A DNA stretch of 64,000 nt from Planktomarina temperata RCA23 (GTDB lineage Bacteria > Pseudomonadota > Alphaproteobacteria > Rhodobacterales > Rhodobacteraceae), in NCBI RefSeq assembly GCF_000738435.1, contig NZ_CP003984.1:62001-126000 (forward strand). The letters run 5' to 3'. A model generated the notes under the pieces. It worked only from the letters and a program-made list of their open reading frames with translations. It did no database searches and was not told where the DNA came from. The position numbers and the translations under genes were made by a program. Within the stretch, counting starts at the first letter, position 1, and each line of letters starts with the position of its first letter. Shown here piece by piece: positions 1-64,000 of this stretch.

Positions 1-549
1 CCAGTTGCAGCTGAAAAAATCAGCCTTAATGAAATATCTTCTTATTTCAATGATATGGTCACGGCAGAAGCCCAGTTTTCGCAGTTCTCTGATACGGGGG
101 AAACCACGACAGGGCGGCTGTATATTCGGCGGCCGGGTCGCATTCGTTTTGAATATGACCCGCCAGACGCAACTTTGGTTGTGGTGGGCGGCGGTCAGGT
201 GGCCGTCTTCGATCCGAAATCCCGCGATGAGCCGCTGCGTTTTCCCCTGCGCCATTCCCCGCTGAATCTGGTTTTGGAGCGGGAGGTAGATTTGGCGCAA
301 CGCGATATGGTGGTCGCGCATTTCGAGGCCGGATCTGAAACTGCCGTGACGCTGCAAGACCCGGAAAACCCCGACTATGGGTTCATTCAGCTGATTTTCA
401 CCGACAACCCGGTGCAGCTGCGCCAATGGGTCGTGCAAGACAATTCCGGTGGTCGAACTCAAATCGTCCTAGACAGCCTGACCGAAGGCGGCCGTGTGTC
501 GAATGTGCTGTTCAACATCCAATATGAGATGCAAAAACGCAGCGAATGA
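1..549 (+). CDS. lolA: Outer-membrane lipoprotein carrier protein LolA (5' end outside window)
   Basis: The reading frame is open from the first base, so the start and signal peptide lie upstream of the window; about 182 residues are visible. The visible part has the LolA pattern: a first segment with a Phe-rich stretch (AQFSQFSDTGETTTGRLY), then RRPGRIRFEYDPP, the hallmark of the LolA beta-barrel fold, and a late segment NVLFNIQ. LolA shuttles lipoproteins across the periplasm from LolCDE to the outer membrane; that role is family knowledge. It is followed by a 170-bp gap holding a repeat fragment. The family call is good; nothing can be said about its promoter. Confidence 0.85.
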   Translation, partial: PVAAEKISLNEISSYFNDMVTAEAQFSQFSDTGETTTGRLYIRRPGRIRFEYDPPDATLVVVGGGQVAVFDPKSRDEPLRFPLRHSPLNLVLEREVDLAQRDMVVAHFEAGSETAVTLQDPENPDYGFIQLIFTDNPVQLRQWVVQDNSGGRTQIVLDSLTEGGRVSNVLFNIQYEMQKRSE

Positions 550-608
550 GCTGTGACCAGGGTGGATTATGACCCGCGTCCATTGATTTGCAAAAACTTT
601 TGAACAAC

Positions 609-648
609 CCATTTCCGTATGGAAATGGCGCTATGCAGAGGTGTTTTT
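609..648 (+). repeat. Partial copy of a dispersed repeat, with a hairpin
   Basis: Positions 621-648 (GGAAATGGCGCTATGCAGAGG followed by a T-rich run) closely match the right end of the complete palindromic repeat at 23049-23170 and the half copy at 39654-39707. Here the left part forms a perfect 8-bp hairpin (CCATTTCC, loop GTAT, GGAAATGG). It lies just after lolA and could also help end its transcript. Confidence 0.5.
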
Positions 649-719
649 GTTCACATCAAGGCTTGGCGATTCAACCTGCCGCCTTTCATGATCCTGTGGT
701 TTGCGGGTAACTGTGGCCC

Positions 720-1310
720 CTATCCCTTGCCACAGCTGATCAATTGCCGCTTATACATCGCCGCCCGGCGGTCGAGGCCATTTGCGATATTTACCAGCCA
801 GCGCTTGGATTTATAAGATCCCCGGCGGTACCCTGTTCGGCCTTCGTGATAGGCGAGGTATTGGTTGCGGGTGTCGGACATGGCAATGCCTAAAGAGCGG
901 CGGCTTTGCGCCATATACCAGCCCATGAAATCTGCGGCATCACGGATATTTGTGCGGCTGGCCCCCCAGCGTCCGGCGCTTTTCTTATATTCTTTCCAAG
1001 TGCCATCCAGCGCCTGGGCATAGCCATAGGCTGAGCTTTGACGGCCGGCGGGAATGATCCAAAGTTTGTATTTCTTTGGCGTCTTGGCGTTGGCTTTGAA
1101 TTTGCTTTCTTGCCAGATGATCGCCATTTGTGTCGAAATCGGTACGCCATATTTGCGCTTGGCGGCACGAAAGGCTGGCAGGAAGCTGCGGCGCTGGTCC
1201 AATATCGAGCAGGCGTTGTCCAAATTCCGAGGCGGATTTTTATTGCCTCCAGAGAAAGAGCACCCCGCAAGAAGGGTGATCAGAACGAGGCTGCGAAGAA
1301 TACTGCTCAT
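720..1310 (-). CDS. Lytic transglycosylase-like (SLT domain) lipoprotein
   Basis: This 196-residue protein starts with a lipoprotein signal (hydrophobic LVLITLLAGC, lipobox Cys at residue 16). The mature part carries the soluble-lytic-transglycosylase pattern: IIWQESKF with the likely catalytic Glu near residue 67, then SAYGYAQALDGTWKEY, matching the family's 'GxxQ' region, and a C-terminal YLAYHEGRTGY. The family cleaves peptidoglycan glycan strands in the periplasm. The gene is convergent with lolA and monocistronic. Small lipoproteins of this type are common in Rhodobacterales. The exact biological role (turnover or assembly) cannot be told from sequence. Confidence 0.8.
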   Translation of the reverse strand: MSSILRSLVLITLLAGCSFSGGNKNPPRNLDNACSILDQRRSFLPAFRAAKRKYGVPISTQMAIIWQESKFKANAKTPKKYKLWIIPAGRQSSAYGYAQALDGTWKEYKKSAGRWGASRTNIRDAADFMGWYMAQSRRSLGIAMSDTRNQYLAYHEGRTGYRRGSYKSKRWLVNIANGLDRRAAMYKRQLISCGKG

Positions 1311-1486
1311 GGTTGTGGCCGCTTTTTGTTAAATTGCCTAAGTTTTGCGAATATCAATAGCGTTACTTCGTAAATTTTGCAATGGTGCGGCGGTTTTGGA
1401 CGCCTGTCGCCTATCTGCGGAATTATAGCACGCAGTGGCATCAATTCTGCGTGACCGCATAGACATTTTGATCCAAATCCGCGTAA

Positions 1487-1515
1487 AAGGAGGTTCAATG
1501 AATAGGTGACCTGTG
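1487..1515 (+). promoter_or_regulatory. Strong Shine-Dalgarno and three-codon minigene in the hspQ leader
   Basis: AAGGAGG (1487-1493) is followed four bases later by ATG (1498), which reads Met-Asn-Arg-stop (TGA 1507-1509). The hspQ GTG start at 1513 is in the same frame, two codons after that stop. The best ribosome site therefore serves a minigene, and hspQ would be reached by re-initiation or by a more weakly placed ribosome. Confidence 0.45.
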
Positions 1516-1836
1516 CAAGCTGAAGCGAAATATCATTTGGGCCAAATCGTGCGGCATAAGAAACACCCGTTTCGCGGGGTCGTTTTTGATGTGGATCCAG
1601 AGTTTTCCAATACTGATGAATGGTATGCAGCTATTCCAGAAGAGGCACGGCCGGTGAAGGATCAACCCTATTACCACTTGTTGGCCGAGAATGATCAAAG
1701 CTATTATATTGCCTATGTGTCCGAGCAAAATCTTGTGGCCGATATTTCGGGGGACCCGGTGGATCACCCCGATATTGAGGATATCTTCGGCCCGTTCGAA
1801 AACGGCGCCTATCCTTTGCAGTTTCAGCTAAATTAA
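1513..1836 (+). CDS. hspQ: Heat-shock protein HspQ
   Basis: The 107-residue product matches HspQ along its length: AKYHLGQIVRHKKHPFRG, FDVDPEFSNTDEWY, QPYYHLLAEND and YVSEQNLV are family blocks. In enterobacteria HspQ binds hemimethylated oriC DNA and acts as a Lon specificity factor; whether this holds here is unknown. The start is taken at GTG 1513 because family members begin a few residues before AKYHLG, and an in-frame TGA at 1507 prevents an earlier start. Its last bases overlap the end of the convergent gamma-glutamyltransferase gene. The odd leader is described separately. Confidence 0.9.
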   Translation: MQAEAKYHLGQIVRHKKHPFRGVVFDVDPEFSNTDEWYAAIPEEARPVKDQPYYHLLAENDQSYYIAYVSEQNLVADISGDPVDHPDIEDIFGPFENGAYPLQFQLN

Positions 1837-3410
1837 TAGCCCAAGGCGCAACCGTCTTTGCGGGGGTCAGATGCGCCTTGCAGCACCCCATCCGCTCCGA
1901 TCAATATTGCCTGAGCGCCGCCAATCGGCCCGGTAGGTATTTCGACCTTATGGCCCATTTCTGACAGCTCTTGAGCGACCTGCGGCCCATATCCGCGCTC
2001 AACTTTCATCGTGCCTGCGTCGGAAAAACAGCGGGGTGCGTCAATTGCCTTCTGTGGGTCCAAGCCAAAATCTACCATGTTTGATAGAAAACGCGCATGG
2101 CCGTTGGATTGGTAGGAGCCGCCCATAACCCCAAAGGGCATGGTGATCCTCCCTCCTTCGGCCAGCATACCGGGGATGATGGTGTGCATAGGGCGCTTGC
2201 CGCCGGCCAGCTCATTAGGGTGGCCCGCCTCAAGCGAGAAGCCCGCCCCGCGATTTTGAAATAAGATTCCAAAATGGTCTGACGCGAGTCCAGATCCAAA
2301 GGCATGGAAGATTGAGTAGATCAATGAAACGGCCATGCGGTTTTTGTCGACAACGGTGATGTAAATCGTGTCTTTATGAATCGCTTCTGACAGCCCATGA
2401 GGATCTGCCATGGCGCGGTTGGGGTGGATTAATCCAACCAGCTGCGCGGCGGTTTCGGGTGCCATCATATGATCGACACGGCTGGCATAATCCCCATCGG
2501 CTATAAAGCGATTGCGCGCATCATAGGCCAGTTTGGAAATTTCAGCTTCGATATGGGCCCGTTCTGTCCCAAAGGGCGCCATGGCGGCGATGTCAAAATG
2601 CTTCATCATATTGAGCATCAAAAGCGCCGTTGCGCCTTGACCATTGGCCGGATGCTCCAGCATCTCAATACCCTTGTAGGAGGCGCGCAATGGTGTGCCG
2701 TAGGTGGATTTGGTCGCGGCAAAATCTTCAAGACTGTGACAGCCCCCCGCAGCGCGCAGGCTCGTTTGCATATCTTCGGCAACAGCGCCGGTATAAAACC
2801 CATCGCGGCCTTCGGAGGCCACGCGCTCGAGAACTTCCGCCTGCCCGGGCGCGGCGAAGAGCTGCCCAATTTTCGGCGCAGCGCCAGCGGTTAGATATTT
2901 ATCGCGCGCGGATCCTTGCAGCGCTTGCGTGTTTTGCGCCCAATCAAAGGCGACTTTTGGGGCAACTGGCACGCCCGCGCGGGCATAGTGAATGGCGGGT
3001 GCTAGGGTGTCTTTTAATGGCAATGCGCCGAAATCTTTTGCCAGGGTGCAAAATCCGTCTATCGCGCCGGGTATTGTCACGGCATCGACGCTGTGCAGCG
3101 GCACCGTGCCATGGCCCGCATCTCGCAGGGCGGCTGCATTGGCAGCCACCGGCGCGCGTCCCGATCCGTTGAGGGCGACAACGTTTGCGGTTGGATCCTT
3201 TTGGATCAGGGCAAACATATCTCCGCCAATGCCAGTCATTTGTGGCTCACAGATGCCTAATAAGACCGCCGCTGCAATTGCTGCATCCGCCGCGTTACCG
3301 CCCGCTTTCAAGATATCAATCGCTGTAGCGGCGGCCAAAGGGTGAGAGGTCGCGACCATGCCGTTGGTTGCAAAGACGGCCGATCGGCCGGGAAGGTGAA
3401 AATCGCGCAT
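1833..3410 (-). CDS. ggt: Gamma-glutamyltransferase family protein
   Basis: A 525-residue Ntn-hydrolase of the gamma-glutamyltranspeptidase family, with GGNAADAAIAA, EPQMTGIGGDMF, NGSGRAP and HTIIPGMLAE. The nucleophile Thr should be the first residue of TIYITVVD, where E. coli enzymes have TTHYSVVD, so the following two residues differ from classic GGT. The family splits gamma-glutamyl bonds of glutathione or related compounds. I chose ATG 3410 (MRDFHLPGRS) rather than upstream in-frame starts because homology begins near here; no signal peptide is evident, so it is probably cytoplasmic. It is divergent from the thiolase gene across 160 bp. Confidence 0.85.
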   Translation of the reverse strand: MRDFHLPGRSAVFATNGMVATSHPLAAATAIDILKAGGNAADAAIAAAVLLGICEPQMTGIGGDMFALIQKDPTANVVALNGSGRAPVAANAAALRDAGHGTVPLHSVDAVTIPGAIDGFCTLAKDFGALPLKDTLAPAIHYARAGVPVAPKVAFDWAQNTQALQGSARDKYLTAGAAPKIGQLFAAPGQAEVLERVASEGRDGFYTGAVAEDMQTSLRAAGGCHSLEDFAATKSTYGTPLRASYKGIEMLEHPANGQGATALLMLNMMKHFDIAAMAPFGTERAHIEAEISKLAYDARNRFIADGDYASRVDHMMAPETAAQLVGLIHPNRAMADPHGLSEAIHKDTIYITVVDKNRMAVSLIYSIFHAFGSGLASDHFGILFQNRGAGFSLEAGHPNELAGGKRPMHTIIPGMLAEGGRITMPFGVMGGSYQSNGHARFLSNMVDFGLDPQKAIDAPRCFSDAGTMKVERGYGPQVAQELSEMGHKVEIPTGPIGGAQAILIGADGVLQGASDPRKDGCALGY

Positions 3411-3570
3411 GTGCTGTTGAGCCTTATAAATTGAATTTATCCAAACATAGCGGATAATGCGGCGGAGGCGAGGGGGCTGTGCCGGGTTTATGATTTTCTG
3501 ATGCAAAGCCTTGCCCCCAAGGCATTGGGCGCGTCATAAGTGGGCAGCAACTGTTTCAAAGAGGCGCGTT

Positions 3571-4749
3571 ATGGAAGATGTTTATATCGTAGGAGCGGCC
3601 CGCACGCCGATGGGTGGGATGCAGGGGGCTTTGGCCGATGCATCCGCGAGTCAGCTGGGCGGTGTCGCGATTGCAGCGGCGCTTGCTGCCGGCGACGTTG
3701 CACCGGGTGATGTGGATGAGTTGCTTATGGGCTGCGTCTTACCCGCTGGGCAGGGCCAAGCGCCAGCCCGACAAGCGGGATTTGCTGCGGGATTGGGAGA
3801 AGATGTCCCCGCAACCACGATCAACAAGATGTGTGGCTCGGGCATGAAAACCACCATGATGGGGTATGATCAATTGGCGTTGGGTCACGGTCAGGTGATG
3901 GTCACGGGCGGCATGGAAAGTATGACCCAAGCGCCCTACCTTTTGCCCAAAATGCGCGGTGGTGCGCGGCTGGGACATGGCCAAGTGCAAGACAGCATGT
4001 TTCTCGACGGCCTTGAGGATGCTTATGACACAGGGCGGTTGATGGGCACTTTTGCTGAGGATTGCGCGATGCATTTTCAATTCTCACGCGCCGCACAAGA
4101 TGCTTATGCGCTGCGCTCCCTCGAGCGGGCGTTGGCCGCGCAGGCTAGCGGCGCGGTCGCGGCCGAAATTGCCCCGGTGACAGTGGCGGGGCGCAAAGCG
4201 AAGGTTGAGGTTGCCATGGATGAGCAACCCGGCACTGCGCGGCCAGATAAAATTCCACATTTGAAACCCGCGTTCCGTGAGGGTGGCACGGTGACGGCGG
4301 CCAATTCTTCGTCGATTTCTGATGGGGCGGCGGCCTTGGTTTTGGCCAATGCCACTGGTCTTGCGGCCTATGGCTATACCCCGCGGGCGCGCGTAATGGG
4401 CCACGCCAGCCATGCACAAGCGCCCGGTTGGTTTACCACCGCCCCCGTGCCAGCGGCCCGAAAACTGTTGGATCGTCTCGGCTGGAGCGTTGCGGATGTA
4501 GACTTATGGGAGGTCAACGAGGCCTTTGCTGTGGTGCCCATGGCCTTTATGCATGAGATGGAACTTTCTCCGGATGTTGTAAATGTCTATGGCGGTGCTT
4601 GCGCTTTGGGTCACCCGATCGGCGCCTCGGGCGCGCGAATCTTGGTAACCTTGCTAAACGCTTTGGAACGGCATGATCTCAAGCGCGGTGTTGCGGCGAT
4701 TTGCATCGGTGGAGGCGAGGGCACTGCCATTGCCATTGAACGCATGTAA
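3571..4749 (+). CDS. Acetyl-CoA acetyltransferase / thiolase
   Basis: A 392-residue thiolase with a complete active site: nucleophilic Cys88 in NKMCGSGMK, the NEAF block, His in CALGHPIGASGAR and the C-terminal Cys in CIGGGEGTA. Thiolases of this length condense or cleave acyl-CoA plus acetyl-CoA. Sequence alone does not separate the biosynthetic (acetoacetyl-CoA) from the degradative type. The start at ATG 3571 gives the standard N-terminus MEDVYIVGAARTP. The methionine-sulfoxide reductase gene follows 11 bp downstream, so the two may be co-transcribed although no functional link is obvious. Confidence 0.9.
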   Translation: MEDVYIVGAARTPMGGMQGALADASASQLGGVAIAAALAAGDVAPGDVDELLMGCVLPAGQGQAPARQAGFAAGLGEDVPATTINKMCGSGMKTTMMGYDQLALGHGQVMVTGGMESMTQAPYLLPKMRGGARLGHGQVQDSMFLDGLEDAYDTGRLMGTFAEDCAMHFQFSRAAQDAYALRSLERALAAQASGAVAAEIAPVTVAGRKAKVEVAMDEQPGTARPDKIPHLKPAFREGGTVTAANSSSISDGAAALVLANATGLAAYGYTPRARVMGHASHAQAPGWFTTAPVPAARKLLDRLGWSVADVDLWEVNEAFAVVPMAFMHEMELSPDVVNVYGGACALGHPIGASGARILVTLLNALERHDLKRGVAAICIGGGEGTAIAIERM

Positions 4750-4760
4750 AGGCCGCGGAT

Positions 4761-5216
4761 ATGGCACGGGTAAATTATGAAGACTTGAGCAAAACCATCG
4801 CAAGCCTTTGTGCTGGCGAGGACGATGTGATTGCCCTTATGGCCAGTGTGGTCTGTGAGCTGCATCACAGCGATGATCGCTTCGATTGGACGGGGTTTTA
4901 TCGTGTAACCGGACCGGAAATGCTCAAGATTGGCCCCTATCAAGGTGGGCATGGTTGTCTGCAAATCCCGTTCTCACGCGGAGTTTGTGGGGCAGCGGCG
5001 CGCTTGAAAGCCACGCAATTGGTGCCGGATGTAGAGGCCTTTGAGGGCCATATTGCTTGCGCCAGCTCGACTCGATCTGAGTTGGTTTTGCCCGTGTTCA
5101 ACAGCGCCGGTGATGTGATGGCTGTGCTCGATATCGACAGCGATCAACCTGATGCATTTACCCACGAGGATGCAAAGGCTTTGGAGGCCATTCTGGCTTC
5201 GGTTTTTAGCATGTAA
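4761..5216 (+). CDS. msrC: GAF-domain free methionine-(R)-sulfoxide reductase
   Basis: The 151-residue protein is a single GAF domain with the three redox cysteines of the fRMsr family: Cys66 (HGCLQIP), Cys76 (RGVCG) and Cys100 (GHIACAS). Their spacing (10 and 24) equals that of E. coli Cys84/94/118. The family reduces free methionine-(R)-sulfoxide with thioredoxin-type electrons in the cytoplasm. FDWTGFY near residue 42 is also typical. It sits directly behind the thiolase gene. Confidence 0.9.
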   Translation: MARVNYEDLSKTIASLCAGEDDVIALMASVVCELHHSDDRFDWTGFYRVTGPEMLKIGPYQGGHGCLQIPFSRGVCGAAARLKATQLVPDVEAFEGHIACASSTRSELVLPVFNSAGDVMAVLDIDSDQPDAFTHEDAKALEAILASVFSM

Positions 5217-5301
5217 ACACCCGTGAAAATTTATTGCTTTTTTTCATGGCTTCTGCCAACCATAAATTTGAGAATGAAAAAATGCTGGAAAATTTCACGC
5301 A

Positions 5302-5871
5302 ATGCTGCACGGTCAGACAGATCTAAACACCCTTGGAGCCGACATTCGGGCGCTGCGTAAGGCGCGGGGATTGACCCTTGCTGAGTTGGCGCAAACCCTT
5401 GGGCGTTCGGTGGGATGGTTGAGCCAGGTTGAGCGGGATATGTCCGAGCCTGGGATTAATGATTTGCGCGACTTGGCCCGGGCCTTGGATGTGTCGATTT
5501 CATCTCTGTTTGGGTCTGGTCCCGCGCCGGCCGATGAGGCTGGCTATGTCGTGCGCAAAAACAGCAGACGCCCAATTGGAAGCCGCGAAGCCGGTTTGGT
5601 CGAAGAACTGCTGTCTCCCGATCTGACAGATGACTTCGAGATGCTCCATTCCACATTTGAACCGGGTGCAAAGCTAAATCCTGCGGTTTCCCGCCCCACC
5701 CAGGAGGTGGGATATATTCTTTCTGGGCAATTGAAGCTTTGGATCGGCGATGCAGATTATCTTTTGGCGCCCGGTGACAGTTTTCGGATCAAGGGCGAAT
5801 TTTTCCGCTGGGAAAACCCCACAGACAAGCCCTGCCAGGTGATCTGGGTAATCGCGCCGCCGGTGTATTGA
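5302..5871 (+). CDS. XRE-family transcriptional regulator with C-terminal cupin
   Basis: The 189-residue product has an N-terminal helix-turn-helix of the HTH_3/XRE type (residues about 12-65: LRKARGLTLAELAQTLGRS, then LSQVERD) and a C-terminal cupin fold (about 115-185: FEPGAKLNP, EVGYILSGQLKLW, LAPGDSF). Proteins of this layout sense a small ligand through the cupin and often regulate amine, amino-acid or exporter genes beside them. The stop overlaps the start of the first LysE exporter gene (ATGA), which points to joint transcription and to this operon as its likely target. Confidence 0.85.
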   Translation: MLHGQTDLNTLGADIRALRKARGLTLAELAQTLGRSVGWLSQVERDMSEPGINDLRDLARALDVSISSLFGSGPAPADEAGYVVRKNSRRPIGSREAGLVEELLSPDLTDDFEMLHSTFEPGAKLNPAVSRPTQEVGYILSGQLKLWIGDADYLLAPGDSFRIKGEFFRWENPTDKPCQVIWVIAPPVY

Positions 5872-6488
5872 TGACATTTCAGGGCTGGATCATATTTGCG
5901 GGATTTTGGGTGGTTTTCGTGACAACACCCGGTCCCAATGCCGTCAATTGCATCAGCAATGGCATGAGCTTTGGCCTGCGCCGGGGTCTTTGGGCTGTGT
6001 TGGCGATTTTAACGCAAGCGACTGCTTTCCTGATCTTATCGGCCTATGGCATCACCGCATTGCTCTTGGCATCACCCACAGCATTTTTTGCGGCCAAGCT
6101 GATCGGTGCGGCGGTTTTGATCTTTCTGGGCATGCGCGGTTGGATCATGGCAGCCACTCCGCCCAAGCTCAATCCAGCGGCCGGCTCCATCTATGGGCGT
6201 GCTTTGGCGATTGCGACGATCAATGCAAAGTCGGTGGCAGGATATTTGGCTGCGTTCAGTCAATTTGTTCAGCCTGATGTGCCCATTTGGGATCAAATGG
6301 CGGTGATTATGCCCACAGCTTTGGGTCTGACTGCACTGTCCTATACGGGCTATACGGCTTTGGGTGCCGCTTTCGGCAAATCGGCCATGGCCAAAGTCTT
6401 CAATGTCTCTTTGCGGCGCGGGCTGGCGCTTTGCTTTATCGTCTATGGGCTTTTGCTTGGTGGCAGCTCCATGCGGAGCACGGCATGA
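5868..6488 (+). CDS. LysE-family amino-acid exporter (first of two)
   Basis: A 206-residue inner-membrane protein with about six hydrophobic segments and the N-terminal LysE/RhtB signature: FVTTPGPNAVNC near residue 18 and GLRRGLWAVLAI near 38. The family exports amino acids or related compounds by proton-driven antiport. It overlaps the XRE-cupin gene by four bases and is followed 13 bp later by a second exporter of the same family, so the regulator probably controls both. The substrate cannot be read from sequence. Confidence 0.85.
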   Translation: MMTFQGWIIFAGFWVVFVTTPGPNAVNCISNGMSFGLRRGLWAVLAILTQATAFLILSAYGITALLLASPTAFFAAKLIGAAVLIFLGMRGWIMAATPPKLNPAAGSIYGRALAIATINAKSVAGYLAAFSQFVQPDVPIWDQMAVIMPTALGLTALSYTGYTALGAAFGKSAMAKVFNVSLRRGLALCFIVYGLLLGGSSMRSTA

Positions 6489-6501
6489 GGGAGACGTTGC
6501 G

Positions 6502-7128
6502 ATGATCTGGGAAATCCTTTGGGGATTTGAGCCTGCTCTGATCACCGGGTTTGTGATCGCTGGTTTGATCTTAAACCTCACACCCGGGGCAGATTTCCTG
6601 TTTATTACGTCCAGTGGTCTGTCGGGCGGTCCGCGCATGGGCGTGGCAGCGGCACTGGGTGTGAACCTTGGTATTGTGGTGCATATTTTGGCGGCGGCCG
6701 CTGGGCTGTCGGCTTTGTTATTGGCGCATCCGGCGGCCTATGATGCCATCCGACTCTGCGGTGCGGCTTATTTGGCTTGGATGGCCGTGCAGGCTTGGCG
6801 CAGCAGCAGCACCCTGGCCCGCCCGCGCAGCGGCCGCGGTGTTTGGCAGGCGGCGCGGCGTGGGTTTTTCATCAATGTATCGAATCCGAAAACCGCACTT
6901 TTTATCTTTGCCTTTATTCCGCAATTCACCGACCCCGCCATTGGCCCGATATGGGTGCAAATCTTGATCCTTGGTACAATATTTCTGGTGAACGGGGCGT
7001 TGTTCACGCTCTGCCTTGGTGCAGGGTCCGGCTATTTCGCAGCTGCGCTGGGTGCGCGCGCTGGCGTTTTGAACAAAATATCTGCAATTTTACTCGGCGG
7101 GCTGGCGGCCCGTTTGATCATCGACTGA
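6502..7128 (+). CDS. LysE-family amino-acid exporter (second of two)
   Basis: A 208-residue membrane protein with the LysE pattern: NLTPGADFLFI near residue 21, GPRMGVAAALGVNLG, and GFFINVSNPKTALFIFAFIPQF in the middle, which is very typical. The ATG at 6502 is chosen because it gives a standard N-terminus (MIWEILWGF). It ends 11 bp before the first oxidoreductase gene. Two dissimilar LysE genes in a row may export different products of the amine catabolism encoded downstream, or form a pair; this is inference. Confidence 0.88.
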   Translation: MIWEILWGFEPALITGFVIAGLILNLTPGADFLFITSSGLSGGPRMGVAAALGVNLGIVVHILAAAAGLSALLLAHPAAYDAIRLCGAAYLAWMAVQAWRSSSTLARPRSGRGVWQAARRGFFINVSNPKTALFIFAFIPQFTDPAIGPIWVQILILGTIFLVNGALFTLCLGAGSGYFAAALGARAGVLNKISAILLGGLAARLIID

Positions 7129-7139
7129 GGGAGACCAAA

Positions 7140-9587
7140 ATGAGTGATTTTCCAACCACGGCAAGGGTTGTCATTATCGGAGGCGGCGTTGTTGGCGTGT
7201 CGACCCTGTATCATTTGGCCAAAGCCGGGTGGACCGATTGTGTCTTGCTCGAGAAAAATGAGCTGACCGCCGGTTCAACCTGGCATGCGGCGGGCAATTG
7301 CCCGTCCTTCTCAACCAGCTGGGCGATTATGAATATGCAGCGCTATTCGCTGGGCCTCTATGCCGGTTTGGCTGAGGAGGTGGATTATCCGATGAATTAT
7401 CATGTGACGGGCTCTATTCGCCTGGCTCATGACAAAAACCGGATGCTGGAGTTTGAGCGTGCGCGCACGATGGGCCGCTATCAGGGCTTGGGCATTGAGA
7501 TGATGTCCGTGTCAGATATGAAAGATGCCTATCCCTTCTTGGAAACGCATGATCTGGCTGGCGGGCTTTGGGATCCCGATGACGGGGATATTGACCCAGC
7601 CCAGCTCACCCAAGCCCTAGCCAAAGGTGCCCGGGATATGGGTGCCAGTGTTCAGCGGTTTTGCCCGGCGACAGGGGTCACGCAGGTGGGAGATGAATGG
7701 ATTGTCCACACAGACAAAGGCGATATCCGCTGCGAGAAAGTGGTCAATTGCGCCGGTTATTATGCTCAACGCGTAGGGGAATGGTTCAAACCCTATGGTG
7801 GTCGTACTGTGCCTATGACGGTGATGAGTCATCAATATTTTCTGACCGAAGAAATTCCTGAATTGAAGGAATGGACAGAGGCCAATGGGCGCAAAGTGCC
7901 GCTCTTACGGGATGTGGATTCCTCCTATTACCTGCGGCAGGATAAACACGGGTTGAACCTTGGCCCCTATGAGCGCAATTGCAAAGCCCATTGGGTGACG
8001 CCCGAAGATCCTATGCCTGAGGATTTCAGCTTCCAGCTCTATCCTGACGATCTCGAGCGTTTGGAGTGGTATATTGAAGACGCCATGGCGCGGGTTCCGA
8101 TTTTGGGATCTCAAGGCGTGGGCCGGGTGATCAACGGCCCTATCCCCTATGCGCCTGACGGGCTTCCGCTGATCGGTCCCATGCCAGGTGTGAAGAACGC
8201 CTATGAAGGTTGCGTCTTCACATTTGGCATCACCCAAGGGGGTGGAGCCGGCAAGGTCTTGGCGGAATGGATCACGGAAGGGGAAACAGAATGGGACATG
8301 TGGGCGGTCGATTCGCGCCGCTATACGGATTACACGGATCAAGACTATTGTGACCGCAAAGCCATGGAAGTTTATGGTCACGAATATGCCATGCATTTCC
8401 CGCATCACGAATGGCCCGCCGGGCGGGACAAAAAACTCTCGCCGGTGCATGACAAGGTGATTGCCGCGGGCGGCATGATGGGGGCTTATAATGGTTGGGA
8501 ACGCGCCAATTGGTTTGCTCAGCCCGGAGATGACACCTCCCATGAGGCCACTCAGACTTGGGAAAGACAGGGCCCATGGGCCCAGCGGATCCGCGAAGAG
8601 GCCGAGGCCGTGCGCGATCATTGCGGTGTCTTGGATTTGCCCGGCTTCAGCCGTTTTAATCTGACAGGCGACGGCGCTGCAGAATTCTTGCGCGGTAAAA
8701 TTACCGGCGGATTGCCGAAGATTGGCCGCATGAATCTGGCCTATTTTGCAGATAATCGGGGCCGAATTTTGACGGAGATGTCGGTTGTGCGCCATGCGGA
8801 GGAGCATTTCACATTGATCACAGCCGCCAGTGCGCAATGGCATGATTACGATGTCCTCAATTCGGATCTGCCTGGTGGTGTGGAGCTGGTGGACCATACG
8901 AAAGACTTTTCAACTTTGATTGTCACGGGTCCCAAAGCCCGCGATGTTATGATCCAAATGGGGACGGATGCGGATCTGTCTTTGGGGTGGTTGACCCATC
9001 AAACGGCACAGGTGGCCGGGCAAGAGTGCGCGCTTCTGCGGGTGTCTTTTGCCGGTGAGCTTGGCTGGGAAATTCATGCAAAAAATGCCAATATGCCAGC
9101 ATTGTATGATGCAGTCATTGCAGCTGGGGCCAAACCCTTTGGCATGTATGCACTCAATAGCCTGCGGATCGAAAAAGGATACCGCGCGTGGAAAGGCGAT
9201 CTGTCCACCGATTACAGTCTTTTGGAAGCGGGGCTTGAGAGGTTTGTTAAATTGGACAAGCCCCAAGATTTCCCTGGCAAAGCCGCCTTGCAGAACGAAA
9301 AACAACAGGGTCGCAAAAAGGCTTTTGCCAGCCTGATTGTGGAGGCGGGTGCCTATGATGCGCCCTATATGTCAACGATTTGGCATGATGGTGTGGTGGT
9401 GGGGGAAACCACCTCGGGTGACTTTGGGTACCGTGTTGGTAAGTCCATCGCCTTGGCCATGTTGCGCCCCGATTTGGCCATGCCAGGAACAGAGGTTGAA
9501 GTTGAAATTTTTGGGCAACGCTGCAAGGCCGTGGTGCAGGATGATCAACCGCTTTGGGATCCAAAAAATGAGCGCTTGCGCAGCTGA
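7140..9587 (+). CDS. Dimethylglycine/sarcosine dehydrogenase-like flavoprotein 1 (FAD + GcvT domains)
   Basis: An 815-residue two-part enzyme. The N-terminal half is a DAO-type flavin oxidoreductase with dinucleotide motif VVIIGGGVVGVSTLYHLA and STWHAAG, where His49 corresponds to the residue that binds FAD covalently in dimethylglycine dehydrogenase. The C-terminal half (from about residue 490) is a GcvT-like folate domain with RFNLTGDGAAEFL, GELGWEIH and SLRIEKGYRAW. Family members demethylate N-methyl compounds and pass the carbon to tetrahydrofolate. After the His motif it reads NCPSFSTSW, unlike the classic GLIAQLRAT of its paralogue here, so its substrate may differ. It starts at ATG 7140, 11 bp after the LysE gene. 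Confidence 0.85.
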   Translation: MSDFPTTARVVIIGGGVVGVSTLYHLAKAGWTDCVLLEKNELTAGSTWHAAGNCPSFSTSWAIMNMQRYSLGLYAGLAEEVDYPMNYHVTGSIRLAHDKNRMLEFERARTMGRYQGLGIEMMSVSDMKDAYPFLETHDLAGGLWDPDDGDIDPAQLTQALAKGARDMGASVQRFCPATGVTQVGDEWIVHTDKGDIRCEKVVNCAGYYAQRVGEWFKPYGGRTVPMTVMSHQYFLTEEIPELKEWTEANGRKVPLLRDVDSSYYLRQDKHGLNLGPYERNCKAHWVTPEDPMPEDFSFQLYPDDLERLEWYIEDAMARVPILGSQGVGRVINGPIPYAPDGLPLIGPMPGVKNAYEGCVFTFGITQGGGAGKVLAEWITEGETEWDMWAVDSRRYTDYTDQDYCDRKAMEVYGHEYAMHFPHHEWPAGRDKKLSPVHDKVIAAGGMMGAYNGWERANWFAQPGDDTSHEATQTWERQGPWAQRIREEAEAVRDHCGVLDLPGFSRFNLTGDGAAEFLRGKITGGLPKIGRMNLAYFADNRGRILTEMSVVRHAEEHFTLITAASAQWHDYDVLNSDLPGGVELVDHTKDFSTLIVTGPKARDVMIQMGTDADLSLGWLTHQTAQVAGQECALLRVSFAGELGWEIHAKNANMPALYDAVIAAGAKPFGMYALNSLRIEKGYRAWKGDLSTDYSLLEAGLERFVKLDKPQDFPGKAALQNEKQQGRKKAFASLIVEAGAYDAPYMSTIWHDGVVVGETTSGDFGYRVGKSIALAMLRPDLAMPGTEVEVEIFGQRCKAVVQDDQPLWDPKNERLRS

Positions 9588-9602
9588 TAAGGAGCGAATG
9601 TG

Positions 9603-10469
9603 ATGATAATTCTCGATGGTGGTATGGGCCAAGAATTGGTCAAACGTGCCGGAAAGGCCACGGATTTGTGGTCAATGCAGGCCTTGCTCGACAGCCCGGA
9701 AATGGTGCGTGCTGTGCATGACGAATATTTTTCTGCCGGTGCGCAGATTGCCACCACCAATACCTATTCGGTTCTGCCAGACCGGCTGGAGAGCAAAGGC
9801 TTGGCCGATAAACTCCGCCCGATGACGGTCTTGGCCTGCGAAATGGCTGTGGCCGCTCGGGATGCCCATGGATCCGGGCAGGTTGCCGGTTCATTGGGTC
9901 CGATTGGCTTCTCCTATCAACCAGACAAGGCACCACCGGCCGAGCAGGCTGCCGAAATCTATGCAGACATTGCGCGACTTCATGCGGATTATGTAGATTT
10001 CCATCTTCTGGAAACCATGGCCTCGGTAGATCAAGCGCGCGGGGGCTTGATGGGCGCCGGGGTGACGGGCAAACCGATCTATGTCTCCCTCTCTGTGGAT
10101 GACAGCGATGGCACCAAGCTGCGGTCAGGGGAGCCTTTGGCTGATGCGATTGCGATGCTCAGGGCGTTTAACCCAGCCGCGGTGTTGATCAATTGCTCCT
10201 TGCCTGAAGCGGTCTCGCAGGGCTTGCCGATCTTGACCGGCCACGGGTTTACCCTGGGCGCCTATGCCAATGGATTCACAGGCATTCATGAGGAGTTTAA
10301 TTCGATCCATGCGACGGTGGATCTGCTGAAATCTCGAACAGATTTGGGTCCGGCGGAATATCTCGCCTTTGCCCAGGAGTGGGCCAAAATCGGGGCGGAA
10401 ATTATTGGCGGTTGCTGTGAGGTGGGACCGGCACATATCGCTCTTTTGGCACAGGAACTGGGAGATTAA
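9603..10469 (+). CDS. Homocysteine S-methyltransferase family protein (BHMT/MmuM-like)
   Basis: A 288-residue single-domain zinc methyltransferase. It opens with ILDGGMGQEL and carries the three zinc cysteines: one in LINCSLPEA and the pair in GGCCEVGPAH. The family moves a methyl group from betaine, S-methylmethionine or a related donor to homocysteine. ATG 9603 is preferred over GTG 9600 because AAGGAG (9589-9594) is then eight bases away. Its place between two demethylating flavoproteins suggests it performs the first demethylation of a betaine-like substrate, leaving secondary amines for them; this is inference. Confidence 0.85.
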   Translation: MIILDGGMGQELVKRAGKATDLWSMQALLDSPEMVRAVHDEYFSAGAQIATTNTYSVLPDRLESKGLADKLRPMTVLACEMAVAARDAHGSGQVAGSLGPIGFSYQPDKAPPAEQAAEIYADIARLHADYVDFHLLETMASVDQARGGLMGAGVTGKPIYVSLSVDDSDGTKLRSGEPLADAIAMLRAFNPAAVLINCSLPEAVSQGLPILTGHGFTLGAYANGFTGIHEEFNSIHATVDLLKSRTDLGPAEYLAFAQEWAKIGAEIIGGCCEVGPAHIALLAQELGD

Positions 10470-10473
10470 TTCG

Positions 10474-10929
10474 ATGCTTAATGCTGCCGCAGTGGCCTGT
10501 ATTGAACAGGTGCGATTGGGGTTTGTGGCCTCTGTGACATCGGGAGGGCGGCCCTCTGTGTCACCGAAAGGAACCTTTGTGGTTTTGGATGAGCGCAAGA
10601 TTGCTTTTGCCGAAATTCGCTCGCCCGGCACCATCAGCAACATTGGTCACAGCCCCGAGGTGGAGGTCAATTTTGTTGATAGTTTTCGCCGCAAGGGCTG
10701 GCGGATGCGCGGGGTCACGCAAATATTGCGCCGTGGCAGTGCGGATTTTGAGGAGATCTTTCCCAAGTGGGACGCGCTCTGGGCAGACCTATCCGCGCGC
10801 ATACGGGCCATTGTTGTGATCAAAGTGAGCGAGGTCAAACCGCTCTCCACCCCGCCCTATGATGATGGGGTGACGGAGGCGGAAATGATTGCTCTTTACA
10901 AAGAAAAATACGCGAAGATGTATCCCTAG
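10474..10929 (+). CDS. Pyridoxamine 5'-phosphate oxidase-family FMN-binding protein
   Basis: The 151-residue product has the split-barrel flavin fold of the PNPOx superfamily: FVASVTSGGRPSVSPKGTFVVLD near the start, then ISNIGHSPEVEVNFVD and WRMRGVTQ. Small proteins of this type bind FMN or heme and many have unknown substrates. It is too short for PdxH itself and lacks its C-terminal motif. It follows the methyltransferase gene by four bases, so it belongs to the operon. A role in reducing or oxidising an operon intermediate is possible but not shown. Confidence 0.75.
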   Translation: MLNAAAVACIEQVRLGFVASVTSGGRPSVSPKGTFVVLDERKIAFAEIRSPGTISNIGHSPEVEVNFVDSFRRKGWRMRGVTQILRRGSADFEEIFPKWDALWADLSARIRAIVVIKVSEVKPLSTPPYDDGVTEAEMIALYKEKYAKMYP

Positions 10930-10971
10930 GGATCATCTTGCACATCAATTTAAATTCCATAGGAGATGGAA

Positions 10972-13419
10972 ATGGCTGAGGTTCCTACAAAAGCGCGTGC
11001 GGTCATTATTGGCGGCGGGGTTATTGGCTGCTCATTGGCGTATCATTTGGCAAAATTGGGCTGGAGTGACGTTGTATTGCTAGAACGCAAACAATTGACC
11101 TCAGGCACCACATGGCACGCAGCGGGCTTGATTGCGCAACTTCGGGCGACGGCCAATATGACGAAATTGGCGAAATACAGCCAAGAACTTTATGGCAATT
11201 TGGAAGCGGAAACCGGCGTTGCCACTGGGTTCAAACGCTGCGGTTCGATTACTGTGGCTTTGACCGAAGAGCGCCGGGAGGAAATTTATCGTCAAGCGGC
11301 TATGGCACGGGCCTTTGGGGTGGATGTCGAAGAAATCACCCCCGCGGAGGTTAAAGCAAAATACGAGCATCTCAATATTGATGGGGTGACCGGTGGAGTT
11401 TGGTTGCCTCTGGATGGCCAAGGCGATCCGGCCAATATCGCGCTGGCTCTGGCCAAGGGCGCGCGTCAGATGGGTGCGCAGGTGTTTGAGCAAACCAAAG
11501 CCATGGGTGTAACACGCGCGGGTCGCCGGATCACAGCGGTGCAGTGGCAGAATGGGCAGGGCGAAAGCGGCTCCATCGCATGCGAGAATGTGATCAACTG
11601 TGGTGGCATGTGGGGCCATGAGGTTGGGCGGATGCTGGGCATTAATGTTCCGCTCCAGGCCTGCGAGCATTTTTATATCGTCAGTGAGGCGATTGAGGGG
11701 CTGAGCCAAATGCCGGTGCTGCGCGTGCCCGATGAATGTGCGTATTATAAAGAGGATGCGGGCAAAATGCTCCTTGGGGCTTTTGAGCCGGTTTCAAAGC
11801 CTTGGGCCATGGAGGGCATTCCGGCTGATTTTGAATTTGATCAATTGCCGGAGGATTTCGACCATTTTGAGCCCATTTTGGAAAAGGCTGTCTCTCGCAT
11901 GCCGATGTTGGGTTCGGCGGGGATCCATACGTTTTTCAACGGACCAGAGAGCTTTACCCCCGATGATGCCTATCACCTCGGATTGGCGCCGGAGATGGAC
12001 AATGTTTGGGTGGCGGCCGGGTTCAACTCTGTTGGCATTCAATCTGCGGGTGGCGCGGGGCAGGCTCTGGCGCAATGGATGGAAGATGGTCAAAAACCTT
12101 TTGATCTTGGGGATGTAGACATTGGCCGGATGCAACCGTTTCAGGGAAACAAACATTATTTGTTTGAACGCTCAAAGGAAACGCTTGGCCTGCTTTACGC
12201 CGATCACTTCCCCTATCTGCAAAAAAAGACAGCCCGTGGTGTGCGGCGCACGCCGTTTCATCATCATCTCAAGGAAAATGGCGCGGTCTTTGGCGAATTG
12301 GCCGGGTGGGAGAGGGCCAATTGGTTTGCCAATCCCGGACAAGATCCAAGCTATGCCTATAGCTGGAAGCGGCAAACTTTCTTTGACAATGTGGCTGCAG
12401 AACACAAGGCGGTGCGCAGCAACCTTGGGCTTTATGATATGTCCTCTTTCGGCAAAATTCGGGTGGAAGGGCCGGATGCCTGTGCGTTCATGAACTACAT
12501 CGGTGGCGGTCAATATGATGTGCCCTTGGGTAAGATCGTCTACACGCAATTTCTAAATGACCGGGCTGGGATCGAGGCTGACGTCACCGTTACCCGGTTG
12601 TCTGAAACTTGTTATCTGGTGGTCACCCCTGCCGCGACCCGTCTGGCGGATCAAACCTGGATGATGCGCCACAAAGGGGCGTTCAATGTTGTGATAACGG
12701 ATGTCACCGCAGGGGAAGCTGTCTTGGCCGTTATGGGGCCAAATGCCCGCAAACTTTTAGAGCGGGTTTCTCCCAATGATTTCAGCAATGCCCACAATCC
12801 CTTTGGGACGGCGCAAGAGATTGAGCTGGGCATGGGGCTGGCGCGGGCGCATCGGGTCACCTATGTGGGCGAGCTGGGCTGGGAGGTTTACGTCAGCGCC
12901 GATATGGCGGGCCATGCCTTTGAAACGATCTGGCAGGCGGGACAACAGATGGAGGCTAAACTCTGCGGCATGCATATGATGGACAGCTGCCGTATCGAAA
13001 AAGGTTTCCGACATTTTGGCCATGACATCACCTGCGAGGACCATGTTCTGGAGGCGGGATTGGGCTTTGCGGTGAAGACAGATAAAGCTGAGTTCATCGG
13101 CCGCGATGCGGTGTTGCGCAAGAAGGACGCGGGGCTTGATGCGCGCATGGTACAGTTCAAACTGACCGATCCAGAGCCGCTTTTGTACCACAATGAACCG
13201 GTCCTGCGGGATGGTGAGATTGTCGGTTACCTATCGTCTGGCAATTATGGCCATCATCTTGGTGGCGCGATTGGCTTGGGATATGTGCCCTGCGCGGGTG
13301 AGAGCGCGGCAGAGGTTCTGGCTTCCTCCTATGAAATCGACGTCGCTGGAACGCGGGTTGTGGCGGAAGCGTCGCTCAAGCCGCTTTACGATCCGACAGG
13401 CGCGCGCGCCAAAGCTTAG
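10972..13419 (+). CDS. Dimethylglycine/sarcosine dehydrogenase-like flavoprotein 2 (FAD + GcvT domains)
   Basis: The second 815-residue DAO-GcvT fusion, the same length as the first. VIIGGGVIGCSLAYHLAK is the FAD motif, and TSGTTWHAAGLIAQLRAT is the textbook covalent-FAD segment of dimethylglycine and sarcosine dehydrogenases (His49). The GcvT half carries LYDMSSFGKIRVEGPDA, GELGWEVY and SCRIEKGFRHFG. It should oxidise an N-methyl group to 5,10-methylene-tetrahydrofolate, probably donating electrons to ETF. ATG 10972 is preferred to ATG 10966 because AGGAG ends at 10965, directly against the earlier codon. A terminator follows nine bases after the stop. Confidence 0.9.
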   Translation: MAEVPTKARAVIIGGGVIGCSLAYHLAKLGWSDVVLLERKQLTSGTTWHAAGLIAQLRATANMTKLAKYSQELYGNLEAETGVATGFKRCGSITVALTEERREEIYRQAAMARAFGVDVEEITPAEVKAKYEHLNIDGVTGGVWLPLDGQGDPANIALALAKGARQMGAQVFEQTKAMGVTRAGRRITAVQWQNGQGESGSIACENVINCGGMWGHEVGRMLGINVPLQACEHFYIVSEAIEGLSQMPVLRVPDECAYYKEDAGKMLLGAFEPVSKPWAMEGIPADFEFDQLPEDFDHFEPILEKAVSRMPMLGSAGIHTFFNGPESFTPDDAYHLGLAPEMDNVWVAAGFNSVGIQSAGGAGQALAQWMEDGQKPFDLGDVDIGRMQPFQGNKHYLFERSKETLGLLYADHFPYLQKKTARGVRRTPFHHHLKENGAVFGELAGWERANWFANPGQDPSYAYSWKRQTFFDNVAAEHKAVRSNLGLYDMSSFGKIRVEGPDACAFMNYIGGGQYDVPLGKIVYTQFLNDRAGIEADVTVTRLSETCYLVVTPAATRLADQTWMMRHKGAFNVVITDVTAGEAVLAVMGPNARKLLERVSPNDFSNAHNPFGTAQEIELGMGLARAHRVTYVGELGWEVYVSADMAGHAFETIWQAGQQMEAKLCGMHMMDSCRIEKGFRHFGHDITCEDHVLEAGLGFAVKTDKAEFIGRDAVLRKKDAGLDARMVQFKLTDPEPLLYHNEPVLRDGEIVGYLSSGNYGHHLGGAIGLGYVPCAGESAAEVLASSYEIDVAGTRVVAEASLKPLYDPTGARAKA

Positions 13420-13427
13420 GGCATCTA

Positions 13428-13452
13428 GGAAGGCGCCTTCGGGCGCCTTTCC
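13428..13452 (+). terminator. Rho-independent terminator of the amine operon
   Basis: AAGGCGCC, loop TTCG, GGCGCCTT forms a perfect 8-bp GC-rich stem with a stable tetraloop, and two more G-C pairs follow after a bulged T. It lies nine bases after the second DMGDH-like gene and marks the end of the 5302-13419 transcript. Confidence 0.85.
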
Positions 13453-13595
13453 ACATTAACCATAAAGTAACTTTTCCGGCTCATTTCCATTGAGTTTCGT
13501 TGATCGCATTTCGCCATCAAGTTAATATCGGGTTGACAAATTCCCCTGCACCTCGATTGGCCCAAAACATAAGCCATTGAGTAATATTAATTTTA

Positions 13596-14150
13596 ATGGA
13601 TGCCATGCAACATTTTAACCGAATTTCAGCGGTGATCTGCCTTTTATTGTCCTGCGCGCCGCGCGCCTATGCCCAGGACAATCGGCACGGTGAAACCATG
13701 GGTGCTGCAGTCGCAAAGACCAAGCTTGCCGGGGTGTATCAACATGGTCACAGCGGCTTGCAAGACCCTGCAAAGGCACTTGCGGGGTTTCATAGGGCTG
13801 CGTCTCAAGGGGACGTTGAGGCGCAATACAATCTGGCCAAAATGTACGAGGACCAAGACAGCGTATTATTCGACTATAGCAAGGCCCATAGTTGGTACCG
13901 ATTGGCCGCCACCAATGGGCACCGCGGTGCGCAAAGCCGCTTGGGACTCTTGTTCGAATTTGGAAAGGGCGTGGCGCAAAGCAGGGTGCAGGCGCATATG
14001 TGGTACAGCATTGCCTTTTCAAACGGAAATAAAGCCGCCGCATTTTGGCGAGATTCTCTGGCAGGTGATCTTGAGCCCTACGAAATTTTGACTGCGCAAA
14101 TCTTAGTGCAGGAATGCCTTAGCAGTCGATATCGCAATTGTGGCGGTTGA
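13596..14150 (+). CDS. Exported Sel1-repeat protein
   Basis: A 184-residue protein with a signal peptide (AVICLLLSCAPRAYAQ, cleavage near residue 26) and at least two Sel1-like repeats: GDVEAQYNLAKMYEDQ, then GHRGAQSRLGLLFEFGKGVAQSRVQAHMWY. Sel1 repeats make alpha-solenoids that bind other proteins; no enzyme function is expected. Upstream (13453-13595) is AT-rich and could hold its promoter. It is convergent with the agmatine deiminase gene. The related exported Sel1-like protein at 24803 lies in the mobile region, and the two are not closely similar. Confidence 0.75.
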   Translation: MDAMQHFNRISAVICLLLSCAPRAYAQDNRHGETMGAAVAKTKLAGVYQHGHSGLQDPAKALAGFHRAASQGDVEAQYNLAKMYEDQDSVLFDYSKAHSWYRLAATNGHRGAQSRLGLLFEFGKGVAQSRVQAHMWYSIAFSNGNKAAAFWRDSLAGDLEPYEILTAQILVQECLSSRYRNCGG

Positions 14151-14201
14151 GGTGGTGGTCAAGTCACCCTCCACATGCGGGCCGTGGCGCCGTCGGTTTT
14201 G

Positions 14202-15278
14202 TCAACTTGGGATCTGCTGGGTGGCGCAATGGATGCCTCCGCCAATTTCCCCCAAAGGATCTGTATTGAGCGTGACAATTTCGCGGTTGGGATAATGGCG
14301 TTGCAAGGCCAGCTGGGCAATGCGGTCGGTCGTGGCATCGCCAAATTGTGGGGCAATCACCGCACCGTTGCAGACATAAAAATTGACATAGGAGGCTACA
14401 AAATCAAGCTTAAGACGTTTGCGGTGATGGCTGAGCTCTGGAATCACATCAACTGCAAGGCCGGCACTGACCAGCGTGTCATATGTTTCCTGAGCCTCCC
14501 TATGGAACGGATCATTGGGATCGGGAGTGGGCGGTAGATTGAGCAATACCCGGCTCGGACCGGTGAACCGTGCCAGACTGTCGATATGATAATCAGTGAT
14601 ATCTTGCCCCTTAACGCCTTTTGACCATATCAAACGCTCTGCCCCAAAGGCCGCTTTCAAGCGGGATGCGATTTGATCAGGACTGAGACCTGGATTGCGA
14701 TTGTCGATGACCCAGCTGCTTTCATGGGCGATCAACGTGCCGTCGCCATCCTGCTCTACGCCGCCGGCCTCACCGACAAGGCCGCTGTCATGGACTGCAA
14801 AGCCCAGTGCTTGCGCCGTAGCCTGCGCCACTTCTTTGTCATAGCGATGGTACTGTTTGCGGCCCCAGCCATTGAATTGAATGTGGCTGAGCACGCGCTC
14901 ACCGGCTGTGTTGCGGGCAATCAGAGGGCCAGCGTCGCGGGCCCGGAGATCTTCGGTTGGGATATCCCAGAGTGTGACGCCGGCGCTCAAACGCGGACGG
15001 ATCGTGCTGTGCAGCGCTGCGTCCGCGCAGAGAATCACGGGTTCGAAGAGGGCAATGCTATTGGCGATTTCTGTGATGCAGCGCTGCAGCAAACTGCGAA
15101 AGGCCCGGTTAGGATAGATCTGACGACTGGCTGGCCACATCATCACGGTGGCATCGTGTGGGGTGTCTTCGGCCGGCACGATGAACCCAGGCGGCACCCC
15201 CGCCACCTCCGTATGTGCAGGCAGAGCTGGGGCGGCGCATACGGCCAAGGACTGAGCAAGGAAGCGGCGGCGACGCAT
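14202..15278 (-). CDS. aguA: Agmatine deiminase / peptidyl-arginine-deiminase family protein, Tat-exported
   Basis: A 358-residue pentein-fold guanidine hydrolase. Family blocks include DLRARDAGPL, HIQFNGWG, IDNRNPGLS, DYHIDSLARF and the catalytic Cys in GGGIHCATQQ close to the C-terminus. Agmatine deiminase turns agmatine into N-carbamoylputrescine and ammonia. Starting at ATG 15278 puts the sequence MRRRRFLAQS at the N-terminus, a twin-arginine signal followed by a hydrophobic stretch ending ALPA, so export to the periplasm is likely. A longer in-frame start exists at 15428 but would bury this signal. The substrate (agmatine or a related guanidine) is inferred from family only. Confidence 0.8.
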   Translation of the reverse strand: MRRRRFLAQSLAVCAAPALPAHTEVAGVPPGFIVPAEDTPHDATVMMWPASRQIYPNRAFRSLLQRCITEIANSIALFEPVILCADAALHSTIRPRLSAGVTLWDIPTEDLRARDAGPLIARNTAGERVLSHIQFNGWGRKQYHRYDKEVAQATAQALGFAVHDSGLVGEAGGVEQDGDGTLIAHESSWVIDNRNPGLSPDQIASRLKAAFGAERLIWSKGVKGQDITDYHIDSLARFTGPSRVLLNLPPTPDPNDPFHREAQETYDTLVSAGLAVDVIPELSHHRKRLKLDFVASYVNFYVCNGAVIAPQFGDATTDRIAQLALQRHYPNREIVTLNTDPLGEIGGGIHCATQQIPS

Positions 15279-15449
15279 GGCGGCTCCGTTGGTTTGCTGG
15301 CGGTCAAGGGGCACCGGAAGCGCCATGCCGCGTTGATTTGAAATGATTTTATGAGATTTACTGTCCATTTTCAAGAGGCGATACCCGCCCAGGTATGGCG
15401 TAAGAATCGCAAGGATCCTTACGCACATTCCTTGCGGTCAACTCATGTC

Positions 15450-16340
15450 CTACTTTTCGACATCCTGAACTTGCTCTTGGATTTCCAAATATGCAGAAAA
15501 TAAATCGGATTCACTCACAACACCGATCATTTTTCTACTCGGTTCCTCAATCACCGGGATCGTTTCGCCAACAAAACCTGACGCCACTTCTATGGCTTCG
15601 AGCATGTTTTGATCTGATTTTAAACGCAATGGCCTGCGGTCCATGATCTCCCGCACCGCCTGATCTTTATCAGCCTTGATCAGGTGAATAATCGACAACT
15701 TACCTTCCAAGTTACCCTCTTGAGACAGGCAATATGCCTCGGTTTTCCCTGCTTGGCTGAGGTGTTTTAACACGGTGGCAACCGTCGAATTTGAAGGCGT
15801 GGATACAAAATCATTATGAGCGCGCTCAATCACGCGCGCTTGAGATAAGCTAAACTTGCCACGGCCAAATCTTAGATCAATTCCCCTATCCAAAAGCTGG
15901 CGATCAAAAAATGAATTTCCGAATAAATTGGAAGAAATAACTTGGCTCACGATCACCGCAAGCAATGTAATGAGCGTGAACTCATAGGAAAGCGTGAGTT
16001 CTAAAACGATAAATATCGTCGCCAATGGCGCGCCAACGACGCAGGCCGCAACAGACGCCATACCCGCTAAAGCCAAAGCCATGCCCAAACCCGGCAAACC
16101 GATAAGGGCGAAACATTTGGCCAATACGGCGCCGATTGCTGCACCAATTAAGAGCGAGGGCAAAAACACGCCGCCGAAGAAACCAAAGCCAAGACACAGG
16201 CTCGTTATTAAGATTTTGACCAGCAACAGGGTTAATACAAAAACCAAACTTCCCTGGGTATTTAATATCGAGGCCAAGACCTCGGTGCCAAGTCCCAGGG
16301 CCTCAGGTATGAAAAGGCTAACCGTAATCACCGCCAGCAC
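15450..16340 (-). pseudogene. CLC chloride channel, C-terminal part with CBS domains
   Basis: This open frame continues the CLC protein of 16368-17210 in the same frame after a TGA. Reading through, the join is RLN-stop-PVYQTIFIAVLAVITVSLF, a normal CLC sequence. The part contains the ion-filter motif GFFGGVFLPSLLIGAAIGA, several membrane helices, and two C-terminal CBS domains (about residues 165-290). It has an in-frame GTG at 16340, but a channel cannot be built from this half alone. The simplest reading is one gene (15450-17210) broken by a single nonsense change such as TGG to TGA. Confidence 0.8.
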
Positions 16341-16367
16341 GGCGATAAAAATAGTCTGATAAACAGG

Positions 16368-17210
16368 TCAATTTAATCGAGCATTCAAGCTGGCAAAATA
16401 CCGCAAGCTGTGCATGAAAATGATCGCCACCAATCCAAAGACGACCCCAGCGATGGCAACGGGTAAAAATGCACTTACCAAGCTCGGACCGACTTCCACT
16501 ATTTCGAGCGGATGCGGTATATTAAAAAAATAACTCTCCATCGCAGCCGCCACAATCGCACTTGTCGCGATCGGAGCCATCGCACTTGGCGAATAATGTC
16601 TTAAAATTGCCTCATGCGCGAAAATTACACCCGCAATCGGAGCGGCAAAACCAGAAGAAATCGCCGCAGCGACACCGCAACCTATGACCACATCCGTCCC
16701 AATCCTTAGGTTGAGTAGCTTTTTTGCGGCCGTGCCAGCCGTGGCACCAAAATGAACCAAAGGGCCATATTGACCAACCGAGGCATATCCAGCGGCCGAA
16801 ACCAATGCGGCTATCGTCGATGCTATACCTGTCTTTATATCCAATTCATTGGTGGTTTGATGAGCGGCATAAATAGAGTCTGCCGGTCCATTCCACTTTG
16901 AGATACCGAAGATCTTTCTCAAAAATAAAATTGATAATGCTGCCAATATTATAAAAACGCATATCTTGATATCTAAAGTGAATATGCCCAGTTGTATAAA
17001 ACGCGCATCCACAAACAAATCTATATTTTGAGCGAAGTGTACAAGGTAGACAAATCCACCCACTATTACAGATACTATCACACCAATAGCAGCTCCAACG
17101 CCTGAGCCTGCGTAAACATTTACGATGGATTTTGGTGGTAATTTCAGCTCAAAATGTTTGATTTCACACCCCCTTTTCAAACTAATGAACGGACCAATCT
17201 GAAATTTCAA
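16368..17210 (-). pseudogene. CLC chloride channel, N-terminal part, ended by an in-frame TGA
   Basis: A 280-residue half of a CLC-family chloride channel or transporter with seven or eight hydrophobic helices, including AAISSGFAAPIAGVIFAHEA, a strong family block. It stops at TGA 16368-16370, where the homologous frame continues in the next entry. The second conserved CLC motif, GREGP in H+/Cl- exchangers, reads GQYGPLVHFG here: the gating Glu is Tyr, so the intact ancestor was probably a channel rather than a proton-coupled antiporter. The gene has its own upstream region and is unrelated in function to its neighbours. Confidence 0.8.
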
Positions 17211-17439
17211 CTTATTTTTGCCGCCGGCTGGTCTGATTGCACAAGCGCCGGCCGTGAGAAATTTGCAGCACCATCAGATCTGGTAAACCCATGGCGATGC
17301 GCGAAATTGCATGGCCCCCAAGCAACACCCCAATCTTGGGTGTTCAAGCCCCCAAAACAGCAGCACGAATTGAGTGACATAGGGCCTCTAGCCTTGGCGG
17401 CAGATCGTTCCATGTCGCTTTGTCTCTCTGAGAAAGACA

Positions 17440-17469
17440 AAAGGCTTAGGCCGCTAAGCCTAAGCCTTT
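17440..17469 (-). terminator. Terminator downstream of tRNA-Lys
   Basis: AAAGGCTTAGG and CCTAAGCCTTT (11-bp inverted repeat) flank an 8-base loop; read on the minus strand it is followed by TTGTCTTTCTC. It lies just 3' of the tRNA-Lys gene. The remaining bases between 17211 and 17439 show no gene. Confidence 0.65.
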
Positions 17470-17476
17470 GTATGAG

Positions 17477-17552
17477 TGGTGAGCCCTGATGGGTTCGAAC
17501 CATCGACCTACTGATTAAAAGTCAGTTGCTCTACCGGCTGAGCTAAGGGCCC
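17477..17552 (-). tRNA. tRNA-Lys (anticodon TTT)
   Basis: A full cloverleaf on the minus strand: acceptor GGGCCCT pairing with AGGGCTC (one G-U), D-arm AGCTCAGCCGGTAGAGC, anticodon arm CTGACTTTTAATCAG with TTT, T-arm GATGGTTCGAACCCATC, and a genome-encoded CCA end. It reads AAA/AAG codons. Its upstream region faces dapF. Confidence 0.97.
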
Positions 17553-17637
17553 ACTGCGGCGGTGTCTAGAAAGGGTAGAGGGCGGGGTCAAGGGCTTTTC
17601 TGATCTATTGCTGGATTCCTCTTAATTACACCGATAT

Positions 17638-18468
17638 ATGGCCATCATGACGCAGCAGATTTCCTTTATGAAGATGCATGGGCTCGGCAATGACTTTGTT
17701 ATTGTCGATTCGCGCGGGCATGGGCCAGTGATTTCGGCAGAAATTGCCCGCGGATTAGGGAATCGTCATCTGGGTGTGGGGTTTGACCAACTGGCGGTGA
17801 TAAGTGATTCGCCGCAGGCGGATGTCGCCTTAACCTTTTTCAACGCAGATGGCTCGACCGCGGGCGCTTGCGGCAATGCCACGCGCTGCGTTGCGCAATA
17901 TGAGATGCAGCGTTTGGGGCGCAAGACCCTCTCTTTGATTACGGAGCGCGGTGTCTTGCAGGCTTGTCAGGAGGGCGCTTTGGTGAGCGTCAATATGGGT
18001 CATCCCATGCTGATGTGGGATGAGGTGCCCTTGGCACGGGAAATGGAGACTTTGCATCTGCCGCTTGAAGGTCGACCGACGGCCACAGGCATGGGCAATC
18101 CGCATTGCACGTTTTTTGTCGAAGATGCCGAAGCGGTAGATTTGGCGCAATTGGGACCAAGGTTTGAACATGACCCTCTGTTTCCTGAGCGCACCAATGT
18201 GCAATTTGCCCATGTTATGGCACAGAACCGCCTGCGGATGCGGGTCTGGGAGCGCGGTGTGGGGGTGACTTTGGCCTCTGGCTCCTCATCTTGCGCCACG
18301 GCGGTTGCGGCGGCGCGTCTTGGCCTCACCGGGCGGAGGGTCGAAATTCAGCTCGACGGCGGTTTGATTGACATCGATTGGCGTGAAGATGGTGTCTGGA
18401 TGACGGGCGCAACCATGCATGTGTTTGACGGCGTGCTGACTGCGCAATTTTTGGAGAGCCTCCAATGA
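17638..18468 (+). CDS. dapF: Diaminopimelate epimerase
   Basis: A 276-residue enzyme that converts LL- to meso-diaminopimelate for lysine and peptidoglycan synthesis. Both catalytic cysteines are present: Cys78 in GACGNATRC and Cys219 in [24 protein letters not shown] and [10 protein letters not shown] are family signatures. Starts at 17638 or 17647 (both ATG) are possible; no clear ribosome site decides between them. The stop overlaps the start of mtaB by four bases (ATGA), so dapF, mtaB and gst form one operon. Confidence 0.96.
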
Positions 18469-19721
18469 ATGCGCCAATCTTTTCAAATCATGGCTGCCGG
18501 TTGAACATGTATGAAACCGAGGCGATGAAAGAGCTGGCAGGTCAATCGGGCCTCACTGATACGGTGGTGGTGAATACCTGCGCTGTGACTGCGGAGGCGG
18601 TGCGCAAAGCCAAGCAAGACATACGCAAGCTGCGTCGCACACACCCGCAAGCCAAGTTGATCGTAACCGGTTGCGCTGCGCAGACCGAGCCTGAGACCTT
18701 TGCGCAGATGTCCGAAGTGGATGTTGTGCTTGGGAACACGGAAAAAATGCAGCCAGACACTTGGGCCGGGTTGGCCGGAGAGTATGGCACAGAGCCGGTG
18801 CAGGTCGATGACATCATGTCTGTTACCGAAACGGCGGGTCATTTGATCGACGGTTTCGGAACCCGCAGCCGCGCTTATGTGCAAGTGCAAAATGGCTGTG
18901 ATCACCGCTGTACGTTTTGCATTATCCCATTTGGTCGCGGCAATTCGCGCTCTGTGCCGGCTGGGGTTGTGGTGGATCAAGTCAAAAGACTGGTGGATCG
19001 CGGCTATGCGGAGATTGTTCTGACGGGTGTGGATATGACAAGTTGGGGCGCAGATCTGCCGGCGACCCCGCGTTTGGGGGATTTGGTGCTTCGGATCCTG
19101 AAACTGGTTCCAGATTTGCCCCGCCTGCGGATCAGCTCAATTGATTCCATTGAAGTGGATCCAGCATTGATGCAGGCCATTGCCACAGAGCCGCGTTTGA
19201 TGCCGCATTTACACCTTTCTTTGCAGCATGGCGACGACCTAATTTTGAAGCGCATGAAGCGGCGACATTTGCGCGATGATGCCATTCGGTTCACAGAGGA
19301 GGCGCTGCGCCTGCGCCCTGAGATGACCTTTGGGGCGGATATTATCGCAGGGTTCCCAACTGAAACCGAAGCCCATTTTGAGAATTCCTTGGCGCTGGTT
19401 CGAGACTGCAACCTCACGTGGCTACACGTCTTTCCCTATTCGGTGCGCAACGGAACCCCTGCGGCCCGCATGCCGCAAGTTAACGGCCGCGCGATCAAAG
19501 ACCGCGCCGCCCGTCTTCGCCAGGCCGGAGAGCGCCAGGTTGCGCGCCATCTGGCGGCTCAGATCGGACAAACGCACAGCGTGTTGATGGAGAGGCCCAC
19601 TATGGGCCGAACACAGCAATTTGCCGAAGTGACTTTTGATCATGCGCAACAGGAAGGTCAGATTATCTCTGCGGAGATCACATCGACCTCTGGCACGCAA
19701 TTGCACGGGCGGGCCGCGTGA
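18465..19721 (+). CDS. mtaB: tRNA (t6A37) methylthiotransferase MtaB
   Basis: A 418-residue radical-SAM methylthiotransferase that adds a 2-methylthio group to t6A at position 37 of ANN-decoding tRNAs. Visible are the N-terminal UPF0004 domain with its cluster cysteines ([20 protein letters not shown]), the radical-SAM motif [13 protein letters not shown] near residue 145, and a C-terminal TRAM-like tail. NHGCRLN rather than the MiaB/RimO form supports MtaB. It overlaps dapF and the following gst gene by four bases each. Confidence 0.93.
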
Positions 19722-20368
19722 GCTTGGATGTGTCGCCACCTGTCTTATACAGCTTTCGACGCTGCCCCTATGCCATGCGTGCGCGGCTTGCGATTTTGGC
19801 GTCGGGTGTGAGCGTGGAGCTGCGCGAGATCGTGTTGCAGCAGAAGGCGCCAGAATTTTTCGCCAGTTCCCCCAAGGGCACCGTGCCCGTTTTGGTGACG
19901 CCCACCGTGGTGATTGAGGAGAGCTTTGACGTGATGCTCTGGGCTTTGGAACGCTCAGATCCAGAAGGTTGGTTGGCCATGCCAGAGGCGGGATATGATT
20001 GGATTGCGCGCTGTGATGGGCCGTTCAAAACCGCATTGGATCACACGAAATACGCCGTGCGCTATCCCGAGCTAGACCCTGAACAAGAGCGCGGACGGGC
20101 GGCGGAATTTTTGGCGGATTTAGATCTGAAAATTGCCGGTTCAGATTGGCTTTTTGGCCCAAAATGCACCCTGGCCGATATGGCAATTGTGCCATTCGTG
20201 CGGCAATTTGCCAACAGTGACCGCAGCTGGTTTGACGCGCAGCCCTGGCCAAATCTGCAGCGCTGGCTCTCTGAATTTTTGGCGTCGGATCGTTTTGCCG
20301 CGATCATGACAAAATACCCCAAATGGCAGGTCGGCGATCCACCTGTGTTGTTTCCAAGCCCGGCGTGA
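19718..20368 (+). CDS. Glutathione S-transferase family protein
   Basis: A 216-residue GST-fold protein. The N-terminal thioredoxin-like domain has RRCPYAMRARLAI, a CPYA site like that of omega-class/glutaredoxin-like GSTs, and the glutathione-binding segment KGTVPVLVT followed by EESFDVMLW. The C-terminal helical domain carries PKCTLADMAIVPFVRQF. It uses GTG 19718, overlapping the mtaB stop. It ends on the base next to the stop of the convergent LacI gene, leaving no spacer. Substrate unknown. Confidence 0.88.
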   Translation: MSLDVSPPVLYSFRRCPYAMRARLAILASGVSVELREIVLQQKAPEFFASSPKGTVPVLVTPTVVIEESFDVMLWALERSDPEGWLAMPEAGYDWIARCDGPFKTALDHTKYAVRYPELDPEQERGRAAEFLADLDLKIAGSDWLFGPKCTLADMAIVPFVRQFANSDRSWFDAQPWPNLQRWLSEFLASDRFAAIMTKYPKWQVGDPPVLFPSPA

Positions 20369-21403
20369 TTATTTGCGTCGCAGCGTGTCACCATAGGCGA
20401 TCTTGGGTGATAGCTCGATCACATTGCTCATAGGCTCCAGCGTGGGATCATTGCGCGAGGCGATAATTTTGGCCGCCATTTGACCAATCTCAAAACGGCA
20501 GCTGTCCATCGTGGCCAGCCTTTGCGGTAACCCGTCAATCAGTTCGACTTTGTTGAATCCCGCCAAACCCATTTGCCCGGGAACCGATATGCCCTGTTCA
20601 CGCAGATGTAAAAGCCCGCCTGCACCAATCATATCATTGGAATAATACATAAAGTCTAGTTCTGGGGAGCGTTCCATCATTGCGGCGGTCATCTCGCGGC
20701 CTTTGGCCAAAGCTGACCCGCCGGTGTAAAACTCCTGATCCATGATCTCGACACCCTGTTTGCCCAAAGCCTGGGTGAAGCCCTCAAAGCGCTTGCGGGC
20801 TCGGTGGTCGAGAGGCATTTGCGTGCCCATGAACCCGATATTTTGGTAGCCAGATTTCAAAATAGCTTCCGCCATTTTGCGGCCGGCGCGCCGGTGGGAA
20901 ATGCCGACCATCGCATCAATGGGTTCGCCGTCAATATCCATGATTTGCACCACAGGAATTCCCGAGTTGATGAGCATCGCCCGCGAGGTCTCCGATTGCT
21001 CAAGCCCGGCAATGATCACGCCGGAGGGACGCCAAGAGAGCATTTCATAGAGCACTTTCTCTTCGCGCTCTGGCAGATAATTTGTCACCCCAACGACAGG
21101 TTGCAAGGGGGTGTCATCCAATGCGTCGGATATCCCGGTCATCACTTCGGGAAAAACCATATTTGACAAAGACGGAATAATCACCGCCACCAAATTCACC
21201 CGCTGCGAGGCCAAGGCCCCGGCAATTTTATTTGGCACATAGCCCAGAGTTTTGGTTGCGTTTAACACTTTCTCCCGTGTTGCGGCCGAGACATCGCCTC
21301 GATTGCGCAACACTCGGCTCACCGTCATCTCTGACACGCCTGAAACTTCAGAAACATCGCGGAGGGTCAGGGGGCGCTTTTGTTGACTCATGTCTTGATC
21401 CAT
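20369..21403 (-). CDS. LacI-family transcriptional regulator
   Basis: A 344-residue repressor. Residues about 12-60 form the LacI DNA-binding domain (TLRDVSEVSGVSEMTVSRVL, then YVPNKIAGALAS with the hinge helix), followed by a periplasmic-binding-protein-like sensor domain (LVAVIIPSLSNMVFPEVM, GFMGTQMPLDHRARKRF). Sequence blocks resemble the GntR/sugar-acid branch. No sugar transport or catabolic genes lie next to it in the window. It is the last recognisable core gene before the mobile region, and AAGG six bases ahead supports ATG 21403. Confidence 0.9.
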   Translation of the reverse strand: MDQDMSQQKRPLTLRDVSEVSGVSEMTVSRVLRNRGDVSAATREKVLNATKTLGYVPNKIAGALASQRVNLVAVIIPSLSNMVFPEVMTGISDALDDTPLQPVVGVTNYLPEREEKVLYEMLSWRPSGVIIAGLEQSETSRAMLINSGIPVVQIMDIDGEPIDAMVGISHRRAGRKMAEAILKSGYQNIGFMGTQMPLDHRARKRFEGFTQALGKQGVEIMDQEFYTGGSALAKGREMTAAMMERSPELDFMYYSNDMIGAGGLLHLREQGISVPGQMGLAGFNKVELIDGLPQRLATMDSCRFEIGQMAAKIIASRNDPTLEPMSNVIELSPKIAYGDTLRRK

Positions 21404-21493
21404 AATTACCTTCTGAAAGGTTACCCAAGCAAATGGGGAATGTCCAAGCCTAGTATGCGCCTGACCCGAATAAGGCTAAAGCGGGCAACAGTC

Positions 21494-21577
21494 GTGAAGC
21501 ATCAGGTAATAACCCGGCCAGAGCATCACAAGCTTTACCCGCGTCTGTGGCAGTCAGACTGTGGCGCTGGGTTGTGA
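21494..21577 (+). pseudogene. Remnant of the element-encoded 84-aa gene (28676 homologue)
   Basis: From GTG 21494 the frame reads KHQVITRPEHHKLYPRLWQSDC, clearly related to KHQVITLPEKHQDYPVLWYSDC of the gene at 28676. The bases before the GTG (CAGTC) are shared too. The frame then stops after about 27 codons. Shortly beyond, TGATTGGCGGCTTA resembles the WRGF-coding part of the intact gene, so the middle has been deleted. Confidence 0.7.
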
Positions 21578-21598
21578 TTGGCGGCTTACCTGCAGGAC

Positions 21599-21784
21599 TT
21601 ATGACTGTTTGAGCATTAGAACATTGCCCACCACAGACCCTAGTGGCGATAGTCTATTGCTCTCGTTCAATAATCCTGTCTTCCTCCCATAGGCTACGGT
21701 GAGACCCAGCTTATTCGCCTGAGCTTTCTGGTAACAGTGGCTCAAAACTGCGGAGAATTTCAGAAACTCTTCATGCGTATCCAT
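21599..21784 (-). CDS. Hypothetical 61-aa protein, doubtful
   Basis: An open frame of 61 codons with a plausible amino-acid mix (MDTHEEFLKFSAVLSHCYQK at the start), no recognised domain and no strong ribosome site. It lies in the decayed element between the gene remnant and a stretch (21785-22297) that holds no convincing gene. It may be real or a chance frame. Confidence 0.3.
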   Translation of the reverse strand: MDTHEEFLKFSAVLSHCYQKAQANKLGLTVAYGRKTGLLNESNRLSPLGSVVGNVLMLKQS

Positions 21785-21956
21785 CGTATATCATTCCAGT
21801 TTGTTGGTCTTTTTAATGGTACGCATAAATGCGGTATCTAGATCAGTGTGCTAATCGTAAGAAAGTTATTTGATAACGCTAACGATCCTTTACCAACATG
21901 TACAGCAAAGCTTTCTAACGGGTTGGATGAGCCTTACTCTGTGTTAAGCTCCGCCC

Positions 21957-22052
21957 ATGCGCAACCGAACCACACCAATCTGTATAATCATCATAGCTGC
22001 TGCTTTGTTGGCTAAGATCTACGTCATTGTTGCACCCAGTATAGCTGGATAG
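21957..22052 (+). CDS. Possible 31-aa membrane peptide, doubtful
   Basis: ATG 21957 opens 31 codons: a basic start (MRNRTTP), then CIIIIAAALLAKIYVIVA, a clear hydrophobic segment, and a short tail. It could be a membrane peptide or the leftover signal sequence of a lost exported gene. No good ribosome site is seen. Confidence 0.25.
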   Translation: MRNRTTPICIIIIAAALLAKIYVIVAPSIAG

Positions 22053-22297
22053 ATACTCTAAGGCAGCCTGGTGAGGGCTTGGCTCAAATGGCCAAAAAAC
22101 CACGTCAATCCGAATGCAACCAAACTCACAAGTTGCAGCGTGGATCGAGACATGCTGAGTGTTTTGCCATTTAGATACCTTACAAATTGATCCTATCAAT
22201 CTCAGGAAACTTCAGTCTGACATTGCCTAAAATTCTTGTTTTATGACTTTAAATAATGTTTTTATGAGTCCATGAGATGAGATTGTTGGAGTTTAAC

Positions 22298-22507
22298 ATG
22301 AAAGATACTGCACCTAAATCTTCTGGAATCATTGCCGTAGCCGCATTGTTTAGCATTGTGTCCATGGGCGTTTCCTTTGTTGTTTTTCAATTTTCCTTTG
22401 GGCAAAGCTTGATCGTGGGTGCTGCTGTTGCCACGCTGGTCGGGGTGGTGCTTTCTTTAGGGTGGCGGGAACCGCAGGCCGGGCAGAGCGAGAAGAACGG
22501 AAGGTAG
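22298..22507 (+). CDS. Small membrane protein, unknown function
   Basis: A 69-residue protein with two hydrophobic helices (IIAVAALFSIVSMGVSFVVF and FGQSLIVGAAVATLVGVVLS) and a charged tail rich in Gln, Ser and Lys. TTGGAG seven to eight bases before ATG 22298 supports this start over ATG 22277. I do not recognise the family. It lies in the decayed element upstream of the secreted-peptide gene; no counterpart is seen at the matching place in the right element. Confidence 0.55.
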   Translation: MKDTAPKSSGIIAVAALFSIVSMGVSFVVFQFSFGQSLIVGAAVATLVGVVLSLGWREPQAGQSEKNGR

Positions 22508-22697
22508 TGTCGGATTAAACTGATGCTGTCAGACGAATGAGAACGCGCATGGGATTGTGTGTGCAGCCTTAAATGCATAAGTTTTAGGGCTTTGTTTGTA
22601 ATGGCTTAGGCTCTTTTGTTTGAGCTGTGACAGTGTGTGTCTTGCTACGGCGGCAGTTCAGATTACATCGTATATATAAAGATATAAGGAGAAAGCT

Positions 22698-22859
22698 ATG
22701 AAGACCCTTACAGCATCACTGTTTGCTCTTGTTCTTTCAGCTCCATTCGCTCTTGCAGATGGATGCGGAATGCATGGTGAGCAGGAAGCCTCAATGTCTT
22801 GCGCAACAGGCCAAGCCTGGGACGCAGAAGCACAGCAGTGTGTCGACACAAGCGCGTAA
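22698..22859 (+). CDS. Small secreted Cys-rich peptide (left copy)
   Basis: A 53-residue precursor: a signal peptide (residues 1-20, MKTLTASLFALVLSAPFALA) and a 33-residue mature peptide beginning DGCGMHGEQE. Its three cysteines (23, 35, 48) and the SCATGQAWDAEAQQC pattern resemble the peritrophin/CBM14-like small proteins common in Rhodobacterales; function unknown. AAGGAGAAAGCT provides a good ribosome site. Compared with the copy at 30906, 15 codons differ but only three change the residue (L4I, Q46K, S52N), so both copies appear to be under selection. A strong terminator follows. Confidence 0.75.
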   Translation: MKTLTASLFALVLSAPFALADGCGMHGEQEASMSCATGQAWDAEAQQCVDTSA

Positions 22860-22881
22860 GATTATCTATGCGGAACCAATG

Positions 22882-22909
22882 AGGCCCCACTTTTTGTTGG
22901 GGCCTTTTT
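22882..22909 (+). terminator. Rho-independent terminator of the secreted-peptide gene
   Basis: AGGCCCCA, 8-base loop, TGGGGCCT, then a T5 run. It sits 23 bases after the peptide gene, and the same structure (with one G-U pair) follows the other copy. Bases 22910-23048 hold nothing recognisable. Confidence 0.9.
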
Positions 22910-23048
22910 ATTAGGTGGATGCTTTTAAGCTCTCCAATAATAAGCCGAAATCTATGTGAGAGTGTTTAAGAAGACGTTTTTAGAGCGTTAGAAGATTGAA
23001 TAAAAAGTTCCGTACTCGAGATTAGGCCGAAACGGTTTAGGTATATTC

Positions 23049-23170
23049 AAGACCTCTGCATAACCCAGCCGTCACGCCAAAACATTATGCCCGGTGGCAC
23101 CACCGGGCTGCGCCCGCCCAGGCCGGCGCTGCCCTTATTTCGTGCTGAACTGGCGTTATGCAGAGGTCTT
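23049..23170. repeat. Complete 122-bp palindromic repeat (MITE/REP-like)
   Basis: Perfect 16-bp terminal inverted repeats (AAGACCTCTGCATAAC and its complement, at 23049-23064 and 23155-23170) enclose a central 9-bp hairpin (GCCCGGTGG, CA, CCACCGGGC at 23089-23108) and a GC-rich segment CCAGGCCGGCGCTGCCC. The right half recurs at 39654-39707 and its extreme end at 621-648. It codes for nothing. It is GC-rich inside an AT-rich region, suggesting insertion after the element arrived. No target-site duplication is obvious. Confidence 0.75.
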
Positions 23171-23303
23171 TATTCCTGACACTGAATGACTTGCATCAAC
23201 TGTGCACCATAGGCTTTTTGAGGTCGCAATTCTGATTGATGTCTTTGGAGATGACACCATGGCCCATGAGGCAATCAGTCTTTAAGGGGCTTTGATTATT
23301 GGT

Positions 23304-23627
23304 TTATTCATTACCCGGCATTGGATAACCGCCAACTGTTCTTGCGACATTCAAAGCTTTGTCGACATCCATGGTCGGCAAAAGCAAAAGCTCGTCCCAG
23401 CCGCCAGAAGCCATCATCACGGCTTGAAGCCCAGAAGCGGTCTCATATGAATCAACCTCAGCATCAGCAATGACATCGAATGGACCCTGTAGGTAATCAA
23501 CGGATCCGAGTTTTGCTCCAGCTCTTTCGACCATAGCACTTACGGCTTTGACCCTAGCATCGTAACTGCTTGCCATCATCCCTTCACGGCCTTTGTCACT
23601 GTATGCTCCTAAAAAGAATACTTTCAT
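23304..23627 (-). CDS. GYD-domain protein
   Basis: A 107-residue protein matching the GYD family (alpha/beta ferredoxin-like fold): MKVFFLGAYSDKGREGM, then VERAGAKLGSVDYLQGPFDVIADAEV, LQAVMMASGGWDELLLLPTMDVDKAL. The family is widespread and uncharacterised; members are short cytoplasmic proteins. A ribosome-site-like AAGGACAT precedes the start on the minus strand. It is cargo of the decayed element or an older island gene; no partner gene is evident. Confidence 0.75.
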   Translation of the reverse strand: MKVFFLGAYSDKGREGMMASSYDARVKAVSAMVERAGAKLGSVDYLQGPFDVIADAEVDSYETASGLQAVMMASGGWDELLLLPTMDVDKALNVARTVGGYPMPGNE

Positions 23628-23738
23628 TTTTATGTCCTTCGGTTCTTTAAACGAGAGTATTCAAAAGATTCCATGAAACCTAAATTATGACTAGTTTAAA
23701 TCTTGAAGCAGAAGGTCATAGTCCACGCGATATGTCCG

Positions 23739-23837
23739 AGAGCCAGATGTCATAACTGTGGGGTTAAAGGTAACAACCCGTATCAGATCGCTAACACAGG
23801 TAACTCTAATGTTGCTTTCTATAGTGCTGGGGTTAGG
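23739..23837 (+). repeat. Diverged direct repeat, copy 1
   Basis: About 100 bp from AGAGCCAGATGTCATAACT to TGCTGGGGTTAGGTG align with 24191-24287 with one gap; the block TATCAGATCGCT is identical. Both copies contain a possible gene end (AGCCAGATGTCATAA / AGCCAGACGCTATAA). The function is unknown. The rest of 23628-23874 holds no gene. Confidence 0.4.
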
Positions 23838-23874
23838 TGAATTACCCCTTCACATGTAATGCGGCTCTAACCTC

Positions 23875-24042
23875 TCAACCCGACTGCTGCATCCGTTGGT
23901 GACGGGTTGGTAAATAACTATTGGCGTCGCTTAAGAATTCAACCTCAGCATTCTTCTCTAGATAGTTTTTCATTTGTTTTGCGTTTGAGAATTGCATTTC
24001 GAATGCACTACCATTGCTTGTGTTAAACAAAATTACTTGCAT
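23875..24042 (-). CDS. Hypothetical 55-aa protein
   Basis: ATG 24042 on the minus strand opens 55 codons: MQVILFNTSNGSAFEMQFSN, then AKQMKNYLEKNAEVEFLSDA, a soluble sequence that looks like a small alpha/beta domain. AGGGAGAA lies ten bases ahead, a good ribosome site for this region. No family is recognised. It stands alone between two diverged repeats. Confidence 0.55.
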   Translation of the reverse strand: MQVILFNTSNGSAFEMQFSNAKQMKNYLEKNAEVEFLSDANSYLPTRHQRMQQSG

Positions 24043-24190
24043 GTCTGATTCTCCCTTTCATAAAATATAGGTCAGAATGTTGAAAAATAAAACGAATACA
24101 ATTGAGTACATTTGAACTTGAATATTTTCATACAATTAGGTGAGCTTTATAACTCGCGTATGCTCTGACCCAACCCACGAAAAACGCTAA

Positions 24191-24287
24191 AGAGCCAGAC
24201 GCTATAACTTCGGCGTAAGGGGCCACAACACTTATCAGATCGCTTGCAGGCGTAATTTTGACATTGCGATGGATGGGGCTGAGGTTA
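24191..24287 (+). repeat. Diverged direct repeat, copy 2
   Basis: Partner of 23739-23837. It ends ten bases before the ATG of the exported phosphatase, so it forms that gene's leader. The identical TATCAGATCGCT block is at 24234-24245. Confidence 0.4.
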
Positions 24288-24297
24288 AAGTGCAGCT

Positions 24298-24852
24298 ATG
24301 CTAATGCGCCTAATCCCAATCCTAGCATTTCTTGTGATGCAAGCCAGCCATGTCACAGCTGACAGCCGAAACGATCTCATAAACGCAATAGCAGCGGTTG
24401 ATGCCAATGTCGTGTTCATGAGGCACACATTGGCGCCGGGCTATGGAGATCCAGATAATTTCTCTTTGAGTGAGTGTGATACTCAGAGGAATTTGGACGC
24501 TAAGGGTCGACAGCAAGCCAGTGATATTGGCGCCGCCATCCTGCATAGTGGGTTTCGTTTTACGCAAGTATTCTCCAGTGAGTGGTGTCGTTGCAAAGAA
24601 ACAACTGAACTTATGAAACTGGGCAAGTGGAGACTCTTTCCGGGTTTGAACTCATTTTTTCAGGGCCATGCGGACAGGCAAGATACACTTGAAATGTTAA
24701 GTCTCAAGCTTGAGGCGCTCACCAAAGGTGTGACTTTGATGGTGACACATCAGGTGATTATCAATGCGGTCACTGGGGCATCTGTAGGAAGCGGAGAATT
24801 CGTTGCGTATAATACCGATACAAAGAGGCGAAAAGTGTTTCGTTTGGACTGA
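24298..24852 (+). CDS. Exported histidine-phosphatase-family protein
   Basis: A 184-residue protein with a signal peptide (LIPILAFLVMQASHVTA, cleavage near residue 21) and the histidine-phosphatase (phosphoglycerate-mutase-like) core: VVFMRHTLAPGYGDP with the phospho-accepting His, RNLDAKGRQQASDIG, VFSSEWCRCKET, and the second His in LMVTHQVIINAV. Such periplasmic phosphatases act on small phosphate esters. The gene overlaps the next one by 50 bases. It is cargo of the left element; base composition matches the AT-richer block. Confidence 0.8.
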   Translation: MLMRLIPILAFLVMQASHVTADSRNDLINAIAAVDANVVFMRHTLAPGYGDPDNFSLSECDTQRNLDAKGRQQASDIGAAILHSGFRFTQVFSSEWCRCKETTELMKLGKWRLFPGLNSFFQGHADRQDTLEMLSLKLEALTKGVTLMVTHQVIINAVTGASVGSGEFVAYNTDTKRRKVFRLD

Positions 24853-25357
24853 CGGAAAGCGTACCATTATCATAGCCATATGTACTTTACTCGCGAATAA
24901 GGCTTATGCCGCTGGGGACTGTGACCTTCTTGGATCTTTAGAGGCTGACCCACTCTCAATCTCTGAACCTGTGGATTTCCAAGACATACAAAGTACAAAG
25001 CTTGTAAATGCCTGCACTAAAGCCATCGAAGACCAAAACGATAATGTTGCAAGATATTATCTGCTGAGGGCTAGAGGCCATTTGCGTGGTGGGTCATACG
25101 AACAAGCGATTAGTGATATAAGGCGTTCTCATGATATGGGGTACCCGGCGGCAACATTTGCACTCGCTACGCTTTATCACTTTGGCGATGCTATGCTGCA
25201 AGACCTCGAGAGGGCCGCTTCGCTTTATGAGGCAGCATACAGTAATGGCGTCACTTGGGCGGCTCGTGGACTAGCGATCCTCTATGAAGATTTCAGCTTC
25301 GACAACTACAACCCTGAGTTAGCGAAAGAGTGGCTTAAAAAGTTTGAGGGTATTTAG
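24803..25357 (+). CDS. Sel1/TPR-like exported protein
   Basis: The frame gives 184 residues with a hydrophobic segment TIIIAICTLLANKAYA (residues about 21-36) that looks like a signal peptide. It is followed by a helical-repeat region: ARYYLLRARGHLRGGSYEQA, SHDMGYPAATFALATLYHFG and ERAASLYEAAYSNGVTWAAR, typical of Sel1/TPR solenoids. The only ATG that keeps the signal lies 50 bases inside the phosphatase gene, giving an unusually long N-terminal extension; the true start is uncertain. The overlap suggests the two exported proteins are made together. Confidence 0.65.
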   Translation: MRIIPIQRGEKCFVWTDGKRTIIIAICTLLANKAYAAGDCDLLGSLEADPLSISEPVDFQDIQSTKLVNACTKAIEDQNDNVARYYLLRARGHLRGGSYEQAISDIRRSHDMGYPAATFALATLYHFGDAMLQDLERAASLYEAAYSNGVTWAARGLAILYEDFSFDNYNPELAKEWLKKFEGI

Positions 25358-25557
25358 CGCTGGGCATATCAAAGCTGGTGCCTCTCTGCATTGTGAAATG
25401 TGGAGGATTGTATCAAGCTCCTTAGAAGCCGTTGATGCATTCGAAGATTGTTACTAGAGCATCCACTCTCCAGTTTCTCTATACGAGTAACGGTAAGCTG
25501 TGAGTGAAGCTGATGGATGAAGGCTGCTTGGTTATTCTTAATGGCAGTAGCTCTTAA

Positions 25558-25971
25558 TCACTTGTTAACTATTTGATGTACTTCAATTACATTTCCATCT
25601 GGATCATAAAAGAACACCTGATGCCATCCTTTTACGGCATCACTTCCCCAGTCAGAATAGGGAACAGCTTGCTCATCCAAATGCTTCATAAAGGCTTCAA
25701 TATCATCAGTTCTGTAGGCGATATGACCGCGCTCTAAGGGATTCACGACTTGACCAGACTTGAAGCTGTTAAGCACATCCTTTGGTGTTAAATGCATTTG
25801 TATTGCGCCATCAGTTACGAATGACACATCGCCTACTAAGCTTTTATCTTGGTTCAGTGGCGGCAACTCAGAAGGTTTCTCATCGCCCAGCGTTAGCACA
25901 TCTCTGTAAAAGCGATCCATCGCTTTAACATTCGTGGAGCAAAGATTAATATGATGGAGTTTTAGCTTCAT
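25558..25971 (-). CDS. VOC/glyoxalase-family protein
   Basis: A 137-residue protein of the vicinal-oxygen-chelate fold with two beta-alpha-beta-beta-beta units: LHHINLCSTNVKAMDRFYRDVL at the start and GHIAYRTDDIEAFMKHLDE in the middle, then GWHQVFFYDPDGNVIEVHQ. His6, His82-region and the Glu near the C-terminus are at the usual metal-ligand places. The family includes glyoxalase I and antibiotic-resistance proteins; the substrate is not evident. The 200 bases upstream of its stop (25358-25557) hold nothing convincing. Confidence 0.8.
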   Translation of the reverse strand: MKLKLHHINLCSTNVKAMDRFYRDVLTLGDEKPSELPPLNQDKSLVGDVSFVTDGAIQMHLTPKDVLNSFKSGQVVNPLERGHIAYRTDDIEAFMKHLDEQAVPYSDWGSDAVKGWHQVFFYDPDGNVIEVHQIVNK

Positions 25972-26250
25972 ATCTACATGCTTCTATTACTGAACACCTC
26001 CGATCAAGCATAAACTAATAGTGACCTATTTTATGAGCAGGCCATCAAGCATACCCAATCCTTAACATCGAGGTGCGTTTGACCATTGAAGAGTTGGGCT
26101 TAGACACGCTTAAGCTGGCTGGTTGTTACGAGTGAAAGTAAGACGGTCAGGCTTGAGGCCTTCCCTGCTCCAGAGAGTGTTACTTACTTTAGTACACTAT
26201 ACCGATAACCCATATAATGATTTAAATACATATTGTTATATAAAGTATTT

Positions 26251-26779
26251 TTAGCCCAGAGACTCTCTGTGAAAGTGTCCATGTTCTGTAACTTCCTGTA
26301 TGGCGACCATCCATTTTACAAGTTCTTGCGGTGGTAATCCCGTCCCGTAGCGCTCATGAATCGCACTTGATTGCTTTGTTCTGTGGCCCATAAAATACTC
26401 TGTAACCGAACTGGGAACCCCAGCCACGACTGCCCTGTCTTTAAATGTGTGTTGCAGTGAATATGGGCTTAGCTGGCTGTTATCGAAGCCACTGCGCATA
26501 TTCACTATGTGCTTACTTAGCTTCTTTGAGCGATTAGCGAAGGAGTGCCTGCCCCCTCCATAAGTCGGGAAGATTGGTTCGTTTCTATTTAAGTCTGCCC
26601 TGTTCAGATAATCAGCGAAGAGTCCGAGTAGTGGATCAACCCGTGGGATGATACGTTCTAATCGCTTCTTCCCCACTATCCTTTCTTTGTGATTCCGGAA
26701 CCAGATATACGGTACTGCACCATTGACCATAACGTCCTGTCTCGCCAGTGGGTGCGCCACAGTAGGCCATAAGCAACCC
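26251..26779 (-). pseudogene. Truncated tyrosine integrase of the older element
   Basis: About 185 C-terminal residues are strongly similar to the intact integrase at 34589-36235 (SKKLSKHIVNMRSGF, GVPSSVTEYFMGHR, RYGTGLPPQELVKWM). The N-terminal two thirds are gone: homology starts at MAYCGAPTGE and runs straight into the tRNA flank. A 17-base deletion near 26735-26750 shifts the frame, so the apparent start MAHPLA is artificial. In the conserved box YSLR of the intact copy, Arg is Gln here (YSLQHTF). It is therefore certainly inactive. Confidence 0.9.
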
Positions 26780-26781
26780 GA

Positions 26782-26862
26782 ATTGACATGTATAACTATA
26801 TATGCAGAAACAAAGACGTGGCTCAGTGGCTCAACTGGATAGAGCAGCCCCCTCCTAAGGGG
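26782..26862 (+). repeat. Attachment-site direct repeat, left (81 bp)
   Basis: Bases match 36308-36388 at a constant offset of 9526 with four mismatches, all in the first 26 bases. The last 48 bases, including the first 43 of the tRNA, are identical. The identity ends sharply at the 3' side of the anticodon stem (AAGGGG), which places the crossover in the anticodon stem-loop. Confidence 0.9.
26820..26862 (+). pseudogene. tRNA-Arg(CCT) 5' fragment, positions 1-43
   Basis: GGCTCAGTGGCTCAACTGGA and onward through CTCCTAAGGGG is identical to the 5' part of the working tRNA at 36346, then changes to AGTATAAAATTAC. It lacks the variable loop, T-arm and 3' acceptor strand, so it is not a tRNA gene. 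Confidence 0.95.
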
Positions 26863-26978
26863 AGTATAAAATTACTTAAGTTATTTTATCATCATGTTTT
26901 TATGTAATATTATTATTGCTTGCTATGTGATAGTATATTTATGTGTATTGTTTTGTGTGTTTTTGTGTATGGCTTTTA

Positions 26979-27007
26979 TTGACATGGGATAGGAAATGGT
27001 GTATAAC
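26979..27007 (+). promoter_or_regulatory. Sigma-70 type promoter at the left end of the element
   Basis: TTGACA (26979-26984), 17-base spacer, TATAAC (27002-27007): nearly perfect. It points into the element toward the coupled genes at 27091 and 27246. It lies about 120 bp inside the left attachment site, in a very AT-rich stretch without genes (26863-27090). Confidence 0.75.
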
Positions 27008-27090
27008 TGTCCCTAGAGCGCAGGCTACCCGTGTCAATCCACGGCCCCTATTCCAATCCCCCCACATCACAACAGAAAGGACATCATCAG

Positions 27091-27249
27091 ATGGCCCCTA
27101 AACCTATTCCGCTATTCAGCGACTTCCTCTCCATGAAGCGTAAGAACCCAAACCAGTATTGGCTCCCTGTCACAGCAGCTCAGATGGCAAAGGCGTATAT
27201 CCACCACGGCCCAGCTTTCTTCGATCTCCATAAGGATCAAAGCCTATGA
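27091..27249 (+). CDS. Small element protein, 52 aa, unknown
   Basis: ATG 27091 follows AAAGGA by nine bases and opens MAPKPIPLFSDFLSMKRKNP, then YWLPVTAAQMAKAYIHHGPAFF. An earlier in-frame GTG exists but has no ribosome site. No domain is recognised. It is the first gene behind the consensus promoter and its stop overlaps the next start (ATGA), so the two are coupled. Confidence 0.6.
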   Translation: MAPKPIPLFSDFLSMKRKNPNQYWLPVTAAQMAKAYIHHGPAFFDLHKDQSL

Positions 27250-27632
27250 ATGTTTTTAGATTGCTTGAGTTTGCCGCTGATAGGCTCACAACCAATGACG
27301 CACTGTACCACGAGCAGGCCGATACCGTGCTGGGCATTCTGAGATCAGCAGGTGTGTTGCCACACAAGCGTTCTTCGCTCAACGGCAGCCTCCACAAGAG
27401 CGTGGCAGCTATGATCGTTCAAGCCTATGACACCGACACCACCATTGATGTGGCAATCAGACGTGCGGGTGACTGGCATCACTATGGTTACTCCACCAAG
27501 ATCATAGAGTATCTTGACGCTGCAGTAGAGCAGGGCTTGCTCGTATCACAGACTGGCAAAGCAAAAGGCGCATTAGCTCTTGGTGAGATTATTGAAGCCT
27601 ATCTTGATGAAACACATCTTACACTCGCCTAA
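27246..27632 (+). CDS. Element protein, 128 aa, unknown
   Basis: A 128-residue soluble, largely helical protein (MNVFRLLEFAADRLTTNDAL, LHKSVAAMIVQAYDTDTTID, TKIIEYLDAAVEQGLLVS). The last part (KIIEYLDAAVEQGLLVSQTGKAKG) has the spacing of a winged-helix end, but no family can be named. It is translationally coupled to the 52-aa gene and could be an early regulator of the element; this is inference from position. Confidence 0.6.
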   Translation: MNVFRLLEFAADRLTTNDALYHEQADTVLGILRSAGVLPHKRSSLNGSLHKSVAAMIVQAYDTDTTIDVAIRRAGDWHHYGYSTKIIEYLDAAVEQGLLVSQTGKAKGALALGEIIEAYLDETHLTLA

Positions 27633-27848
27633 CACCGTAAAAGAGTTTCAAGTGTGGTATACAAGTTTCCAATAAAATCACTATTATATCAGTAGCTTGA
27701 TGCTCTTTAGTATCCCTTAATAGGCTGTATTTCATACCTTCTGTTACGGCGGGTATCACCCGGAAAACCCTCACAATCAAATAGCTCCAAAACTCACGGA
27801 ACACGTGTGTAAGCAGGACTCCATCTACAATCTCAAAAGGAAGAACAC

Positions 27849-28679
27849 ATGGAATATGAAACAAAGAAAGGCTTGATGGCTACCAATGCACAACCAACAA
27901 AGCGAACACCCGTGCTTGCGGAGTTCCTAAATAGCCTAGCACCACAGCAACCCCTGACATTAGAGCAACGGCTGGCAGCACTAACCGACAGTGATCGTAC
28001 ATTTATGATGCAGCTTTCGAGGATGGTGCAGGCCGTAATGCAGATGCGCATAGCAGCAGGTGACCAAAGTCAAGGCTACTATGACCTCGTCACACAGATG
28101 TATGGTAAGGTTAGCCCTAGCAAGCGCAGGTTGGTTGCAGAGATACTTGATGCATCAGACCCGTTGGACTTTGAGCCAACGCACATCAAAAAGCCACGAG
28201 AAGATGTGACAAGTTCATTCTATGACAGTCCTGAGATGCAGGTAGCGCCTAAAGAGCCACAACAAATGAACGCTGACTTCCTTGAGCGCCTGACTCAAAG
28301 CGAAAGCAGTGGTGATAGTAATGCTGAGATAACCATAAAGGACGGTAGGCGTTACGTGGGTGCTTTGCAATTCGGTGATGCTAGGTTGCTGGATTACAAG
28401 AAAGCCACTGGCTCTTCGTTTACGCAAGATGAGTTCAAAGCTGATAGCGCACTGCAGGACAAGGTAGCGGCATGGCATATCGCAGATATTGATAAAACCA
28501 TTGATGGGCTTGGCATCAACACAGATGGCTATGATCGTGATGGGCTTCGGGCAGTGGCACATCTGGGTGGTAAGCACGGAATGAAGAAGTTTGTGCGAAG
28601 CAACGGTGAGTACAATCCGTCTGATGAGTTAGGTACTTCGCTGCAAGACTATTACGATAAGTTTGCGGTGCAGTCGTGA
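27849..28679 (+). CDS. Phage-type protein with C-terminal lysozyme/SLT-like domain
   Basis: A 276-residue protein. The N-terminal 145 residues are helical and Gln-rich (LAPQQPLTLEQRLAALTDSD). The rest resembles phage peptidoglycan hydrolases of the lysozyme-like superfamily: QSESSGDSNAEI with the likely catalytic Glu152, then RYVGALQFGDARL, the counterpart of the 'GxxQ' turn, and HLGGKHGMKKFVRSNG. In phages such domains open the wall during entry or lysis. AAAGGAAG five bases ahead of ATG 27849 is a good ribosome site. The next gene overlaps by four bases (GTGA). Confidence 0.65.
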   Translation: MEYETKKGLMATNAQPTKRTPVLAEFLNSLAPQQPLTLEQRLAALTDSDRTFMMQLSRMVQAVMQMRIAAGDQSQGYYDLVTQMYGKVSPSKRRLVAEILDASDPLDFEPTHIKKPREDVTSSFYDSPEMQVAPKEPQQMNADFLERLTQSESSGDSNAEITIKDGRRYVGALQFGDARLLDYKKATGSSFTQDEFKADSALQDKVAAWHIADIDKTIDGLGINTDGYDRDGLRAVAHLGGKHGMKKFVRSNGEYNPSDELGTSLQDYYDKFAVQS

Positions 28680-28930
28680 AGCATCAAGTCATAACCCTGC
28701 CTGAGAAGCATCAGGACTACCCAGTACTTTGGTATTCTGACTGCAAGCTCTACCGTATTATACGCTGCCCTGATAACATTCAGTACATTCTTCAGCGATA
28801 CTTACGTCCTGATTGGCGGGGCTTTAGCTACCATGTTGAGTGGAGTTCCATCACCAACAGGTTTGGTCACATGCACACCTATTGCAACCTACCCGTAGAG
28901 GCTCCTAAAGGCTGCTCAGATTCAGGTTAA
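28676..28930 (+). CDS. Element protein, 84 aa, unknown
   Basis: Starts at GTG 28676 inside the stop of the lysozyme-like gene (GTGA), so it is translationally coupled. The sequence KHQVITLPEKHQDYPVLWYS, DWRGFSYHVEWSSITNRFGH and several Cys and His residues suggest a small compact domain, possibly metal-binding. No family is recognised. A decayed homologue lies at 21494 in the older element, where the lysozyme-like partner is missing. The partner pairing suggests a shared role. Confidence 0.65.
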   Translation: MKHQVITLPEKHQDYPVLWYSDCKLYRIIRCPDNIQYILQRYLRPDWRGFSYHVEWSSITNRFGHMHTYCNLPVEAPKGCSDSG

Positions 28931-29065
28931 GATACTTTGCTGACCCACACCGCCTAACTGAAGTAATCGCCCTGTGAGCAGGCTTAATAGTTACTACTTC
29001 GTCCAGCCATACTTAGCCATGCATGACTTTAACACAGCACGAGCTGCATCCCACCTACTGCTCGG

Positions 29066-30517
29066 TCACTCTAAGATAACAAATTCGTGTCCGAGCAAAT
29101 CAATGGTCTTATCTTCGATATATCTTTTAGCTCTTTTTTGTGAAACACCAGTTTCATCACAAAAGGCCTTCAAGGAATTATATTTCTTGCCTGTCTGTAT
29201 GTGTAAAACTCTGTATTTACCTCTCCAGCCTAGAGGTTCGTGATGCATGTCCGTAAGTATTGGCTCATTATTGTCATCTAAATAGGCAAACCTCAATTTT
29301 TGCCCTTTTGACGTGACAGATTTTAAAACCCCTTTAGCGCAGAGGCCTATTTGATTTGCTATTACTTGGTAAGACGATCCAGCTTCAGAAGCGTTTTTAA
29401 ATATTTTTTTGTCGTCTAAACAAATAATCTTCCGTACAATTTTTTTTGCTTTTTCCTTATGCCTCTGAGTAAGTATTGGTTCTTGTTTTTCGTTGTCAAA
29501 ATACGCAATCCGCCATTTCTCAGTGTGTGACCTCGCACCATCACATACTCCCTTGATATGTGATTTTGAGCGGAGGTTGAGTTTGTTATAAATTTCATCC
29601 AGACTTTTAAAGTAATGAGGTTCTTTGCAAGTCAAATCGTCTATGTGCCACGCAATGTACTTTGTCACATCAATACTTTTTAATTTTTCCAACCCTTTTT
29701 CATGACGCTCTGTTCTTAGTTCACTGCCATTCGCATCAAGGTAGCAAAAGACCCACTTATTTTTGAGTGTCGTGTATTCGCCACTGGCATTTCCTTGTAG
29801 TGCGCTTACCGATAAATCATAAGCTTCCGCTGCTTCATTAAGGCTATCAAAAACCTTCCCTGTAGTGAGGTTCTTCACCTTTTTCGTTTTTGATCCAACA
29901 TAGATTTCTTGGTGGTGTCCTTCAAACAATACGGGCTGGTCTGATAAATCAAGATACGCATATCTAGTCCTGTCTTTAAGCATTTTTCCTGTTTCACAAC
30001 TTAACTTTATTGTTGATTTGGGTAGGTTTTCTAATTTGGCAGCTTCAGTAACGCTCTCAAAGATTTTCTTTGTTGTAAGGTTTATCACTGGTTTAATTTT
30101 GCCTGCCTCTCTAAGAAAAAGCTTTCCCATATCACTTTTTACAGGTCCGGGGGTTTTATTGTTGGCAAGGTTTTTATTTACTAATTTAGATTGAGGTTTG
30201 GTACTTACTTTTTGTTTATTGTGCGTTGTGTTGAGTAGATCAACACCCTCGGCTTTAAATTTTGCTATATACTCTTGTTCAATTTCATACTCTTCATCTA
30301 TTGGACATTTAGCAATCACCTGCCAATCCCAGTTAGCAAAACCAACGTTCAGCAGAGCACCATGAAATTTAGTTCCATCCCTCTTGAGGGCAGCTTCTTC
30401 ATGCTGTTCTCTCCGCCTCTCAATATCTTGATGGGTTTTCCCGATATAAATTTCTTTACGGTTTAGTTTACTTTGTGCCATATAAATGAGGGACTCATTT
30501 GATTTATCAACAGACAT
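29066..30517 (-). CDS. GIY-YIG nuclease fused to five NUMOD-like repeats
   Basis: A 483-residue protein. Residues 10-100 form a GIY-YIG nuclease: LIYMAQ (variant GIY), EIYIGKT (YIG), ERRREQH with the catalytic Arg, EIEQEYI with the metal-binding Glu, and LLNTT. Behind a basic linker come five repeats of about 70 residues (about 142, 213, 284, 362, 436), each with a form of 'LTTKKIFESVTEAAKL', a helix-turn-helix-like middle and 'RYAYLD'; the last is cut short. This resembles NUMOD1-type DNA-binding modules of homing endonucleases, so a long recognition site is likely. It is AT-rich, opposite to its neighbours, and absent from the left element. Confidence 0.75.
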   Translation of the reverse strand: MSVDKSNESLIYMAQSKLNRKEIYIGKTHQDIERRREQHEEAALKRDGTKFHGALLNVGFANWDWQVIAKCPIDEEYEIEQEYIAKFKAEGVDLLNTTHNKQKVSTKPQSKLVNKNLANNKTPGPVKSDMGKLFLREAGKIKPVINLTTKKIFESVTEAAKLENLPKSTIKLSCETGKMLKDRTRYAYLDLSDQPVLFEGHHQEIYVGSKTKKVKNLTTGKVFDSLNEAAEAYDLSVSALQGNASGEYTTLKNKWVFCYLDANGSELRTERHEKGLEKLKSIDVTKYIAWHIDDLTCKEPHYFKSLDEIYNKLNLRSKSHIKGVCDGARSHTEKWRIAYFDNEKQEPILTQRHKEKAKKIVRKIICLDDKKIFKNASEAGSSYQVIANQIGLCAKGVLKSVTSKGQKLRFAYLDDNNEPILTDMHHEPLGWRGKYRVLHIQTGKKYNSLKAFCDETGVSQKRAKRYIEDKTIDLLGHEFVILE

Positions 30518-30535
30518 TTTACCATCACAATCTTT

Positions 30536-30673
30536 TTAATACTCTATTGAGAGACATACGGATAAATAGGTTAACCAAGGGTCATCAGCACAGCTTGCTG
30601 CTGAGCTAACAGAAGCACTGCCAAGCAAAGCCATCACTGTGAAGCATATCTGTAAAAGCCATCTCACGGTCAT
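30536..30673 (-). CDS. Possible 45-aa exported peptide, doubtful
   Basis: ATG 30673 opens 45 codons. MTVRWLLQICFTVMALLGSA followed by SVSSAAS reads as a signal peptide with a cleavage site near residue 26, then CADDPWLTYLSVC. It lies in the 388-bp gap between the nuclease and the secreted-peptide gene. The ribosome site is poor. It may be a truncated exported gene. Confidence 0.3.
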   Translation of the reverse strand: MTVRWLLQICFTVMALLGSASVSSAASCADDPWLTYLSVCLSIEY

Positions 30674-30800
30674 GCTACCAACTAAACAAAGCTTATTCCT
30701 AATGTGAAGTCTTATTGTGAGAGATGAAAGTGATCCACTTGCTCCGTTGCAGCGTAAAGAGAGTAACGTTTCTCTTCCCTGAGCAAATGTATAAACTTTA

Positions 30801-30831
30801 AGGCTGGGCTGTCGTAGCTCGGCCTTTTTTT
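30801..30831 (+). terminator. Strong rho-independent terminator without an upstream + strand gene
   Basis: AGGCTGGGCT, loop GTCGT, AGCTCGGCCT (10 bp with two G-U pairs) followed by T7. No + strand coding frame lies in front of it; a second small hairpin (AAGAGA...TCTCTT, about 30757-30775) precedes it. It may end a small RNA transcribed across about 30680-30831, or insulate the peptide gene. Confidence 0.7.
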
Positions 30832-30905
30832 CTGCTGTGACAATATGTTTCTTGTATGCAATGCTGTCAGCAACACATACTCTTCACAACCAAAAGGAGA
30901 AAACT

Positions 30906-31067
30906 ATGAAAACGATTACAGCATCACTGTTCGCTTTGGTTCTCTCTGCTCCATTCGCTCTCGCAGATGGATGCGGAATGCACGGTGAACAAGAAGCCTC
31001 AATGTCTTGCGCAACAGGCCAAGCTTGGGACGCAGAAGCAAAGCAGTGTGTCGACACAAACGCATAA
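30906..31067 (+). CDS. Small secreted Cys-rich peptide (right copy)
   Basis: A 53-residue precursor nearly identical to the product at 22698: signal peptide to Ala20, mature DGCGMHGEQEASMSCATG with cysteines 23, 35 and 48. AAAGGAGAAAACT gives a good ribosome site at ATG 30906. Codon differences from the left copy are mostly silent, so the peptide has been kept while the DNA drifted. It is the only exported product common to both elements. A role in the cell envelope or outside the cell is inferred from the signal peptide only. Confidence 0.75.
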   Translation: MKTITASLFALVLSAPFALADGCGMHGEQEASMSCATGQAWDAEAKQCVDTNA

Positions 31068-31089
31068 GCTTATCTATTACGACTTAAAG

Positions 31090-31117
31090 AGGCCTCACTT
31101 TTTGTTGGGGCCTTTTT
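31090..31117 (+). terminator. Rho-independent terminator of the secreted-peptide gene (right copy)
   Basis: AGGCCTCA, 8-base loop, TGGGGCCT (one G-U pair), then T5. Same design and distance as at 22882-22909. Confidence 0.9.
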
Positions 31118-31224
31118 ACTTGAGTGGATGCTTTTAAGCTCTCCATCCTCCAAACCTCGTGCATGTGGGTCTACATCTATAAGTAACGGGTGGGGTGCCA
31201 CTGGAGCCTGCCCGCAGCACCCTC

Positions 31225-31362
31225 TCAAGTTGAACCCATCTCGTATTCTGCAGCATAAACTTTGTTGCCCAGCGCTCTTATGGCGTAAGCCCATGCAAGG
31301 CATCCAATACCAAACAGTACCAATAGGCCCTGCTCTAGTGGTCTAAGGTAGAATAGTACCAA
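31225..31362 (-). CDS. Possible 45-aa membrane protein, doubtful
   Basis: A minus-strand frame from TTG 31362: LEQGLLVLFGIGCLAWAYAI is a good membrane helix, followed by RALGNKVYAAEYEMGST. The start codon is weak (TTG 31323 is an alternative) and no clear ribosome site exists. It fills the gap between the peptide gene and the serine recombinase. Holin-like size, but no family match is claimed. Confidence 0.3.
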   Translation of the reverse strand: MVLFYLRPLEQGLLVLFGIGCLAWAYAIRALGNKVYAAEYEMGST

Positions 31363-31399
31363 TAGGGTTTACATTAGGTGTTTATGGTATTATTTACCA
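31316..31399 (+). promoter_or_regulatory. Repeated 12-mer and palindrome ahead of the serine recombinase
   Basis: AGTACCAATAGG occurs at 31316-31327 and 31355-31366 (39 bp apart). TGGTA-TTATT-TACCA (31385-31399) is an inverted repeat. Paired sites upstream of a resolvase/invertase gene could be its recombination or operator sites; this is position-based inference. Confidence 0.35.
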
Positions 31400-31430
31400 C
31401 ATAGTCTATAACTCTATTGGGAGAACACCG

Positions 31431-31994
31431 ATGCTTATTGGGTTAGCGAGAACATCTACTCTTGAACAAGTTGCAGGGCTTGAAGCGCAGATACGTGACT
31501 TAGGAGCGTATGGCTGTGAGCGTATCTTTAAAGAGCAAGTCTCATCTGTTGCAGAGCGTGAGCAACTGGAAGCTGCGCTCAGCATGTTACGCACTGGCGA
31601 TAAACTTGTAACGACTAGGCTGGATCGGTTGGCTCGTTCCGTCCAACACCTTGGTCAGATCATTGAGCGTATCAACTCAGCAGGTGCATCACTGGTGATA
31701 TTGGACATGGGTGGGACTGCTGTTGATACCTCCAACCCAACAGGAAAGCTCATACTAAATGTTATGTCCTCAGTCGCACAGTTTGAGAGGGAGATGATGC
31801 TTGAACGCCAACGTGAGGGTATCGCCAAAGCGAAGGCTGAGGGTAAATACAAAGGGCGCAAGCCAACTGCTCGTGCGAAGACTGATATGGTTAAGCTGGC
31901 GTTGGATGAGGGTGTCAGTAAAGCTCAGATCTGCAGGGACTTGCAGATAAGCAAGACAAGCTTATATCGCATCATTAGTGCGATAAGGGCTTAA
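31431..31994 (+). CDS. Serine recombinase (resolvase/invertase family)
   Basis: A 187-residue small serine recombinase. The catalytic Ser is in LARTSTLEQ (Ser9), and the family blocks LVTTRLDRLARSVQHL and SVAQFEREMMLERQREGIAKAK follow. The C-terminal 45 residues are a helix-turn-helix (VSKAQICRDLQISKTSLYRI). Relatives resolve dimers or flip DNA segments. GGGAGAA lies ahead of ATG 31431. On an element that already has a tyrosine integrase it may resolve multimers of a circular form or invert a segment. The 73-aa gene follows eight bases downstream. Confidence 0.9.
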   Translation: MLIGLARTSTLEQVAGLEAQIRDLGAYGCERIFKEQVSSVAEREQLEAALSMLRTGDKLVTTRLDRLARSVQHLGQIIERINSAGASLVILDMGGTAVDTSNPTGKLILNVMSSVAQFEREMMLERQREGIAKAKAEGKYKGRKPTARAKTDMVKLALDEGVSKAQICRDLQISKTSLYRIISAIRA

Positions 31995-32001
31995 GAAAAA
32001 C

Positions 32002-32223
32002 ATGAAGTACATTGATGAGGTTTGCTCTGTTTTGAGTGATGAAGTGGAGCGCCGCTATTTGCGAACTCGTGATGCGTGGCAGATGTTAAGTGACGAGGTG
32101 TCTGCTGCTGATGAGGCGACTCCAGAGCAAACCAAGAAAGCTGAGCAAGCCCATAAGGATTACATCAGAGCATCGAAAGAATACTTAGCTATAGCGTTTA
32201 AGAAGCGGTTCTTAGAGCGTTGA
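32002..32223 (+). CDS. Hypothetical 73-aa protein
   Basis: A small, highly charged helical protein (YIDEVCSVLSDEVERRYLRT, QTKKAEQAHKDYIRASKEYL) that probably forms a coiled coil. It follows the serine recombinase by seven bases and is likely made from the same mRNA. No family is recognised. An accessory role to the recombinase is possible but unsupported. Bases 32224-32363 hold nothing recognisable. Confidence 0.6.
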   Translation: MKYIDEVCSVLSDEVERRYLRTRDAWQMLSDEVSAADEATPEQTKKAEQAHKDYIRASKEYLAIAFKKRFLER

Positions 32224-32363
32224 ACGCAGCGAATAGGCTGTGAGATGAGCCAACGAAACGAATGACACAGCTACAACATATCACGATGAACCATCTCGTC
32301 ATGCTTGAACATTAAGCATAAAGCATGGCGGGTTGCGGATACTTGAATGCGTGGCTCTGTACT

Positions 32364-32392
32364 TTGCAGATATAGGTTTATTCTTTTATAAT
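32364..32392 (+). promoter_or_regulatory. Promoter placed for a leaderless transcript
   Basis: TTGCAG (32364-32369), 17-base spacer, TATAAT (32387-32392). The ATG of the next gene is at 32400, only seven bases after the -10 box, so transcription should begin at or next to the start codon. GGGAG (32395-32399) touches the ATG and cannot act as a normal ribosome site. Confidence 0.65.
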
Positions 32393-32399
32393 ATGGGAG

Positions 32400-33290
32400 A
32401 TGGAAAAGATTCGATGTATAAAATGTGGAACGGAGAACACACTTGTTGTAGACTTCAGTAAGGCTATCGGTGCGTCATTGACTCTGAATTGTGGAACCTG
32501 CGGCAATATCCTTTTAACATTACAGAATGACTATAAAACAAATAGTGACATAAAAAATGGTTTCACCGGGCGCAAGCTTAGTACACCAGTTATAAATTTC
32601 CTGCGGACCAGACTAAAACGCAAAGCTGGGATGTTTAAGTTTTTAATCTTCGCTACATTTGCTCTCTACTGTCTAAGCACTTTGGACTTGATTGACTTTG
32701 GGCGAGATAAAAATAATCAGACTGATTCAACTGTTTCAAGCACACAGAAGCTGGCCTCGCCTACAACTAAAGCGATGCCGGTAAATCATACTAGGTCAGC
32801 ATTTTATAGCTTCAGCAAGGATCAGCGAAAAGTTGTTCAACTAGTACTAAAGGAAGCATACCAATACACCGGCACTATTGATGGCTTATGGGGTCCTGCT
32901 ACTCAAGCCGCTTACGGTAGACTACGGCGTTCTGAACCACAAAATGTGAAGGGCATTTCACACTCTCAAGTATTCACAAATATTATAAACAACTATGTAC
33001 AACGCCAAAATGCACCAGCACAATCCGTGAATAATTTGTTGGGTGCATATATAACGAGTAAGTCATTAGGAGGTGGTTGGTTTAATCCTAATACTGGACA
33101 GCAAGTCGACCCTGCAAAAGGATGGCGGCCCATTCAAAACGGCAATGAATTAAAAGGTTACAGATGCGGCGGTGTGCGGACTATTCTTTCAAGACAGCAT
33201 AGGTCCAATAATGGCTCTACATTATGCACATATCAAAACGGGACAACCATCAACATCGGTGTTGGTATTTGTCCATTAACTTGTGATTAG
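32400..33290 (+). CDS. Zinc-ribbon membrane protein with peptidoglycan-binding-like domain
   Basis: A 296-residue protein. The N-terminus is a zinc ribbon (Cys6, Cys9, Cys31, Cys34: CIKC and CGTC). Near residues 79-98 is a single membrane helix (FLIFATFALYCLSTLDLI), then a Thr/Ser-rich linker. Residues about 137-178 resemble a PG_binding_1 repeat (DQRKVVQLVLKEAYQYTGTI, DGLWGPATQAAYGRLR). The C-terminal part has four Cys residues, perhaps disulfide-linked. The topology puts the ribbon in the cytoplasm and the rest outside. I know no named family with this order; a link between the element and the cell wall is inference. Confidence 0.65.
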   Translation: MEKIRCIKCGTENTLVVDFSKAIGASLTLNCGTCGNILLTLQNDYKTNSDIKNGFTGRKLSTPVINFLRTRLKRKAGMFKFLIFATFALYCLSTLDLIDFGRDKNNQTDSTVSSTQKLASPTTKAMPVNHTRSAFYSFSKDQRKVVQLVLKEAYQYTGTIDGLWGPATQAAYGRLRRSEPQNVKGISHSQVFTNIINNYVQRQNAPAQSVNNLLGAYITSKSLGGGWFNPNTGQQVDPAKGWRPIQNGNELKGYRCGGVRTILSRQHRSNNGSTLCTYQNGTTINIGVGICPLTCD

Positions 33291-33452
33291 GGTTATGATC
33301 TGCGCATCATCGTTGGTTAGCTGTGTGAAGTCTATTGGCTCTTTAGCGGCATGGTTAGCTATTCGTGCTTCAAGCTTAGCAAGTTCGGTGTCTTGCACCT
33401 CAAGGTCACACCAATTCTTGAGGAAGCATCGCAGCAATCTGCAATGCGAACT
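33276..33452 (-). pseudogene. Possible coding remnant opposite the end of the membrane-protein gene
   Basis: A minus-strand frame of 58 codons without an ATG reads RCFLKNWCDLEVQDTELAKL, EARIANHAAKEPIDFTQL and ends TLITS. The composition looks like a real protein end, but no start is visible and it runs into the 3' end of 32400-33290. It may be a truncated gene from a former element. Confidence 0.3.
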
Positions 33453-33608
33453 TTAAGGGTATTGTGACGCTAGAGGGTTTACGAACAGTAGTGGAACGGA
33501 CTTATTCGGGTCATGAATATGTTCGCATATACTGTACGCAATAAAACATTTTACGGATAGAACCTTGGATAGAGTATTACTCAAAGAGTTTTAACTCCGC
33601 CAGAGGAT

Positions 33609-33627
33609 GCCCGTCCCCAAGACGGGC
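33609..33627 (+). terminator. GC-rich hairpin in the 33291-33705 gap, possible terminator
   Basis: GCCCGTC, loop CCCAA, GACGGGC, followed by TTATACTTTT. The stem is strong but the T-run is broken. Apart from this, the remnant at 33276-33452 and the palindrome at 33678, the 415-bp gap shows nothing recognisable. Confidence 0.4.
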
Positions 33628-33677
33628 TTATACTTTTGGTTAATACCCTCTCCCCCTTGTACTCAAAAAAACATAGT

Positions 33678-33694
33678 ATATGATATAATCATAT
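33678..33694 (+). promoter_or_regulatory. Palindrome over a -10 box, likely operator
   Basis: ATATGAT-ATA-ATCATAT contains TATAAT (33684-33689). The downstream gene starts at 33706 with AGTAGG five bases ahead, so the leader would be about ten bases. A protein bound here would block the promoter; the gene's own product, with a winged-helix-like C-terminus, is a candidate. Confidence 0.5.
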
Positions 33695-33705
33695 AGTAGG
33701 TCTAT

Positions 33706-34575
33706 ATGGACTCGTTAACCATGCATGAAACACTGTACATTACGAATAGCAATGCCAAGCATCACCTCCGTTTCATAGAGTGGGAAGCTTATCGCTATCT
33801 AGTGTTTGGGAAGGATCGTAGACTGATTCAAGAGGCGTTTGGAAGCATAGGGACTTCGTGGACACGGTGGAGTGATACTTACCAAACCTATCGTAAAAGG
33901 AACCAGAAGAATCCTGCGGCAAAGGCGCTACACGATATACATCTCAAGCTCGTCAGCGGTGAGATAAAAGCACTGGATGTCTTCTATGACCGTCTTCGGG
34001 GTGAAGTCACACATCGCAAGCGTGGCAAAGCCTTAGTAGCTGCGAAGGAACGCCAAGCGAAGAAGGCTTCAACTAAGGAAGCGTATGCAGCCAAAGGCGA
34101 GGCATTCATAGATAACAACCGTCTCGTAAGCATGACAATGAAAGCGGCGGTAGCTTCAGTTCATATGGGAATCGGTGAGCCTCTGATTACAGAACTTCTT
34201 GAGGGGCTTGTATCTAAATGCAGCAAAGCGCCGCTTTCAGCAGATGAGATGAAAACATTAAGGTCAATCTTCACCAATAAAAGGACAGCAATGGAACAAT
34301 CAATCTCTGAAGGCGAAGCCGCAATACTGCGTAATGATAATAAGAAGTTGGCCAAAGATGCCTTCCATTTATATGGCCTGTGTAAGCTTAACTGTGAAGT
34401 TGGTGATACGTGGGAACTGTCACAAGCTAAACTGCTGAAAGAGTTAGGCGCAGGAAAGGCAACGGCCCTACCTGCCGTAAAGCTACTGCATAAACTGGGT
34501 CTGATAGAGACCTATGAGAAGGGGAAGCAGGGGACTGTTAATCCTAAAGCTACGATCTATCGGCGGCTGCGCTAA
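33706..34575 (+). CDS. Element protein, 289 aa, possible DNA-binding regulator or replication protein
   Basis: A basic, mainly helical protein without signal or membrane segments. The first 60 residues (HHLRFIEWEAYRYLVFGKDR, SIGTSWTRWSDTYQTYRKRN) and a Lys-rich stretch near 105-125 could contact DNA. The last 55 residues (LSQAKLLKELGAGKATALPA, VKLLHKLGLIETYEKGKQG) have the look of a winged helix. No named family is recognised. AGTAGG ahead of ATG 33706 and a palindrome over the promoter suggest a regulated gene. It is convergent with the integrase, whose stop is 13 bases away. Confidence 0.6.
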   Translation: MDSLTMHETLYITNSNAKHHLRFIEWEAYRYLVFGKDRRLIQEAFGSIGTSWTRWSDTYQTYRKRNQKNPAAKALHDIHLKLVSGEIKALDVFYDRLRGEVTHRKRGKALVAAKERQAKKASTKEAYAAKGEAFIDNNRLVSMTMKAAVASVHMGIGEPLITELLEGLVSKCSKAPLSADEMKTLRSIFTNKRTAMEQSISEGEAAILRNDNKKLAKDAFHLYGLCKLNCEVGDTWELSQAKLLKELGAGKATALPAVKLLHKLGLIETYEKGKQGTVNPKATIYRRLR

Positions 34576-34588
34576 CGTCGGGATTGCC

Positions 34589-36235
34589 TCATTCATCACC
34601 GTGGAAGTGACCGTGATCTTGAACCTCTTGTATGGCAGTCATCCACTCCACAAGTTCCTGCGGGGGTAATCCTGTTCCGTAGCGCTTATGAACTCCACTG
34701 GAATCCTTTGATCTATGCCCCATGAGGTACTCCGTAACCGAACTGGGAACTCTAGCCATTGCCGCTCTGTCTCTGAATGTGTGGCGTAAAGAGTAGGGGC
34801 TTAACTGGCTTTCATCGTAGTGACTGCGCATATTCACTATGTGCTTGTTTAGTTTCTTTGAGCGCTCAGAGGAGGAATGCCTTCCCACTCCATAAGTAGG
34901 GAAGATTGGATCGTCTTTGTTTAGTTCTACTGTGCTGAGATAATCACATAAGAATCCGAGCAAAGGATCAACTAGCGGAACAATACGTTGCTGGCGTTTC
35001 TTGCCCATGATTCTATCTTTGTGATCTCTGAACCAGATGTACGGTACTGCGCCACTAACCATAACGTCCTGCCGTTGCAGTCCACCAGCCTCCCCCGTTG
35101 GTGCGCCACAGTAGGCCATAATCATCCCAATGAGCTTTATTTCATTGTTTGGCTCATCCAAGATACTCGTACAAAAGTATTGAAACTCTTCGGGTGTGAA
35201 TGATCGGCGGTTTGTTTCATGTAGCTGAATACGGCCTTGGTTGTCGTGTATGATAGTAACGAAGGGATCAAACTCAATCCTTTGCCTTTGGTTATTTCTG
35301 TCCCAGCTACGCCAAACAGCACGAAGCGTTCTCAGATTACGAACACGTGTAGAATAGTTGGGCCACGCAACCGCTGCAAACTCCTCCACCATGTACGTCT
35401 CAACGTCTTTCATGGGTGTATTCATGCCCTTGGGGAACGCCGTGGCAAGCTTCTGTGCTAGACTAATGGTAGCGTTTTCATGTTTTTGTATTTGCTCTGG
35501 GTTTCTGAGCTTAATCGTGAGATTCCGTCTTAGGTAATCGTCTAGCGCATTCTGCCATGTTGGGTCGGGTAACAGGTTCTCACCACACATAACTCTGTAT
35601 CGAATGACCTCTGGATCAGTTTCGTCCCAAACGAGTTGAGGCATAACGTAATCGGTGGCATCACAATCTATGTTTGGATCGATGCTCTCCGCATTCATGC
35701 GCTCCATATCAAGATACTTGTAGCTCAATGTCTCTTTTAGTTTGCGGCGCTCACTACCAAACTTCTTGAGTTTGTATAGCGCCGTATTCTCAAGGTTTAA
35801 CGCGGCAACTTTTTCTTTCAGTTCGATTATTGATATCTTGTCCTCCTGAAACTGTATCTGCAAAAGCTGCACTTCCAGCGTATCGTTCAGAAGTTTGTTT
35901 ATTTCCTCTGGTCTACTGTGAACGTTGATTTCTGGTTGATCGTCTGGGTGAAGACCCCGCTCAAGTAGGTCTGTCACAACAGCACGAACCTGTTCTCGTG
36001 GAAGTTGGCCTTTAATTTTCTCAGCGCCACCGTGACTTGCTATTATATGTTCATACCATTCATTCATCTTGCGCAATTCAAGCTGCGCTATATCTAAGTT
36101 CTTAGTCTTAAATGATTTTATCCACTCTGATTTGTTCTCAAATAGGTGTCTAACTTTTTTTGGTATCCGCCTGCGATACCCGTACCACCCTCCTTTGGCG
36201 GTCACAGTTAAGAAAGGAATGTTATGGTCTGGCAC
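34589..36235 (-). CDS. int: Tyrosine-type site-specific integrase
   Basis: A 548-residue phage-type integrase. An N-terminal arm domain (PFLTVTAKGGWYGYRRRIPK) and a coiled-coil-prone region (about 110-170) precede the SAM-like core-binding part (about 225-330) and the catalytic domain. Recognisable are SPYSLRHTFRDRA (box II, with Tyr in place of the usual His), YLMGHRS and the nucleophile Tyr in HKRYGTGLPPQE. The place of the first catalytic Arg reads CGAPTGEAGGL, with Pro where Arg is expected. It reads away from tRNA-Arg, 110 bp from it, as usual for an integrase next to its attachment site. A truncated relative lies at 26251. Confidence 0.9.
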   Translation of the reverse strand: MPDHNIPFLTVTAKGGWYGYRRRIPKKVRHLFENKSEWIKSFKTKNLDIAQLELRKMNEWYEHIIASHGGAEKIKGQLPREQVRAVVTDLLERGLHPDDQPEINVHSRPEEINKLLNDTLEVQLLQIQFQEDKISIIELKEKVAALNLENTALYKLKKFGSERRKLKETLSYKYLDMERMNAESIDPNIDCDATDYVMPQLVWDETDPEVIRYRVMCGENLLPDPTWQNALDDYLRRNLTIKLRNPEQIQKHENATISLAQKLATAFPKGMNTPMKDVETYMVEEFAAVAWPNYSTRVRNLRTLRAVWRSWDRNNQRQRIEFDPFVTIIHDNQGRIQLHETNRRSFTPEEFQYFCTSILDEPNNEIKLIGMIMAYCGAPTGEAGGLQRQDVMVSGAVPYIWFRDHKDRIMGKKRQQRIVPLVDPLLGFLCDYLSTVELNKDDPIFPTYGVGRHSSSERSKKLNKHIVNMRSHYDESQLSPYSLRHTFRDRAAMARVPSSVTEYLMGHRSKDSSGVHKRYGTGLPPQELVEWMTAIQEVQDHGHFHGDE

Positions 36236-36307
36236 GGTGTGTATAGCTTTTATCTATTCTGTGTATCGTATTTCTAGGATATTGATTAATCTTTAGCAAG
36301 TATATTG

Positions 36308-36388
36308 ATTGACATGTGTAACTATACATGAAAAAACAAAGACGTGGCTCAGTGGCTCAACTGGATAGAGCAGCCCCCTCCTAAGGGG
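36308..36388 (+). repeat. Attachment-site direct repeat, right (81 bp)
   Basis: Partner of 26782-26862. It includes 38 bases upstream of the tRNA (TTGACATGTGTAACTATACA, itself partly palindromic) and tRNA positions 1-43. The conserved upstream part lies on the element side, so it probably supplies the tRNA promoter region after integration. Confidence 0.9.
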
Positions 36389-36422
36389 CAGGTTGCAGGT
36401 TCGAATCCTGCCTGGGTCACCA
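36346..36422 (+). tRNA. tRNA-Arg (anticodon CCT)
   Basis: A full cloverleaf: acceptor GGCTCAG/CTGGGTC (with G-U pairs), D-arm GCTCAACTGGATAGAGC, anticodon arm GCCCCCTCCTAAGGGGC with CCT, T-arm GCAGGTTCGAATCCTGC, encoded CCA. It reads AGG. The 5' 43 bases are duplicated at 26820, so this is the element's integration target restored by the element's own copy of the 5' half. Confidence 0.96.
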
Positions 36423-36477
36423 GCGGCTTGTTTCGTGTTGTGACGGGTGCGTGGGGTGCGAATAGATGCTGTTGGCG

Positions 36478-36804
36478 TTACGAATCTTGGAGTGTCTTCT
36501 CGATATAGGCTTCCAGCCCATCGAGATCGAGCGCGTCAAATTGGCCAAACCCTTGCATCCAAGCCCAGGCGGCTTGCATGGCGTCGGGGTCGAGTTTGCA
36601 CCATTTCACACGGCCGCTGCGTTCTTGTTGGATCAGCCCGGCGTTGGTGAGCACAGTTAAATGTTTGGAAATCGCCGCCAGAGACATCTCAAAAGGTTCC
36701 GCCACATCGGTCACCGCCATGTCATCTTCCAGCAGCAAGGTGAGGATTTGCCGCCTTGTGGGGTCTGAGAGAGCGGAAAAGATAAGATCAAGAGAGCTGG
36801 CCAT
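36478..36804 (-). CDS. ArsR-family winged-helix regulator
   Basis: A 108-residue ArsR/SmtB-type repressor: LDLIFSALSDPTRRQILTLL at the N-terminus, then AVTDVAEPFEMSLAAISKHL as the recognition helix-turn-helix and LIQQERSGRVKWCKL as the wing. The short cysteine set does not form a classical metal site, so it may respond to another signal or to a partner enzyme. An SRPBCC-type partner often accompanies such regulators but is not present here. ATG 36804 (MASSLDLIF) is preferred to the earlier in-frame ATG because homology begins there. Confidence 0.88.
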   Translation of the reverse strand: MASSLDLIFSALSDPTRRQILTLLLEDDMAVTDVAEPFEMSLAAISKHLTVLTNAGLIQQERSGRVKWCKLDPDAMQAAWAWMQGFGQFDALDLDGLEAYIEKTLQDS

Positions 36805-37031
36805 GACCTGACTGATACCCAAGGCGTCGCAATCGTCAACCAATTGGTTGAATATCGCTTTTGATGGGATTTGAGGGATTTGGCCCTGCGGCATGGGCGG
36901 CTACAGGAGTACCATTATTCAAAATAATTCAAAAACAATAGGTTATATTGAAGTCCTGGGTGCGAACTGGAATTGACTCTGCGCGCAGAGGGGACTATCT
37001 CCCCCGCAACACTCTTGGACAGGAGTTTTAT

Positions 37032-37355
37032 GTGCCGACGCCAGATCCGCAGAAGCTCACCGAGCTCGAAAATCGCATTGCGAGGATGAAGGCTGCGACG
37101 GCACCGAAACCTGCCAAAGAGGAACACTATACAATGGCCAATATGGCGTGGCGTATGGTGATAGAATTGGTGGCGGGTATCGCCATTGGATTTGGGATTG
37201 GGTACGGCCTGGACTGGCTGTTTGGCACACTGCCAATTTTCCTGATCTTGTTTATAGGTTTGGGCTTTGTGGCCGGTGTGCGCACGATGATGCGCACGGC
37301 CCAGGAAGTTCAAAACATGCACATGGCGCAAGCCGCAGACGAAAAAGAGGGTTAA
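37032..37355 (+). CDS. atpI: ATP synthase subunit I (AtpI)
   Basis: A 107-residue AtpI protein with a charged N-terminus ([14 protein letters not shown]) and two membrane helices ([40 protein letters not shown]), as in alphaproteobacterial AtpI/AtpZ-like proteins. These help assemble the c-ring or supply ions. The start is GTG 37032: AGGAG (37021-37025) is six bases before it, while the ATG two bases earlier is out of frame. It leads the F0 operon, and atpB begins four bases after its stop. Confidence 0.88.
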
Positions 37356-37359
37356 GACC

Positions 37360-38142
37360 TTGGCAACAGAAACACATGGCGAAGCAGAAGCCGGCCTCGT
37401 ATTTCATCCGATGGATCAATTCCAAGTCACACCATTGTTTGGTGGTGGCACCGTAGAATGGTTTACAATCACCAATGTGACCCTTTGGATGGGTCTCACA
37501 GTCCTGTCCATTGTTGCGCTTTTGGTATTTGGCGCGCGTGGTCGGGCCTTGGTGCCGACACGTAGCCAATCGATTGCCGAATTGGCCTATGGCTTGGTGT
37601 ATAAAATGGTTGAAGATGTGACCGGCAAAGACGGTGTCGTTTACTTCCCATACATCATGACAGTGTTCATGTTCATCTTGATGGCAAACTTCCTTGGCCT
37701 TCTGCCACTGGCCTTTACCACGACAAGTCACATTGCGGTGACAGCTGTTTTGGCTCTGGCGGTTTTCCTCGCCGTGACGGTTTTAGGATTTGTGAAAAAC
37801 GGGTTTGGATTTCTGAGCCTGTTTTGGATCTCATCTGCTCCGCTCATCTTGCGCCCCATTTTGGCGCTGATCGAAGTTATCTCGTACTTTGTGCGCCCTG
37901 TCAGCCACTCTATTCGTTTGGCCGGTAATATGATGGCGGGCCACGCTGTTATCAAAGTGTTCGCAGCCTTTGCGCCTTTGGTTCTTATTTCGACGGGCAT
38001 CGGTCTGGTGGTGACACCGCTGTCGATCCTCGCGATCACCGCAATATACGCCTTGGAAGTGCTCGTTGCCTTCATTCAGGCCTATGTTTTCGCAATTCTG
38101 ACCTGCGTGTATCTGCGAGATGCGCTGCATCCGCACCACTAA
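37360..38142 (+). CDS. atpB: ATP synthase F0 subunit a
   Basis: A 260-residue integral membrane protein with five or six helices. The essential Arg lies in [12 protein letters not shown], and the last helices ([20 protein letters not shown]) form the proton half-channels with Gln. The TTG at 37360 is the best start (reads [12 protein letters not shown]); the frame has no ATG before residue about 24. It is the second gene of the F0 operon. F1 genes (atpHAGDC) are not in the window, as expected for Rhodobacterales, where F0 and F1 are separate. Confidence 0.96.
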
Positions 38143-38188
38143 GGTCTGAACTCTAATCTATCTATAATGTAATCAAGGAGACTATGAA

Positions 38189-38425
38189 ATGACTGGCGAT
38201 ATCGTACAAATGGGTGCTTACATCGGTGCTGGCTTGGCTTGTATTGGCATGGGCGGCGCGGCTCTTGGTGTGGGCAATGTTGTGGGCAACTTCCTGTCCG
38301 GCGCTTTGCGCAATCCTTCCGCTGCTGGCGGTCAAACTGCAACGATGTTCATTGGTATTGCGTTCGCAGAAGCTTTGGGGATCTTCTCATTCCTCGTCGC
38401 TCTGCTGCTGATGTTCGCAGTATAA
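38189..38425 (+). CDS. atpE: ATP synthase F0 subunit c
   Basis: The 78-residue c-ring subunit: helix 1 ([20 protein letters not shown]), polar loop RNPSA (residues 41-45) that contacts F1, and helix 2 with the proton-binding Glu61 in [13 protein letters not shown]. The ribosome site AAGGAG is well placed. The gap of 46 bases to atpB is normal for this highly expressed subunit. Confidence 0.97.
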
Positions 38426-38496
38426 TCCATCCGTTCCTTAAGGTTCTGGGGCCTCAATGAGGTCCCGGTTCGCCCTCAGGTATTGGAGGAATTGAT

Positions 38497-39036
38497 ATGG
38501 CAACACAGACAACAGATGCGGGTCAAGCCGTGGCCGGTGCTGCAAAAGCAGGCATGCCACAGCTCGATTTTTCGACCTTCTCGAACCAAATCTTTTGGTT
38601 GGTCATAACGCTTGTTGTGATCTACTTCGTCTTGTCGCGCATTGCCCTGCCGCGTATCGGTGGCGCTTTGGCGGATCGCGCGGGTACGATCACGAATGAT
38701 CTGGCTGAAGCGGAAGACTTGAAGAGCCGAGCGCTTGAGGCTGAACAGGCCTATGAAAAGGCGCTTGCCGATGCTCGTGCCGATGCTCAGAATATCAACG
38801 TCGCAATGCGCGCTGAGATTCAAGGTCAGCTAGACGAAGAATTGGCCAAGGCCGATGCTGAGATCTCTGCTCGGACTGAAGAAGCGGCAGCAGCGCTGGC
38901 TGAAATTCGCAGCTCGGCGAAAGCCAATGTGAAGACCGTCGCCAAAGCCACGGCAAAAGAAATCGTTGCAGCGATGGGCGGTAAGGCAGATGCCAAAACC
39001 GTCACAGCAGCCGTGACTGAACGGATGAAAGGCTAA
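38497..39036 (+). CDS. atpF2: ATP synthase F0 subunit b'
   Basis: A 179-residue peripheral-stalk subunit. It has a soluble Ala/Thr-rich start, one membrane helix ([20 protein letters not shown], residues about 30-50), then a long coiled coil ([20 protein letters not shown] onward). The position between atpE and atpF and the longer N-terminus identify it as the diverged b' copy found in phototroph-related alphaproteobacteria. AGGAGG is close ahead of ATG 38497. Confidence 0.93.
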
Positions 39037-39039
39037 GAC

Positions 39040-39597
39040 ATGAAACATCTCTCAGCCCTATTGTTGACACTTATGGCCTCACCGGCGCTTGCCGCCAGTG
39101 GTCCATTCTTCTCGCTCTACAATACCAATTTCGTGGTCACAGTGGCGTTCATCGGCTTTGTGGCTTTGGTTCTGTATCTTGGTGTGCCGAAAATGCTCGG
39201 CAAGATGCTGGACGCCCGCGCGGACGGTATTCGCGCAGAGTTGGAAGAAGCCCGTTCTTTGCGTGAAGAGGCGAAGGCTTTGCTGGCCTCTTATGAGAAA
39301 AAGCAAGCTGAAGTCCAAGCGCAAGCCGACCGGATTGTGGAGGCCGCGCGTGTCGAGGCCGCTGCGGCGGCCGAGCAAGCCAAGGCTGACATCAAAAACT
39401 CTGTTGCGCGCCGCATGGTGGCTGCGGAGGAGCAGATTGCATCCGCCGAAGCTTCAGCGATCAAAGATGTGCGTGATGAAGCGATCGTTGTGGCTGTGGC
39501 CGCAGCGCGTGACATCATTGCAAATCGAATGACTGCTGCTGATGGCAATGGTTTGATTGACGATGCCATTGATCAGGTTGGTACAAAGCTACACTAA
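39040..39597 (+). CDS. atpF: ATP synthase F0 subunit b
   Basis: A 185-residue subunit b with a signal-like N-terminus (MKHLSALLLTLMASPALAAS) that is common in Rhodobacterales b subunits, then a membrane helix (FVVTVAFIGFVALVLYLGVP) and a coiled coil rich in Ala, Glu and Lys. It begins three bases after b' and closes the operon; a strong terminator follows. It forms a heterodimer with b' in the peripheral stalk. Confidence 0.94.
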   Translation: MKHLSALLLTLMASPALAASGPFFSLYNTNFVVTVAFIGFVALVLYLGVPKMLGKMLDARADGIRAELEEARSLREEAKALLASYEKKQAEVQAQADRIVEAARVEAAAAAEQAKADIKNSVARRMVAAEEQIASAEASAIKDVRDEAIVVAVAAARDIIANRMTAADGNGLIDDAIDQVGTKLH

Positions 39598-39614
39598 TTG
39601 GTGGTTTGAATTTT

Positions 39615-39648
39615 AAAAAAGCCCGAGGTGCGAACCTTGGGCTTTTTT
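39615..39648 (+). terminator. Rho-independent terminator of the F0 operon
   Basis: A 15-bp stem (AAAAAAGCCCGAGGT with ACCTTGGGCTTTTTT, one G-U pair), loop GCGA, ending in T6. The A-run on the left makes it able to act on both strands. Confidence 0.95.
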
Positions 39649-39653
39649 GTGCC

Positions 39654-39707
39654 CCCAGGCCGGCGCTGCCCTCGTTTCGTGTTGAAATGGCGTTATGCAG
39701 AGGTCTT
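39654..39707 (+). repeat. Half copy of the dispersed palindromic repeat
   Basis: CCAGGCCGGCGCTGCCC through GGCGTTATGCAGAGGTCTT matches the right half of 23049-23170 with few changes. The left half is missing. It sits between the F0 terminator and the 3' end of the GntR gene. Confidence 0.75.
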
Positions 39708-39735
39708 TTGGAAGAGCTCATCTTCAACCGGGCTT

Positions 39736-40506
39736 TTAGGGGCGTTCCAAAGCATGTGAAAAACGCAGTTTGGCGACCTCTTCATTTTTGTTGGCGCGCT
39801 CTTGTTCTTGCAAAACGCCACCTACGAAATCCAAGTGGAGATGCACCGCATGCCGTGCTGCCTCTGGGTTGCGCGCTTGGATCGCATCATTGATTGCGCC
39901 ATGCTGTTGTAGAAGTTGCGATCTGCCACTTTTTTGCCGAAATGTTGCCTTGCGGTTGTAAAACACCCCGGTCTGTAGGAGCTCATACATCGAGCGCATC
40001 ATATGCAGCATCACCACATTATGCCCCGCTTCGCAGATCGACATGTGAAACTGCGCATCCAATCGCGCCTCCTCTTCGGTAGAGCGCTTGGACTGTGCCG
40101 CTTCCATTTTCTTATAAATGGCGTCGATGACCTTGAGGTCCGTATCAGATCCGATGCGGGCGGCACGTTCTGCGGCCAGGCCCTCCAAATCCTTGCGAAA
40201 GGCCAGATAGTCGTAAACCGCTTCATCATGGGTTGAAAACAACCGCATGAGGGCGGGGGAGAAGGCCGATCCCAAAACCTCTGCTACAAAAATCCCGGCA
40301 CCTGCGCGCGCGGTGAGAAGCCCCGCCTGCTGCAACTCACTCAGTGCTTCCCGAAGCGAGGGTCGCGACACCCCAAGCTTTTCGGCAAGTTCCCGCTCTG
40401 AGGGCAGGCGCTCGCCTGGACGCAAAATACCACGCAGGATCAGCTGCTCTACCTGCCGGACAACAGATTTGGACAATTTTTCTGAATCAATTCTTTGAAA
40501 CGGCAT
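39736..40506 (-). CDS. GntR-family regulator, FadR/FCD type
   Basis: A 256-residue regulator. Residues about 8-70 are the GntR winged helix (SVVRQVEQLILRGILRPGER, PSERELAEKLGVSRPSLREA). The C-terminal all-helical FCD ligand domain follows, with DAQFHMSICEAGHN supplying metal-binding Asp and His residues. Relatives (PdhR, LldR, GlcC) respond to pyruvate, lactate, glycolate or similar acids. ATG 40506 is chosen because GGGGGGA precedes it. A TGGTCA-N7-TGACCA palindrome lies 18 bases upstream, suggesting autoregulation. No target operon adjoins it. Confidence 0.9.
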   Translation of the reverse strand: MPFQRIDSEKLSKSVVRQVEQLILRGILRPGERLPSERELAEKLGVSRPSLREALSELQQAGLLTARAGAGIFVAEVLGSAFSPALMRLFSTHDEAVYDYLAFRKDLEGLAAERAARIGSDTDLKVIDAIYKKMEAAQSKRSTEEEARLDAQFHMSICEAGHNVVMLHMMRSMYELLQTGVFYNRKATFRQKSGRSQLLQQHGAINDAIQARNPEAARHAVHLHLDFVGGVLQEQERANKNEEVAKLRFSHALERP

Positions 40507-40523
40507 GAATCCCCCCAGTAGAT

Positions 40524-40542
40524 TGGTCAAATTATATGACCA
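40524..40542 (-). promoter_or_regulatory. Operator-like palindrome ahead of the GntR gene
   Basis: TGGTCA-AATTATA-TGACCA is a perfect 6-bp inverted repeat carrying the TGGT/ACCA half-sites usual for FadR-type GntR regulators. It lies between the ribosome site and the presumed promoter of the gene at 39736-40506. Confidence 0.7.
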
Positions 40543-40622
40543 GTCTATGAGAAGGCAACCGTCACTGAGAAGCAGCGTTGCGTCACTTCAACCGACAGGC
40601 GCACATACGGCCTAAGGCCTGG

Positions 40623-41282
40623 CTATGCGTTTGGTCGGATCACAATTTCGACCCTGCGGTTCTGTGCGCGCCCAGTGGCGGAAAGATTACTGGCCACCGG
40701 TTCATTCTCGCCGCGGCCCACCGCGTATAAGCGTGCTGGTGGCACACCATTGTTCACCAAGATGTCCGCCACGGCATTTGCGCGCCGTTGCGACAGAATC
40801 CTATTGTAATTGGCGGTTCCGGTGTTGTCCGTATGGCCTTCAATGGAGATGGTGGAGTTTGGGTAGGCCTGTAAGTTTCCGGCCACAACGCCCAGGTCGC
40901 GGCGCAAATCACTGCGCACAGCGGCACTATCCAAGGCAAACAGAATGTCCTGTGGCATCGTGACGATCAGCTCGGACCCAGTGTTCGTGATATTCACTTG
41001 ATTATTGTTCAGATCACGGCGCAAATCTGCGGCCTGTTCATCCAAAGTTTGACCAATTGCATTGCCGGCCGCCGCGCCCACAATAGCGCCAATAATCGCC
41101 CCCTTTTTCCGGTCACCTTTGCGCGACATTTCCATTCCAGCAATGGCGCCAATGAGCCCGCCCATGATCGTACCTGCGGTGGTGTTGTCACCTGGCTTGC
41201 TATTGGCCGCGCTCTCTGGCGTGACGCAGCCCGAAAGAATCAACAATGCGGATCCTGCGAGTGCAGAAGATAACAATTTCAT
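40623..41282 (-). CDS. OmpA-family outer-membrane lipoprotein
   Basis: A 219-residue lipoprotein. The signal peptide ends in the lipobox ILSGC (Cys19). A glycine-zipper segment follows (IMGGLIGAIAGMEMSRKGDR, GAIIGAIVGAAAGNAIGQTL), then an OmpA C-terminal peptidoglycan-binding domain (residues about 110-217: DILFALDSAAVRSDLRRDL, EGHTDNTGTANYN, LSQRRANAVADIL, NRRVEIVI). It anchors the outer membrane to peptidoglycan, as in YiaD/Pal-like proteins. It is alone on its strand, 116 bp upstream of the GntR gene. Confidence 0.9.
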   Translation of the reverse strand: MKLLSSALAGSALLILSGCVTPESAANSKPGDNTTAGTIMGGLIGAIAGMEMSRKGDRKKGAIIGAIVGAAAGNAIGQTLDEQAADLRRDLNNNQVNITNTGSELIVTMPQDILFALDSAAVRSDLRRDLGVVAGNLQAYPNSTISIEGHTDNTGTANYNRILSQRRANAVADILVNNGVPPARLYAVGRGENEPVASNLSATGRAQNRRVEIVIRPNA

Positions 41283-41460
41283 GGTGAGCTCCTTTAATCA
41301 GGCCAATTTCTTGTAGCGCTTTGTTATGCAGGGATTCCCAGCTTTCCGCAATTCACGTATTTTGCCGGCGGCAAGGCTTCGCTCATACTTGTCTGGTTAT
41401 TCGCAAGAACACGCCAGAATTTTGGTTTAGTTTTGTGTGAATTTTTCTTATAGAGCTGTC

Positions 41461-42105
41461 ATGGCGAAACAACTTCCTTACCCGGTCATGCGCGAAATCT
41501 TTTCGCGGTTTGAAAACAGCGAACCTGAACCAAAGGGGGAGCTTAATCATGTGAATGCCTACACGCTCGTGGTGGCCGTGGCGCTTTCGGCGCAGGCGAC
41601 CGATAAGGGCGTCAACAAGGCCACAGAGGCCCTGTTCAAATCAGTAGATACGCCGCAAAAAATGCTGGATCTGGGCGAGGACGGGTTGATCGCCCATATC
41701 AAGACCATCGGCCTTTACAAAACCAAAGCCCGCAATGTGATGAAGATGGCGCAGATTTTGGTGGAAGAATTTGGCGGCGAGGTGCCCAATTCGCGGGCTG
41801 CCTTGCAAAGCCTACCGGGTGTTGGACGCAAAACTGCAAATGTCGTGTTGAATATGTGGTGGCAGCAGCCGGCACAGGCGGTCGACACGCATATTTTCCG
41901 GGTGGGAAACCGCGCAGGCATTGCGCCGGGCAAAACGGTTGATCAGGTCGAACGGGCAATTGAAGATAATGTACCTGCGGATTTTCAGTTGCACGCACAT
42001 CATTGGCTGATATTGCATGGGAGATATATTTGTGTTGCGCGAAAACCCAAGTGCCGCGCCTGCATTATCAGTGATTTATGCCAATTTGAGGAGAAAACCC
42101 AGTGA
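41461..42105 (+). CDS. nth: Endonuclease III
   Basis: A 214-residue DNA glycosylase/AP-lyase for oxidised pyrimidines. The helix-hairpin-helix has the catalytic Lys124 (LPGVGRKTANVV), the catalytic Asp is in VDTHIFRV (Asp142), and the [4Fe-4S] cluster ligands are in CVARKPKCRACIISDLC. All match E. coli Nth. ATG 41461 gives a standard length; an in-frame GTG at 41437 would add eight residues. The stop overlaps the next gene's GTG by four bases. Confidence 0.96.
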   Translation: MAKQLPYPVMREIFSRFENSEPEPKGELNHVNAYTLVVAVALSAQATDKGVNKATEALFKSVDTPQKMLDLGEDGLIAHIKTIGLYKTKARNVMKMAQILVEEFGGEVPNSRAALQSLPGVGRKTANVVLNMWWQQPAQAVDTHIFRVGNRAGIAPGKTVDQVERAIEDNVPADFQLHAHHWLILHGRYICVARKPKCRACIISDLCQFEEKTQ

Positions 42106-43094
42106 GCAAAGCCTATCAGGTGGTTGGTATCGGAAATGCTGTGTCGGACGTTATTGCGACCAGCAGCGACGATTTTTTGGCTGAGCATGGGGTTGAAAAG
42201 GGTATCATGCAGCTGGTGGACCAGCCGCGCGCCGAAGCGCTCTTTGCAGCGATGGGCAGCCGAACAGAAACGCCAGGTGGGTCTGTGGCCAATACGATTG
42301 CCGGGTTGGGATCTTTGGGTCTTCGTACGGCGTTTATTGGCCGGGTTGCGGATGATGATTTGGGTCATTCCTACGCATTGGCAATGCAAACAGAAGGTAC
42401 GGATTTTCCGAACCCGCCGGTGCGTAATGCGGAGCTTCCAACGTCACGTTCAATGATCTTCGTGTCGCCCGATGGTGAGCGTTCGATGAACACCTATCTT
42501 GGAATTTCCTCGGATGTGGGACCGGAAGACGTATCCGATGCGGTGATCACGGACTGTGAAATTCTGTTCCTTGAGGGGTATCTCTTTGACAAGGCCCCTG
42601 GCAAGGAAGCGTTTCGCAAGGCCGCATCACTGGCGCGGCAATCGGGTGCGCGGGCTGGAATTTCTTTGTCGGATCCATTTTGCGTGGATCGCCATCGCGA
42701 TGATTTTCGTAAGTTGGTAGCTGGCCCGTTGGATTTTTTCCTCTGCAATGAAGAAGAGCTAAAGTCGCTGTATCAAACTGATGACTTGGCAGAAGCGCTC
42801 AAAATGGGGGCCGCTGATTGTGAGTTGGTGGTGTGCACGCGCTCGGCGCAGGGCGTGTCGATATGCCAAGCAGATAAGCGCTGGGACTTTCCGGTTGTCC
42901 CGGTTGTCCCGGTGGATGCCACAGGCGCAGGCGATCAATTTGCCGCTGGCTTCCTATATGGGGTGGTGCAAGGGTTTGATCTGGAGACCTGCGGCAAGAT
43001 CGGTGGTATTGCCGCCGGAGAGGTGATCGGTCACATCGGTCCGCGCCCAGCCACTTCCATCGCTGAGATGCTCAAAAAGCAGGGTATTGTTTAA
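42102..43094 (+). CDS. PfkB-family sugar/adenosine kinase
   Basis: A 330-residue ribokinase-fold enzyme. The N-terminal GIGNAVSDVI, the substrate-binding GGSVANTIAGLGSLG, and the second PfkB signature with catalytic Asp in VPVDATGAGDQFAAGFLYG are all present. Alphaproteobacterial enzymes of this subgroup are annotated adenosine kinase or sugar kinase; the substrate cannot be fixed here. It begins at GTG 42102 inside the nth stop, so the two are co-translated. Confidence 0.88.
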   Translation: MSKAYQVVGIGNAVSDVIATSSDDFLAEHGVEKGIMQLVDQPRAEALFAAMGSRTETPGGSVANTIAGLGSLGLRTAFIGRVADDDLGHSYALAMQTEGTDFPNPPVRNAELPTSRSMIFVSPDGERSMNTYLGISSDVGPEDVSDAVITDCEILFLEGYLFDKAPGKEAFRKAASLARQSGARAGISLSDPFCVDRHRDDFRKLVAGPLDFFLCNEEELKSLYQTDDLAEALKMGAADCELVVCTRSAQGVSICQADKRWDFPVVPVVPVDATGAGDQFAAGFLYGVVQGFDLETCGKIGGIAAGEVIGHIGPRPATSIAEMLKKQGIV

Positions 43095-43103
43095 AAGCCG
43101 CCT

Positions 43104-43925
43104 TTAGGTTCCGCCCAATTTTGCGTGAATCTCATCAAGATCAATCTCGCCAATGGGCATTTTATTGGCGGGATCTTCAAAACTATATTTGAACAGATCA
43201 AAGTCACGTTTGAACATCTCATAAACCAAATGCATCGACAGATCGTCGAAATAATCCTCCACGGGATGCGCGCGTTTGGGGCCGTGCCCTTCGCTTTCGT
43301 TGAACTTTGGAATGGTCTTTAAATCGACCTTATTGGGTGTTTCAATGGCGTCTAAGACCTTTTGCATCCCGTCATTGAATTTTTCGGTCCAAAAAATGTG
43401 ATCATAGGTTCCACCATTGGCCACAAAAGTTGAGACATGGCCCGAGGTCGCCGACCAATGAATATCAGGATCCATCGGTTTGCGCCATCTTATGGTGTCT
43501 CTGGCAAAAAGTAGAAATCGCCGAAAACTCTTGATCTGATCAAATTGAAAGTCATCGTCCGGATTGCCCACTTCGATTCCATATTTTTGGATCAAAAGTG
43601 GGACAAGATTGCCACGATAGTAGTTTCCATTGCGCTGAATGCCGCAAATTTTGTCAAAGAATGAGCTTAATATCCGCGTATAAGGATTGCGGACACAGGT
43701 GAATGCATAACTGCGATGCTCTACCACATTCTGCGTGATTTTTGGTTTCGAGTCTTCCTGAGACCACTTTTGCAATCCACCTTTACAGTCGTGAATATCG
43801 CCGTCAAAAAATTCGCCGTGGTCCGAGTAAAACATGATCTGCCCAATGGTTGAACAGGCACATTTCGGCACGACCCGATATACAACACTTTCGGACTCAG
43901 TCATCCAAGTTCCAGGAAAACCCAT
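43104..43925 (-). CDS. Sulfotransferase family protein
   Basis: A 273-residue protein with the PAPS-binding elements of the Golgi-type sulfotransferase-2 family: YRVVPKCACSTIGQIMF as the 5'-phosphosulfate loop and SYAFTCVRNPYTRILSSFFD as the 3'-phosphate site (Arg and Ser). Such enzymes sulfate polysaccharides or other surface molecules in the cytoplasm before export. It is divergent from the GT14 gene 114 bp away, and both may act on cell-surface glycans; this link is inference. Confidence 0.8.
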   Translation of the reverse strand: MGFPGTWMTESESVVYRVVPKCACSTIGQIMFYSDHGEFFDGDIHDCKGGLQKWSQEDSKPKITQNVVEHRSYAFTCVRNPYTRILSSFFDKICGIQRNGNYYRGNLVPLLIQKYGIEVGNPDDDFQFDQIKSFRRFLLFARDTIRWRKPMDPDIHWSATSGHVSTFVANGGTYDHIFWTEKFNDGMQKVLDAIETPNKVDLKTIPKFNESEGHGPKRAHPVEDYFDDLSMHLVYEMFKRDFDLFKYSFEDPANKMPIGEIDLDEIHAKLGGT

Positions 43926-44039
43926 ATAAATTACTTTCTTTCAAACCTATTGGCACTGTACCAACGAAAACTAAATCAATATAATGTAAATTTATTATGA
44001 CCGAAATATTTATTCAGCAATAGAGACATCAGTAACTTT

Positions 44040-44831
44040 ATGGTGAGAGTCGCATTTATATTGTTATGTCACAAGGACAGCCGCTCCATTATTGAGCAAG
44101 CGCGGCGCCTTGCGATGGCCGGAGATTACGTTTCCATTCATTTTGACGCCGGTGGACGGAGTTCTGAGTTTCGGGCTATTCGCGAGGCCCTTGCGGACAA
44201 TCCCAACATTTGTTTTGCAAAGAAACGCGTAAAATGCGGTTGGGGTGCGTGGTCTTTGGTACAAGCCAGCTTAAATGCGCTGCAAGCTGCGGTCGATACC
44301 TTTGCAGATGCGACACATTTTTACATGATCTCAGGTGACTGCCACACCATCAAGACCGCAGAATATGCACATCAGTTTTTGGACCAACATGATCGTGATT
44401 ACATTGAAAGTTTTGATTTTTTTGAGAGTGATTGGATCAAAACGGGTATGAAAGAGGCGCGGTTAATTTATCGCCATTTTTTCAACGAACGGCGCCAGCC
44501 ATTTCTGTTTTACAACAGTTTCAAGCTGCAAAGATATTTTGGCTTGACCCGGAAAATACCGGCTGATCTGCAGGTGATGATTGGTTCGCAATGGTGGTGT
44601 TTGCGCCGACAGACCATTGAAAAAATATTGGACTTTGTCAAAAAGCGTCGAGATGTGCTGCGGTTCTTCTCGACCACTTGGATCCCGGATGAGACGTTTT
44701 TCCAAACATTGGTCCGGCACTTGGTGCCAGCGCATGAAATTCAAACCCGTCCACTCACATTTTTGATGTTCACAGATTATGGAATGCCGGCGACATTTTA
44801 TAATGATCACTACGACCTATTGTTGAGCTAG
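44040..44831 (+). CDS. GT14-type beta-1,6-N-acetylglucosaminyltransferase part (ends at in-frame TAG)
   Basis: A 263-residue domain of the core-2/I-branching glycosyltransferase family (GT14): VAFILLCHKDSRSIIEQARR, VSIHFDAGG, KRVKCGWGAWSLVQASLNAL, YMISGDCHTIK, IGSQWWCLRR and a metal/acid-base WIPDETFFQTLV. It stops at TAG 44829-44831; in the same frame the next codons read DYLFARKISPEALDLKERL, which is the start of the next entry. In Rhodobacterales these two parts usually form one protein (DUF5928 type). It is therefore either a split gene or a gene broken by one nonsense change. Confidence 0.8.
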   Translation: MVRVAFILLCHKDSRSIIEQARRLAMAGDYVSIHFDAGGRSSEFRAIREALADNPNICFAKKRVKCGWGAWSLVQASLNALQAAVDTFADATHFYMISGDCHTIKTAEYAHQFLDQHDRDYIESFDFFESDWIKTGMKEARLIYRHFFNERRQPFLFYNSFKLQRYFGLTRKIPADLQVMIGSQWWCLRRQTIEKILDFVKKRRDVLRFFSTTWIPDETFFQTLVRHLVPAHEIQTRPLTFLMFTDYGMPATFYNDHYDLLLS

Positions 44832-44837
44832 GATTAC

Positions 44838-45617
44838 TTGTTTGCCCGCAAAATAAGCCCCGAGGCCCTTGACCTCAAAGAGCGTTTGGCACGCCTCTAT
44901 GCGGAAACAGGCCGTGAGTTTCACATTTCAAAAGAGGGCCCGAAACTATTTGCCTTTTTGACCGGCAAGGGCCGTGAGGGGCTACGGTTTGGGCGGCGGG
45001 TTTGGGAAGAGCAAGCCAATATTGGTCGAACCCGGGAGCTGCGGGTGGTGGTGTGTAAAAAATGGCATGTCGCGAAGCGCCTGCTCGAGCGGATTGGTGA
45101 AGAGGTGGATGTTGCCTCGTCCCAATTTCTTTTTCACGAGCATGACGCAGGCCTGCCTGATTTGGGCGGAACCGAAAGCCGTTTGCCAAAGCGCCGCCGG
45201 CACGTCAGATCATTTTTACATATGGTCTTCGATCAAAAGCAGACCGATCGTTTGCTGATCTGTGTCGATAGCGCGAGTATGGACTTGATCCAGGACCTAT
45301 ACAAAGATAGCGCCAAAATCAAAACACTGGTGATGATGTGCCAGTTTAATGACGCTTATTTAGTTGGTCATGCGCAACGTATCGGTCTTATGGCGAAAGA
45401 TTCGCCACCGGAAGTTATTGAGCGCCTTCTGCCAACCCTGCGCCAAGATGTGTGGCATGAGCACCATCAATTAATAGATGCGCAATTCCCGCAAAGTTAT
45501 CAGATCTACGAAGAGGCGGGGCTTGAGGAAAATGCCGTGCCATTGGCCGAATTTTTGGGTATCTCTACGGAAAAGGCTCGTGCCATACTGGCATCGGACC
45601 AGTTGTTTTCGGATTAG
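44838..45617 (+). CDS. DUF5928-like part, in frame with the GT14 gene
   Basis: A 259-residue protein from TTG 44838 (AGGA just ahead), or the C-terminal half of a 525-residue GT14 fusion cut by the TAG at 44829. It has LRVVVCKKWHVAKRLLERIG and PKRRRHVRSFLHMVFDQKQT, with an alpha/beta character, and no membrane segments. The function of this domain is unknown; its fusion to a glycosyltransferase suggests a role in building or modifying a surface glycan. The frame is well kept after the stop, so the lesion is recent, or the half is still made by re-initiation. Confidence 0.7.
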   Translation: MFARKISPEALDLKERLARLYAETGREFHISKEGPKLFAFLTGKGREGLRFGRRVWEEQANIGRTRELRVVVCKKWHVAKRLLERIGEEVDVASSQFLFHEHDAGLPDLGGTESRLPKRRRHVRSFLHMVFDQKQTDRLLICVDSASMDLIQDLYKDSAKIKTLVMMCQFNDAYLVGHAQRIGLMAKDSPPEVIERLLPTLRQDVWHEHHQLIDAQFPQSYQIYEEAGLEENAVPLAEFLGISTEKARAILASDQLFSD

Positions 45618-45627
45618 GAGCCTGTCG

Positions 45628-46008
45628 ATGGCATATGAGTATGATGATCAAAATATCTTCGCTAAGATTCTACGCGGGGAAATTCCCAACACCACCGTAT
45701 TAGAGACCGAACACAGCCTCGCGTTTCGCGATATTCAGGCCCAAGCGCCCGAACATATTTTGGTGATCCCCAAAGGTCCTTATGTGTGTTTTGATCATTT
45801 TGCCAATTCAGCCACTGCGGAAGAGATTGTTGATTTCACCCGTGCGGTGGGTCAGGTTGCGACGGCCTTGAAGGTTGATCCCGGAACCGGAGGTGACGGC
45901 TATCGCCTTTTGGCCAATTCAGGTCGCCATGGGGTGCAGGAGGTGCCACATTTGCATGTGCATCTCGTTGCGGGCCGGCCGCTTGGGCGGATGTTGCGCG
46001 AAGCCTAG
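45628..46008 (+). CDS. HIT-family nucleotide hydrolase/transferase
   Basis: A 126-residue histidine-triad protein. The active-site motif HLHVHLVAGRPLG is near residue 110, and the N-terminal NIFAKILRGEIPN and FRDIQAQAPEHILVIPK are hallmarks of the HinT subgroup. HinT-type enzymes hydrolyse AMP-lysine and similar phosphoramidates. ATTAGGAG ahead of ATG 45628 is a strong ribosome site, ten bases after the DUF5928-like frame, so it may share its transcript. Confidence 0.93.
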   Translation: MAYEYDDQNIFAKILRGEIPNTTVLETEHSLAFRDIQAQAPEHILVIPKGPYVCFDHFANSATAEEIVDFTRAVGQVATALKVDPGTGGDGYRLLANSGRHGVQEVPHLHVHLVAGRPLGRMLREA

Positions 46009-46023
46009 GGAGAGGATACCTGC

Positions 46024-46944
46024 CTATTTGGTGATGTCCAAAAAGACGTCTTGAAGATCAGGCTGTTCGGTTTGGATGTCCAAAATCTTGACACCTGCGA
46101 GGCGCAGCGCGTCTAAAATTTCACCAGGAGAGATAGCGCTGCGGCTATAGGTGAAGGCCAAGGTGCCATCGGCTCGCTGGCTTTGTGTCACCCCGGCCGG
46201 CAGGCTTATCTCTGCCGCGCTCTCGGTCTCAACAACCAAGGTTTTTGTGTCAAGTTTGGACAATAGGTTCGCTGTCGTGTCCAAAGCGCGCAGCGCGCCC
46301 TCGTGAATAATGGCGATTTGATCGCACATTTCTTGCGCTTCTTCGAGGTAATGGGTGGTGAGAATCACAGTCATGCCGTCGGCATTGAGTTGTCGTACAT
46401 TGTCCCAAAGCATTTGGCGCAGACCGATATCCACCCCCGCTGTGGGCTCATCAAGCACTAAGATCTGCGGACTATGCACGAGCGCTTTGCCCAAAAGCAA
46501 TCGCCGGCGCATCCCGCCTGAAAGACTGCGTGCATAGGCATTGGCTTTGTCTTCCAATCCGATCAACCGCAGAATTTCATCGGTTTTACGCAGCGCTTTC
46601 GGTACGCCATATAGGCCGGCCTGCATATCAAGCGAGGCTCCCGGTGTGAAAAACGGATCAAGGTTCAATTCCTGGGGCATCACCCCAATTGCGGCGCGCG
46701 ATTGCCGCGGGTTTTCATCTTGATCAAAGCCCCAGATATTGACTGAGCCTGCAGATTTTTTCACCAAGCCGGCGAGAATATTGATCAGGGTCGATTTGCC
46801 CGCACCATTGGGCCCCAAGAGCCCGAAGATGGAGCCCCTCGGAATATCCAGATCAATGCCGGACAGAGCCGTTTTAGCCTCAGTTTTCTTGGTCGCGGCA
46901 TAGGTTTTCTTCAAACCACGCAGCTCAATCGCATTTTGTGACAT
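46024..46944 (-). CDS. ABC transporter ATP-binding protein (ABC-2 export type)
   Basis: A 306-residue ATPase: Walker A GPNGAGKST near residue 44, Q-loop PQELNL, signature LSGGMRRRLLLGKAL, Walker B ILVLDEPTAG and the switch His in ILTTHYLEEAQ. The long C-terminal tail (about 225-306) is typical of ATPases that work with ABC-2 permeases (YadG/CcmA-like). No permease gene adjoins it in the window, so its partner must be elsewhere or beyond a different operon. Substrate unknown. It is convergent with the HIT gene. Confidence 0.9.
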   Translation of the reverse strand: MSQNAIELRGLKKTYAATKKTEAKTALSGIDLDIPRGSIFGLLGPNGAGKSTLINILAGLVKKSAGSVNIWGFDQDENPRQSRAAIGVMPQELNLDPFFTPGASLDMQAGLYGVPKALRKTDEILRLIGLEDKANAYARSLSGGMRRRLLLGKALVHSPQILVLDEPTAGVDIGLRQMLWDNVRQLNADGMTVILTTHYLEEAQEMCDQIAIIHEGALRALDTTANLLSKLDTKTLVVETESAAEISLPAGVTQSQRADGTLAFTYSRSAISPGEILDALRLAGVKILDIQTEQPDLQDVFLDITK

Positions 46945-47042
46945 AGTCGGCCTTTCAAAGTGCTTGTGGGTTGCGCGTGTTTTGGTATCTTAGCCAGCGA
47001 CATATGCGCAGCAAGGCCCAACAGCAACCAGAAGGCAAAAAA

Positions 47043-47222
47043 ATGACAACTCAAGCACCTGAGACAAAAATTGTAGAGGCCTATCGCGTGGCCTGTGATG
47101 GTGGTGAAGGCGCTTTGGGGCACCCACGCGTTTGGTTGCAAATACCCAATGAGCACGGCTGGGTTGAATGCCCCTATTGTGACGCAAAAATGGTGCATAA
47201 AGACTTTGAGGGACAGGTGTAA
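47043..47222 (+). CDS. Zinc-finger protein of the CHCC (NDUFS6-like) type
   Basis: A 59-residue protein with the zf-CHCC pattern: [20 protein letters not shown] and [11 protein letters not shown], giving Cys, His, Cys, Cys ligands. In mitochondria the homologue is the complex I subunit NDUFS6; in alphaproteobacteria this small protein is also linked to complex I. It starts at ATG 47043 and is divergent from the ABC ATPase gene. Confidence 0.85.
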
Positions 47223-47232
47223 GTAAACTGTC

Positions 47233-47710
47233 CTAACTGAGCGGAATTTCGACCTCACCGCACATAAGCTTATTGTCCACCTGACCGCTCTGTCCATCAA
47301 GGAAATCTTGGATGTAATGGCCGGACCAGGCTCTTATGCTCACGCCGTGGTTGGTGAAGCCGAATCCTTTGACCGTGCCGCTCACACCGTCACGATATTG
47401 GAAAATGACCTTGCCCCAATGGCCATTGTCGCATTCGAAATTGGCCTCACATGTTCCGATAAAATTGCGAGAGACCCAAGTGCCCGTGCAGATCGCGCCA
47501 AAATTGGTCACCCCGGCTAAGGTCCCTTCATCCCAACCCAAAGCCCGGCCTGCAAAATACTCGCCGCTATTGCCAAAACAAGCCAGGAGCGGCGAGCAAC
47601 TGTCGCGGCTATCGGGGATATCTATGCAATTTTCGTCAGGAATCCGGCGTAGCTGCGGTTGCAAATGTGTGAATCAAGGCCAGCAGCACTGGCAGGTATA
47701 AATTTTTCAT
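47233..47710 (-). pseudogene. Exported Cys-rich protein with a frameshift after the signal peptide
   Basis: ATG 47710 opens a clear signal peptide (MKNLYLPVLLALIHTFATAA), but this frame stops at TGA after 24 codons (near 47636). The mature part lies in another frame, from about 47655 to the stop at 47233: ENCIDIPDSRDSCSPLLACF, RALGWDEGTLAGVTNFGAIC and GTWVSRNFIGTCEANFECDN, with many paired cysteines. The frame alone would start at TTG 47664 without a signal. One inserted or deleted base explains both halves. The family looks like an uncharacterised exported protein of Rhodobacterales. Confidence 0.7.
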
Positions 47711-47752
47711 GCCACAAACAATCTCAATCAATGACCCAAGGATAGCATCATC

Positions 47753-50548
47753 ATGGCATTCGGTAAAGGACATCACCTGCATCTGATCGACGGGTCAGCC
47801 TTCATCTTTCGCGCCTATCACGCTTTGCCGCCGCTGACGCGCAAATCAGATGGTTTGCCGGTGGGCGCTGTGGCCGGGTTTTGCAACATGTTGCAACGAT
47901 ATGTGGAAAACAATACTGGCCCCGATGCTCCCACCCATGTTGCGGTGATCTTTGATCACTCTGGCAAGACATTTCGCAATGATATGTATGATCTGTACAA
48001 GGCGAACCGTTCCGCCACGCCGGAAGATTTGATCCCACAATTCCCACTCACCCGCGCGGCAACCCGGGCTTTTAATGTGGCATGTAAAGAGGTCGAAGGG
48101 TTTGAGGCGGATGACATCATCGCAACATTGGCCTGCCGCGCGCGCGACGCTGGGGGCGCGTGCACCATCATCAGCTCTGACAAGGACTTGATGCAGCTGG
48201 TGGGCGGCGGTGTTGTGATGCTGGATGCCATGAAAAACAAAGTGATTGACCGAGACGGTGTTGTTGAGAAATTTGGTGTTGCCCCTGAGCGCGTGGTTGA
48301 TGTGCAGGCATTGGCAGGGGACAGCGTTGACAATGTGCCCGGTGCACCCGGCATTGGCATTAAGACTGCGGCCTTGCTGATCAACGAATATGGCTCTCTG
48401 GAAGAGCTTTTGGATCGCGCAGGAGGGATCAAACAGCCCAAGCGCCGCGAAAGCTTGATGGACAACCGGGCGCAGATCGAACTGTCCAAACAGCTGGTTC
48501 AGCTGGAGTGCAATATGGAGCTGGATTTCTCCATTGAGGATTTGGAGGTGCGCGATCCCGATCCTCAAGAGCTTTTGGATTTTGTGGCACAAATGGAATT
48601 TCGCACCTTGAGCAAAAGGCTGGCGGATAAACTGGGCGTTCAAGCCCCGGTTATTGCCGAGCCCGAGGTGCAGCAGGCCGTGATTGAGGCCCCCGCGGCG
48701 GCGGCTTTTGACACCAGTAAATATGAGACCATCCGAGATGCGGCGGCTCTGCAAACTTGGATTGATCGGATTTATGCCCGCGGTTATGTGGCCGTGGATA
48801 CGGAAACAACCGGTTTGAATGAAATGCGCGCCGATTTGGTGGGTGTCTCCTTATGCGTCCAAGCCGGTGAGGCGGCCTATTTGCCGCTCGCGCATCGCGC
48901 AGGGCAGTCTGATGATCTCTTCGGCACTGATGCTTTGGCGGAGGGCCAGATGGATCTCGATACCGCTCTGGCCATGCTCAAGCCGATGCTGGAAGATTCC
49001 ACCATTCTGAAAATTGGTCAGAACATGAAATATGACGCCAAGATTTTGGCGCGGGTCGGCATCCAAGTGGCGCCGATCGATGACACAATGTTGATGAGCT
49101 ACGCGCAAAATGGCGGCTTGCACAATCATGGGATGGACCTTTTGAGCGAGCGTTATCTCGATCATGCGCCCATCTCGATCAAAACACTGCTGGGCAGTGG
49201 GAAATCCGCAATCACCTTTGACCGCGTTCCCATTGATGAGGCCAGCCTTTATGCGGCAGAAGATGCCGATATCACTCTGCGCCTTTGGCAGTATCTCAAA
49301 CCGCGCTTGCATCTTAATCGGGTGACAGCGGTCTATGAAAGCCTGGAACGCCCCCTCGTGCCGGTATTGGCAGATATGGAAATGCACGGGATCAAAGTAG
49401 ACCGAGATGTCTTGAGCCGCATGTCGAATGGTTTCGCGCAGAAGATGGCGGGGCTGGAGGCTGAAATCCACGAGATGGCCGGGCGCAGCTTTAATGTGGG
49501 ATCCCCCAAACAGCTTGGTGAAGTGCTCTTTGATGAAATGGCGCTTCCCGGTGGTAAGAAGGGCAAAACGGGCGCCTACGCCACTGGGGTTGATGTTTTG
49601 GAAGATCTGGCGACGGAGCATGAATTGCCCGGGCGGGTTTTAGACTGGCGTCAATTGAGCAAATTGAAATCCACTTATACCGACGCGCTGCAGGACCATA
49701 TTCATCCCGATACTGGCCGCGTGCACACGTCCTATTCCATCGCCGGCGCGAGCACCGGGCGTTTGGCCTCAACTGATCCCAACTTGCAAAATATCCCCAT
49801 CCGGACGGAAGAGGGCCGCAAAATTCGGGAGGCTTTTGTAGCGGAGACCGGCAAAACCTTAGTGGCTTTGGATTATTCACAAATCGAGCTGCGCATTCTC
49901 GCCCATATTGCCGATATTCCAACTCTGAAACAGGCCTTTGCCGACGGCATTGATATTCACGCGCTGACCGCAAGTCAGATGTTTGATGTGCCGCTCGATC
50001 AAATGACCTCTGAGGTGCGCCGCAAGGCAAAAGCCATTAACTTTGGGGTGATTTATGGCATTTCTGGCTTTGGGCTTGCGCGCAATCTGCGCATTCCGCG
50101 GGCGGAGGCCCAGGCGTTCATCGACACATATTTTGAGCGCTTCCCGGGCATTCGCACCTATATGGATGATACGGTGGCTTTCGCCAAAGAACATGGCTAT
50201 GTGCAAACGCTGTTTGGACGCCGCATTCACACGCCTGACATTGGGGCGAAAGGCCCGCATGCAGGTTTTGCCAAACGCGCTGCAATCAATGCGCCGATCC
50301 AAGGCACCGCAGCAGATGTGATCCGCCGCGCGATGGTCCGCATGCCCGAAGCGATTGCGCATTTACCGGCCAAAATGTTGTTGCAAGTGCACGATGAATT
50401 GCTGTTTGAAGTTGAGGACGGTGCGGTCGAGGCCCTTACCCAAGTTGCCAAACAGGTGATGGAACGGGCCAGCTTGCCAGTGGTCAAGCTGGATGTGCCG
50501 TTGATTGTGGAGGCCGGATCTGGGCCAAATTGGGCGGTCGCGCATTAG
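47753..50548 (+). CDS. polA: DNA polymerase I
   Basis: A full-length 931-residue Pol I. The 5'-3' exonuclease domain covers about 1-295 (LIDGSAFIFRAYHALPPLTR, FEADDIIATLACRA, DSVDNVPGAPGIGIKTA). The 3'-5' proofreading domain keeps its acidic motif VAVDTETTGLNE near 345. The polymerase domain has DPNLQNIPIRTEEGRKIREA, the catalytic DYSQIELRILAHI, RRKAKAINFGVIYG and LLQVHDELLFEVED. It fills Okazaki gaps and repair patches. The following PLP gene starts 26 bases downstream. Confidence 0.98.
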   Translation: MAFGKGHHLHLIDGSAFIFRAYHALPPLTRKSDGLPVGAVAGFCNMLQRYVENNTGPDAPTHVAVIFDHSGKTFRNDMYDLYKANRSATPEDLIPQFPLTRAATRAFNVACKEVEGFEADDIIATLACRARDAGGACTIISSDKDLMQLVGGGVVMLDAMKNKVIDRDGVVEKFGVAPERVVDVQALAGDSVDNVPGAPGIGIKTAALLINEYGSLEELLDRAGGIKQPKRRESLMDNRAQIELSKQLVQLECNMELDFSIEDLEVRDPDPQELLDFVAQMEFRTLSKRLADKLGVQAPVIAEPEVQQAVIEAPAAAAFDTSKYETIRDAAALQTWIDRIYARGYVAVDTETTGLNEMRADLVGVSLCVQAGEAAYLPLAHRAGQSDDLFGTDALAEGQMDLDTALAMLKPMLEDSTILKIGQNMKYDAKILARVGIQVAPIDDTMLMSYAQNGGLHNHGMDLLSERYLDHAPISIKTLLGSGKSAITFDRVPIDEASLYAAEDADITLRLWQYLKPRLHLNRVTAVYESLERPLVPVLADMEMHGIKVDRDVLSRMSNGFAQKMAGLEAEIHEMAGRSFNVGSPKQLGEVLFDEMALPGGKKGKTGAYATGVDVLEDLATEHELPGRVLDWRQLSKLKSTYTDALQDHIHPDTGRVHTSYSIAGASTGRLASTDPNLQNIPIRTEEGRKIREAFVAETGKTLVALDYSQIELRILAHIADIPTLKQAFADGIDIHALTASQMFDVPLDQMTSEVRRKAKAINFGVIYGISGFGLARNLRIPRAEAQAFIDTYFERFPGIRTYMDDTVAFAKEHGYVQTLFGRRIHTPDIGAKGPHAGFAKRAAINAPIQGTAADVIRRAMVRMPEAIAHLPAKMLLQVHDELLFEVEDGAVEALTQVAKQVMERASLPVVKLDVPLIVEAGSGPNWAVAH

Positions 50549-50574
50549 AGTCTGAGGCGAAAGAGGGGACATCC

Positions 50575-51720
50575 ATGGCGAAACGTGGCCTATCAGTGGC
50601 GACTATTGCGGCGCAGGCGGGCGGATATATTGACGCGGCCAGCGGCGGGGTTGTACCGCCCATTCAGCCCAGTACGACCTTCGCACGGGACCGTAGCTAC
50701 CAGCCGCATCCCACGGGCAATATTTATGCCCGTGATGACAATGATGTGGGCCGCATCGCCGAAGCTCTTTTGGCGCAACTGGACAACGCTGAGACCGCAC
50801 TCTTATTTCCCAATGGCATGGCGGCGATTGCAGCGGTGTTTCGAGTTTTGCCGGGCGGGGCGACGGTCTTGGTGCAGTCACAGATCTATTGGGGCACAAC
50901 GAAGTGGTTGCGGGAGTTTTGTGCCCGCCGGTCCGTGACCCTGATCGAGGCGGATTTGAGCGATATTGGGCAGGCGCAAAGCCTCTGCGCCCACCACCAG
51001 CCGGATTTGGTCTTTATTGAGACACCTTCAAACCCGTGGCTGCGGACAACGGATATCGCGCTTGTGGCAGAGGCCACCCATGCGGCAGGCGGGCGACTGG
51101 TGGTTGATGCCACGGCCGCAACCCCAATTTTGACCCGCGCCTTGGATTTTGGGGCCGATATTGTCATGCATTCGGCGACCAAAGGAATCAATGGCCATTC
51201 GGATGTCTTGGCTGGGGTCTTGGCGACCAATGCGCCGGCCGACTCGCATTGGCAAGCGATCGCCATAGATCGCCATGACGCCGGCGCGGTGATCGGCAGT
51301 TTTGAGGCTTGGCTGCTCATTCGCTCAATTCGCACCCTGCCTTTGCGCGTGGAGCGTATGTCGCAAAATGCGCAGGCTGTGGCAGAATTCTTGCAAAGTC
51401 ACGACGCGGTGGCGCAAGTGTTTTATCCCGGCCTGCCTGATTTCGACGGGCATAGTGTGGCCAAGCGGCAAATGGTAGGTGGGTTTGGCTCGCTCTTGTC
51501 CTTTTGCGTGAAGGGCGGGGCGGTGGAGGCCCTGAGGGTGGCCGGTCAATTGAATTTGTTTCACCGAGCCACCTCGTTGGGCGGGGTGGAAAGCCTGGTG
51601 GAACATCGCCACACGATTGAGCCTCATACCGGCATTCCTGAGTCTCTTCTGCGCCTGTCGATTGGCATTGAGGATGTGCAGGATCTATGCGCTGATTTGG
51701 AACAGGCGTTAACGTGCTGA
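50575..51720 (+). CDS. Cys/Met-metabolism PLP-dependent enzyme (cystathionine synthase/lyase type)
   Basis: A 381-residue fold-type I enzyme: YARDDNDVGRIAEALLAQLD, FPNGMAAIAAVF, FIETPSNPWLRTTDI, and the PLP Lys in VMHSATKGINGHSDVLAGVL. The C-terminus has SLGGVESLVEHRHTI. The family includes cystathionine gamma-synthase, beta-lyase and O-acyl-homoserine sulfhydrylase; the exact reaction is not separable here. The link to homocysteine methylation at 9.6 kb is only thematic. Its end overlaps the next gene by seven bases. Confidence 0.9.
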   Translation: MAKRGLSVATIAAQAGGYIDAASGGVVPPIQPSTTFARDRSYQPHPTGNIYARDDNDVGRIAEALLAQLDNAETALLFPNGMAAIAAVFRVLPGGATVLVQSQIYWGTTKWLREFCARRSVTLIEADLSDIGQAQSLCAHHQPDLVFIETPSNPWLRTTDIALVAEATHAAGGRLVVDATAATPILTRALDFGADIVMHSATKGINGHSDVLAGVLATNAPADSHWQAIAIDRHDAGAVIGSFEAWLLIRSIRTLPLRVERMSQNAQAVAEFLQSHDAVAQVFYPGLPDFDGHSVAKRQMVGGFGSLLSFCVKGGAVEALRVAGQLNLFHRATSLGGVESLVEHRHTIEPHTGIPESLLRLSIGIEDVQDLCADLEQALTC

Positions 51721-52265
51721 TCCTGTTCCACAAGCCGTTCAATGTCCTGTCCCAATTCACAGATCAAAGCCTTGCGGCCAGCGGGCGCGAGACCCTATCG
51801 CGCTATATTCCCGTTCCGCATGTCTACCCGGCCGGTCGGCTGGATCGGGACAGTGAGGGGCTGTTGCTCTTAACTGATGATGGCAAATTGCAGGCCCGGA
51901 TTGCCGATCCGAAACATAAAATGGCAAAAACCTATTGGGTCCAGGTCGAAGGCGCCCCGCAAGAGAGCGCCTTGCAAAGCCTGCGCCGCGGGGTGCAGTT
52001 GAAAGACGGTGTCACCCAACCGGCCAAAGCGCGGCTGATGGACGAACCGGAGGGCCTCTGGCCACGTAACCCGCCGATCCGGGTGCGCAAGTCGGTGCCG
52101 GACAGCTGGATCGAGGTGACCATTCGCGAAGGCAAAAATCGCCAAATACGCCGCATGACCGCAGCCATAGGCCACCCCTGCCTACGCCTCATCCGAGCGC
52201 AAATCGGTGAGTGGCATTTAGGAGATCTTAAGCCGGGTGAGTATAAGCACTTGATGCAATTCTAG
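51714..52265 (+). CDS. Ribosomal large-subunit pseudouridine synthase (RsuA/RluE type)
   Basis: A 183-residue enzyme lacking the N-terminal S4 domain, as in RluE: ILFHKPFNVLSQFTD, the catalytic Asp in YPAGRLDRDSEGLLLLTDDG, and the C-terminal REGKNRQIRRMTAAIGHPCL. RluE makes pseudouridine 2457 in 23S rRNA. The start is GTG 51714 within the end of the PLP gene. It is convergent with the DUF1285 gene. Confidence 0.92.
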   Translation: MLILFHKPFNVLSQFTDQSLAASGRETLSRYIPVPHVYPAGRLDRDSEGLLLLTDDGKLQARIADPKHKMAKTYWVQVEGAPQESALQSLRRGVQLKDGVTQPAKARLMDEPEGLWPRNPPIRVRKSVPDSWIEVTIREGKNRQIRRMTAAIGHPCLRLIRAQIGEWHLGDLKPGEYKHLMQF

Positions 52266-52285
52266 AGCCGTATTCTTATTTTCCG

Positions 52286-52879
52286 TCAAATAGTCAGCTC
52301 TTTCGACGGGATCACAGGGAAGAATGTGGATTGGGAGCGCAGGCCGAACCAGCTTTCACCCTTCCATATCTCATGCAGGCCCAGGTCGACCAAGCGGTAG
52401 AAGCTTTTGCGATCAATGAGGGCTTCCAGATTGCTGCGCACCAGAACATAGGGCGACGGCTCGCCGGTTTCGGGGTCGCGCTCCACACGGATTGGGTGGT
52501 CAGGGCCGGCGATCATTGTGTCGCCGACCTGCGTGGTGAAATGCAAATCGCCGTCGCGATGATCCACATCCACCGCCACAAAGGGGGCGTCATCCACTTG
52601 GATTCCGACTTTTTCAACTGGGGTCACGAGGTAATATTTCCCCGCCTCTTTTTTCAAGATTGACGAAAACAATTTCACAAGCGCTGGTCGGCCAATGGGG
52701 GTGCCAAGGTAGAACCAGGTGCCATCCCGTGCAATTCTGATGTCCAGATCGCCGCAGAACGGTGGGTTCCATAGGTGAACTGGCGGCAAGCCTTTGCCAC
52801 GGGTTGCGGCTGAGACACTGGCGGCGATGTTTTCTGCCGATGGGGTCACGATATTTTGTCCGCTCATATCAGTTGTCAT
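52286..52879 (-). CDS. DUF1285 domain protein
   Basis: A 197-residue soluble protein matching DUF1285 along most of its length: PPVHLWNPPFCGDLDIRIAR, DGTWFYLGTPIGRPALVKLF, YYLVTPVEKVGIQVDDAPFV and the ending FFPV. The family is common in proteobacteria and its function is not known; the fold is beta-rich. It is divergent from the MoxR gene across 59 bases. Confidence 0.88.
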   Translation of the reverse strand: MTTDMSGQNIVTPSAENIAASVSAATRGKGLPPVHLWNPPFCGDLDIRIARDGTWFYLGTPIGRPALVKLFSSILKKEAGKYYLVTPVEKVGIQVDDAPFVAVDVDHRDGDLHFTTQVGDTMIAGPDHPIRVERDPETGEPSPYVLVRSNLEALIDRKSFYRLVDLGLHEIWKGESWFGLRSQSTFFPVIPSKELTI

Positions 52880-52938
52880 CTCTTTTTCTTAAGGTAGGCT
52901 AGATATATACCACATAGAAATTATTGCGAGGCAATCTT

Positions 52939-53946
52939 ATGACCAAAGCTGATACGCTGGCGCCACAAATTGAAGACCTAGGCCACCGTTTGGCAGAGGC
53001 CCGCGAGATGATCCGCGGGGTGTTCATTGGACAGGAGCGGGTGGTGGATTTGGTGCTCATCACCTTGTTATGTGGCGGGCATGGGGTCTTGGTTGGCCTG
53101 CCGGGGGTTGGAAAAACCCGGCTGGTTGAGGCGCTGTCCACTGTCATGGGGTTGCGCGGCAATCGGGTGCAATTCACCCCAGATTTGATGCCCGCTGATA
53201 TCTTGGGTTCCGAGGTTCTGGAGACCGCATCCGATGGCGCGCGGCAATTTCGCTTTATCGAAGGGCCCGTATTTTGCCAATTGTTGATGGCTGATGAAAT
53301 TAACCGCGCCAGTCCACGGACGCAATCGGCGCTGCTTCAAGCTATGCAGGAAAAATCTGTTACTGTCGCGGGGCGCGACCGGCCGCTTGGGGTTCCCTTT
53401 CATGTGCTGGCGACGCAAAATCCGATTGAACAGGAGGGCACCTATCCTTTGCCAGAGGCGCAACTCGATCGGTTTTTGCTCGAGATCCAAGTGCCCTATC
53501 CGGATCGGGCCACGGAACGAGATATTCTTTTGGCGACCACCGGCGCGAAGGAGGCGGAGGTCTCTGCGGTCTTTGACCCCGATCAGCTGCTGGCGGCGCA
53601 GGCTTTGATTCGCCGCATGCCTGTGGGCGAGGCGATTGTGGAGCTTATTTTGGATCTGGTGCGGGCGTTCCGGCCGGAAGACCCAACAGCGCCGGAGCGG
53701 GTTCGCGAGAATATGCGCTGGGGCCCGGGGCCACGTGCGGCGCAGGCCTTGATGCTGGCCGTGCGCGCGCGCGCTTTGTTGCGTGGGGCCTATGCACCCT
53801 CGGCTCAGGACGTCGCGGATCTGGCGCCTGCGGTGCTCAACCACCGTATGGCATTGGCATTTGGCGCTCGAGCACGCGGCATCACTCAGCTTGAGCTGAT
53901 TGGCGATGTCACGCAGATGATCTTAGACAAAAAGGCGGCGTCTTGA
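52939..53946 (+). CDS. MoxR-family AAA+ ATPase
   Basis: A 335-residue MoxR ATPase: Walker A VGLPGVGKTRLVEAL near residue 55, QFTPDLMPADILGSEVL, Walker B LLMADEINRASPRTQSALLQ, and the sensor segment VLATQNPIEQEGTYPLPEAQ. MoxR ATPases act as chaperones that activate partner enzymes or complexes, with DUF58 and VWA-type membrane proteins encoded next to them, as here. ATG 52939 with GAGG ahead is preferred. It overlaps the DUF58 gene by four bases. Confidence 0.95.
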   Translation: MTKADTLAPQIEDLGHRLAEAREMIRGVFIGQERVVDLVLITLLCGGHGVLVGLPGVGKTRLVEALSTVMGLRGNRVQFTPDLMPADILGSEVLETASDGARQFRFIEGPVFCQLLMADEINRASPRTQSALLQAMQEKSVTVAGRDRPLGVPFHVLATQNPIEQEGTYPLPEAQLDRFLLEIQVPYPDRATERDILLATTGAKEAEVSAVFDPDQLLAAQALIRRMPVGEAIVELILDLVRAFRPEDPTAPERVRENMRWGPGPRAAQALMLAVRARALLRGAYAPSAQDVADLAPAVLNHRMALAFGARARGITQLELIGDVTQMILDKKAAS

Positions 53947-54806
53947 ATTCAAACCCGCCCTTAAACGCGGCCTTTGAGCTGGCGTCTGACTGGCCACAGC
54001 TTTTGGCAGAGGCGCAACAGCTTGCTCAGAGTTTTTCACTGGGCGGGCACGGGCGGCGGCGCGCTGGGCCGGGGGATGTCTTTTGGCAGTTCCGCCCGGC
54101 ACAGGCAGGCGATGCTTTGCGCGCGATTGACTGGCGGCGGTCTGCGCGCGCAGATGAGCAATTTGTGCGCGAAAATGAATGGCAGGCGGCGCAAGCGGTG
54201 CAGTTTTGGATTGATAATTCCGCTGCGATGCAATTTTCCAGTCAGGGAGAGAGTAAGCAGCATCGGGCGGCGATGATCGCTCTGGCGCTTGCTATTCTCC
54301 TCAACCAGGCCGGTGAGCGCATAGGCACCAGCGATGGCGGATTGCCGCCGCAAACGGGCCGGGCGCAGATTTCTGCTTTGGCACAGGCTTTGGCGCGCCA
54401 AGCGTCGCATGATTTTGGTGCACCACAAATTGAGGGTCTGACGGCGAACAGTTTGGCGGTGTTTGCCTCTGATTTTTTCGGGGACTTGGCCGCGCTGCGC
54501 GACATGGTGACACGGGCCGCAGGTCAGCACGTGAAAGGTGTATTGCTGATGGTCTTGGATCCTCAGGAGCTTCACTTTCCTTTTCAAGGCCGCACCCTTT
54601 TTGAAAGCATGGCCGGCAGTTTGCGCCATGAAAGTCAAAAGGCGGATGATCTTCGGCAGCCTTATTTTGAGGCTTTGAAAGAGCGCAAGGCGCAGGTGGC
54701 AAATTTGGCGCAGAGTTTGGGCTGGCAATTTTTCATGCACAGTACAGATCAACCCGCAACCGGCGCCCTATTGGATCTTTATCACGCTTTGGAATACCGC
54801 CGATGA
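53943..54806 (+). CDS. DUF58 domain protein
   Basis: A 287-residue protein with the DUF58 signature: HGRRRAGPGDVFWQFRPAQA, GDALRAIDWRRSARADEQFV and REnEWQAAQAVQFWIDN, then a VWA-like fold. DUF58 proteins are the standard partners of MoxR ATPases. It seems to start at TTG 53943 inside the MoxR stop (no earlier ATG). The stop overlaps the next gene's ATG, so the three are translated together. Confidence 0.92.
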   Translation: MNSNPPLNAAFELASDWPQLLAEAQQLAQSFSLGGHGRRRAGPGDVFWQFRPAQAGDALRAIDWRRSARADEQFVRENEWQAAQAVQFWIDNSAAMQFSSQGESKQHRAAMIALALAILLNQAGERIGTSDGGLPPQTGRAQISALAQALARQASHDFGAPQIEGLTANSLAVFASDFFGDLAALRDMVTRAAGQHVKGVLLMVLDPQELHFPFQGRTLFESMAGSLRHESQKADDLRQPYFEALKERKAQVANLAQSLGWQFFMHSTDQPATGALLDLYHALEYRR

Positions 54807-57550
54807 CGTTCTTTTCCATGATTGGTTTTACCGCGCCTTGGTTGCTTGTGGGGCTTTTTGCTTTGCCGCTGTTGTGGATCTTGCTGCGGGCTGTGCCACC
54901 CGCTCCGATCCGACGGGTTTTTCCTGGCGTGGCCCTGCTTTTGGGGTTGAACGATGAGACCGTGCAAGCGGACAGGACCCCGTGCTGGCTTTTGCTGTTG
55001 CGGGCCTTGGTGATGGCCTGTTTGATTATTGGTCTGGCCGGTCCGATTGTGAACCCGGCGCCCAAGGGGCAAAATTTGTCAAAGCTGCTTGTGGTCCTGG
55101 AGGGCAGTTGGGCAGATGCCAGCGATTGGGAGGCGCAGCAACTTGCGGCTCTGGAGGTGGTGCAACAGTCGGGCAACCAAGGGCGCCCCGTGGCATTTTT
55201 GCAGCTCACGGCGCCACAAAAAGATCTGGTGTTTTCTGCAGCCTCCGAAGCCGCCCGCGCTATTAAGGCCGCTGAGCCGAACGCCTGGTTGCCGAAGCGC
55301 AACTGGCAAGGCCAGTTTGACTCTTTGGGAGATTTTGACACGCATTGGCTGGCCTCACCGCTCGATTGGCCTGGCCGAGACCGATTGGTCCGCGATTTAC
55401 TGCGCCACGGATCCGTCGAGGTCGCCATGAGCCGCAGCAGCCCCGTAGGTCTCTTGCCGGTGCGGGCTGCGGCACAGGGGATTGAGATTTCGGCAGTGCG
55501 GATGACAGCCGGACAGGCACAGGGGGTTGTGGTTGATATCTTGGGGTTGGACCCCTCTGGCGTGGAGCGCCGATTGCAAAGTGCTGAGATGGGCTTTTCT
55601 GCGCAGGATTTGCGTGCAACCACCACAATGGATTTGCCACTGGAGATGCGCAACCGAATTTCGCGGCTTGTGGTGGCCGGGCATAAATCAGCAGCGGCGG
55701 TGCGATTAACAGATGATCGCATTCAACGCCCAGAAATTGCTATTCTCACGGGGGAGACTTCTGACCGCGAAGGCCTGATCCTTTTTGCACCAGATCACTA
55801 TCTGACCCAGGCGCTATCGCCCGTTGCGGATTTGATTGATGGGACATTGGATGATGTGCTCTTGGCCAACCCGGATGCGATTATTCTAGCCGATGTCGCC
55901 AAGGTTGCCTCAAAAGAGGCCCTGGCCGATTGGGTGGCGGAGGGGGGCACCTTGCTGCGCTTTGCGGGGCCGCGTTTGGCAGCGGCACAATTTGAGGCGC
56001 AAACGCGTGATCCGCTTTTGCCGGTGAAGCTGCGGGCGGGTGGGCGCACGGTCGGTGGGGCTATGTCTTGGGGCGCGCCGAAAACTTTGCAGAGCTTTGA
56101 GATTGATACGCCATTTTATGGCTTGCCGGTTCCCGATGAGGTCACCGTTACCGCACAGGTTTTGGCGGAACCTGGACCGGATTTGGCATCCCATGTGATC
56201 GCGCGCCTGAGCGATGGCACCCCCTTGGTGACCCGCAGACAGCTTGGGCAAGGGCAGGTCGTTCTGTTTCATGTGACCGCCAATACAGAATGGTCAAACC
56301 TGCCGATTTCAGGGCTCTTTGTATCCATGTTAGAGCGTCTGTCTGTCATCGGAAGTGCTGCGAATTTCGAACCGGAGTCTTTAGCTGGCAGTACATGGCA
56401 ATTGGTACAGCAGATGGATGGTGCCGGGGAGTTGAGGCGGGTGGGTGATCGTGCCGGAATTGCGGGCGCTGAATTGGCACAGGCCGCGATTTCTGCGCAG
56501 ACTCCCGCGGGCCTCTACCAAGGGCAAGATCGCCGTTGGGCGCGCAATATCCTTTCTGACGATAGCCAATTAACCCCTGCGCGCTGGCCGGATGAGGTGC
56601 GGCTGTTAGGGCAAGATCAAGCGCGCTCGCATCGTCTGGGCGCTTGGTTTTTGGCGCTGGCTTTGTGTTTGCTGACCGCAGATGTTGTGGCCTCGCTTTG
56701 GCTTTCGGGCCGGCTGCGGGGTGGCGTCTTGGCGGCTGTTACAGGAGCCCTCCTGACAAGCATTTCCCCTGAGAACGCATTGGCGCAAATGTCGCAGGAC
56801 CGCGCCATAGCAGCCAGTCGCGCGGTGGTTTTGGCCTATGTTGAAACCCAGGACGCGCGGCAGGATGAGATTTCCCGCGCCGGTTTGCTTGGGCTGTCAC
56901 AGGCGCTTTTTCAACGCACCTCTATTGAACCAGCCCCGCCAATGGGGCTGTCTTTGGCCCGTGATGAATTGTCGTTCTTCCCCTTTCTCTACTGGCCGAT
57001 CACCTTGGGGCAACAGGCTTTGTCCTTTGAGGAGCTGAGCAAATTGAATCGCTACCTCAAAGGCGGCGGGATGATCCTATTCGACACAAGGGATGGTGAC
57101 ATTGCGCGGGTTGGCCAGACGACCAAGGAAGGCCGTGTATTGCAACAACTGGCCTCTGGGCTGAACCTGCCGCCCTTGGCGCCGATCGCGCTGGATCATG
57201 TGCTGACGCGCAGTTTCTATCTGCTGCAAGATTTCCCAGGCCGGTATCCGCGTGGGGGAATTTGGGTGGAAGCCCCACAAAATTCCGGCGTGCAGGTGGA
57301 AGGCATGCCCTTTCGCAATCTCAATGACGGGGTCACCCCGGTCGTGATTGGCGGCAATGATTGGGCGGCGGCTTGGGCCGTGGATGAGGCCGGGGAGCCT
57401 CTCCTGCCCGTGGGGCGCGGCATGGCTGGAGAGCGGCAGCGGGAGATTGCCCTACGGTTTGGAGTCAACCTGATCATGCATGTTTTGACCGGCAACTATA
57501 AATCCGATCAGGTGCATGTCCCTGAACTTCTCAAGAGGTTGGGCGAATGA
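54803..57550 (+). CDS. BatA-type membrane protein with DUF4159 domain
   Basis: A 915-residue protein. The N-terminus has two membrane helices flanking the Aerotolerance/BatA segment (PWLLVGLFALPLLWILLRAV, APIRRVFPGVALLLGL), followed by a large extracytoplasmic region, then a further helix near 610-630. The C-terminal 210 residues match DUF4159 (LARDELSFFPFLYWPITLGQ, LNRYLKGGGMILFDTRDGDI, GGIWVEAP). Such proteins act in the envelope with MoxR/DUF58 partners; the process is unknown. It overlaps both neighbours by four bases. Confidence 0.88.
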   Translation: MTFFSMIGFTAPWLLVGLFALPLLWILLRAVPPAPIRRVFPGVALLLGLNDETVQADRTPCWLLLLRALVMACLIIGLAGPIVNPAPKGQNLSKLLVVLEGSWADASDWEAQQLAALEVVQQSGNQGRPVAFLQLTAPQKDLVFSAASEAARAIKAAEPNAWLPKRNWQGQFDSLGDFDTHWLASPLDWPGRDRLVRDLLRHGSVEVAMSRSSPVGLLPVRAAAQGIEISAVRMTAGQAQGVVVDILGLDPSGVERRLQSAEMGFSAQDLRATTTMDLPLEMRNRISRLVVAGHKSAAAVRLTDDRIQRPEIAILTGETSDREGLILFAPDHYLTQALSPVADLIDGTLDDVLLANPDAIILADVAKVASKEALADWVAEGGTLLRFAGPRLAAAQFEAQTRDPLLPVKLRAGGRTVGGAMSWGAPKTLQSFEIDTPFYGLPVPDEVTVTAQVLAEPGPDLASHVIARLSDGTPLVTRRQLGQGQVVLFHVTANTEWSNLPISGLFVSMLERLSVIGSAANFEPESLAGSTWQLVQQMDGAGELRRVGDRAGIAGAELAQAAISAQTPAGLYQGQDRRWARNILSDDSQLTPARWPDEVRLLGQDQARSHRLGAWFLALALCLLTADVVASLWLSGRLRGGVLAAVTGALLTSISPENALAQMSQDRAIAASRAVVLAYVETQDARQDEISRAGLLGLSQALFQRTSIEPAPPMGLSLARDELSFFPFLYWPITLGQQALSFEELSKLNRYLKGGGMILFDTRDGDIARVGQTTKEGRVLQQLASGLNLPPLAPIALDHVLTRSFYLLQDFPGRYPRGGIWVEAPQNSGVQVEGMPFRNLNDGVTPVVIGGNDWAAAWAVDEAGEPLLPVGRGMAGERQREIALRFGVNLIMHVLTGNYKSDQVHVPELLKRLGE

Positions 57551-59607
57551 GGCTTGATGCATTGCTTTTTGATCCGCTTCTGCCGCTCTGGCTTATGGTG
57601 GCTTTGGCGCTGGCTGTGCTGGGGGCTTTGGCCCTGGCGGCGTTTCGGCGGCTCGCGGGCTGGCCCTATCGCGGCTTTGCTGTGATCTGTGTCTTTTTGG
57701 CTCTGCTCAATCCCTCACTGAAAACCGAAGAACGCCAAGCGGAAGCGGATAATGTCCTCGTGGTTGTCGACCGCTCGTCCAGTCAGAGGCTGTCGGACCG
57801 GGAGGCGCAAACAGAGGCGGCCTTGGCTCATGTCACGGCACAGCTTGCGGATCGGCCGGGAACCGAGATGCGGCTGGTGGAGGTGGCGGATGCAGCTGGG
57901 CCGGGTGGTTCGGAAGTTATGACCGCTTTGGTGCAGGCCCTGTCTGAAACCGCGCGGGATCGTATTGCCGGTGCGATTGTGATCTCAGACGGGCAGATTC
58001 ACGATACGGAGTTTGCCCCAAACTTGCCTGCGCCTCTACATCTGTTGCTTACGGGACGATCGCGCGATTGGGATCGTCGACTGTTGGTCAAAAATGCACC
58101 GGGTTTTGCGATTTTGGGCGAGCCGATCACCCTGACGCTTTTGGTCGAGGATCAAGGGGCCGCGCCACAAGCGGCTTTGGCAGATATCATCCTGTCGGTG
58201 GATGGGGGGCCAGAGCAGCGGTATCAAATTCCAGTGAACCGTGAGGTTGAGGTCGATGTGTCGCTGGGTCACGGCGGCATGAATATTTTGCAGTTTTCGA
58301 CACCGGATATGAGCGGTGAGTTGACCGATCGCAACAATGCTGCGGTTGTGCAGATCAATGCCCTGCGTGACCGGCTTCGCGTTTTGCTGGTCTCGGGGGT
58401 GCCGCATCCGGGCGAGCGCACATGGCGCAATCTTTTAAAGTCAGACAGCAATGTCGATTTGGTGCATTTCACAATTTTGCGCCCACCGGAAAAGCAAGAT
58501 GGCGTGCCGGTGACGGAATTGTCTTTGATTGCCTTTCCCACCCGCGAATTGTTTCTCGAAAAAATTGGCGAGTTCGATCTGATTGTGTTTGATCGTTATA
58601 AGCGCCGAGGATTGCTACCAGCAGAGTATTTCGAGTCAATCGCCAATTACGTCCGCCAAGGCGGGGCGGTTTTGGTGGCGGCTGGACCGGATTATGCGGG
58701 GGTCAATAGTCTTTATCGCTCGCCTCTTGGGGCAATTCTGCCGGGCCGGCCGACCTCACGGGTCTTTGAAGAACCGATCTTGCCGCAGGTGACAGAGTTT
58801 GGCCTGAAACATCCGGTCAGTGAAAGCTTGGAGAGTTTGGCACCAGACACCGGATGGGGCCGATGGTTGCGGCAGATTGAGGTCGAGGCAACCTCGGGTC
58901 AGGTGCTGATGACAGGGCGCGGGGACTCCCCTTTGCTGGTTGTGGACCGTGTGGGCAAGGGGCGGGTTGCGCTTTTGACCTCGGATCATGCTTGGCTTTG
59001 GGATCGTGGCTATGAAGGGGGTGGACCCCAGGCGGAATTGCTGCGCCGCGTGGCGCATTGGTCGATGAAAGAGCCTGATCTGGAGGAGGAGGCGCTATTG
59101 GCAGAGCCAAGCGAGAGTGGGCTACAGGTCACGCGTCGCAGCTTGACCGAAGGCCCGCTTGCGCCGCTTGAGGTGGTAACGCCAAACGGCGAGCGGTTTA
59201 CCGTAGCTTTGCAACCTATGGCGCCCGGTCGGTATAGGGCTGAAATAGTCAGTGAGGATCTCGGGCTTTATCGTTTGAGCTCAGGGGATTTGCAGATCGT
59301 GGCTGCGCTGGGGCCGGCAGCACCGCGGGAGTTTGTACAGACCATCGCCACCGATCGGGTGATGGCGCCCATTTTGGCCGAAACCAATGGGGGAGCTTTG
59401 GCTGTATCTGAGGGTCTGCCAAAATTTCGCAATGTGCGCAGTGGCCGGCCGGCCCATGGGCGCGGGTGGATCGGGCTTGTCTCGCACGAGGCCTATGTGG
59501 TGCAGGGCGTCGAGATTGGGCAGTTCTTACCCGCTTGGGTCTACCTCATTTTTGCCGCTCTTGGTCTTTTGATCGGTTGGTTGCGCGAAGGGCGCTGGGA
59601 TAAATGA
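57547..59607 (+). CDS. Large membrane protein of the MoxR operon (glutamine-amidotransferase-like)
   Basis: A 686-residue protein with two N-terminal helices (PLWLMVALALAVLGALALAA, YRGFAVICVFLALLNPSL), a long periplasmic part with a VWA-like start (VLVVVDRSSSQRLSDREAQT) and an amidotransferase-like segment (YVRQGGAVLVAAGPDYAGVN, GKGRVALLTSDHAWLWDRGY), ending in a last helix (WVYLIFAALGLLIGWL). It is the fourth gene of the MoxR cluster, and its end overlaps the convergent DUF599 gene by 81 bases. Confidence 0.85.
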   Translation: MRLDALLFDPLLPLWLMVALALAVLGALALAAFRRLAGWPYRGFAVICVFLALLNPSLKTEERQAEADNVLVVVDRSSSQRLSDREAQTEAALAHVTAQLADRPGTEMRLVEVADAAGPGGSEVMTALVQALSETARDRIAGAIVISDGQIHDTEFAPNLPAPLHLLLTGRSRDWDRRLLVKNAPGFAILGEPITLTLLVEDQGAAPQAALADIILSVDGGPEQRYQIPVNREVEVDVSLGHGGMNILQFSTPDMSGELTDRNNAAVVQINALRDRLRVLLVSGVPHPGERTWRNLLKSDSNVDLVHFTILRPPEKQDGVPVTELSLIAFPTRELFLEKIGEFDLIVFDRYKRRGLLPAEYFESIANYVRQGGAVLVAAGPDYAGVNSLYRSPLGAILPGRPTSRVFEEPILPQVTEFGLKHPVSESLESLAPDTGWGRWLRQIEVEATSGQVLMTGRGDSPLLVVDRVGKGRVALLTSDHAWLWDRGYEGGGPQAELLRRVAHWSMKEPDLEEEALLAEPSESGLQVTRRSLTEGPLAPLEVVTPNGERFTVALQPMAPGRYRAEIVSEDLGLYRLSSGDLQIVAALGPAAPREFVQTIATDRVMAPILAETNGGALAVSEGLPKFRNVRSGRPAHGRGWIGLVSHEAYVVQGVEIGQFLPAWVYLIFAALGLLIGWLREGRWDK

Positions 59608-60318
59608 TGTGTCGGTCTCCATTATCCCGGTTTTCAAAAGTGCGCTGGCCTGTGAGGAAAACTCACGGTTCCAGAGCATATAAAGCGTAATCACAAAGGC
59701 CGCCAGCATAACCGGGGCGCCAGCCAGCCAGGCCAGAGATGCAAGCGCGAAATACATGGCGCGCAACCCGCGGTTGAAGCTCAAGGCAGCGCGGATATTG
59801 ATCTCACCGGCCATAATAGCGCGCGGGATCGCTTGGGGATGATCTGGATCATTCGGCACGGCTGCCATTAAGACGGCGCAATAGCCAAACAGGCGACTGG
59901 ACCATACAAATTTCAAAAAGGAATGCACCAAAAACAGAGCGGCAAAGGCCAATTTGAATTGCAATTTGAGCGCAGTGGCCTCCTGCGATTGGGTGACGGC
60001 ATGGGTAAATTCAAGCAGGCGATCTGGCGTGCCCATGATTGCCAAAAGCCCGCCAATGGAAATCAAAGCTGTGGATCCAAAAAAGGCAGTGCTTTGGCGC
60101 AGAGAGGCCAGTGTTTGAGAATCAAAAATACGGGGATCGCGGTCTACGAAATTGAGCATCCAAGCGCGCCGATAATAGGACATCAGGGCGGTGACTGAAG
60201 CGCGTGACTTGGGAGGGTTTTCGATCACATGGCCGATCAGAAAGGTGGCGAGAAGGCCAAATCCGACGACAAAGAGATCTAAAGTGGTGAGTTGGGAGAG
60301 GATTACATCAAATATCAT
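59527..60318 (-). CDS. DUF599 membrane protein
   Basis: A 263-residue integral membrane protein with four to five helices, matching DUF599: YYRRAWMLNFVDRDPRIFDS, TAFFGSTALISIGGLLAIMG, LFLVHSFLKFVWSSRLFGYC and RAALSFNRGLRAMYFALASL. Function unknown. Its hydrophilic C-terminal tail (KTKSGKNEVDPSG) is encoded in DNA antisense to the end of the 57547-59607 gene, an 81-base convergent overlap. Its 5' end faces the glcD promoter. Confidence 0.88.
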   Translation of the reverse strand: MIFDVILSQLTTLDLFVVGFGLLATFLIGHVIENPPKSRASVTALMSYYRRAWMLNFVDRDPRIFDSQTLASLRQSTAFFGSTALISIGGLLAIMGTPDRLLEFTHAVTQSQEATALKLQFKLAFAALFLVHSFLKFVWSSRLFGYCAVLMAAVPNDPDHPQAIPRAIMAGEINIRAALSFNRGLRAMYFALASLAWLAGAPVMLAAFVITLYMLWNREFSSQASALLKTGIMETDTSFIPAPFAQPTDQKTKSGKNEVDPSG

Positions 60319-60345
60319 GCCTTCAGTGTAGCAGAGGATTTGCCC

Positions 60346-60384
60346 TTGCGATCCCTCAAAATTGGTTATAATTATTTACCAATT
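60346..60384 (+). promoter_or_regulatory. glcDEF promoter overlapped by an inverted repeat
   Basis: AATTGGT (60360-60366), 11-base spacer, ACCAATT (60378-60384) is a perfect 7-bp inverted repeat. TATAAT (60367-60372) lies inside it, with TTGCGA (60346-60351) as a possible -35 box at 15 bases. TTGGAGGG (60383-60390) then serves ATG 60397. TTGGT/ACCAA half-sites are typical of FadR-type GntR regulators (the family of GlcC), so repression of glcDEF is likely. Confidence 0.65.
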
Positions 60385-60396
60385 GGAGGGTTAAAC

Positions 60397-61830
60397 ATGG
60401 AAATGCCACAACCAAATTCGGAAATCCTGTCGAAAAAGGCGAAAATTGCGGCGGCGTTGCGTGCTGTTTTGCCCTATGATGCGGTGATTGATGACCCTTC
60501 TGAAACGCGGGCCTATGAATGTGACGCGCTCACCGCATATCGCTGCCCGCCAATGATCGCAGTCTTGCCCGCAACCACGCAGGAAGTCTCAGATGTTTTG
60601 AAGATTTGCCACCGCGAAGGCGTGCCGGTCGTGCCAAGGGGGTCGGGCACATCTTTGGCGGGCGGTGCGCTGCCGACTGCAGATTGCGTCATCCTGGGCG
60701 TGGCAAAGATGAATAAAGTTTTAGAAACAGACTACGAGAACCGCCTGATCCGGGTGCAAAGTGGCCGGACCAACCTCAGCGTGTCTGGCGCTGTGGAGGA
60801 AGAAGATTTCTTTTATGCCCCCGATCCTTCCAGCCAATTGGCCTGCGCCATTGCCGGCAATATCGCGATGAACTCCGGCGGGGCGCATTGTTTGAAATAT
60901 GGGGTGACCACCAATAATCTGATGGGCGTGACCATGGTGATGATGGATGGTGAGATTGTTGAGATCGGCGGTGGCTACCTTGATGCCTCTGGGCTCGATA
61001 TTCTGGGGGTGATCTGCGGGTCAGAGGGCCAGCTGGGCGTGGTCACAGAGGCCACCTTGCGGATTTTGCCCAAACCCGAGGGCGCGCGTCCGGTGATGAT
61101 CGCTTTTGACAGCAATGAAGTGGCAGGTGCCTGTGTGGCGGACATTATCAAAGCCGGTGTTTTGCCTGTCGCAATTGAATTCATGGACCGTCCAATTATT
61201 GAAATTTGTGAGAATTTCGCCAAGGCGGGATATCCAGACTGTGAAGCGCTGTTGATTGTCGAGGTCGAGGGATCAGAGGCCGAAATTCAAGATCAACTGG
61301 ATCGCATCAGTGCGATTGCGCAACAACACAATCCGGTCGAACTGCGTCAAAGCCAATCTGCCGCGGAAAGTGCTGCGATTTGGTTGGGCCGAAAATCCGC
61401 CTTTGGCGCGGTGGGCCAAGTTGCAGACTATATGTGTTTGGATGGAACCATTCCTGTTTCTGCCTTGCCAGAAGTTCTGCGGCGGATCAAAGAGCTGTCG
61501 GATCATTATGGCCTGCGTGTTGGCAATGTGTTTCATGCGGGCGATGGCAACATGCACCCGCTGATCATGTTTGATGCCAACAAAGAGGGCGATCTTGAGC
61601 TCTGTGAAGCGATGGGGGCGGATGTGTTGCGGCTTTGTGTTGAGGTGGGCGGCTGTTTGACCGGTGAGCATGGCGTGGGCATTGAAAAACGCGATTTGAT
61701 GGAAGACCAATATAGTGCAGAAGATCTGGAGATCCAAATGGCGGTCAAAGATGTGTTTGATCCCGGCTGGCTTCTCAACCCCTCCAAAGTCTTCCCCCTG
61801 TCGGTTTCCCAATCGCGGCGGGCGTCATGA
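60397..61830 (+). CDS. glcD: Glycolate oxidase subunit GlcD
   Basis: A 477-residue FAD-linked oxidase. The PCMH-type FAD domain shows VPVVPRGSGTSLAGGALP, PDPSSQLACAIAGNIAMNSG and ICGSEGQLGVVTEATLRILP; the C-terminal domain shows HAGDGNMHPLIMFD and GCLTGEHGVGIEKRDLM. With GlcE and GlcF it oxidises glycolate to glyoxylate and feeds electrons to the membrane quinone pool. ATG 60397 is fixed by the GGAGGG ahead. The stop overlaps glcE (ATGA). Confidence 0.96.
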   Translation: MEMPQPNSEILSKKAKIAAALRAVLPYDAVIDDPSETRAYECDALTAYRCPPMIAVLPATTQEVSDVLKICHREGVPVVPRGSGTSLAGGALPTADCVILGVAKMNKVLETDYENRLIRVQSGRTNLSVSGAVEEEDFFYAPDPSSQLACAIAGNIAMNSGGAHCLKYGVTTNNLMGVTMVMMDGEIVEIGGGYLDASGLDILGVICGSEGQLGVVTEATLRILPKPEGARPVMIAFDSNEVAGACVADIIKAGVLPVAIEFMDRPIIEICENFAKAGYPDCEALLIVEVEGSEAEIQDQLDRISAIAQQHNPVELRQSQSAAESAAIWLGRKSAFGAVGQVADYMCLDGTIPVSALPEVLRRIKELSDHYGLRVGNVFHAGDGNMHPLIMFDANKEGDLELCEAMGADVLRLCVEVGGCLTGEHGVGIEKRDLMEDQYSAEDLEIQMAVKDVFDPGWLLNPSKVFPLSVSQSRRAS

Positions 61831-62996
61831 GCGAAATACTCTATCCTGAAGATGAGGCGGCCCTTGCCGCTGCGCTCCGTGAGGCCAGGGGTCCTTTGCA
61901 GATCATGGGCGGCGGGACACGCCAAATTGGCCGTATTGCGCCGGCGCAAGCCCTGAGTACGCGTCGCGTGCAGGGGATCACTCTTTATGAACCCGGCGCC
62001 ATGACCCTGGTGGCCAAAACTGGGACAGCTATTGAAGACATTGAGGCCGTTCTGGCGGCGGAAAAGCAGCGACTTGCCTTTGAGCCGATGGATCACCGCG
62101 CGATCTTGGGCACATCGGGTCAGCCAACCCTTGGTGGGGTGATCGCCGCCAATGTCTCGGGTCCGCGCCGCATTCAAGTGGGCGCCGCGCGTGATTTTGC
62201 GCTGGGCGTGACCTTTGTGGATGGGACGGGGCAAGTGCTGAGCAACGGTGGCCGGGTGATGAAGAATGTCACCGGCTATGATCTTGTGAAATTGATGTCC
62301 GGCTCTTGGGGCACGCTTGGGGTGCTCACTGAGGTAGCGTTGAAGGTTCTGCCTGTCAGCGAGACCCAGGCCACTTTGAAAATTCACGTCACCACCTGGG
62401 CAGATGCGGTCGGCTGCATGTCCGCGGCGCTGGGCACGCCGTTTGATGTCAGTGGCGCTGCAACCGTGCAGGCGGAAGACGGCGGCTTTGACTGTTTGAT
62501 CCGGGTTGAGGGGTTTGAGACCTCGGTTCAATACCGCGCGTCCGAATTGACGCAACGCCTTGCGAAATTTGGTGCGGTTGATGTGGTTGATGATCCTTGG
62601 GCTGAGGTGAAAGACCTAAGGTCTTGGGCAGCCCTCGACACAGTGTGGCGTATTTCAGTGCGTCCTACAGACAGTTTGAGGGTCATTGATCTGATGCAAG
62701 ACCTGCAGAAAGAACCCGGATTTCACTGTCAATTGGATTGGGGCGGGGGATTGATCTGGCTTGGGCTGGAGGCGGCACAGATTGCAAATGCACAGGCCGG
62801 CCTAGCATTGCATCAGGCCTTGCAGACACATGTGGCGCAGCTGAGTGGTCATGCGACTTTGGTGAAATCGGGTCTTTTGCGTGATCAAGAGCTGTGTCAC
62901 TTCCAGCCGCTCGGACGCGCAATTGAGCATGTTTCTCAAACCCTGCGCGAAAAATTTGATCCGCGTGGCATCTTAAACCCGGGACGGATGAGCTGA
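61827..62996 (+). CDS. glcE: Glycolate oxidase subunit GlcE
   Basis: A 389-residue second FAD-binding subunit: MGGGTRQIGRI, LVAKTGTAIEDIEAVLAAEK, TSGQPTLGGVIAANVSGPRR, MKNVTGYDLVKLMSGSWGTL, a typical GlcE set, and the ending FDPRGILNPGRM. It overlaps glcD and glcF (the stop and start share one base, TGATG), so the three are translated together. Confidence 0.95.
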   Translation: MSEILYPEDEAALAAALREARGPLQIMGGGTRQIGRIAPAQALSTRRVQGITLYEPGAMTLVAKTGTAIEDIEAVLAAEKQRLAFEPMDHRAILGTSGQPTLGGVIAANVSGPRRIQVGAARDFALGVTFVDGTGQVLSNGGRVMKNVTGYDLVKLMSGSWGTLGVLTEVALKVLPVSETQATLKIHVTTWADAVGCMSAALGTPFDVSGAATVQAEDGGFDCLIRVEGFETSVQYRASELTQRLAKFGAVDVVDDPWAEVKDLRSWAALDTVWRISVRPTDSLRVIDLMQDLQKEPGFHCQLDWGGGLIWLGLEAAQIANAQAGLALHQALQTHVAQLSGHATLVKSGLLRDQELCHFQPLGRAIEHVSQTLREKFDPRGILNPGRMS

Positions 62997-64000
62997 TGCA
63001 AACACATTTTACCGAAACGCAGCTGTTGGACCCGCAAATCAAACGCACCAATGATATTCTGCGCAGCTGTATCCATTGTGGCTTTTGCACGGCGACTTGT
63101 CCCACTTATCAAGTGCTGGGTGATGAGTTGGACAGCCCACGCGGCCGAATTTATCTTATTAAGGATATGCTGGAAAATCAGCGGACGCCGGATGAAAAGA
63201 CGGTTAAACATATAGATCGCTGCCTGTCGTGTTTGGCCTGTATGACAACATGCCCCTCGGGTGTGAATTATATGCATCTGGTAGATCATGCGCGGGCCTA
63301 TATTGAGCAAACCTATAAGCGCAGCTGGTCGGATCGTGTTTTGCGGTGGGTTCTGGCGCGAATTTTGCCCTATCCCAACCGCTTTCGACTGGCCCTGTTG
63401 GGTGCAAAAATCGCCCGACCCTTTCGCCACTTGGTGCCCGATCCTCGGCTGAAAGCGATGCTCGACATGGCGCCAAAGCAAATTCCCGCGCCCAGCCCCA
63501 ATGATGACGCGCAAATTTTTCCGGCGCAGGGCCAGTTGAAATTGCGTGTGGCGCTTATGACAGGCTGTGCGCAGCGTGCATTGAACACGGATATCAATGA
63601 CGCAACCATTCGGCTTTTGACTCGGCACGGTGCGGAAGTGGTTGTGCTCAAGCAGGGCTGTTGCGGCGCCTTAACCCATCATATGGGCAAGGTGGACGAA
63701 AGCCACCGAACAGCGGCGGTGAATATCGAAGCCTTTGCCGCCGAAGACGCCGCGCGCGGATTGGATGCAGTGGTGATTAACACCTCTGGTTGCGGCACCA
63801 CCGTGAAAGATTACGGCCATATGTTTGAGGGCGACCCTTTGGAGGGCAAGGCCGCGCGTGTGGCGCAATTAGCGCGCGATGTGAGCGAAGTTTTGATGGA
63901 GCTGGACCTGCCAAAACTGCCAGATCAAGGCCTGAGAGTTGCCTATCATGCGGCTTGCTCTTTGCAACATGGTCAACAGATCAAGACCTTTCCGAAAGAC
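62996..64000 (+). CDS. glcF: Glycolate oxidase iron-sulfur subunit GlcF (3' end outside window)
   Basis: About 335 residues are visible. Two [4Fe-4S] ferredoxin motifs stand near the N-terminus, CIHCGFCTATCP (about 25-36) and CLSCLACMTTCP (about 76-87). They are followed by cysteine-rich CCG domains: ALMTGCAQRALN, LKQGCCGALTHHMG, NTSGCGTTVKDYG and the start of a second, AYHAACSLQHGQQ. The subunit carries electrons from GlcDE to quinone at the membrane. The frame is open to the last base of the window; roughly 100 residues are missing. Confidence 0.95.
   Translation, partial: MQTHFTETQLLDPQIKRTNDILRSCIHCGFCTATCPTYQVLGDELDSPRGRIYLIKDMLENQRTPDEKTVKHIDRCLSCLACMTTCPSGVNYMHLVDHARAYIEQTYKRSWSDRVLRWVLARILPYPNRFRLALLGAKIARPFRHLVPDPRLKAMLDMAPKQIPAPSPNDDAQIFPAQGQLKLRVALMTGCAQRALNTDINDATIRLLTRHGAEVVVLKQGCCGALTHHMGKVDESHRTAAVNIEAFAAEDAARGLDAVVINTSGCGTTVKDYGHMFEGDPLEGKAARVAQLARDVSEVLMELDLPKLPDQGLRVAYHAACSLQHGQQIKTFPKD

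Follow-up and report, generated by a model that had tools for sequence, protein, structure and literature searches.

A tRNA-borne integrative element of Planktomarina temperata RCA23 and its candidate satellite-like family

The 64,000-nucleotide stretch of Planktomarina temperata RCA23 DNA analysed here (the window) carries an intact 9526-bp integrated element at a tRNA-Arg(CCT) gene, and this element appears to belong to a helper-dependent, satellite-like family of integrative elements in marine Rhodobacteraceae, a reading to which slightly better than even odds (about 0.55) are given. The core of this family is defined, two of its members are complete with exact ends, and the attachment site is met with in a natural series of states; one gene also suggests a plausible helper group whose phages and hosts are in culture. 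Helper dependence is therefore directly testable. Marine bacteria are reported to move many possible satellite islands with poorly understood functions (PMC10803314). Should the wall enzyme endo276 be carried in helper virions, a satellite would be able to act when virions enter cells.

Attachment site and stacked elements

Two related elements are stacked at the tRNA gene, one intact and one decayed, as the first-pass annotation had proposed; the repeats 9526 bp apart and the homologous parts of the two units bear this out. The site is composed as follows:

21482-26781: old decayed element, left end deleted; homologous to the sole element at this tRNA in G649
26782-26862, plus strand: displaced 5' half of tRNA-Arg (43 nt) with 38 nt of upstream DNA; attachment site and boundary of old and new elements
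26863-36388: intact integrated element, beginning just after the displaced tRNA half and running through the restored one; 9526 bp from the repeat spacing
36308-36388, plus strand: repeat copy 2, element-borne upstream DNA and the 5' half rebuilding the tRNA
36346-36422, plus strand: tRNA-Arg(CCT), one intact copy (Rfam RF00005)

The repeats had been described as 81-bp copies bounding the intact unit. Their spacing and their identity (95% over 81 nt) hold, and the left edge at 26782 proved, by comparison with G649, to be a deletion junction. The part truly duplicated on attachment is the tRNA 5' half with element-borne upstream DNA. In the empty site of G647 the 9526-bp element is lacking, and the DNA upstream of the tRNA differs from repeat copy 2. 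Flanking attachment repeats, an integrase and an empty site in a relative thus define a site-specific integrative element.

The tyrosine integrase would recombine a presumed circle with the tRNA gene at its anticodon stem-loop. The 5' half of the tRNA would be displaced by the entering element, which brings a 5' half and upstream DNA of its own as replacement; the tRNA gene would therefore stay whole. Judged from the arrangement of the sequences, such displacement and restoration are evident at two tRNAs. An element-borne promoter can be no more than inferred, since a scan of 36200-36440 found no promoter.

Within the genus the site forms a series, which is empty in G647, holds the old element alone in G649 (its integrase being one open frame) and is reduced to a cargo scar in G646. 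In the last genome a phosphatase gene persists beside the tRNA without an integrase, the native tRNA upstream DNA is retained and a decayed tRNA start can be recognized by eye. G649 and G654 also have related integrases at this tRNA-Arg. The earlier proposals that one tRNA gene is used repeatedly and that cargo is left behind are supported by these genomes. Sequence comparison shows that the tRNA was later invaded by a second, related element, and that the older one was stripped of its left end and integrase, leaving cargo. The old unit contains the following features, the cargo genes being named as in the first-pass annotation:

22686-22910, plus strand: old copy of the secreted-peptide locus
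23304-23627, minus strand: GYD-domain cargo; 96% copy at G000:C1:1.417 Mb
24298-25357, plus strand: phosphatase-like and Sel1-like cargo (24298-24852, 24803-25357)
25558-25971, minus strand: VOC-like cargo; 98% in G649
26251-26760, minus strand: remnant of the old integrase (C-terminal part), 90% identical to that of G649

The suggested homology between the units was confirmed for the integrases (71% identity between the remnant and the C-terminal third of the right integrase) and for the secreted-peptide loci (22686-22910 vs 30894-31118, 88%); the starts of the 84-aa genes (21489-21561 vs 28671-28743) share 74%. The left unit lacks an outer tRNA half; a deletion fuses the host flank (about 21480) into the 84-aa gene, and this deletion is common to RCA23 and G649. 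Present in G649 and absent here are 1159 bp, including the N-terminal two thirds of the old integrase. The phosphatase-like and Sel1-like genes recur at 97% and 94% in G649, and the phosphatase at 85% in G646.

Beside the GYD and phosphatase genes lies a 126-bp repeat with further copies at other genomic islands, so the cargo idea is broader than first thought. Integron ends follow the rule GTTRRRY. An integron-like nature of the repeat was rejected, since the left core does not fit, although the right end resembles GTTRRRY. Its folding is not clearly better than that of shuffled sequences (z from +1.44 to -2.20; eight folds, four copies), and Rfam reports nothing at the repeat in five loci.

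Genes of the element and its relatives

The genes of the intact element are as follows:

27091-27249, plus strand: core gene, 52 aa; its stop codon and the start codon of the following gene overlap (ATGA)
27246-27632, plus strand: core gene, 128 aa, predicted helical fold (AF2 pLDDT 91.4)
27849-28679, plus strand: endo276, with a GLM motif (residues 8-10), a helical N-terminal region and a C-terminal lysozyme/transglycosylase-like domain
28676-28930, plus strand: core gene, 84 aa; identity 47% with L051, 35% with L036
29066-30517, minus strand: GIY-YIG homing-endonuclease-like protein with a NUMOD-like stretch (phrog_5123, E 2.8e-5)
30906-31067, plus strand: secreted cysteine-containing peptide, 53 aa; in the old unit too, 94% in G649
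31431-31994, plus strand: serine resolvase/invertase, 187 aa (Pfam Resolvase, 8e-37)
32002-32223, plus strand: 73-aa protein; same-site relatives in G649 (90%) and G646 (79%)
32400-33290, plus strand: 296-aa accessory protein; zinc-ribbon-like start and peptidoglycan-binding-like stretch, both weak
33706-34575, plus strand: 289-aa protein; weak DnaD/Rep-like C-terminus, possible replication gene
34589-36235, minus strand: tyrosine integrase, 548 aa, DUF6538 and Phage_integrase (Pfam, PHROGs)

Pfam and PHROGs scans covered nine of the element's 11 main genes, all but those for the 52-aa protein and the secreted peptide, and found no conjugation, relaxase, capsid, terminase or portal gene among them. 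The first-pass annotation had recognised no virion, packaging or conjugation genes; this holds in the scanned genes for conjugation, capsid and terminase and fails for virion genes, given the endolysin-type domain of endo276.

The integrase is rare: matches at E <= 1e-20 occur in three of 20 genomes of the genus and at E <= 1e-30 in two of 394 family genomes, its own included in both counts, and scans of genomes and viral contigs, which detect close relatives only, returned none. The 52-aa protein shares 39.5% identity over 43 aa with L051 and 31.6% over 38 aa with L054. Relatives of the 128-aa protein occur in five of 394 family genomes (own included); its fold search gave no match at E <= 0.001, a BrxA match stands at E 0.0037, and DNA binding could be guessed as its role. 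No relative of the 84-aa protein was found in the scan of viral contigs. The GIY-YIG gene is likely an insertion, its NUMOD1 match (E 0.0029) being below cut-off. Pfam matches of the 296-aa protein are likewise below cut-off, and phrog_1493 (endolysin) matches at E 0.00042.

Among 388 family genomes the 289-aa protein was found in its own one only. A Rep-like reading was rejected, as PHROG matches are no better than E 0.017-0.033. Its three IMG/VR matches (33% over 78 aa) look like chance; the one in L010 lies inside a contig carrying a long tail-tape-like gene. A weak PADLOC CARF match has E 0.00055.

The first-pass annotation regarded the element as one of a family and made this depend on another genome with the same set between tRNA-Arg repeats. 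The idea withstood this check, since a relative bounded by tRNA 5'-half repeats was found, at a different tRNA, and relatives occur at other loci as well. L051, a second complete element (6441 bp) from another genus, lies at tRNA-Leu(TAA) and is bounded by identical 39-nt tRNA 5'-half repeats. It equals the window element in polarity and order (52-aa, 128-aa, endo276, 84-aa, minus-strand integrase), and no replication gene was seen in it. Core parts occur at eight further loci (L014/L013, L015, L018, L036, L048, L052, L053 and L054). A DUF5906/VapE-like helicase is identified by Pfam in L014 and L053, with a homologue in L054; L015 carries AlpA, and Pfam finds no polymerase family in the polymerase-like genes of L018 and L048. 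The comparison shows a retained core (52-aa, 128-aa, endo276, 84-aa), in places incomplete, together with exchange of the integrase, the replication genes and the cargo. The contig ends of L014 resemble two parts of one surface-protein gene, an arrangement that an excised circle or equally a tandem pair could give; with no terminal overlap and the frames unjoined, a gap must be assumed. A tRNA 3'-end-like piece lies between the integrase and core of L014. This gene set was not found described in the literature searched, mostly open-access papers.

endo276, a possible helper and other readings

Residues 152-270 of endo276 match PHROG 26675 (phage endolysin-type, E 1.7e-13), and this peptidoglycan-hydrolase domain is found in structural-gene clusters of phages. 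Its presumed catalytic glutamate is E152, in SESSG. The closest proteins come from HMO-2011-like contigs (59% with L016, 54% with L017). Element copies group with these two in the endo tree (support 93/93), where four phage rows are cut less well and one or more origins are not separated. A large cluster protein of L016 is 43% identical over 1198 aa to its CRP-207 counterpart. The model of endo276 (AF2 pLDDT 72.9) gave no fold match at E <= 0.001, the best being T4 lysozyme and Slt (E about 0.1), and the plasmid search gave no match. HMO-2011-type phages infect RCA roseobacters (PMC8528129). The endo domain found no match in CRP phages or HMO-2011, nor in a comparison with the first 50 kb of CRP-13 and of HMO-2011, so it has no demonstrated carrier among cultured RCA phages.

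The endo protein is kept in six of the ten core-bearing loci, and GLM starts at residue 5-8 in five of the six proteins, that of L036 being without it. In seven of eight phage regions, GLM lies no more than 34 residues from the C-terminus of a protein of about 180 aa, and the motif is present in L016 and L017 too; in HMO-2011-like phages the small protein belongs to the structural cluster. Near an end, GLM occurs in one of 78 other CDS of the phage regions.

Because a core gene resembles a wall-cutting enzyme of phage particles, the element may travel with a helper phage. It would excise, replicate as a circle or concatemer and spread in particles of a helper podovirus, probably an HMO-2011-like one. 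endo276 would be built into these particles via the GLM motif and assist passage of the DNA through the wall of the recipient cell. Only tentatively can it be proposed that the satellite supplies its own ejection-type wall-cutting enzyme to helper particles, GLM being a docking motif common to the helper's putative internal proteins, and thereby alters virion entry and not capsid size or packaging. Against the satellite reading, the element carries no gene known to serve in packaging or in redirecting capsids.

Cargo-like genes, varied replication genes and the failure to find a packaging gene would also fit a tRNA-borne cargo element that is no phage parasite and moves by vesicles, transformation or passive transduction; endo276 would then be a domesticated wall enzyme, serving for instance in release or against other phages. 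This is rather unlikely, as six of the ten core-bearing loci retain a virion-type hydrolase, five of these six with the motif shared with phages, and family members are present among the viral contigs of IMG/VR, which also includes proviral and plasmid-like contigs.

Decay of a podovirus prophage to an integrase and one virion enzyme is more improbable still. It would account for an endo276 domain of the kind found in phage structural clusters, and all HMO-2011-type isolates encode an integrase (PMC8528129). However, another genus has the core in the same order between identical 39-nt tRNA repeats, accompanied by different accessory genes, and no portal, terminase, capsid or tail gene occurs among the scanned window and L051 proteins. 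When the listed element proteins were compared with the opening 50 kb of CRP-13 and of HMO-2011, the sole match below E 1e-3 was that of the L015 integrase to the HMO-2011 integrase (E 1e-7). An integrative mobilizable element moved by conjugation, with which size, integrase and cargo are compatible, is very improbable, as a relaxase is absent from the nine scanned genes.

Comparison with known elements

The element, read as a helper-dependent satellite, resembles tycheposons, VEIMEs and PICMIs in logic and is a variant of an already known kind of element. Tycheposons were reportedly described by Hackl et al. in 2023 as small tRNA-borne elements of marine bacteria with a tyrosine recombinase, cargo and site reuse. 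By this definition the window element shares their tyrosine recombinase, tRNA site, cargo and marine setting; tycheposons occur in other hosts. To our knowledge, neither 5'-half restoration nor the endo/128-aa/84-aa core is known from tycheposons.

P4-like satellites have an integrase adjoining a tRNA, swap accessory genes and are marked by psu, delta, sid and alpha-type genes. The first two traits are shared here, and AlpA occurs in L015; the nine scanned genes of the window element include no psu, delta, sid, alpha-type, capsid-sizing or activation gene. As in phage satellites, these nine genes form no complete virion gene set. In the same Pfam and PHROGs scans, the tests for an ICE or IME (no relaxase), a prophage (no terminase, portal or capsid) and a PICMI (no AlpA or primase match) were negative.

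VEIMEs, virion-encapsidated integrative mobile elements (PMC10803314 and PMC11389934), are marine integrative elements that owe their name to transport in virions; the window element, whose encapsidation is putative, resembles them in being marine and integrative. In PMC10803314, PICMIs are defined by an integrase, AlpA and a DUF3987/DUF5906 primase beside fis. They are minimal marine satellites without capsid genes, with a DUF5906-type primase, as in L014, L053 and L054, and an ATGA gene overlap, as in the window element. The window element differs in having neither AlpA nor a DUF5906 primase and in its tRNA site instead of one beside fis. Internal virion (ejection) proteins of podoviruses, such as T7 gp16, also have a wall hydrolase domain and belong to an internal-protein cluster (PMC8954989); in contrast to these, the endo276 domain is borne by an integrative element, behind another N-terminal region.

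Stacked elements at tRNA-Arg(CCT)

Planktomarina temperata RCA23 is one of the RCA roseobacters, a marine group. Its genome (G000) is one contig of 3,288,122 bp, with the window at G000:C1:62001-126000, and includes the following features (window positions):

21482-26781: old, decayed unit
26863-36388: new, intact element of 9526 bp
27849-28679, plus strand: endo276, with a wall-hydrolase C-terminal domain and an N-terminal GLM motif
36346-36422: the single tRNA-Arg(CCT) (ARAGORN; Rfam)

The new element lies upstream of the tRNA between 81-bp repeats (95% identical), in each of which the tRNA 5' half (43 nt) is preceded by 38 nt of upstream DNA. The first-pass annotation proposed two related units stacked at this tRNA, which is borne out by these repeats and by the old unit's integrase C-terminus (71% identical to the new element's integrase), its secreted-peptide locus (88% identical) and its copy of the start of the new element's 84-aa gene.

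The tRNA 5' half is rebuilt by the new element, which brings its own upstream DNA, different from that of the empty site. Elements borne on tRNA genes mostly restore the 3' half, and 5'-half restoration is the rarer polarity among them.

The tRNA region was searched against 41 genomes; apart from the own genome, four of the genus gave matches longer than 500 bases, and all four were fetched. The site was examined in six of the 20 genus genomes (own, G646, G647, G649, G651, G654). The site is empty in G647, where the host-flank block (to 21480) and the tRNA block (from 36343) are 52 bp apart. G649 carries the old element alone at tRNA-Arg(CCT), 94-97% identical to the window's old unit in the three longest blocks, and its integrase is one whole-length open frame of 550 codons adjoining an intact tRNA. 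Compared with G649, the integrase end of the old element in the window has lost 1159 bp, up to 26782, at a junction with microhomology of a few bases at most. In G646, the phosphatase and a 73-aa gene are retained near the tRNA, an integrase match is absent, and native upstream DNA stands beside a decayed tRNA start (by eye). G651 does not inform on the site, its homology starting at the tRNA close to the contig end, and the G654 integrase (41-42% identical) adjoins tRNA-Arg(CCT). Integrase matches at E <= 1e-20 occur in 3/20 genus genomes, own included. Since empty, old-only and remnant states are found in G647, G649 and G646 together with these integrase matches, the sequences indicate two successive integrations of related elements at one tRNA, with decay of the earlier one.

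Other loci with the core genes

A second complete member is found in genome G176 (locus L051), a 6441-bp element flanked on each side by a 39-nt copy of the tRNA-Leu(TAA) 5' half, the two copies being identical. From the displaced half, it encodes 52-aa-like (40% identical to the window protein), 128-aa-like (47%), endo (46%), 151-aa cargo, 84-aa-like (47%) and 161-aa membrane-like proteins and a minus-strand integrase adjoining the tRNA; a replication gene was not seen in it. The endo 3' end is duplicated beside the 151-aa cargo gene (8298-8356 and 8818-8876, 80%), as though recombination at endo had brought this cargo in. A relative of the cargo seems to be present at 17132-17542 of L048 (by eye).

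The endo proteins of loci L014 and L015 are 66% and 62% identical to that of the window, and L013 is 99.97% identical to L014 over 8673 bp. The genes of L014/L015 are:

52-aa-like
nuclease-like, 137 aa
128-aa
ribbon-helix-helix-like
DUF5906/VapE helicase (Pfam match in L014, 91% homologue in L015)
endo
resolvase
zinc-ribbon-like

The contig ends of L014 (1-1575 and 9248-10669) resemble two parts, beginning and end, of a single BspA-like/autotransporter surface gene and hint at a circular or concatemeric element with this gene as cargo, though with no direct join between the two frames. A conserved stretch of about 100 bp that closes with a terminator-like hairpin (by eye) directly follows endo in L014 (7452-7551) and L015 (10462-10563); in the window (30731-30830) it precedes the secreted-peptide gene, and it also occurs at 16484-16631 of L033.

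Locus L036 (G513) carries the 128-aa, endo and 84-aa genes in that order, the latter two overlapping by ATGA (GTGA in the window). Type III restriction genes follow at 3449-9079 (restriction enzyme by PADLOC, the rest by eye), and among them a transposase-like gene splits a methylase-like frame (by eye). In the 5247-bp Marivivens donghaensis contig L018, the endo is 41% identical, and family-A polymerase motifs seen by eye in another gene are not confirmed by Pfam. The 128-aa gene, shortened in L054, occurs with the 137-aa gene in L052, L053 and L054, and the helicase gene is also found in the last two.

In the own genome, the island at tRNA-Leu(CAA) (L048, G000:C1:1408000-1427900, 1.41 Mb) contains two integrase-like genes, one protein that fuses 52-aa-like and 128-aa-like parts, two genes weakly similar to the L018 polymerase-like gene, a transposase-like gene in two copies and a GYD gene 96% identical to that of the window. 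A different element type is present at tRNA-Asn in two genera (L037 in G289, L050 in G649; integrases 38% and resolvases 76% identical); one L037 gene is topoisomerase-VI-like in appearance (by eye).

Altogether, core parts occur at 10 loci (endo at 6, 128-aa at 9, 84-aa at 3). In genome sets that are samples of a larger family, own genome included, the endo profile matches 3/390 order genomes and the 128-aa profile 5/394 family genomes; the 289-aa protein is found in 1/388 family genomes, the own one.

Phage relatives of endo276 and probable helper dependence

Residues 152-270 of endo276 match the phage endolysin family PHROG 26675 (E 1.7e-13). Ten phage records were hit; the proteins with the domain are annotated there as peptidoglycan hydrolase, endolysin, structural or hypothetical, and in Tenacibaculum phages as LysM/baseplate protein. 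In the four of these records that were fetched, the domain lies within a structural-gene cluster. In T7, a wall-opening domain of this kind is carried by the ejected gp16 (PMC8954989).

The nearest relatives are on two IMG/VR contigs, L016 (59%) and L017 (54%). These are called HMO-2011-like because the 603-aa protein of L017 is 52-60% identical to counterparts in CRP-13, CRP-2, CRP-345, CRP-207 and HMO-2011, and the 1218-aa protein of L016 is 43% identical to that of CRP-207 over 1198 aa. The endo domain itself has no match in the cultured CRP phages or HMO-2011. In the tree, the element proteins cluster with L016/L017, separately from four other phages (support 93/93, of which the first value falls short of the 95/80 that the tool sets). 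It would be compatible with one origin of the element copies, without deciding for or against it.

With the chosen starts, GLM begins at residue 5-8 in the endo of the window, L014, L015, L018 and L051, a position depending on the start in L014, L018 and L051, where longer ones are possible; the L036 endo lacks it. GLM is also found in L016 and L017, the L017 endo having GLMRP at residue 41. Eight of 18 phage records with a homologue of L017's small neighbour protein were fetched (five CRP phages, HMO-2011, one Pelagibacter and one Rhizobium phage). This homologue (164-192 aa) has GLM within 34 residues of the C-terminus in 7/8, all except the Rhizobium phage, mostly as the extreme tail, and 1/78 other CDS of these loci has it within 34 residues of an end (86 of 101 annotated CDS counted, 15 cut by locus ends excluded); as GLM had been spotted by eye, these numbers do not come from a blind test. 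Among the four more distant phages, GLM lies near one end of the protein preceding the endo protein in L055, L057 and L058 and is absent from L056. In L059-L063, L065 and L066, the ~180-aa homologue of L017's small neighbour, a protein of HMO-2011-like phages, conserves GLM near its C-terminus, the tail often being GLMARG, GLMARR or GLMAKG, possibly a virion assembly signal. The L016 endo and its 1218-aa neighbour share a Y[AS].YG motif. We infer that GLM and Y[AS].YG may be short motifs by which internal virion proteins dock with one another; it is conceivable that endo276 could dock into virions by its GLM.

That these loci form an integrative element family is well supported. The reported lack of virion, packaging and conjugation genes holds for capsid, terminase, portal and relaxase, none of which was detected in the genes scanned from the window element and L051, but not for the virion-type endo domain. 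This enzyme is retained at six loci, while integrase, replication genes and cargo vary. DUF5906, carried by some members, is one primase model used in defining PICMI satellites (PMC10803314), and a published account describes HMO-2011-type phages as dominant in the ocean, some of them infecting RCA roseobacters (PMC8528129). These findings underlie a satellite-like reading, against which stands that no cultured RCA phage was found with the endo domain; on balance, the family would probably be helper-dependent.

Cargo genes and dispersed repeats

A 126-bp repeat, an imperfect palindrome, is located near cargo at:

window 23716-23838 and 24168-24288, between the old unit's GYD gene and its phosphatase gene
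L048 9658-9782
L050 9643-9790
L014 1461-1578

It abuts the integrase 3' end in L014 and L050, and a degenerate zinc-ribbon-like reading frame overlaps it (by eye). With one copy as query, matches at E <= 0.01 were obtained in 9/20 genus genomes (14 in the own genome, 16 in G649, 12 in G646, 8 in G647). A repeat model gave 57 matches, many of them half copies, in 33 sequences, 18 of which had been fetched for holding the repeat. Most matches are outside longer open frames, a few inside. In G647, with its empty tRNA-Arg site, a copy (L081) precedes a 184-aa gene equal in length to the phosphatase. The repeat may shuffle cargo.

At 23049-23172 of the window is a repeat that looks MITE-like by eye, its inverted ends being of the AAGACCTCTGCATAAC type; a related piece is at 39654-39708. 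BLAST of the own genome gave 56 matches, many of which are two pieces of one copy, and 40 of 69 candidates were scored.
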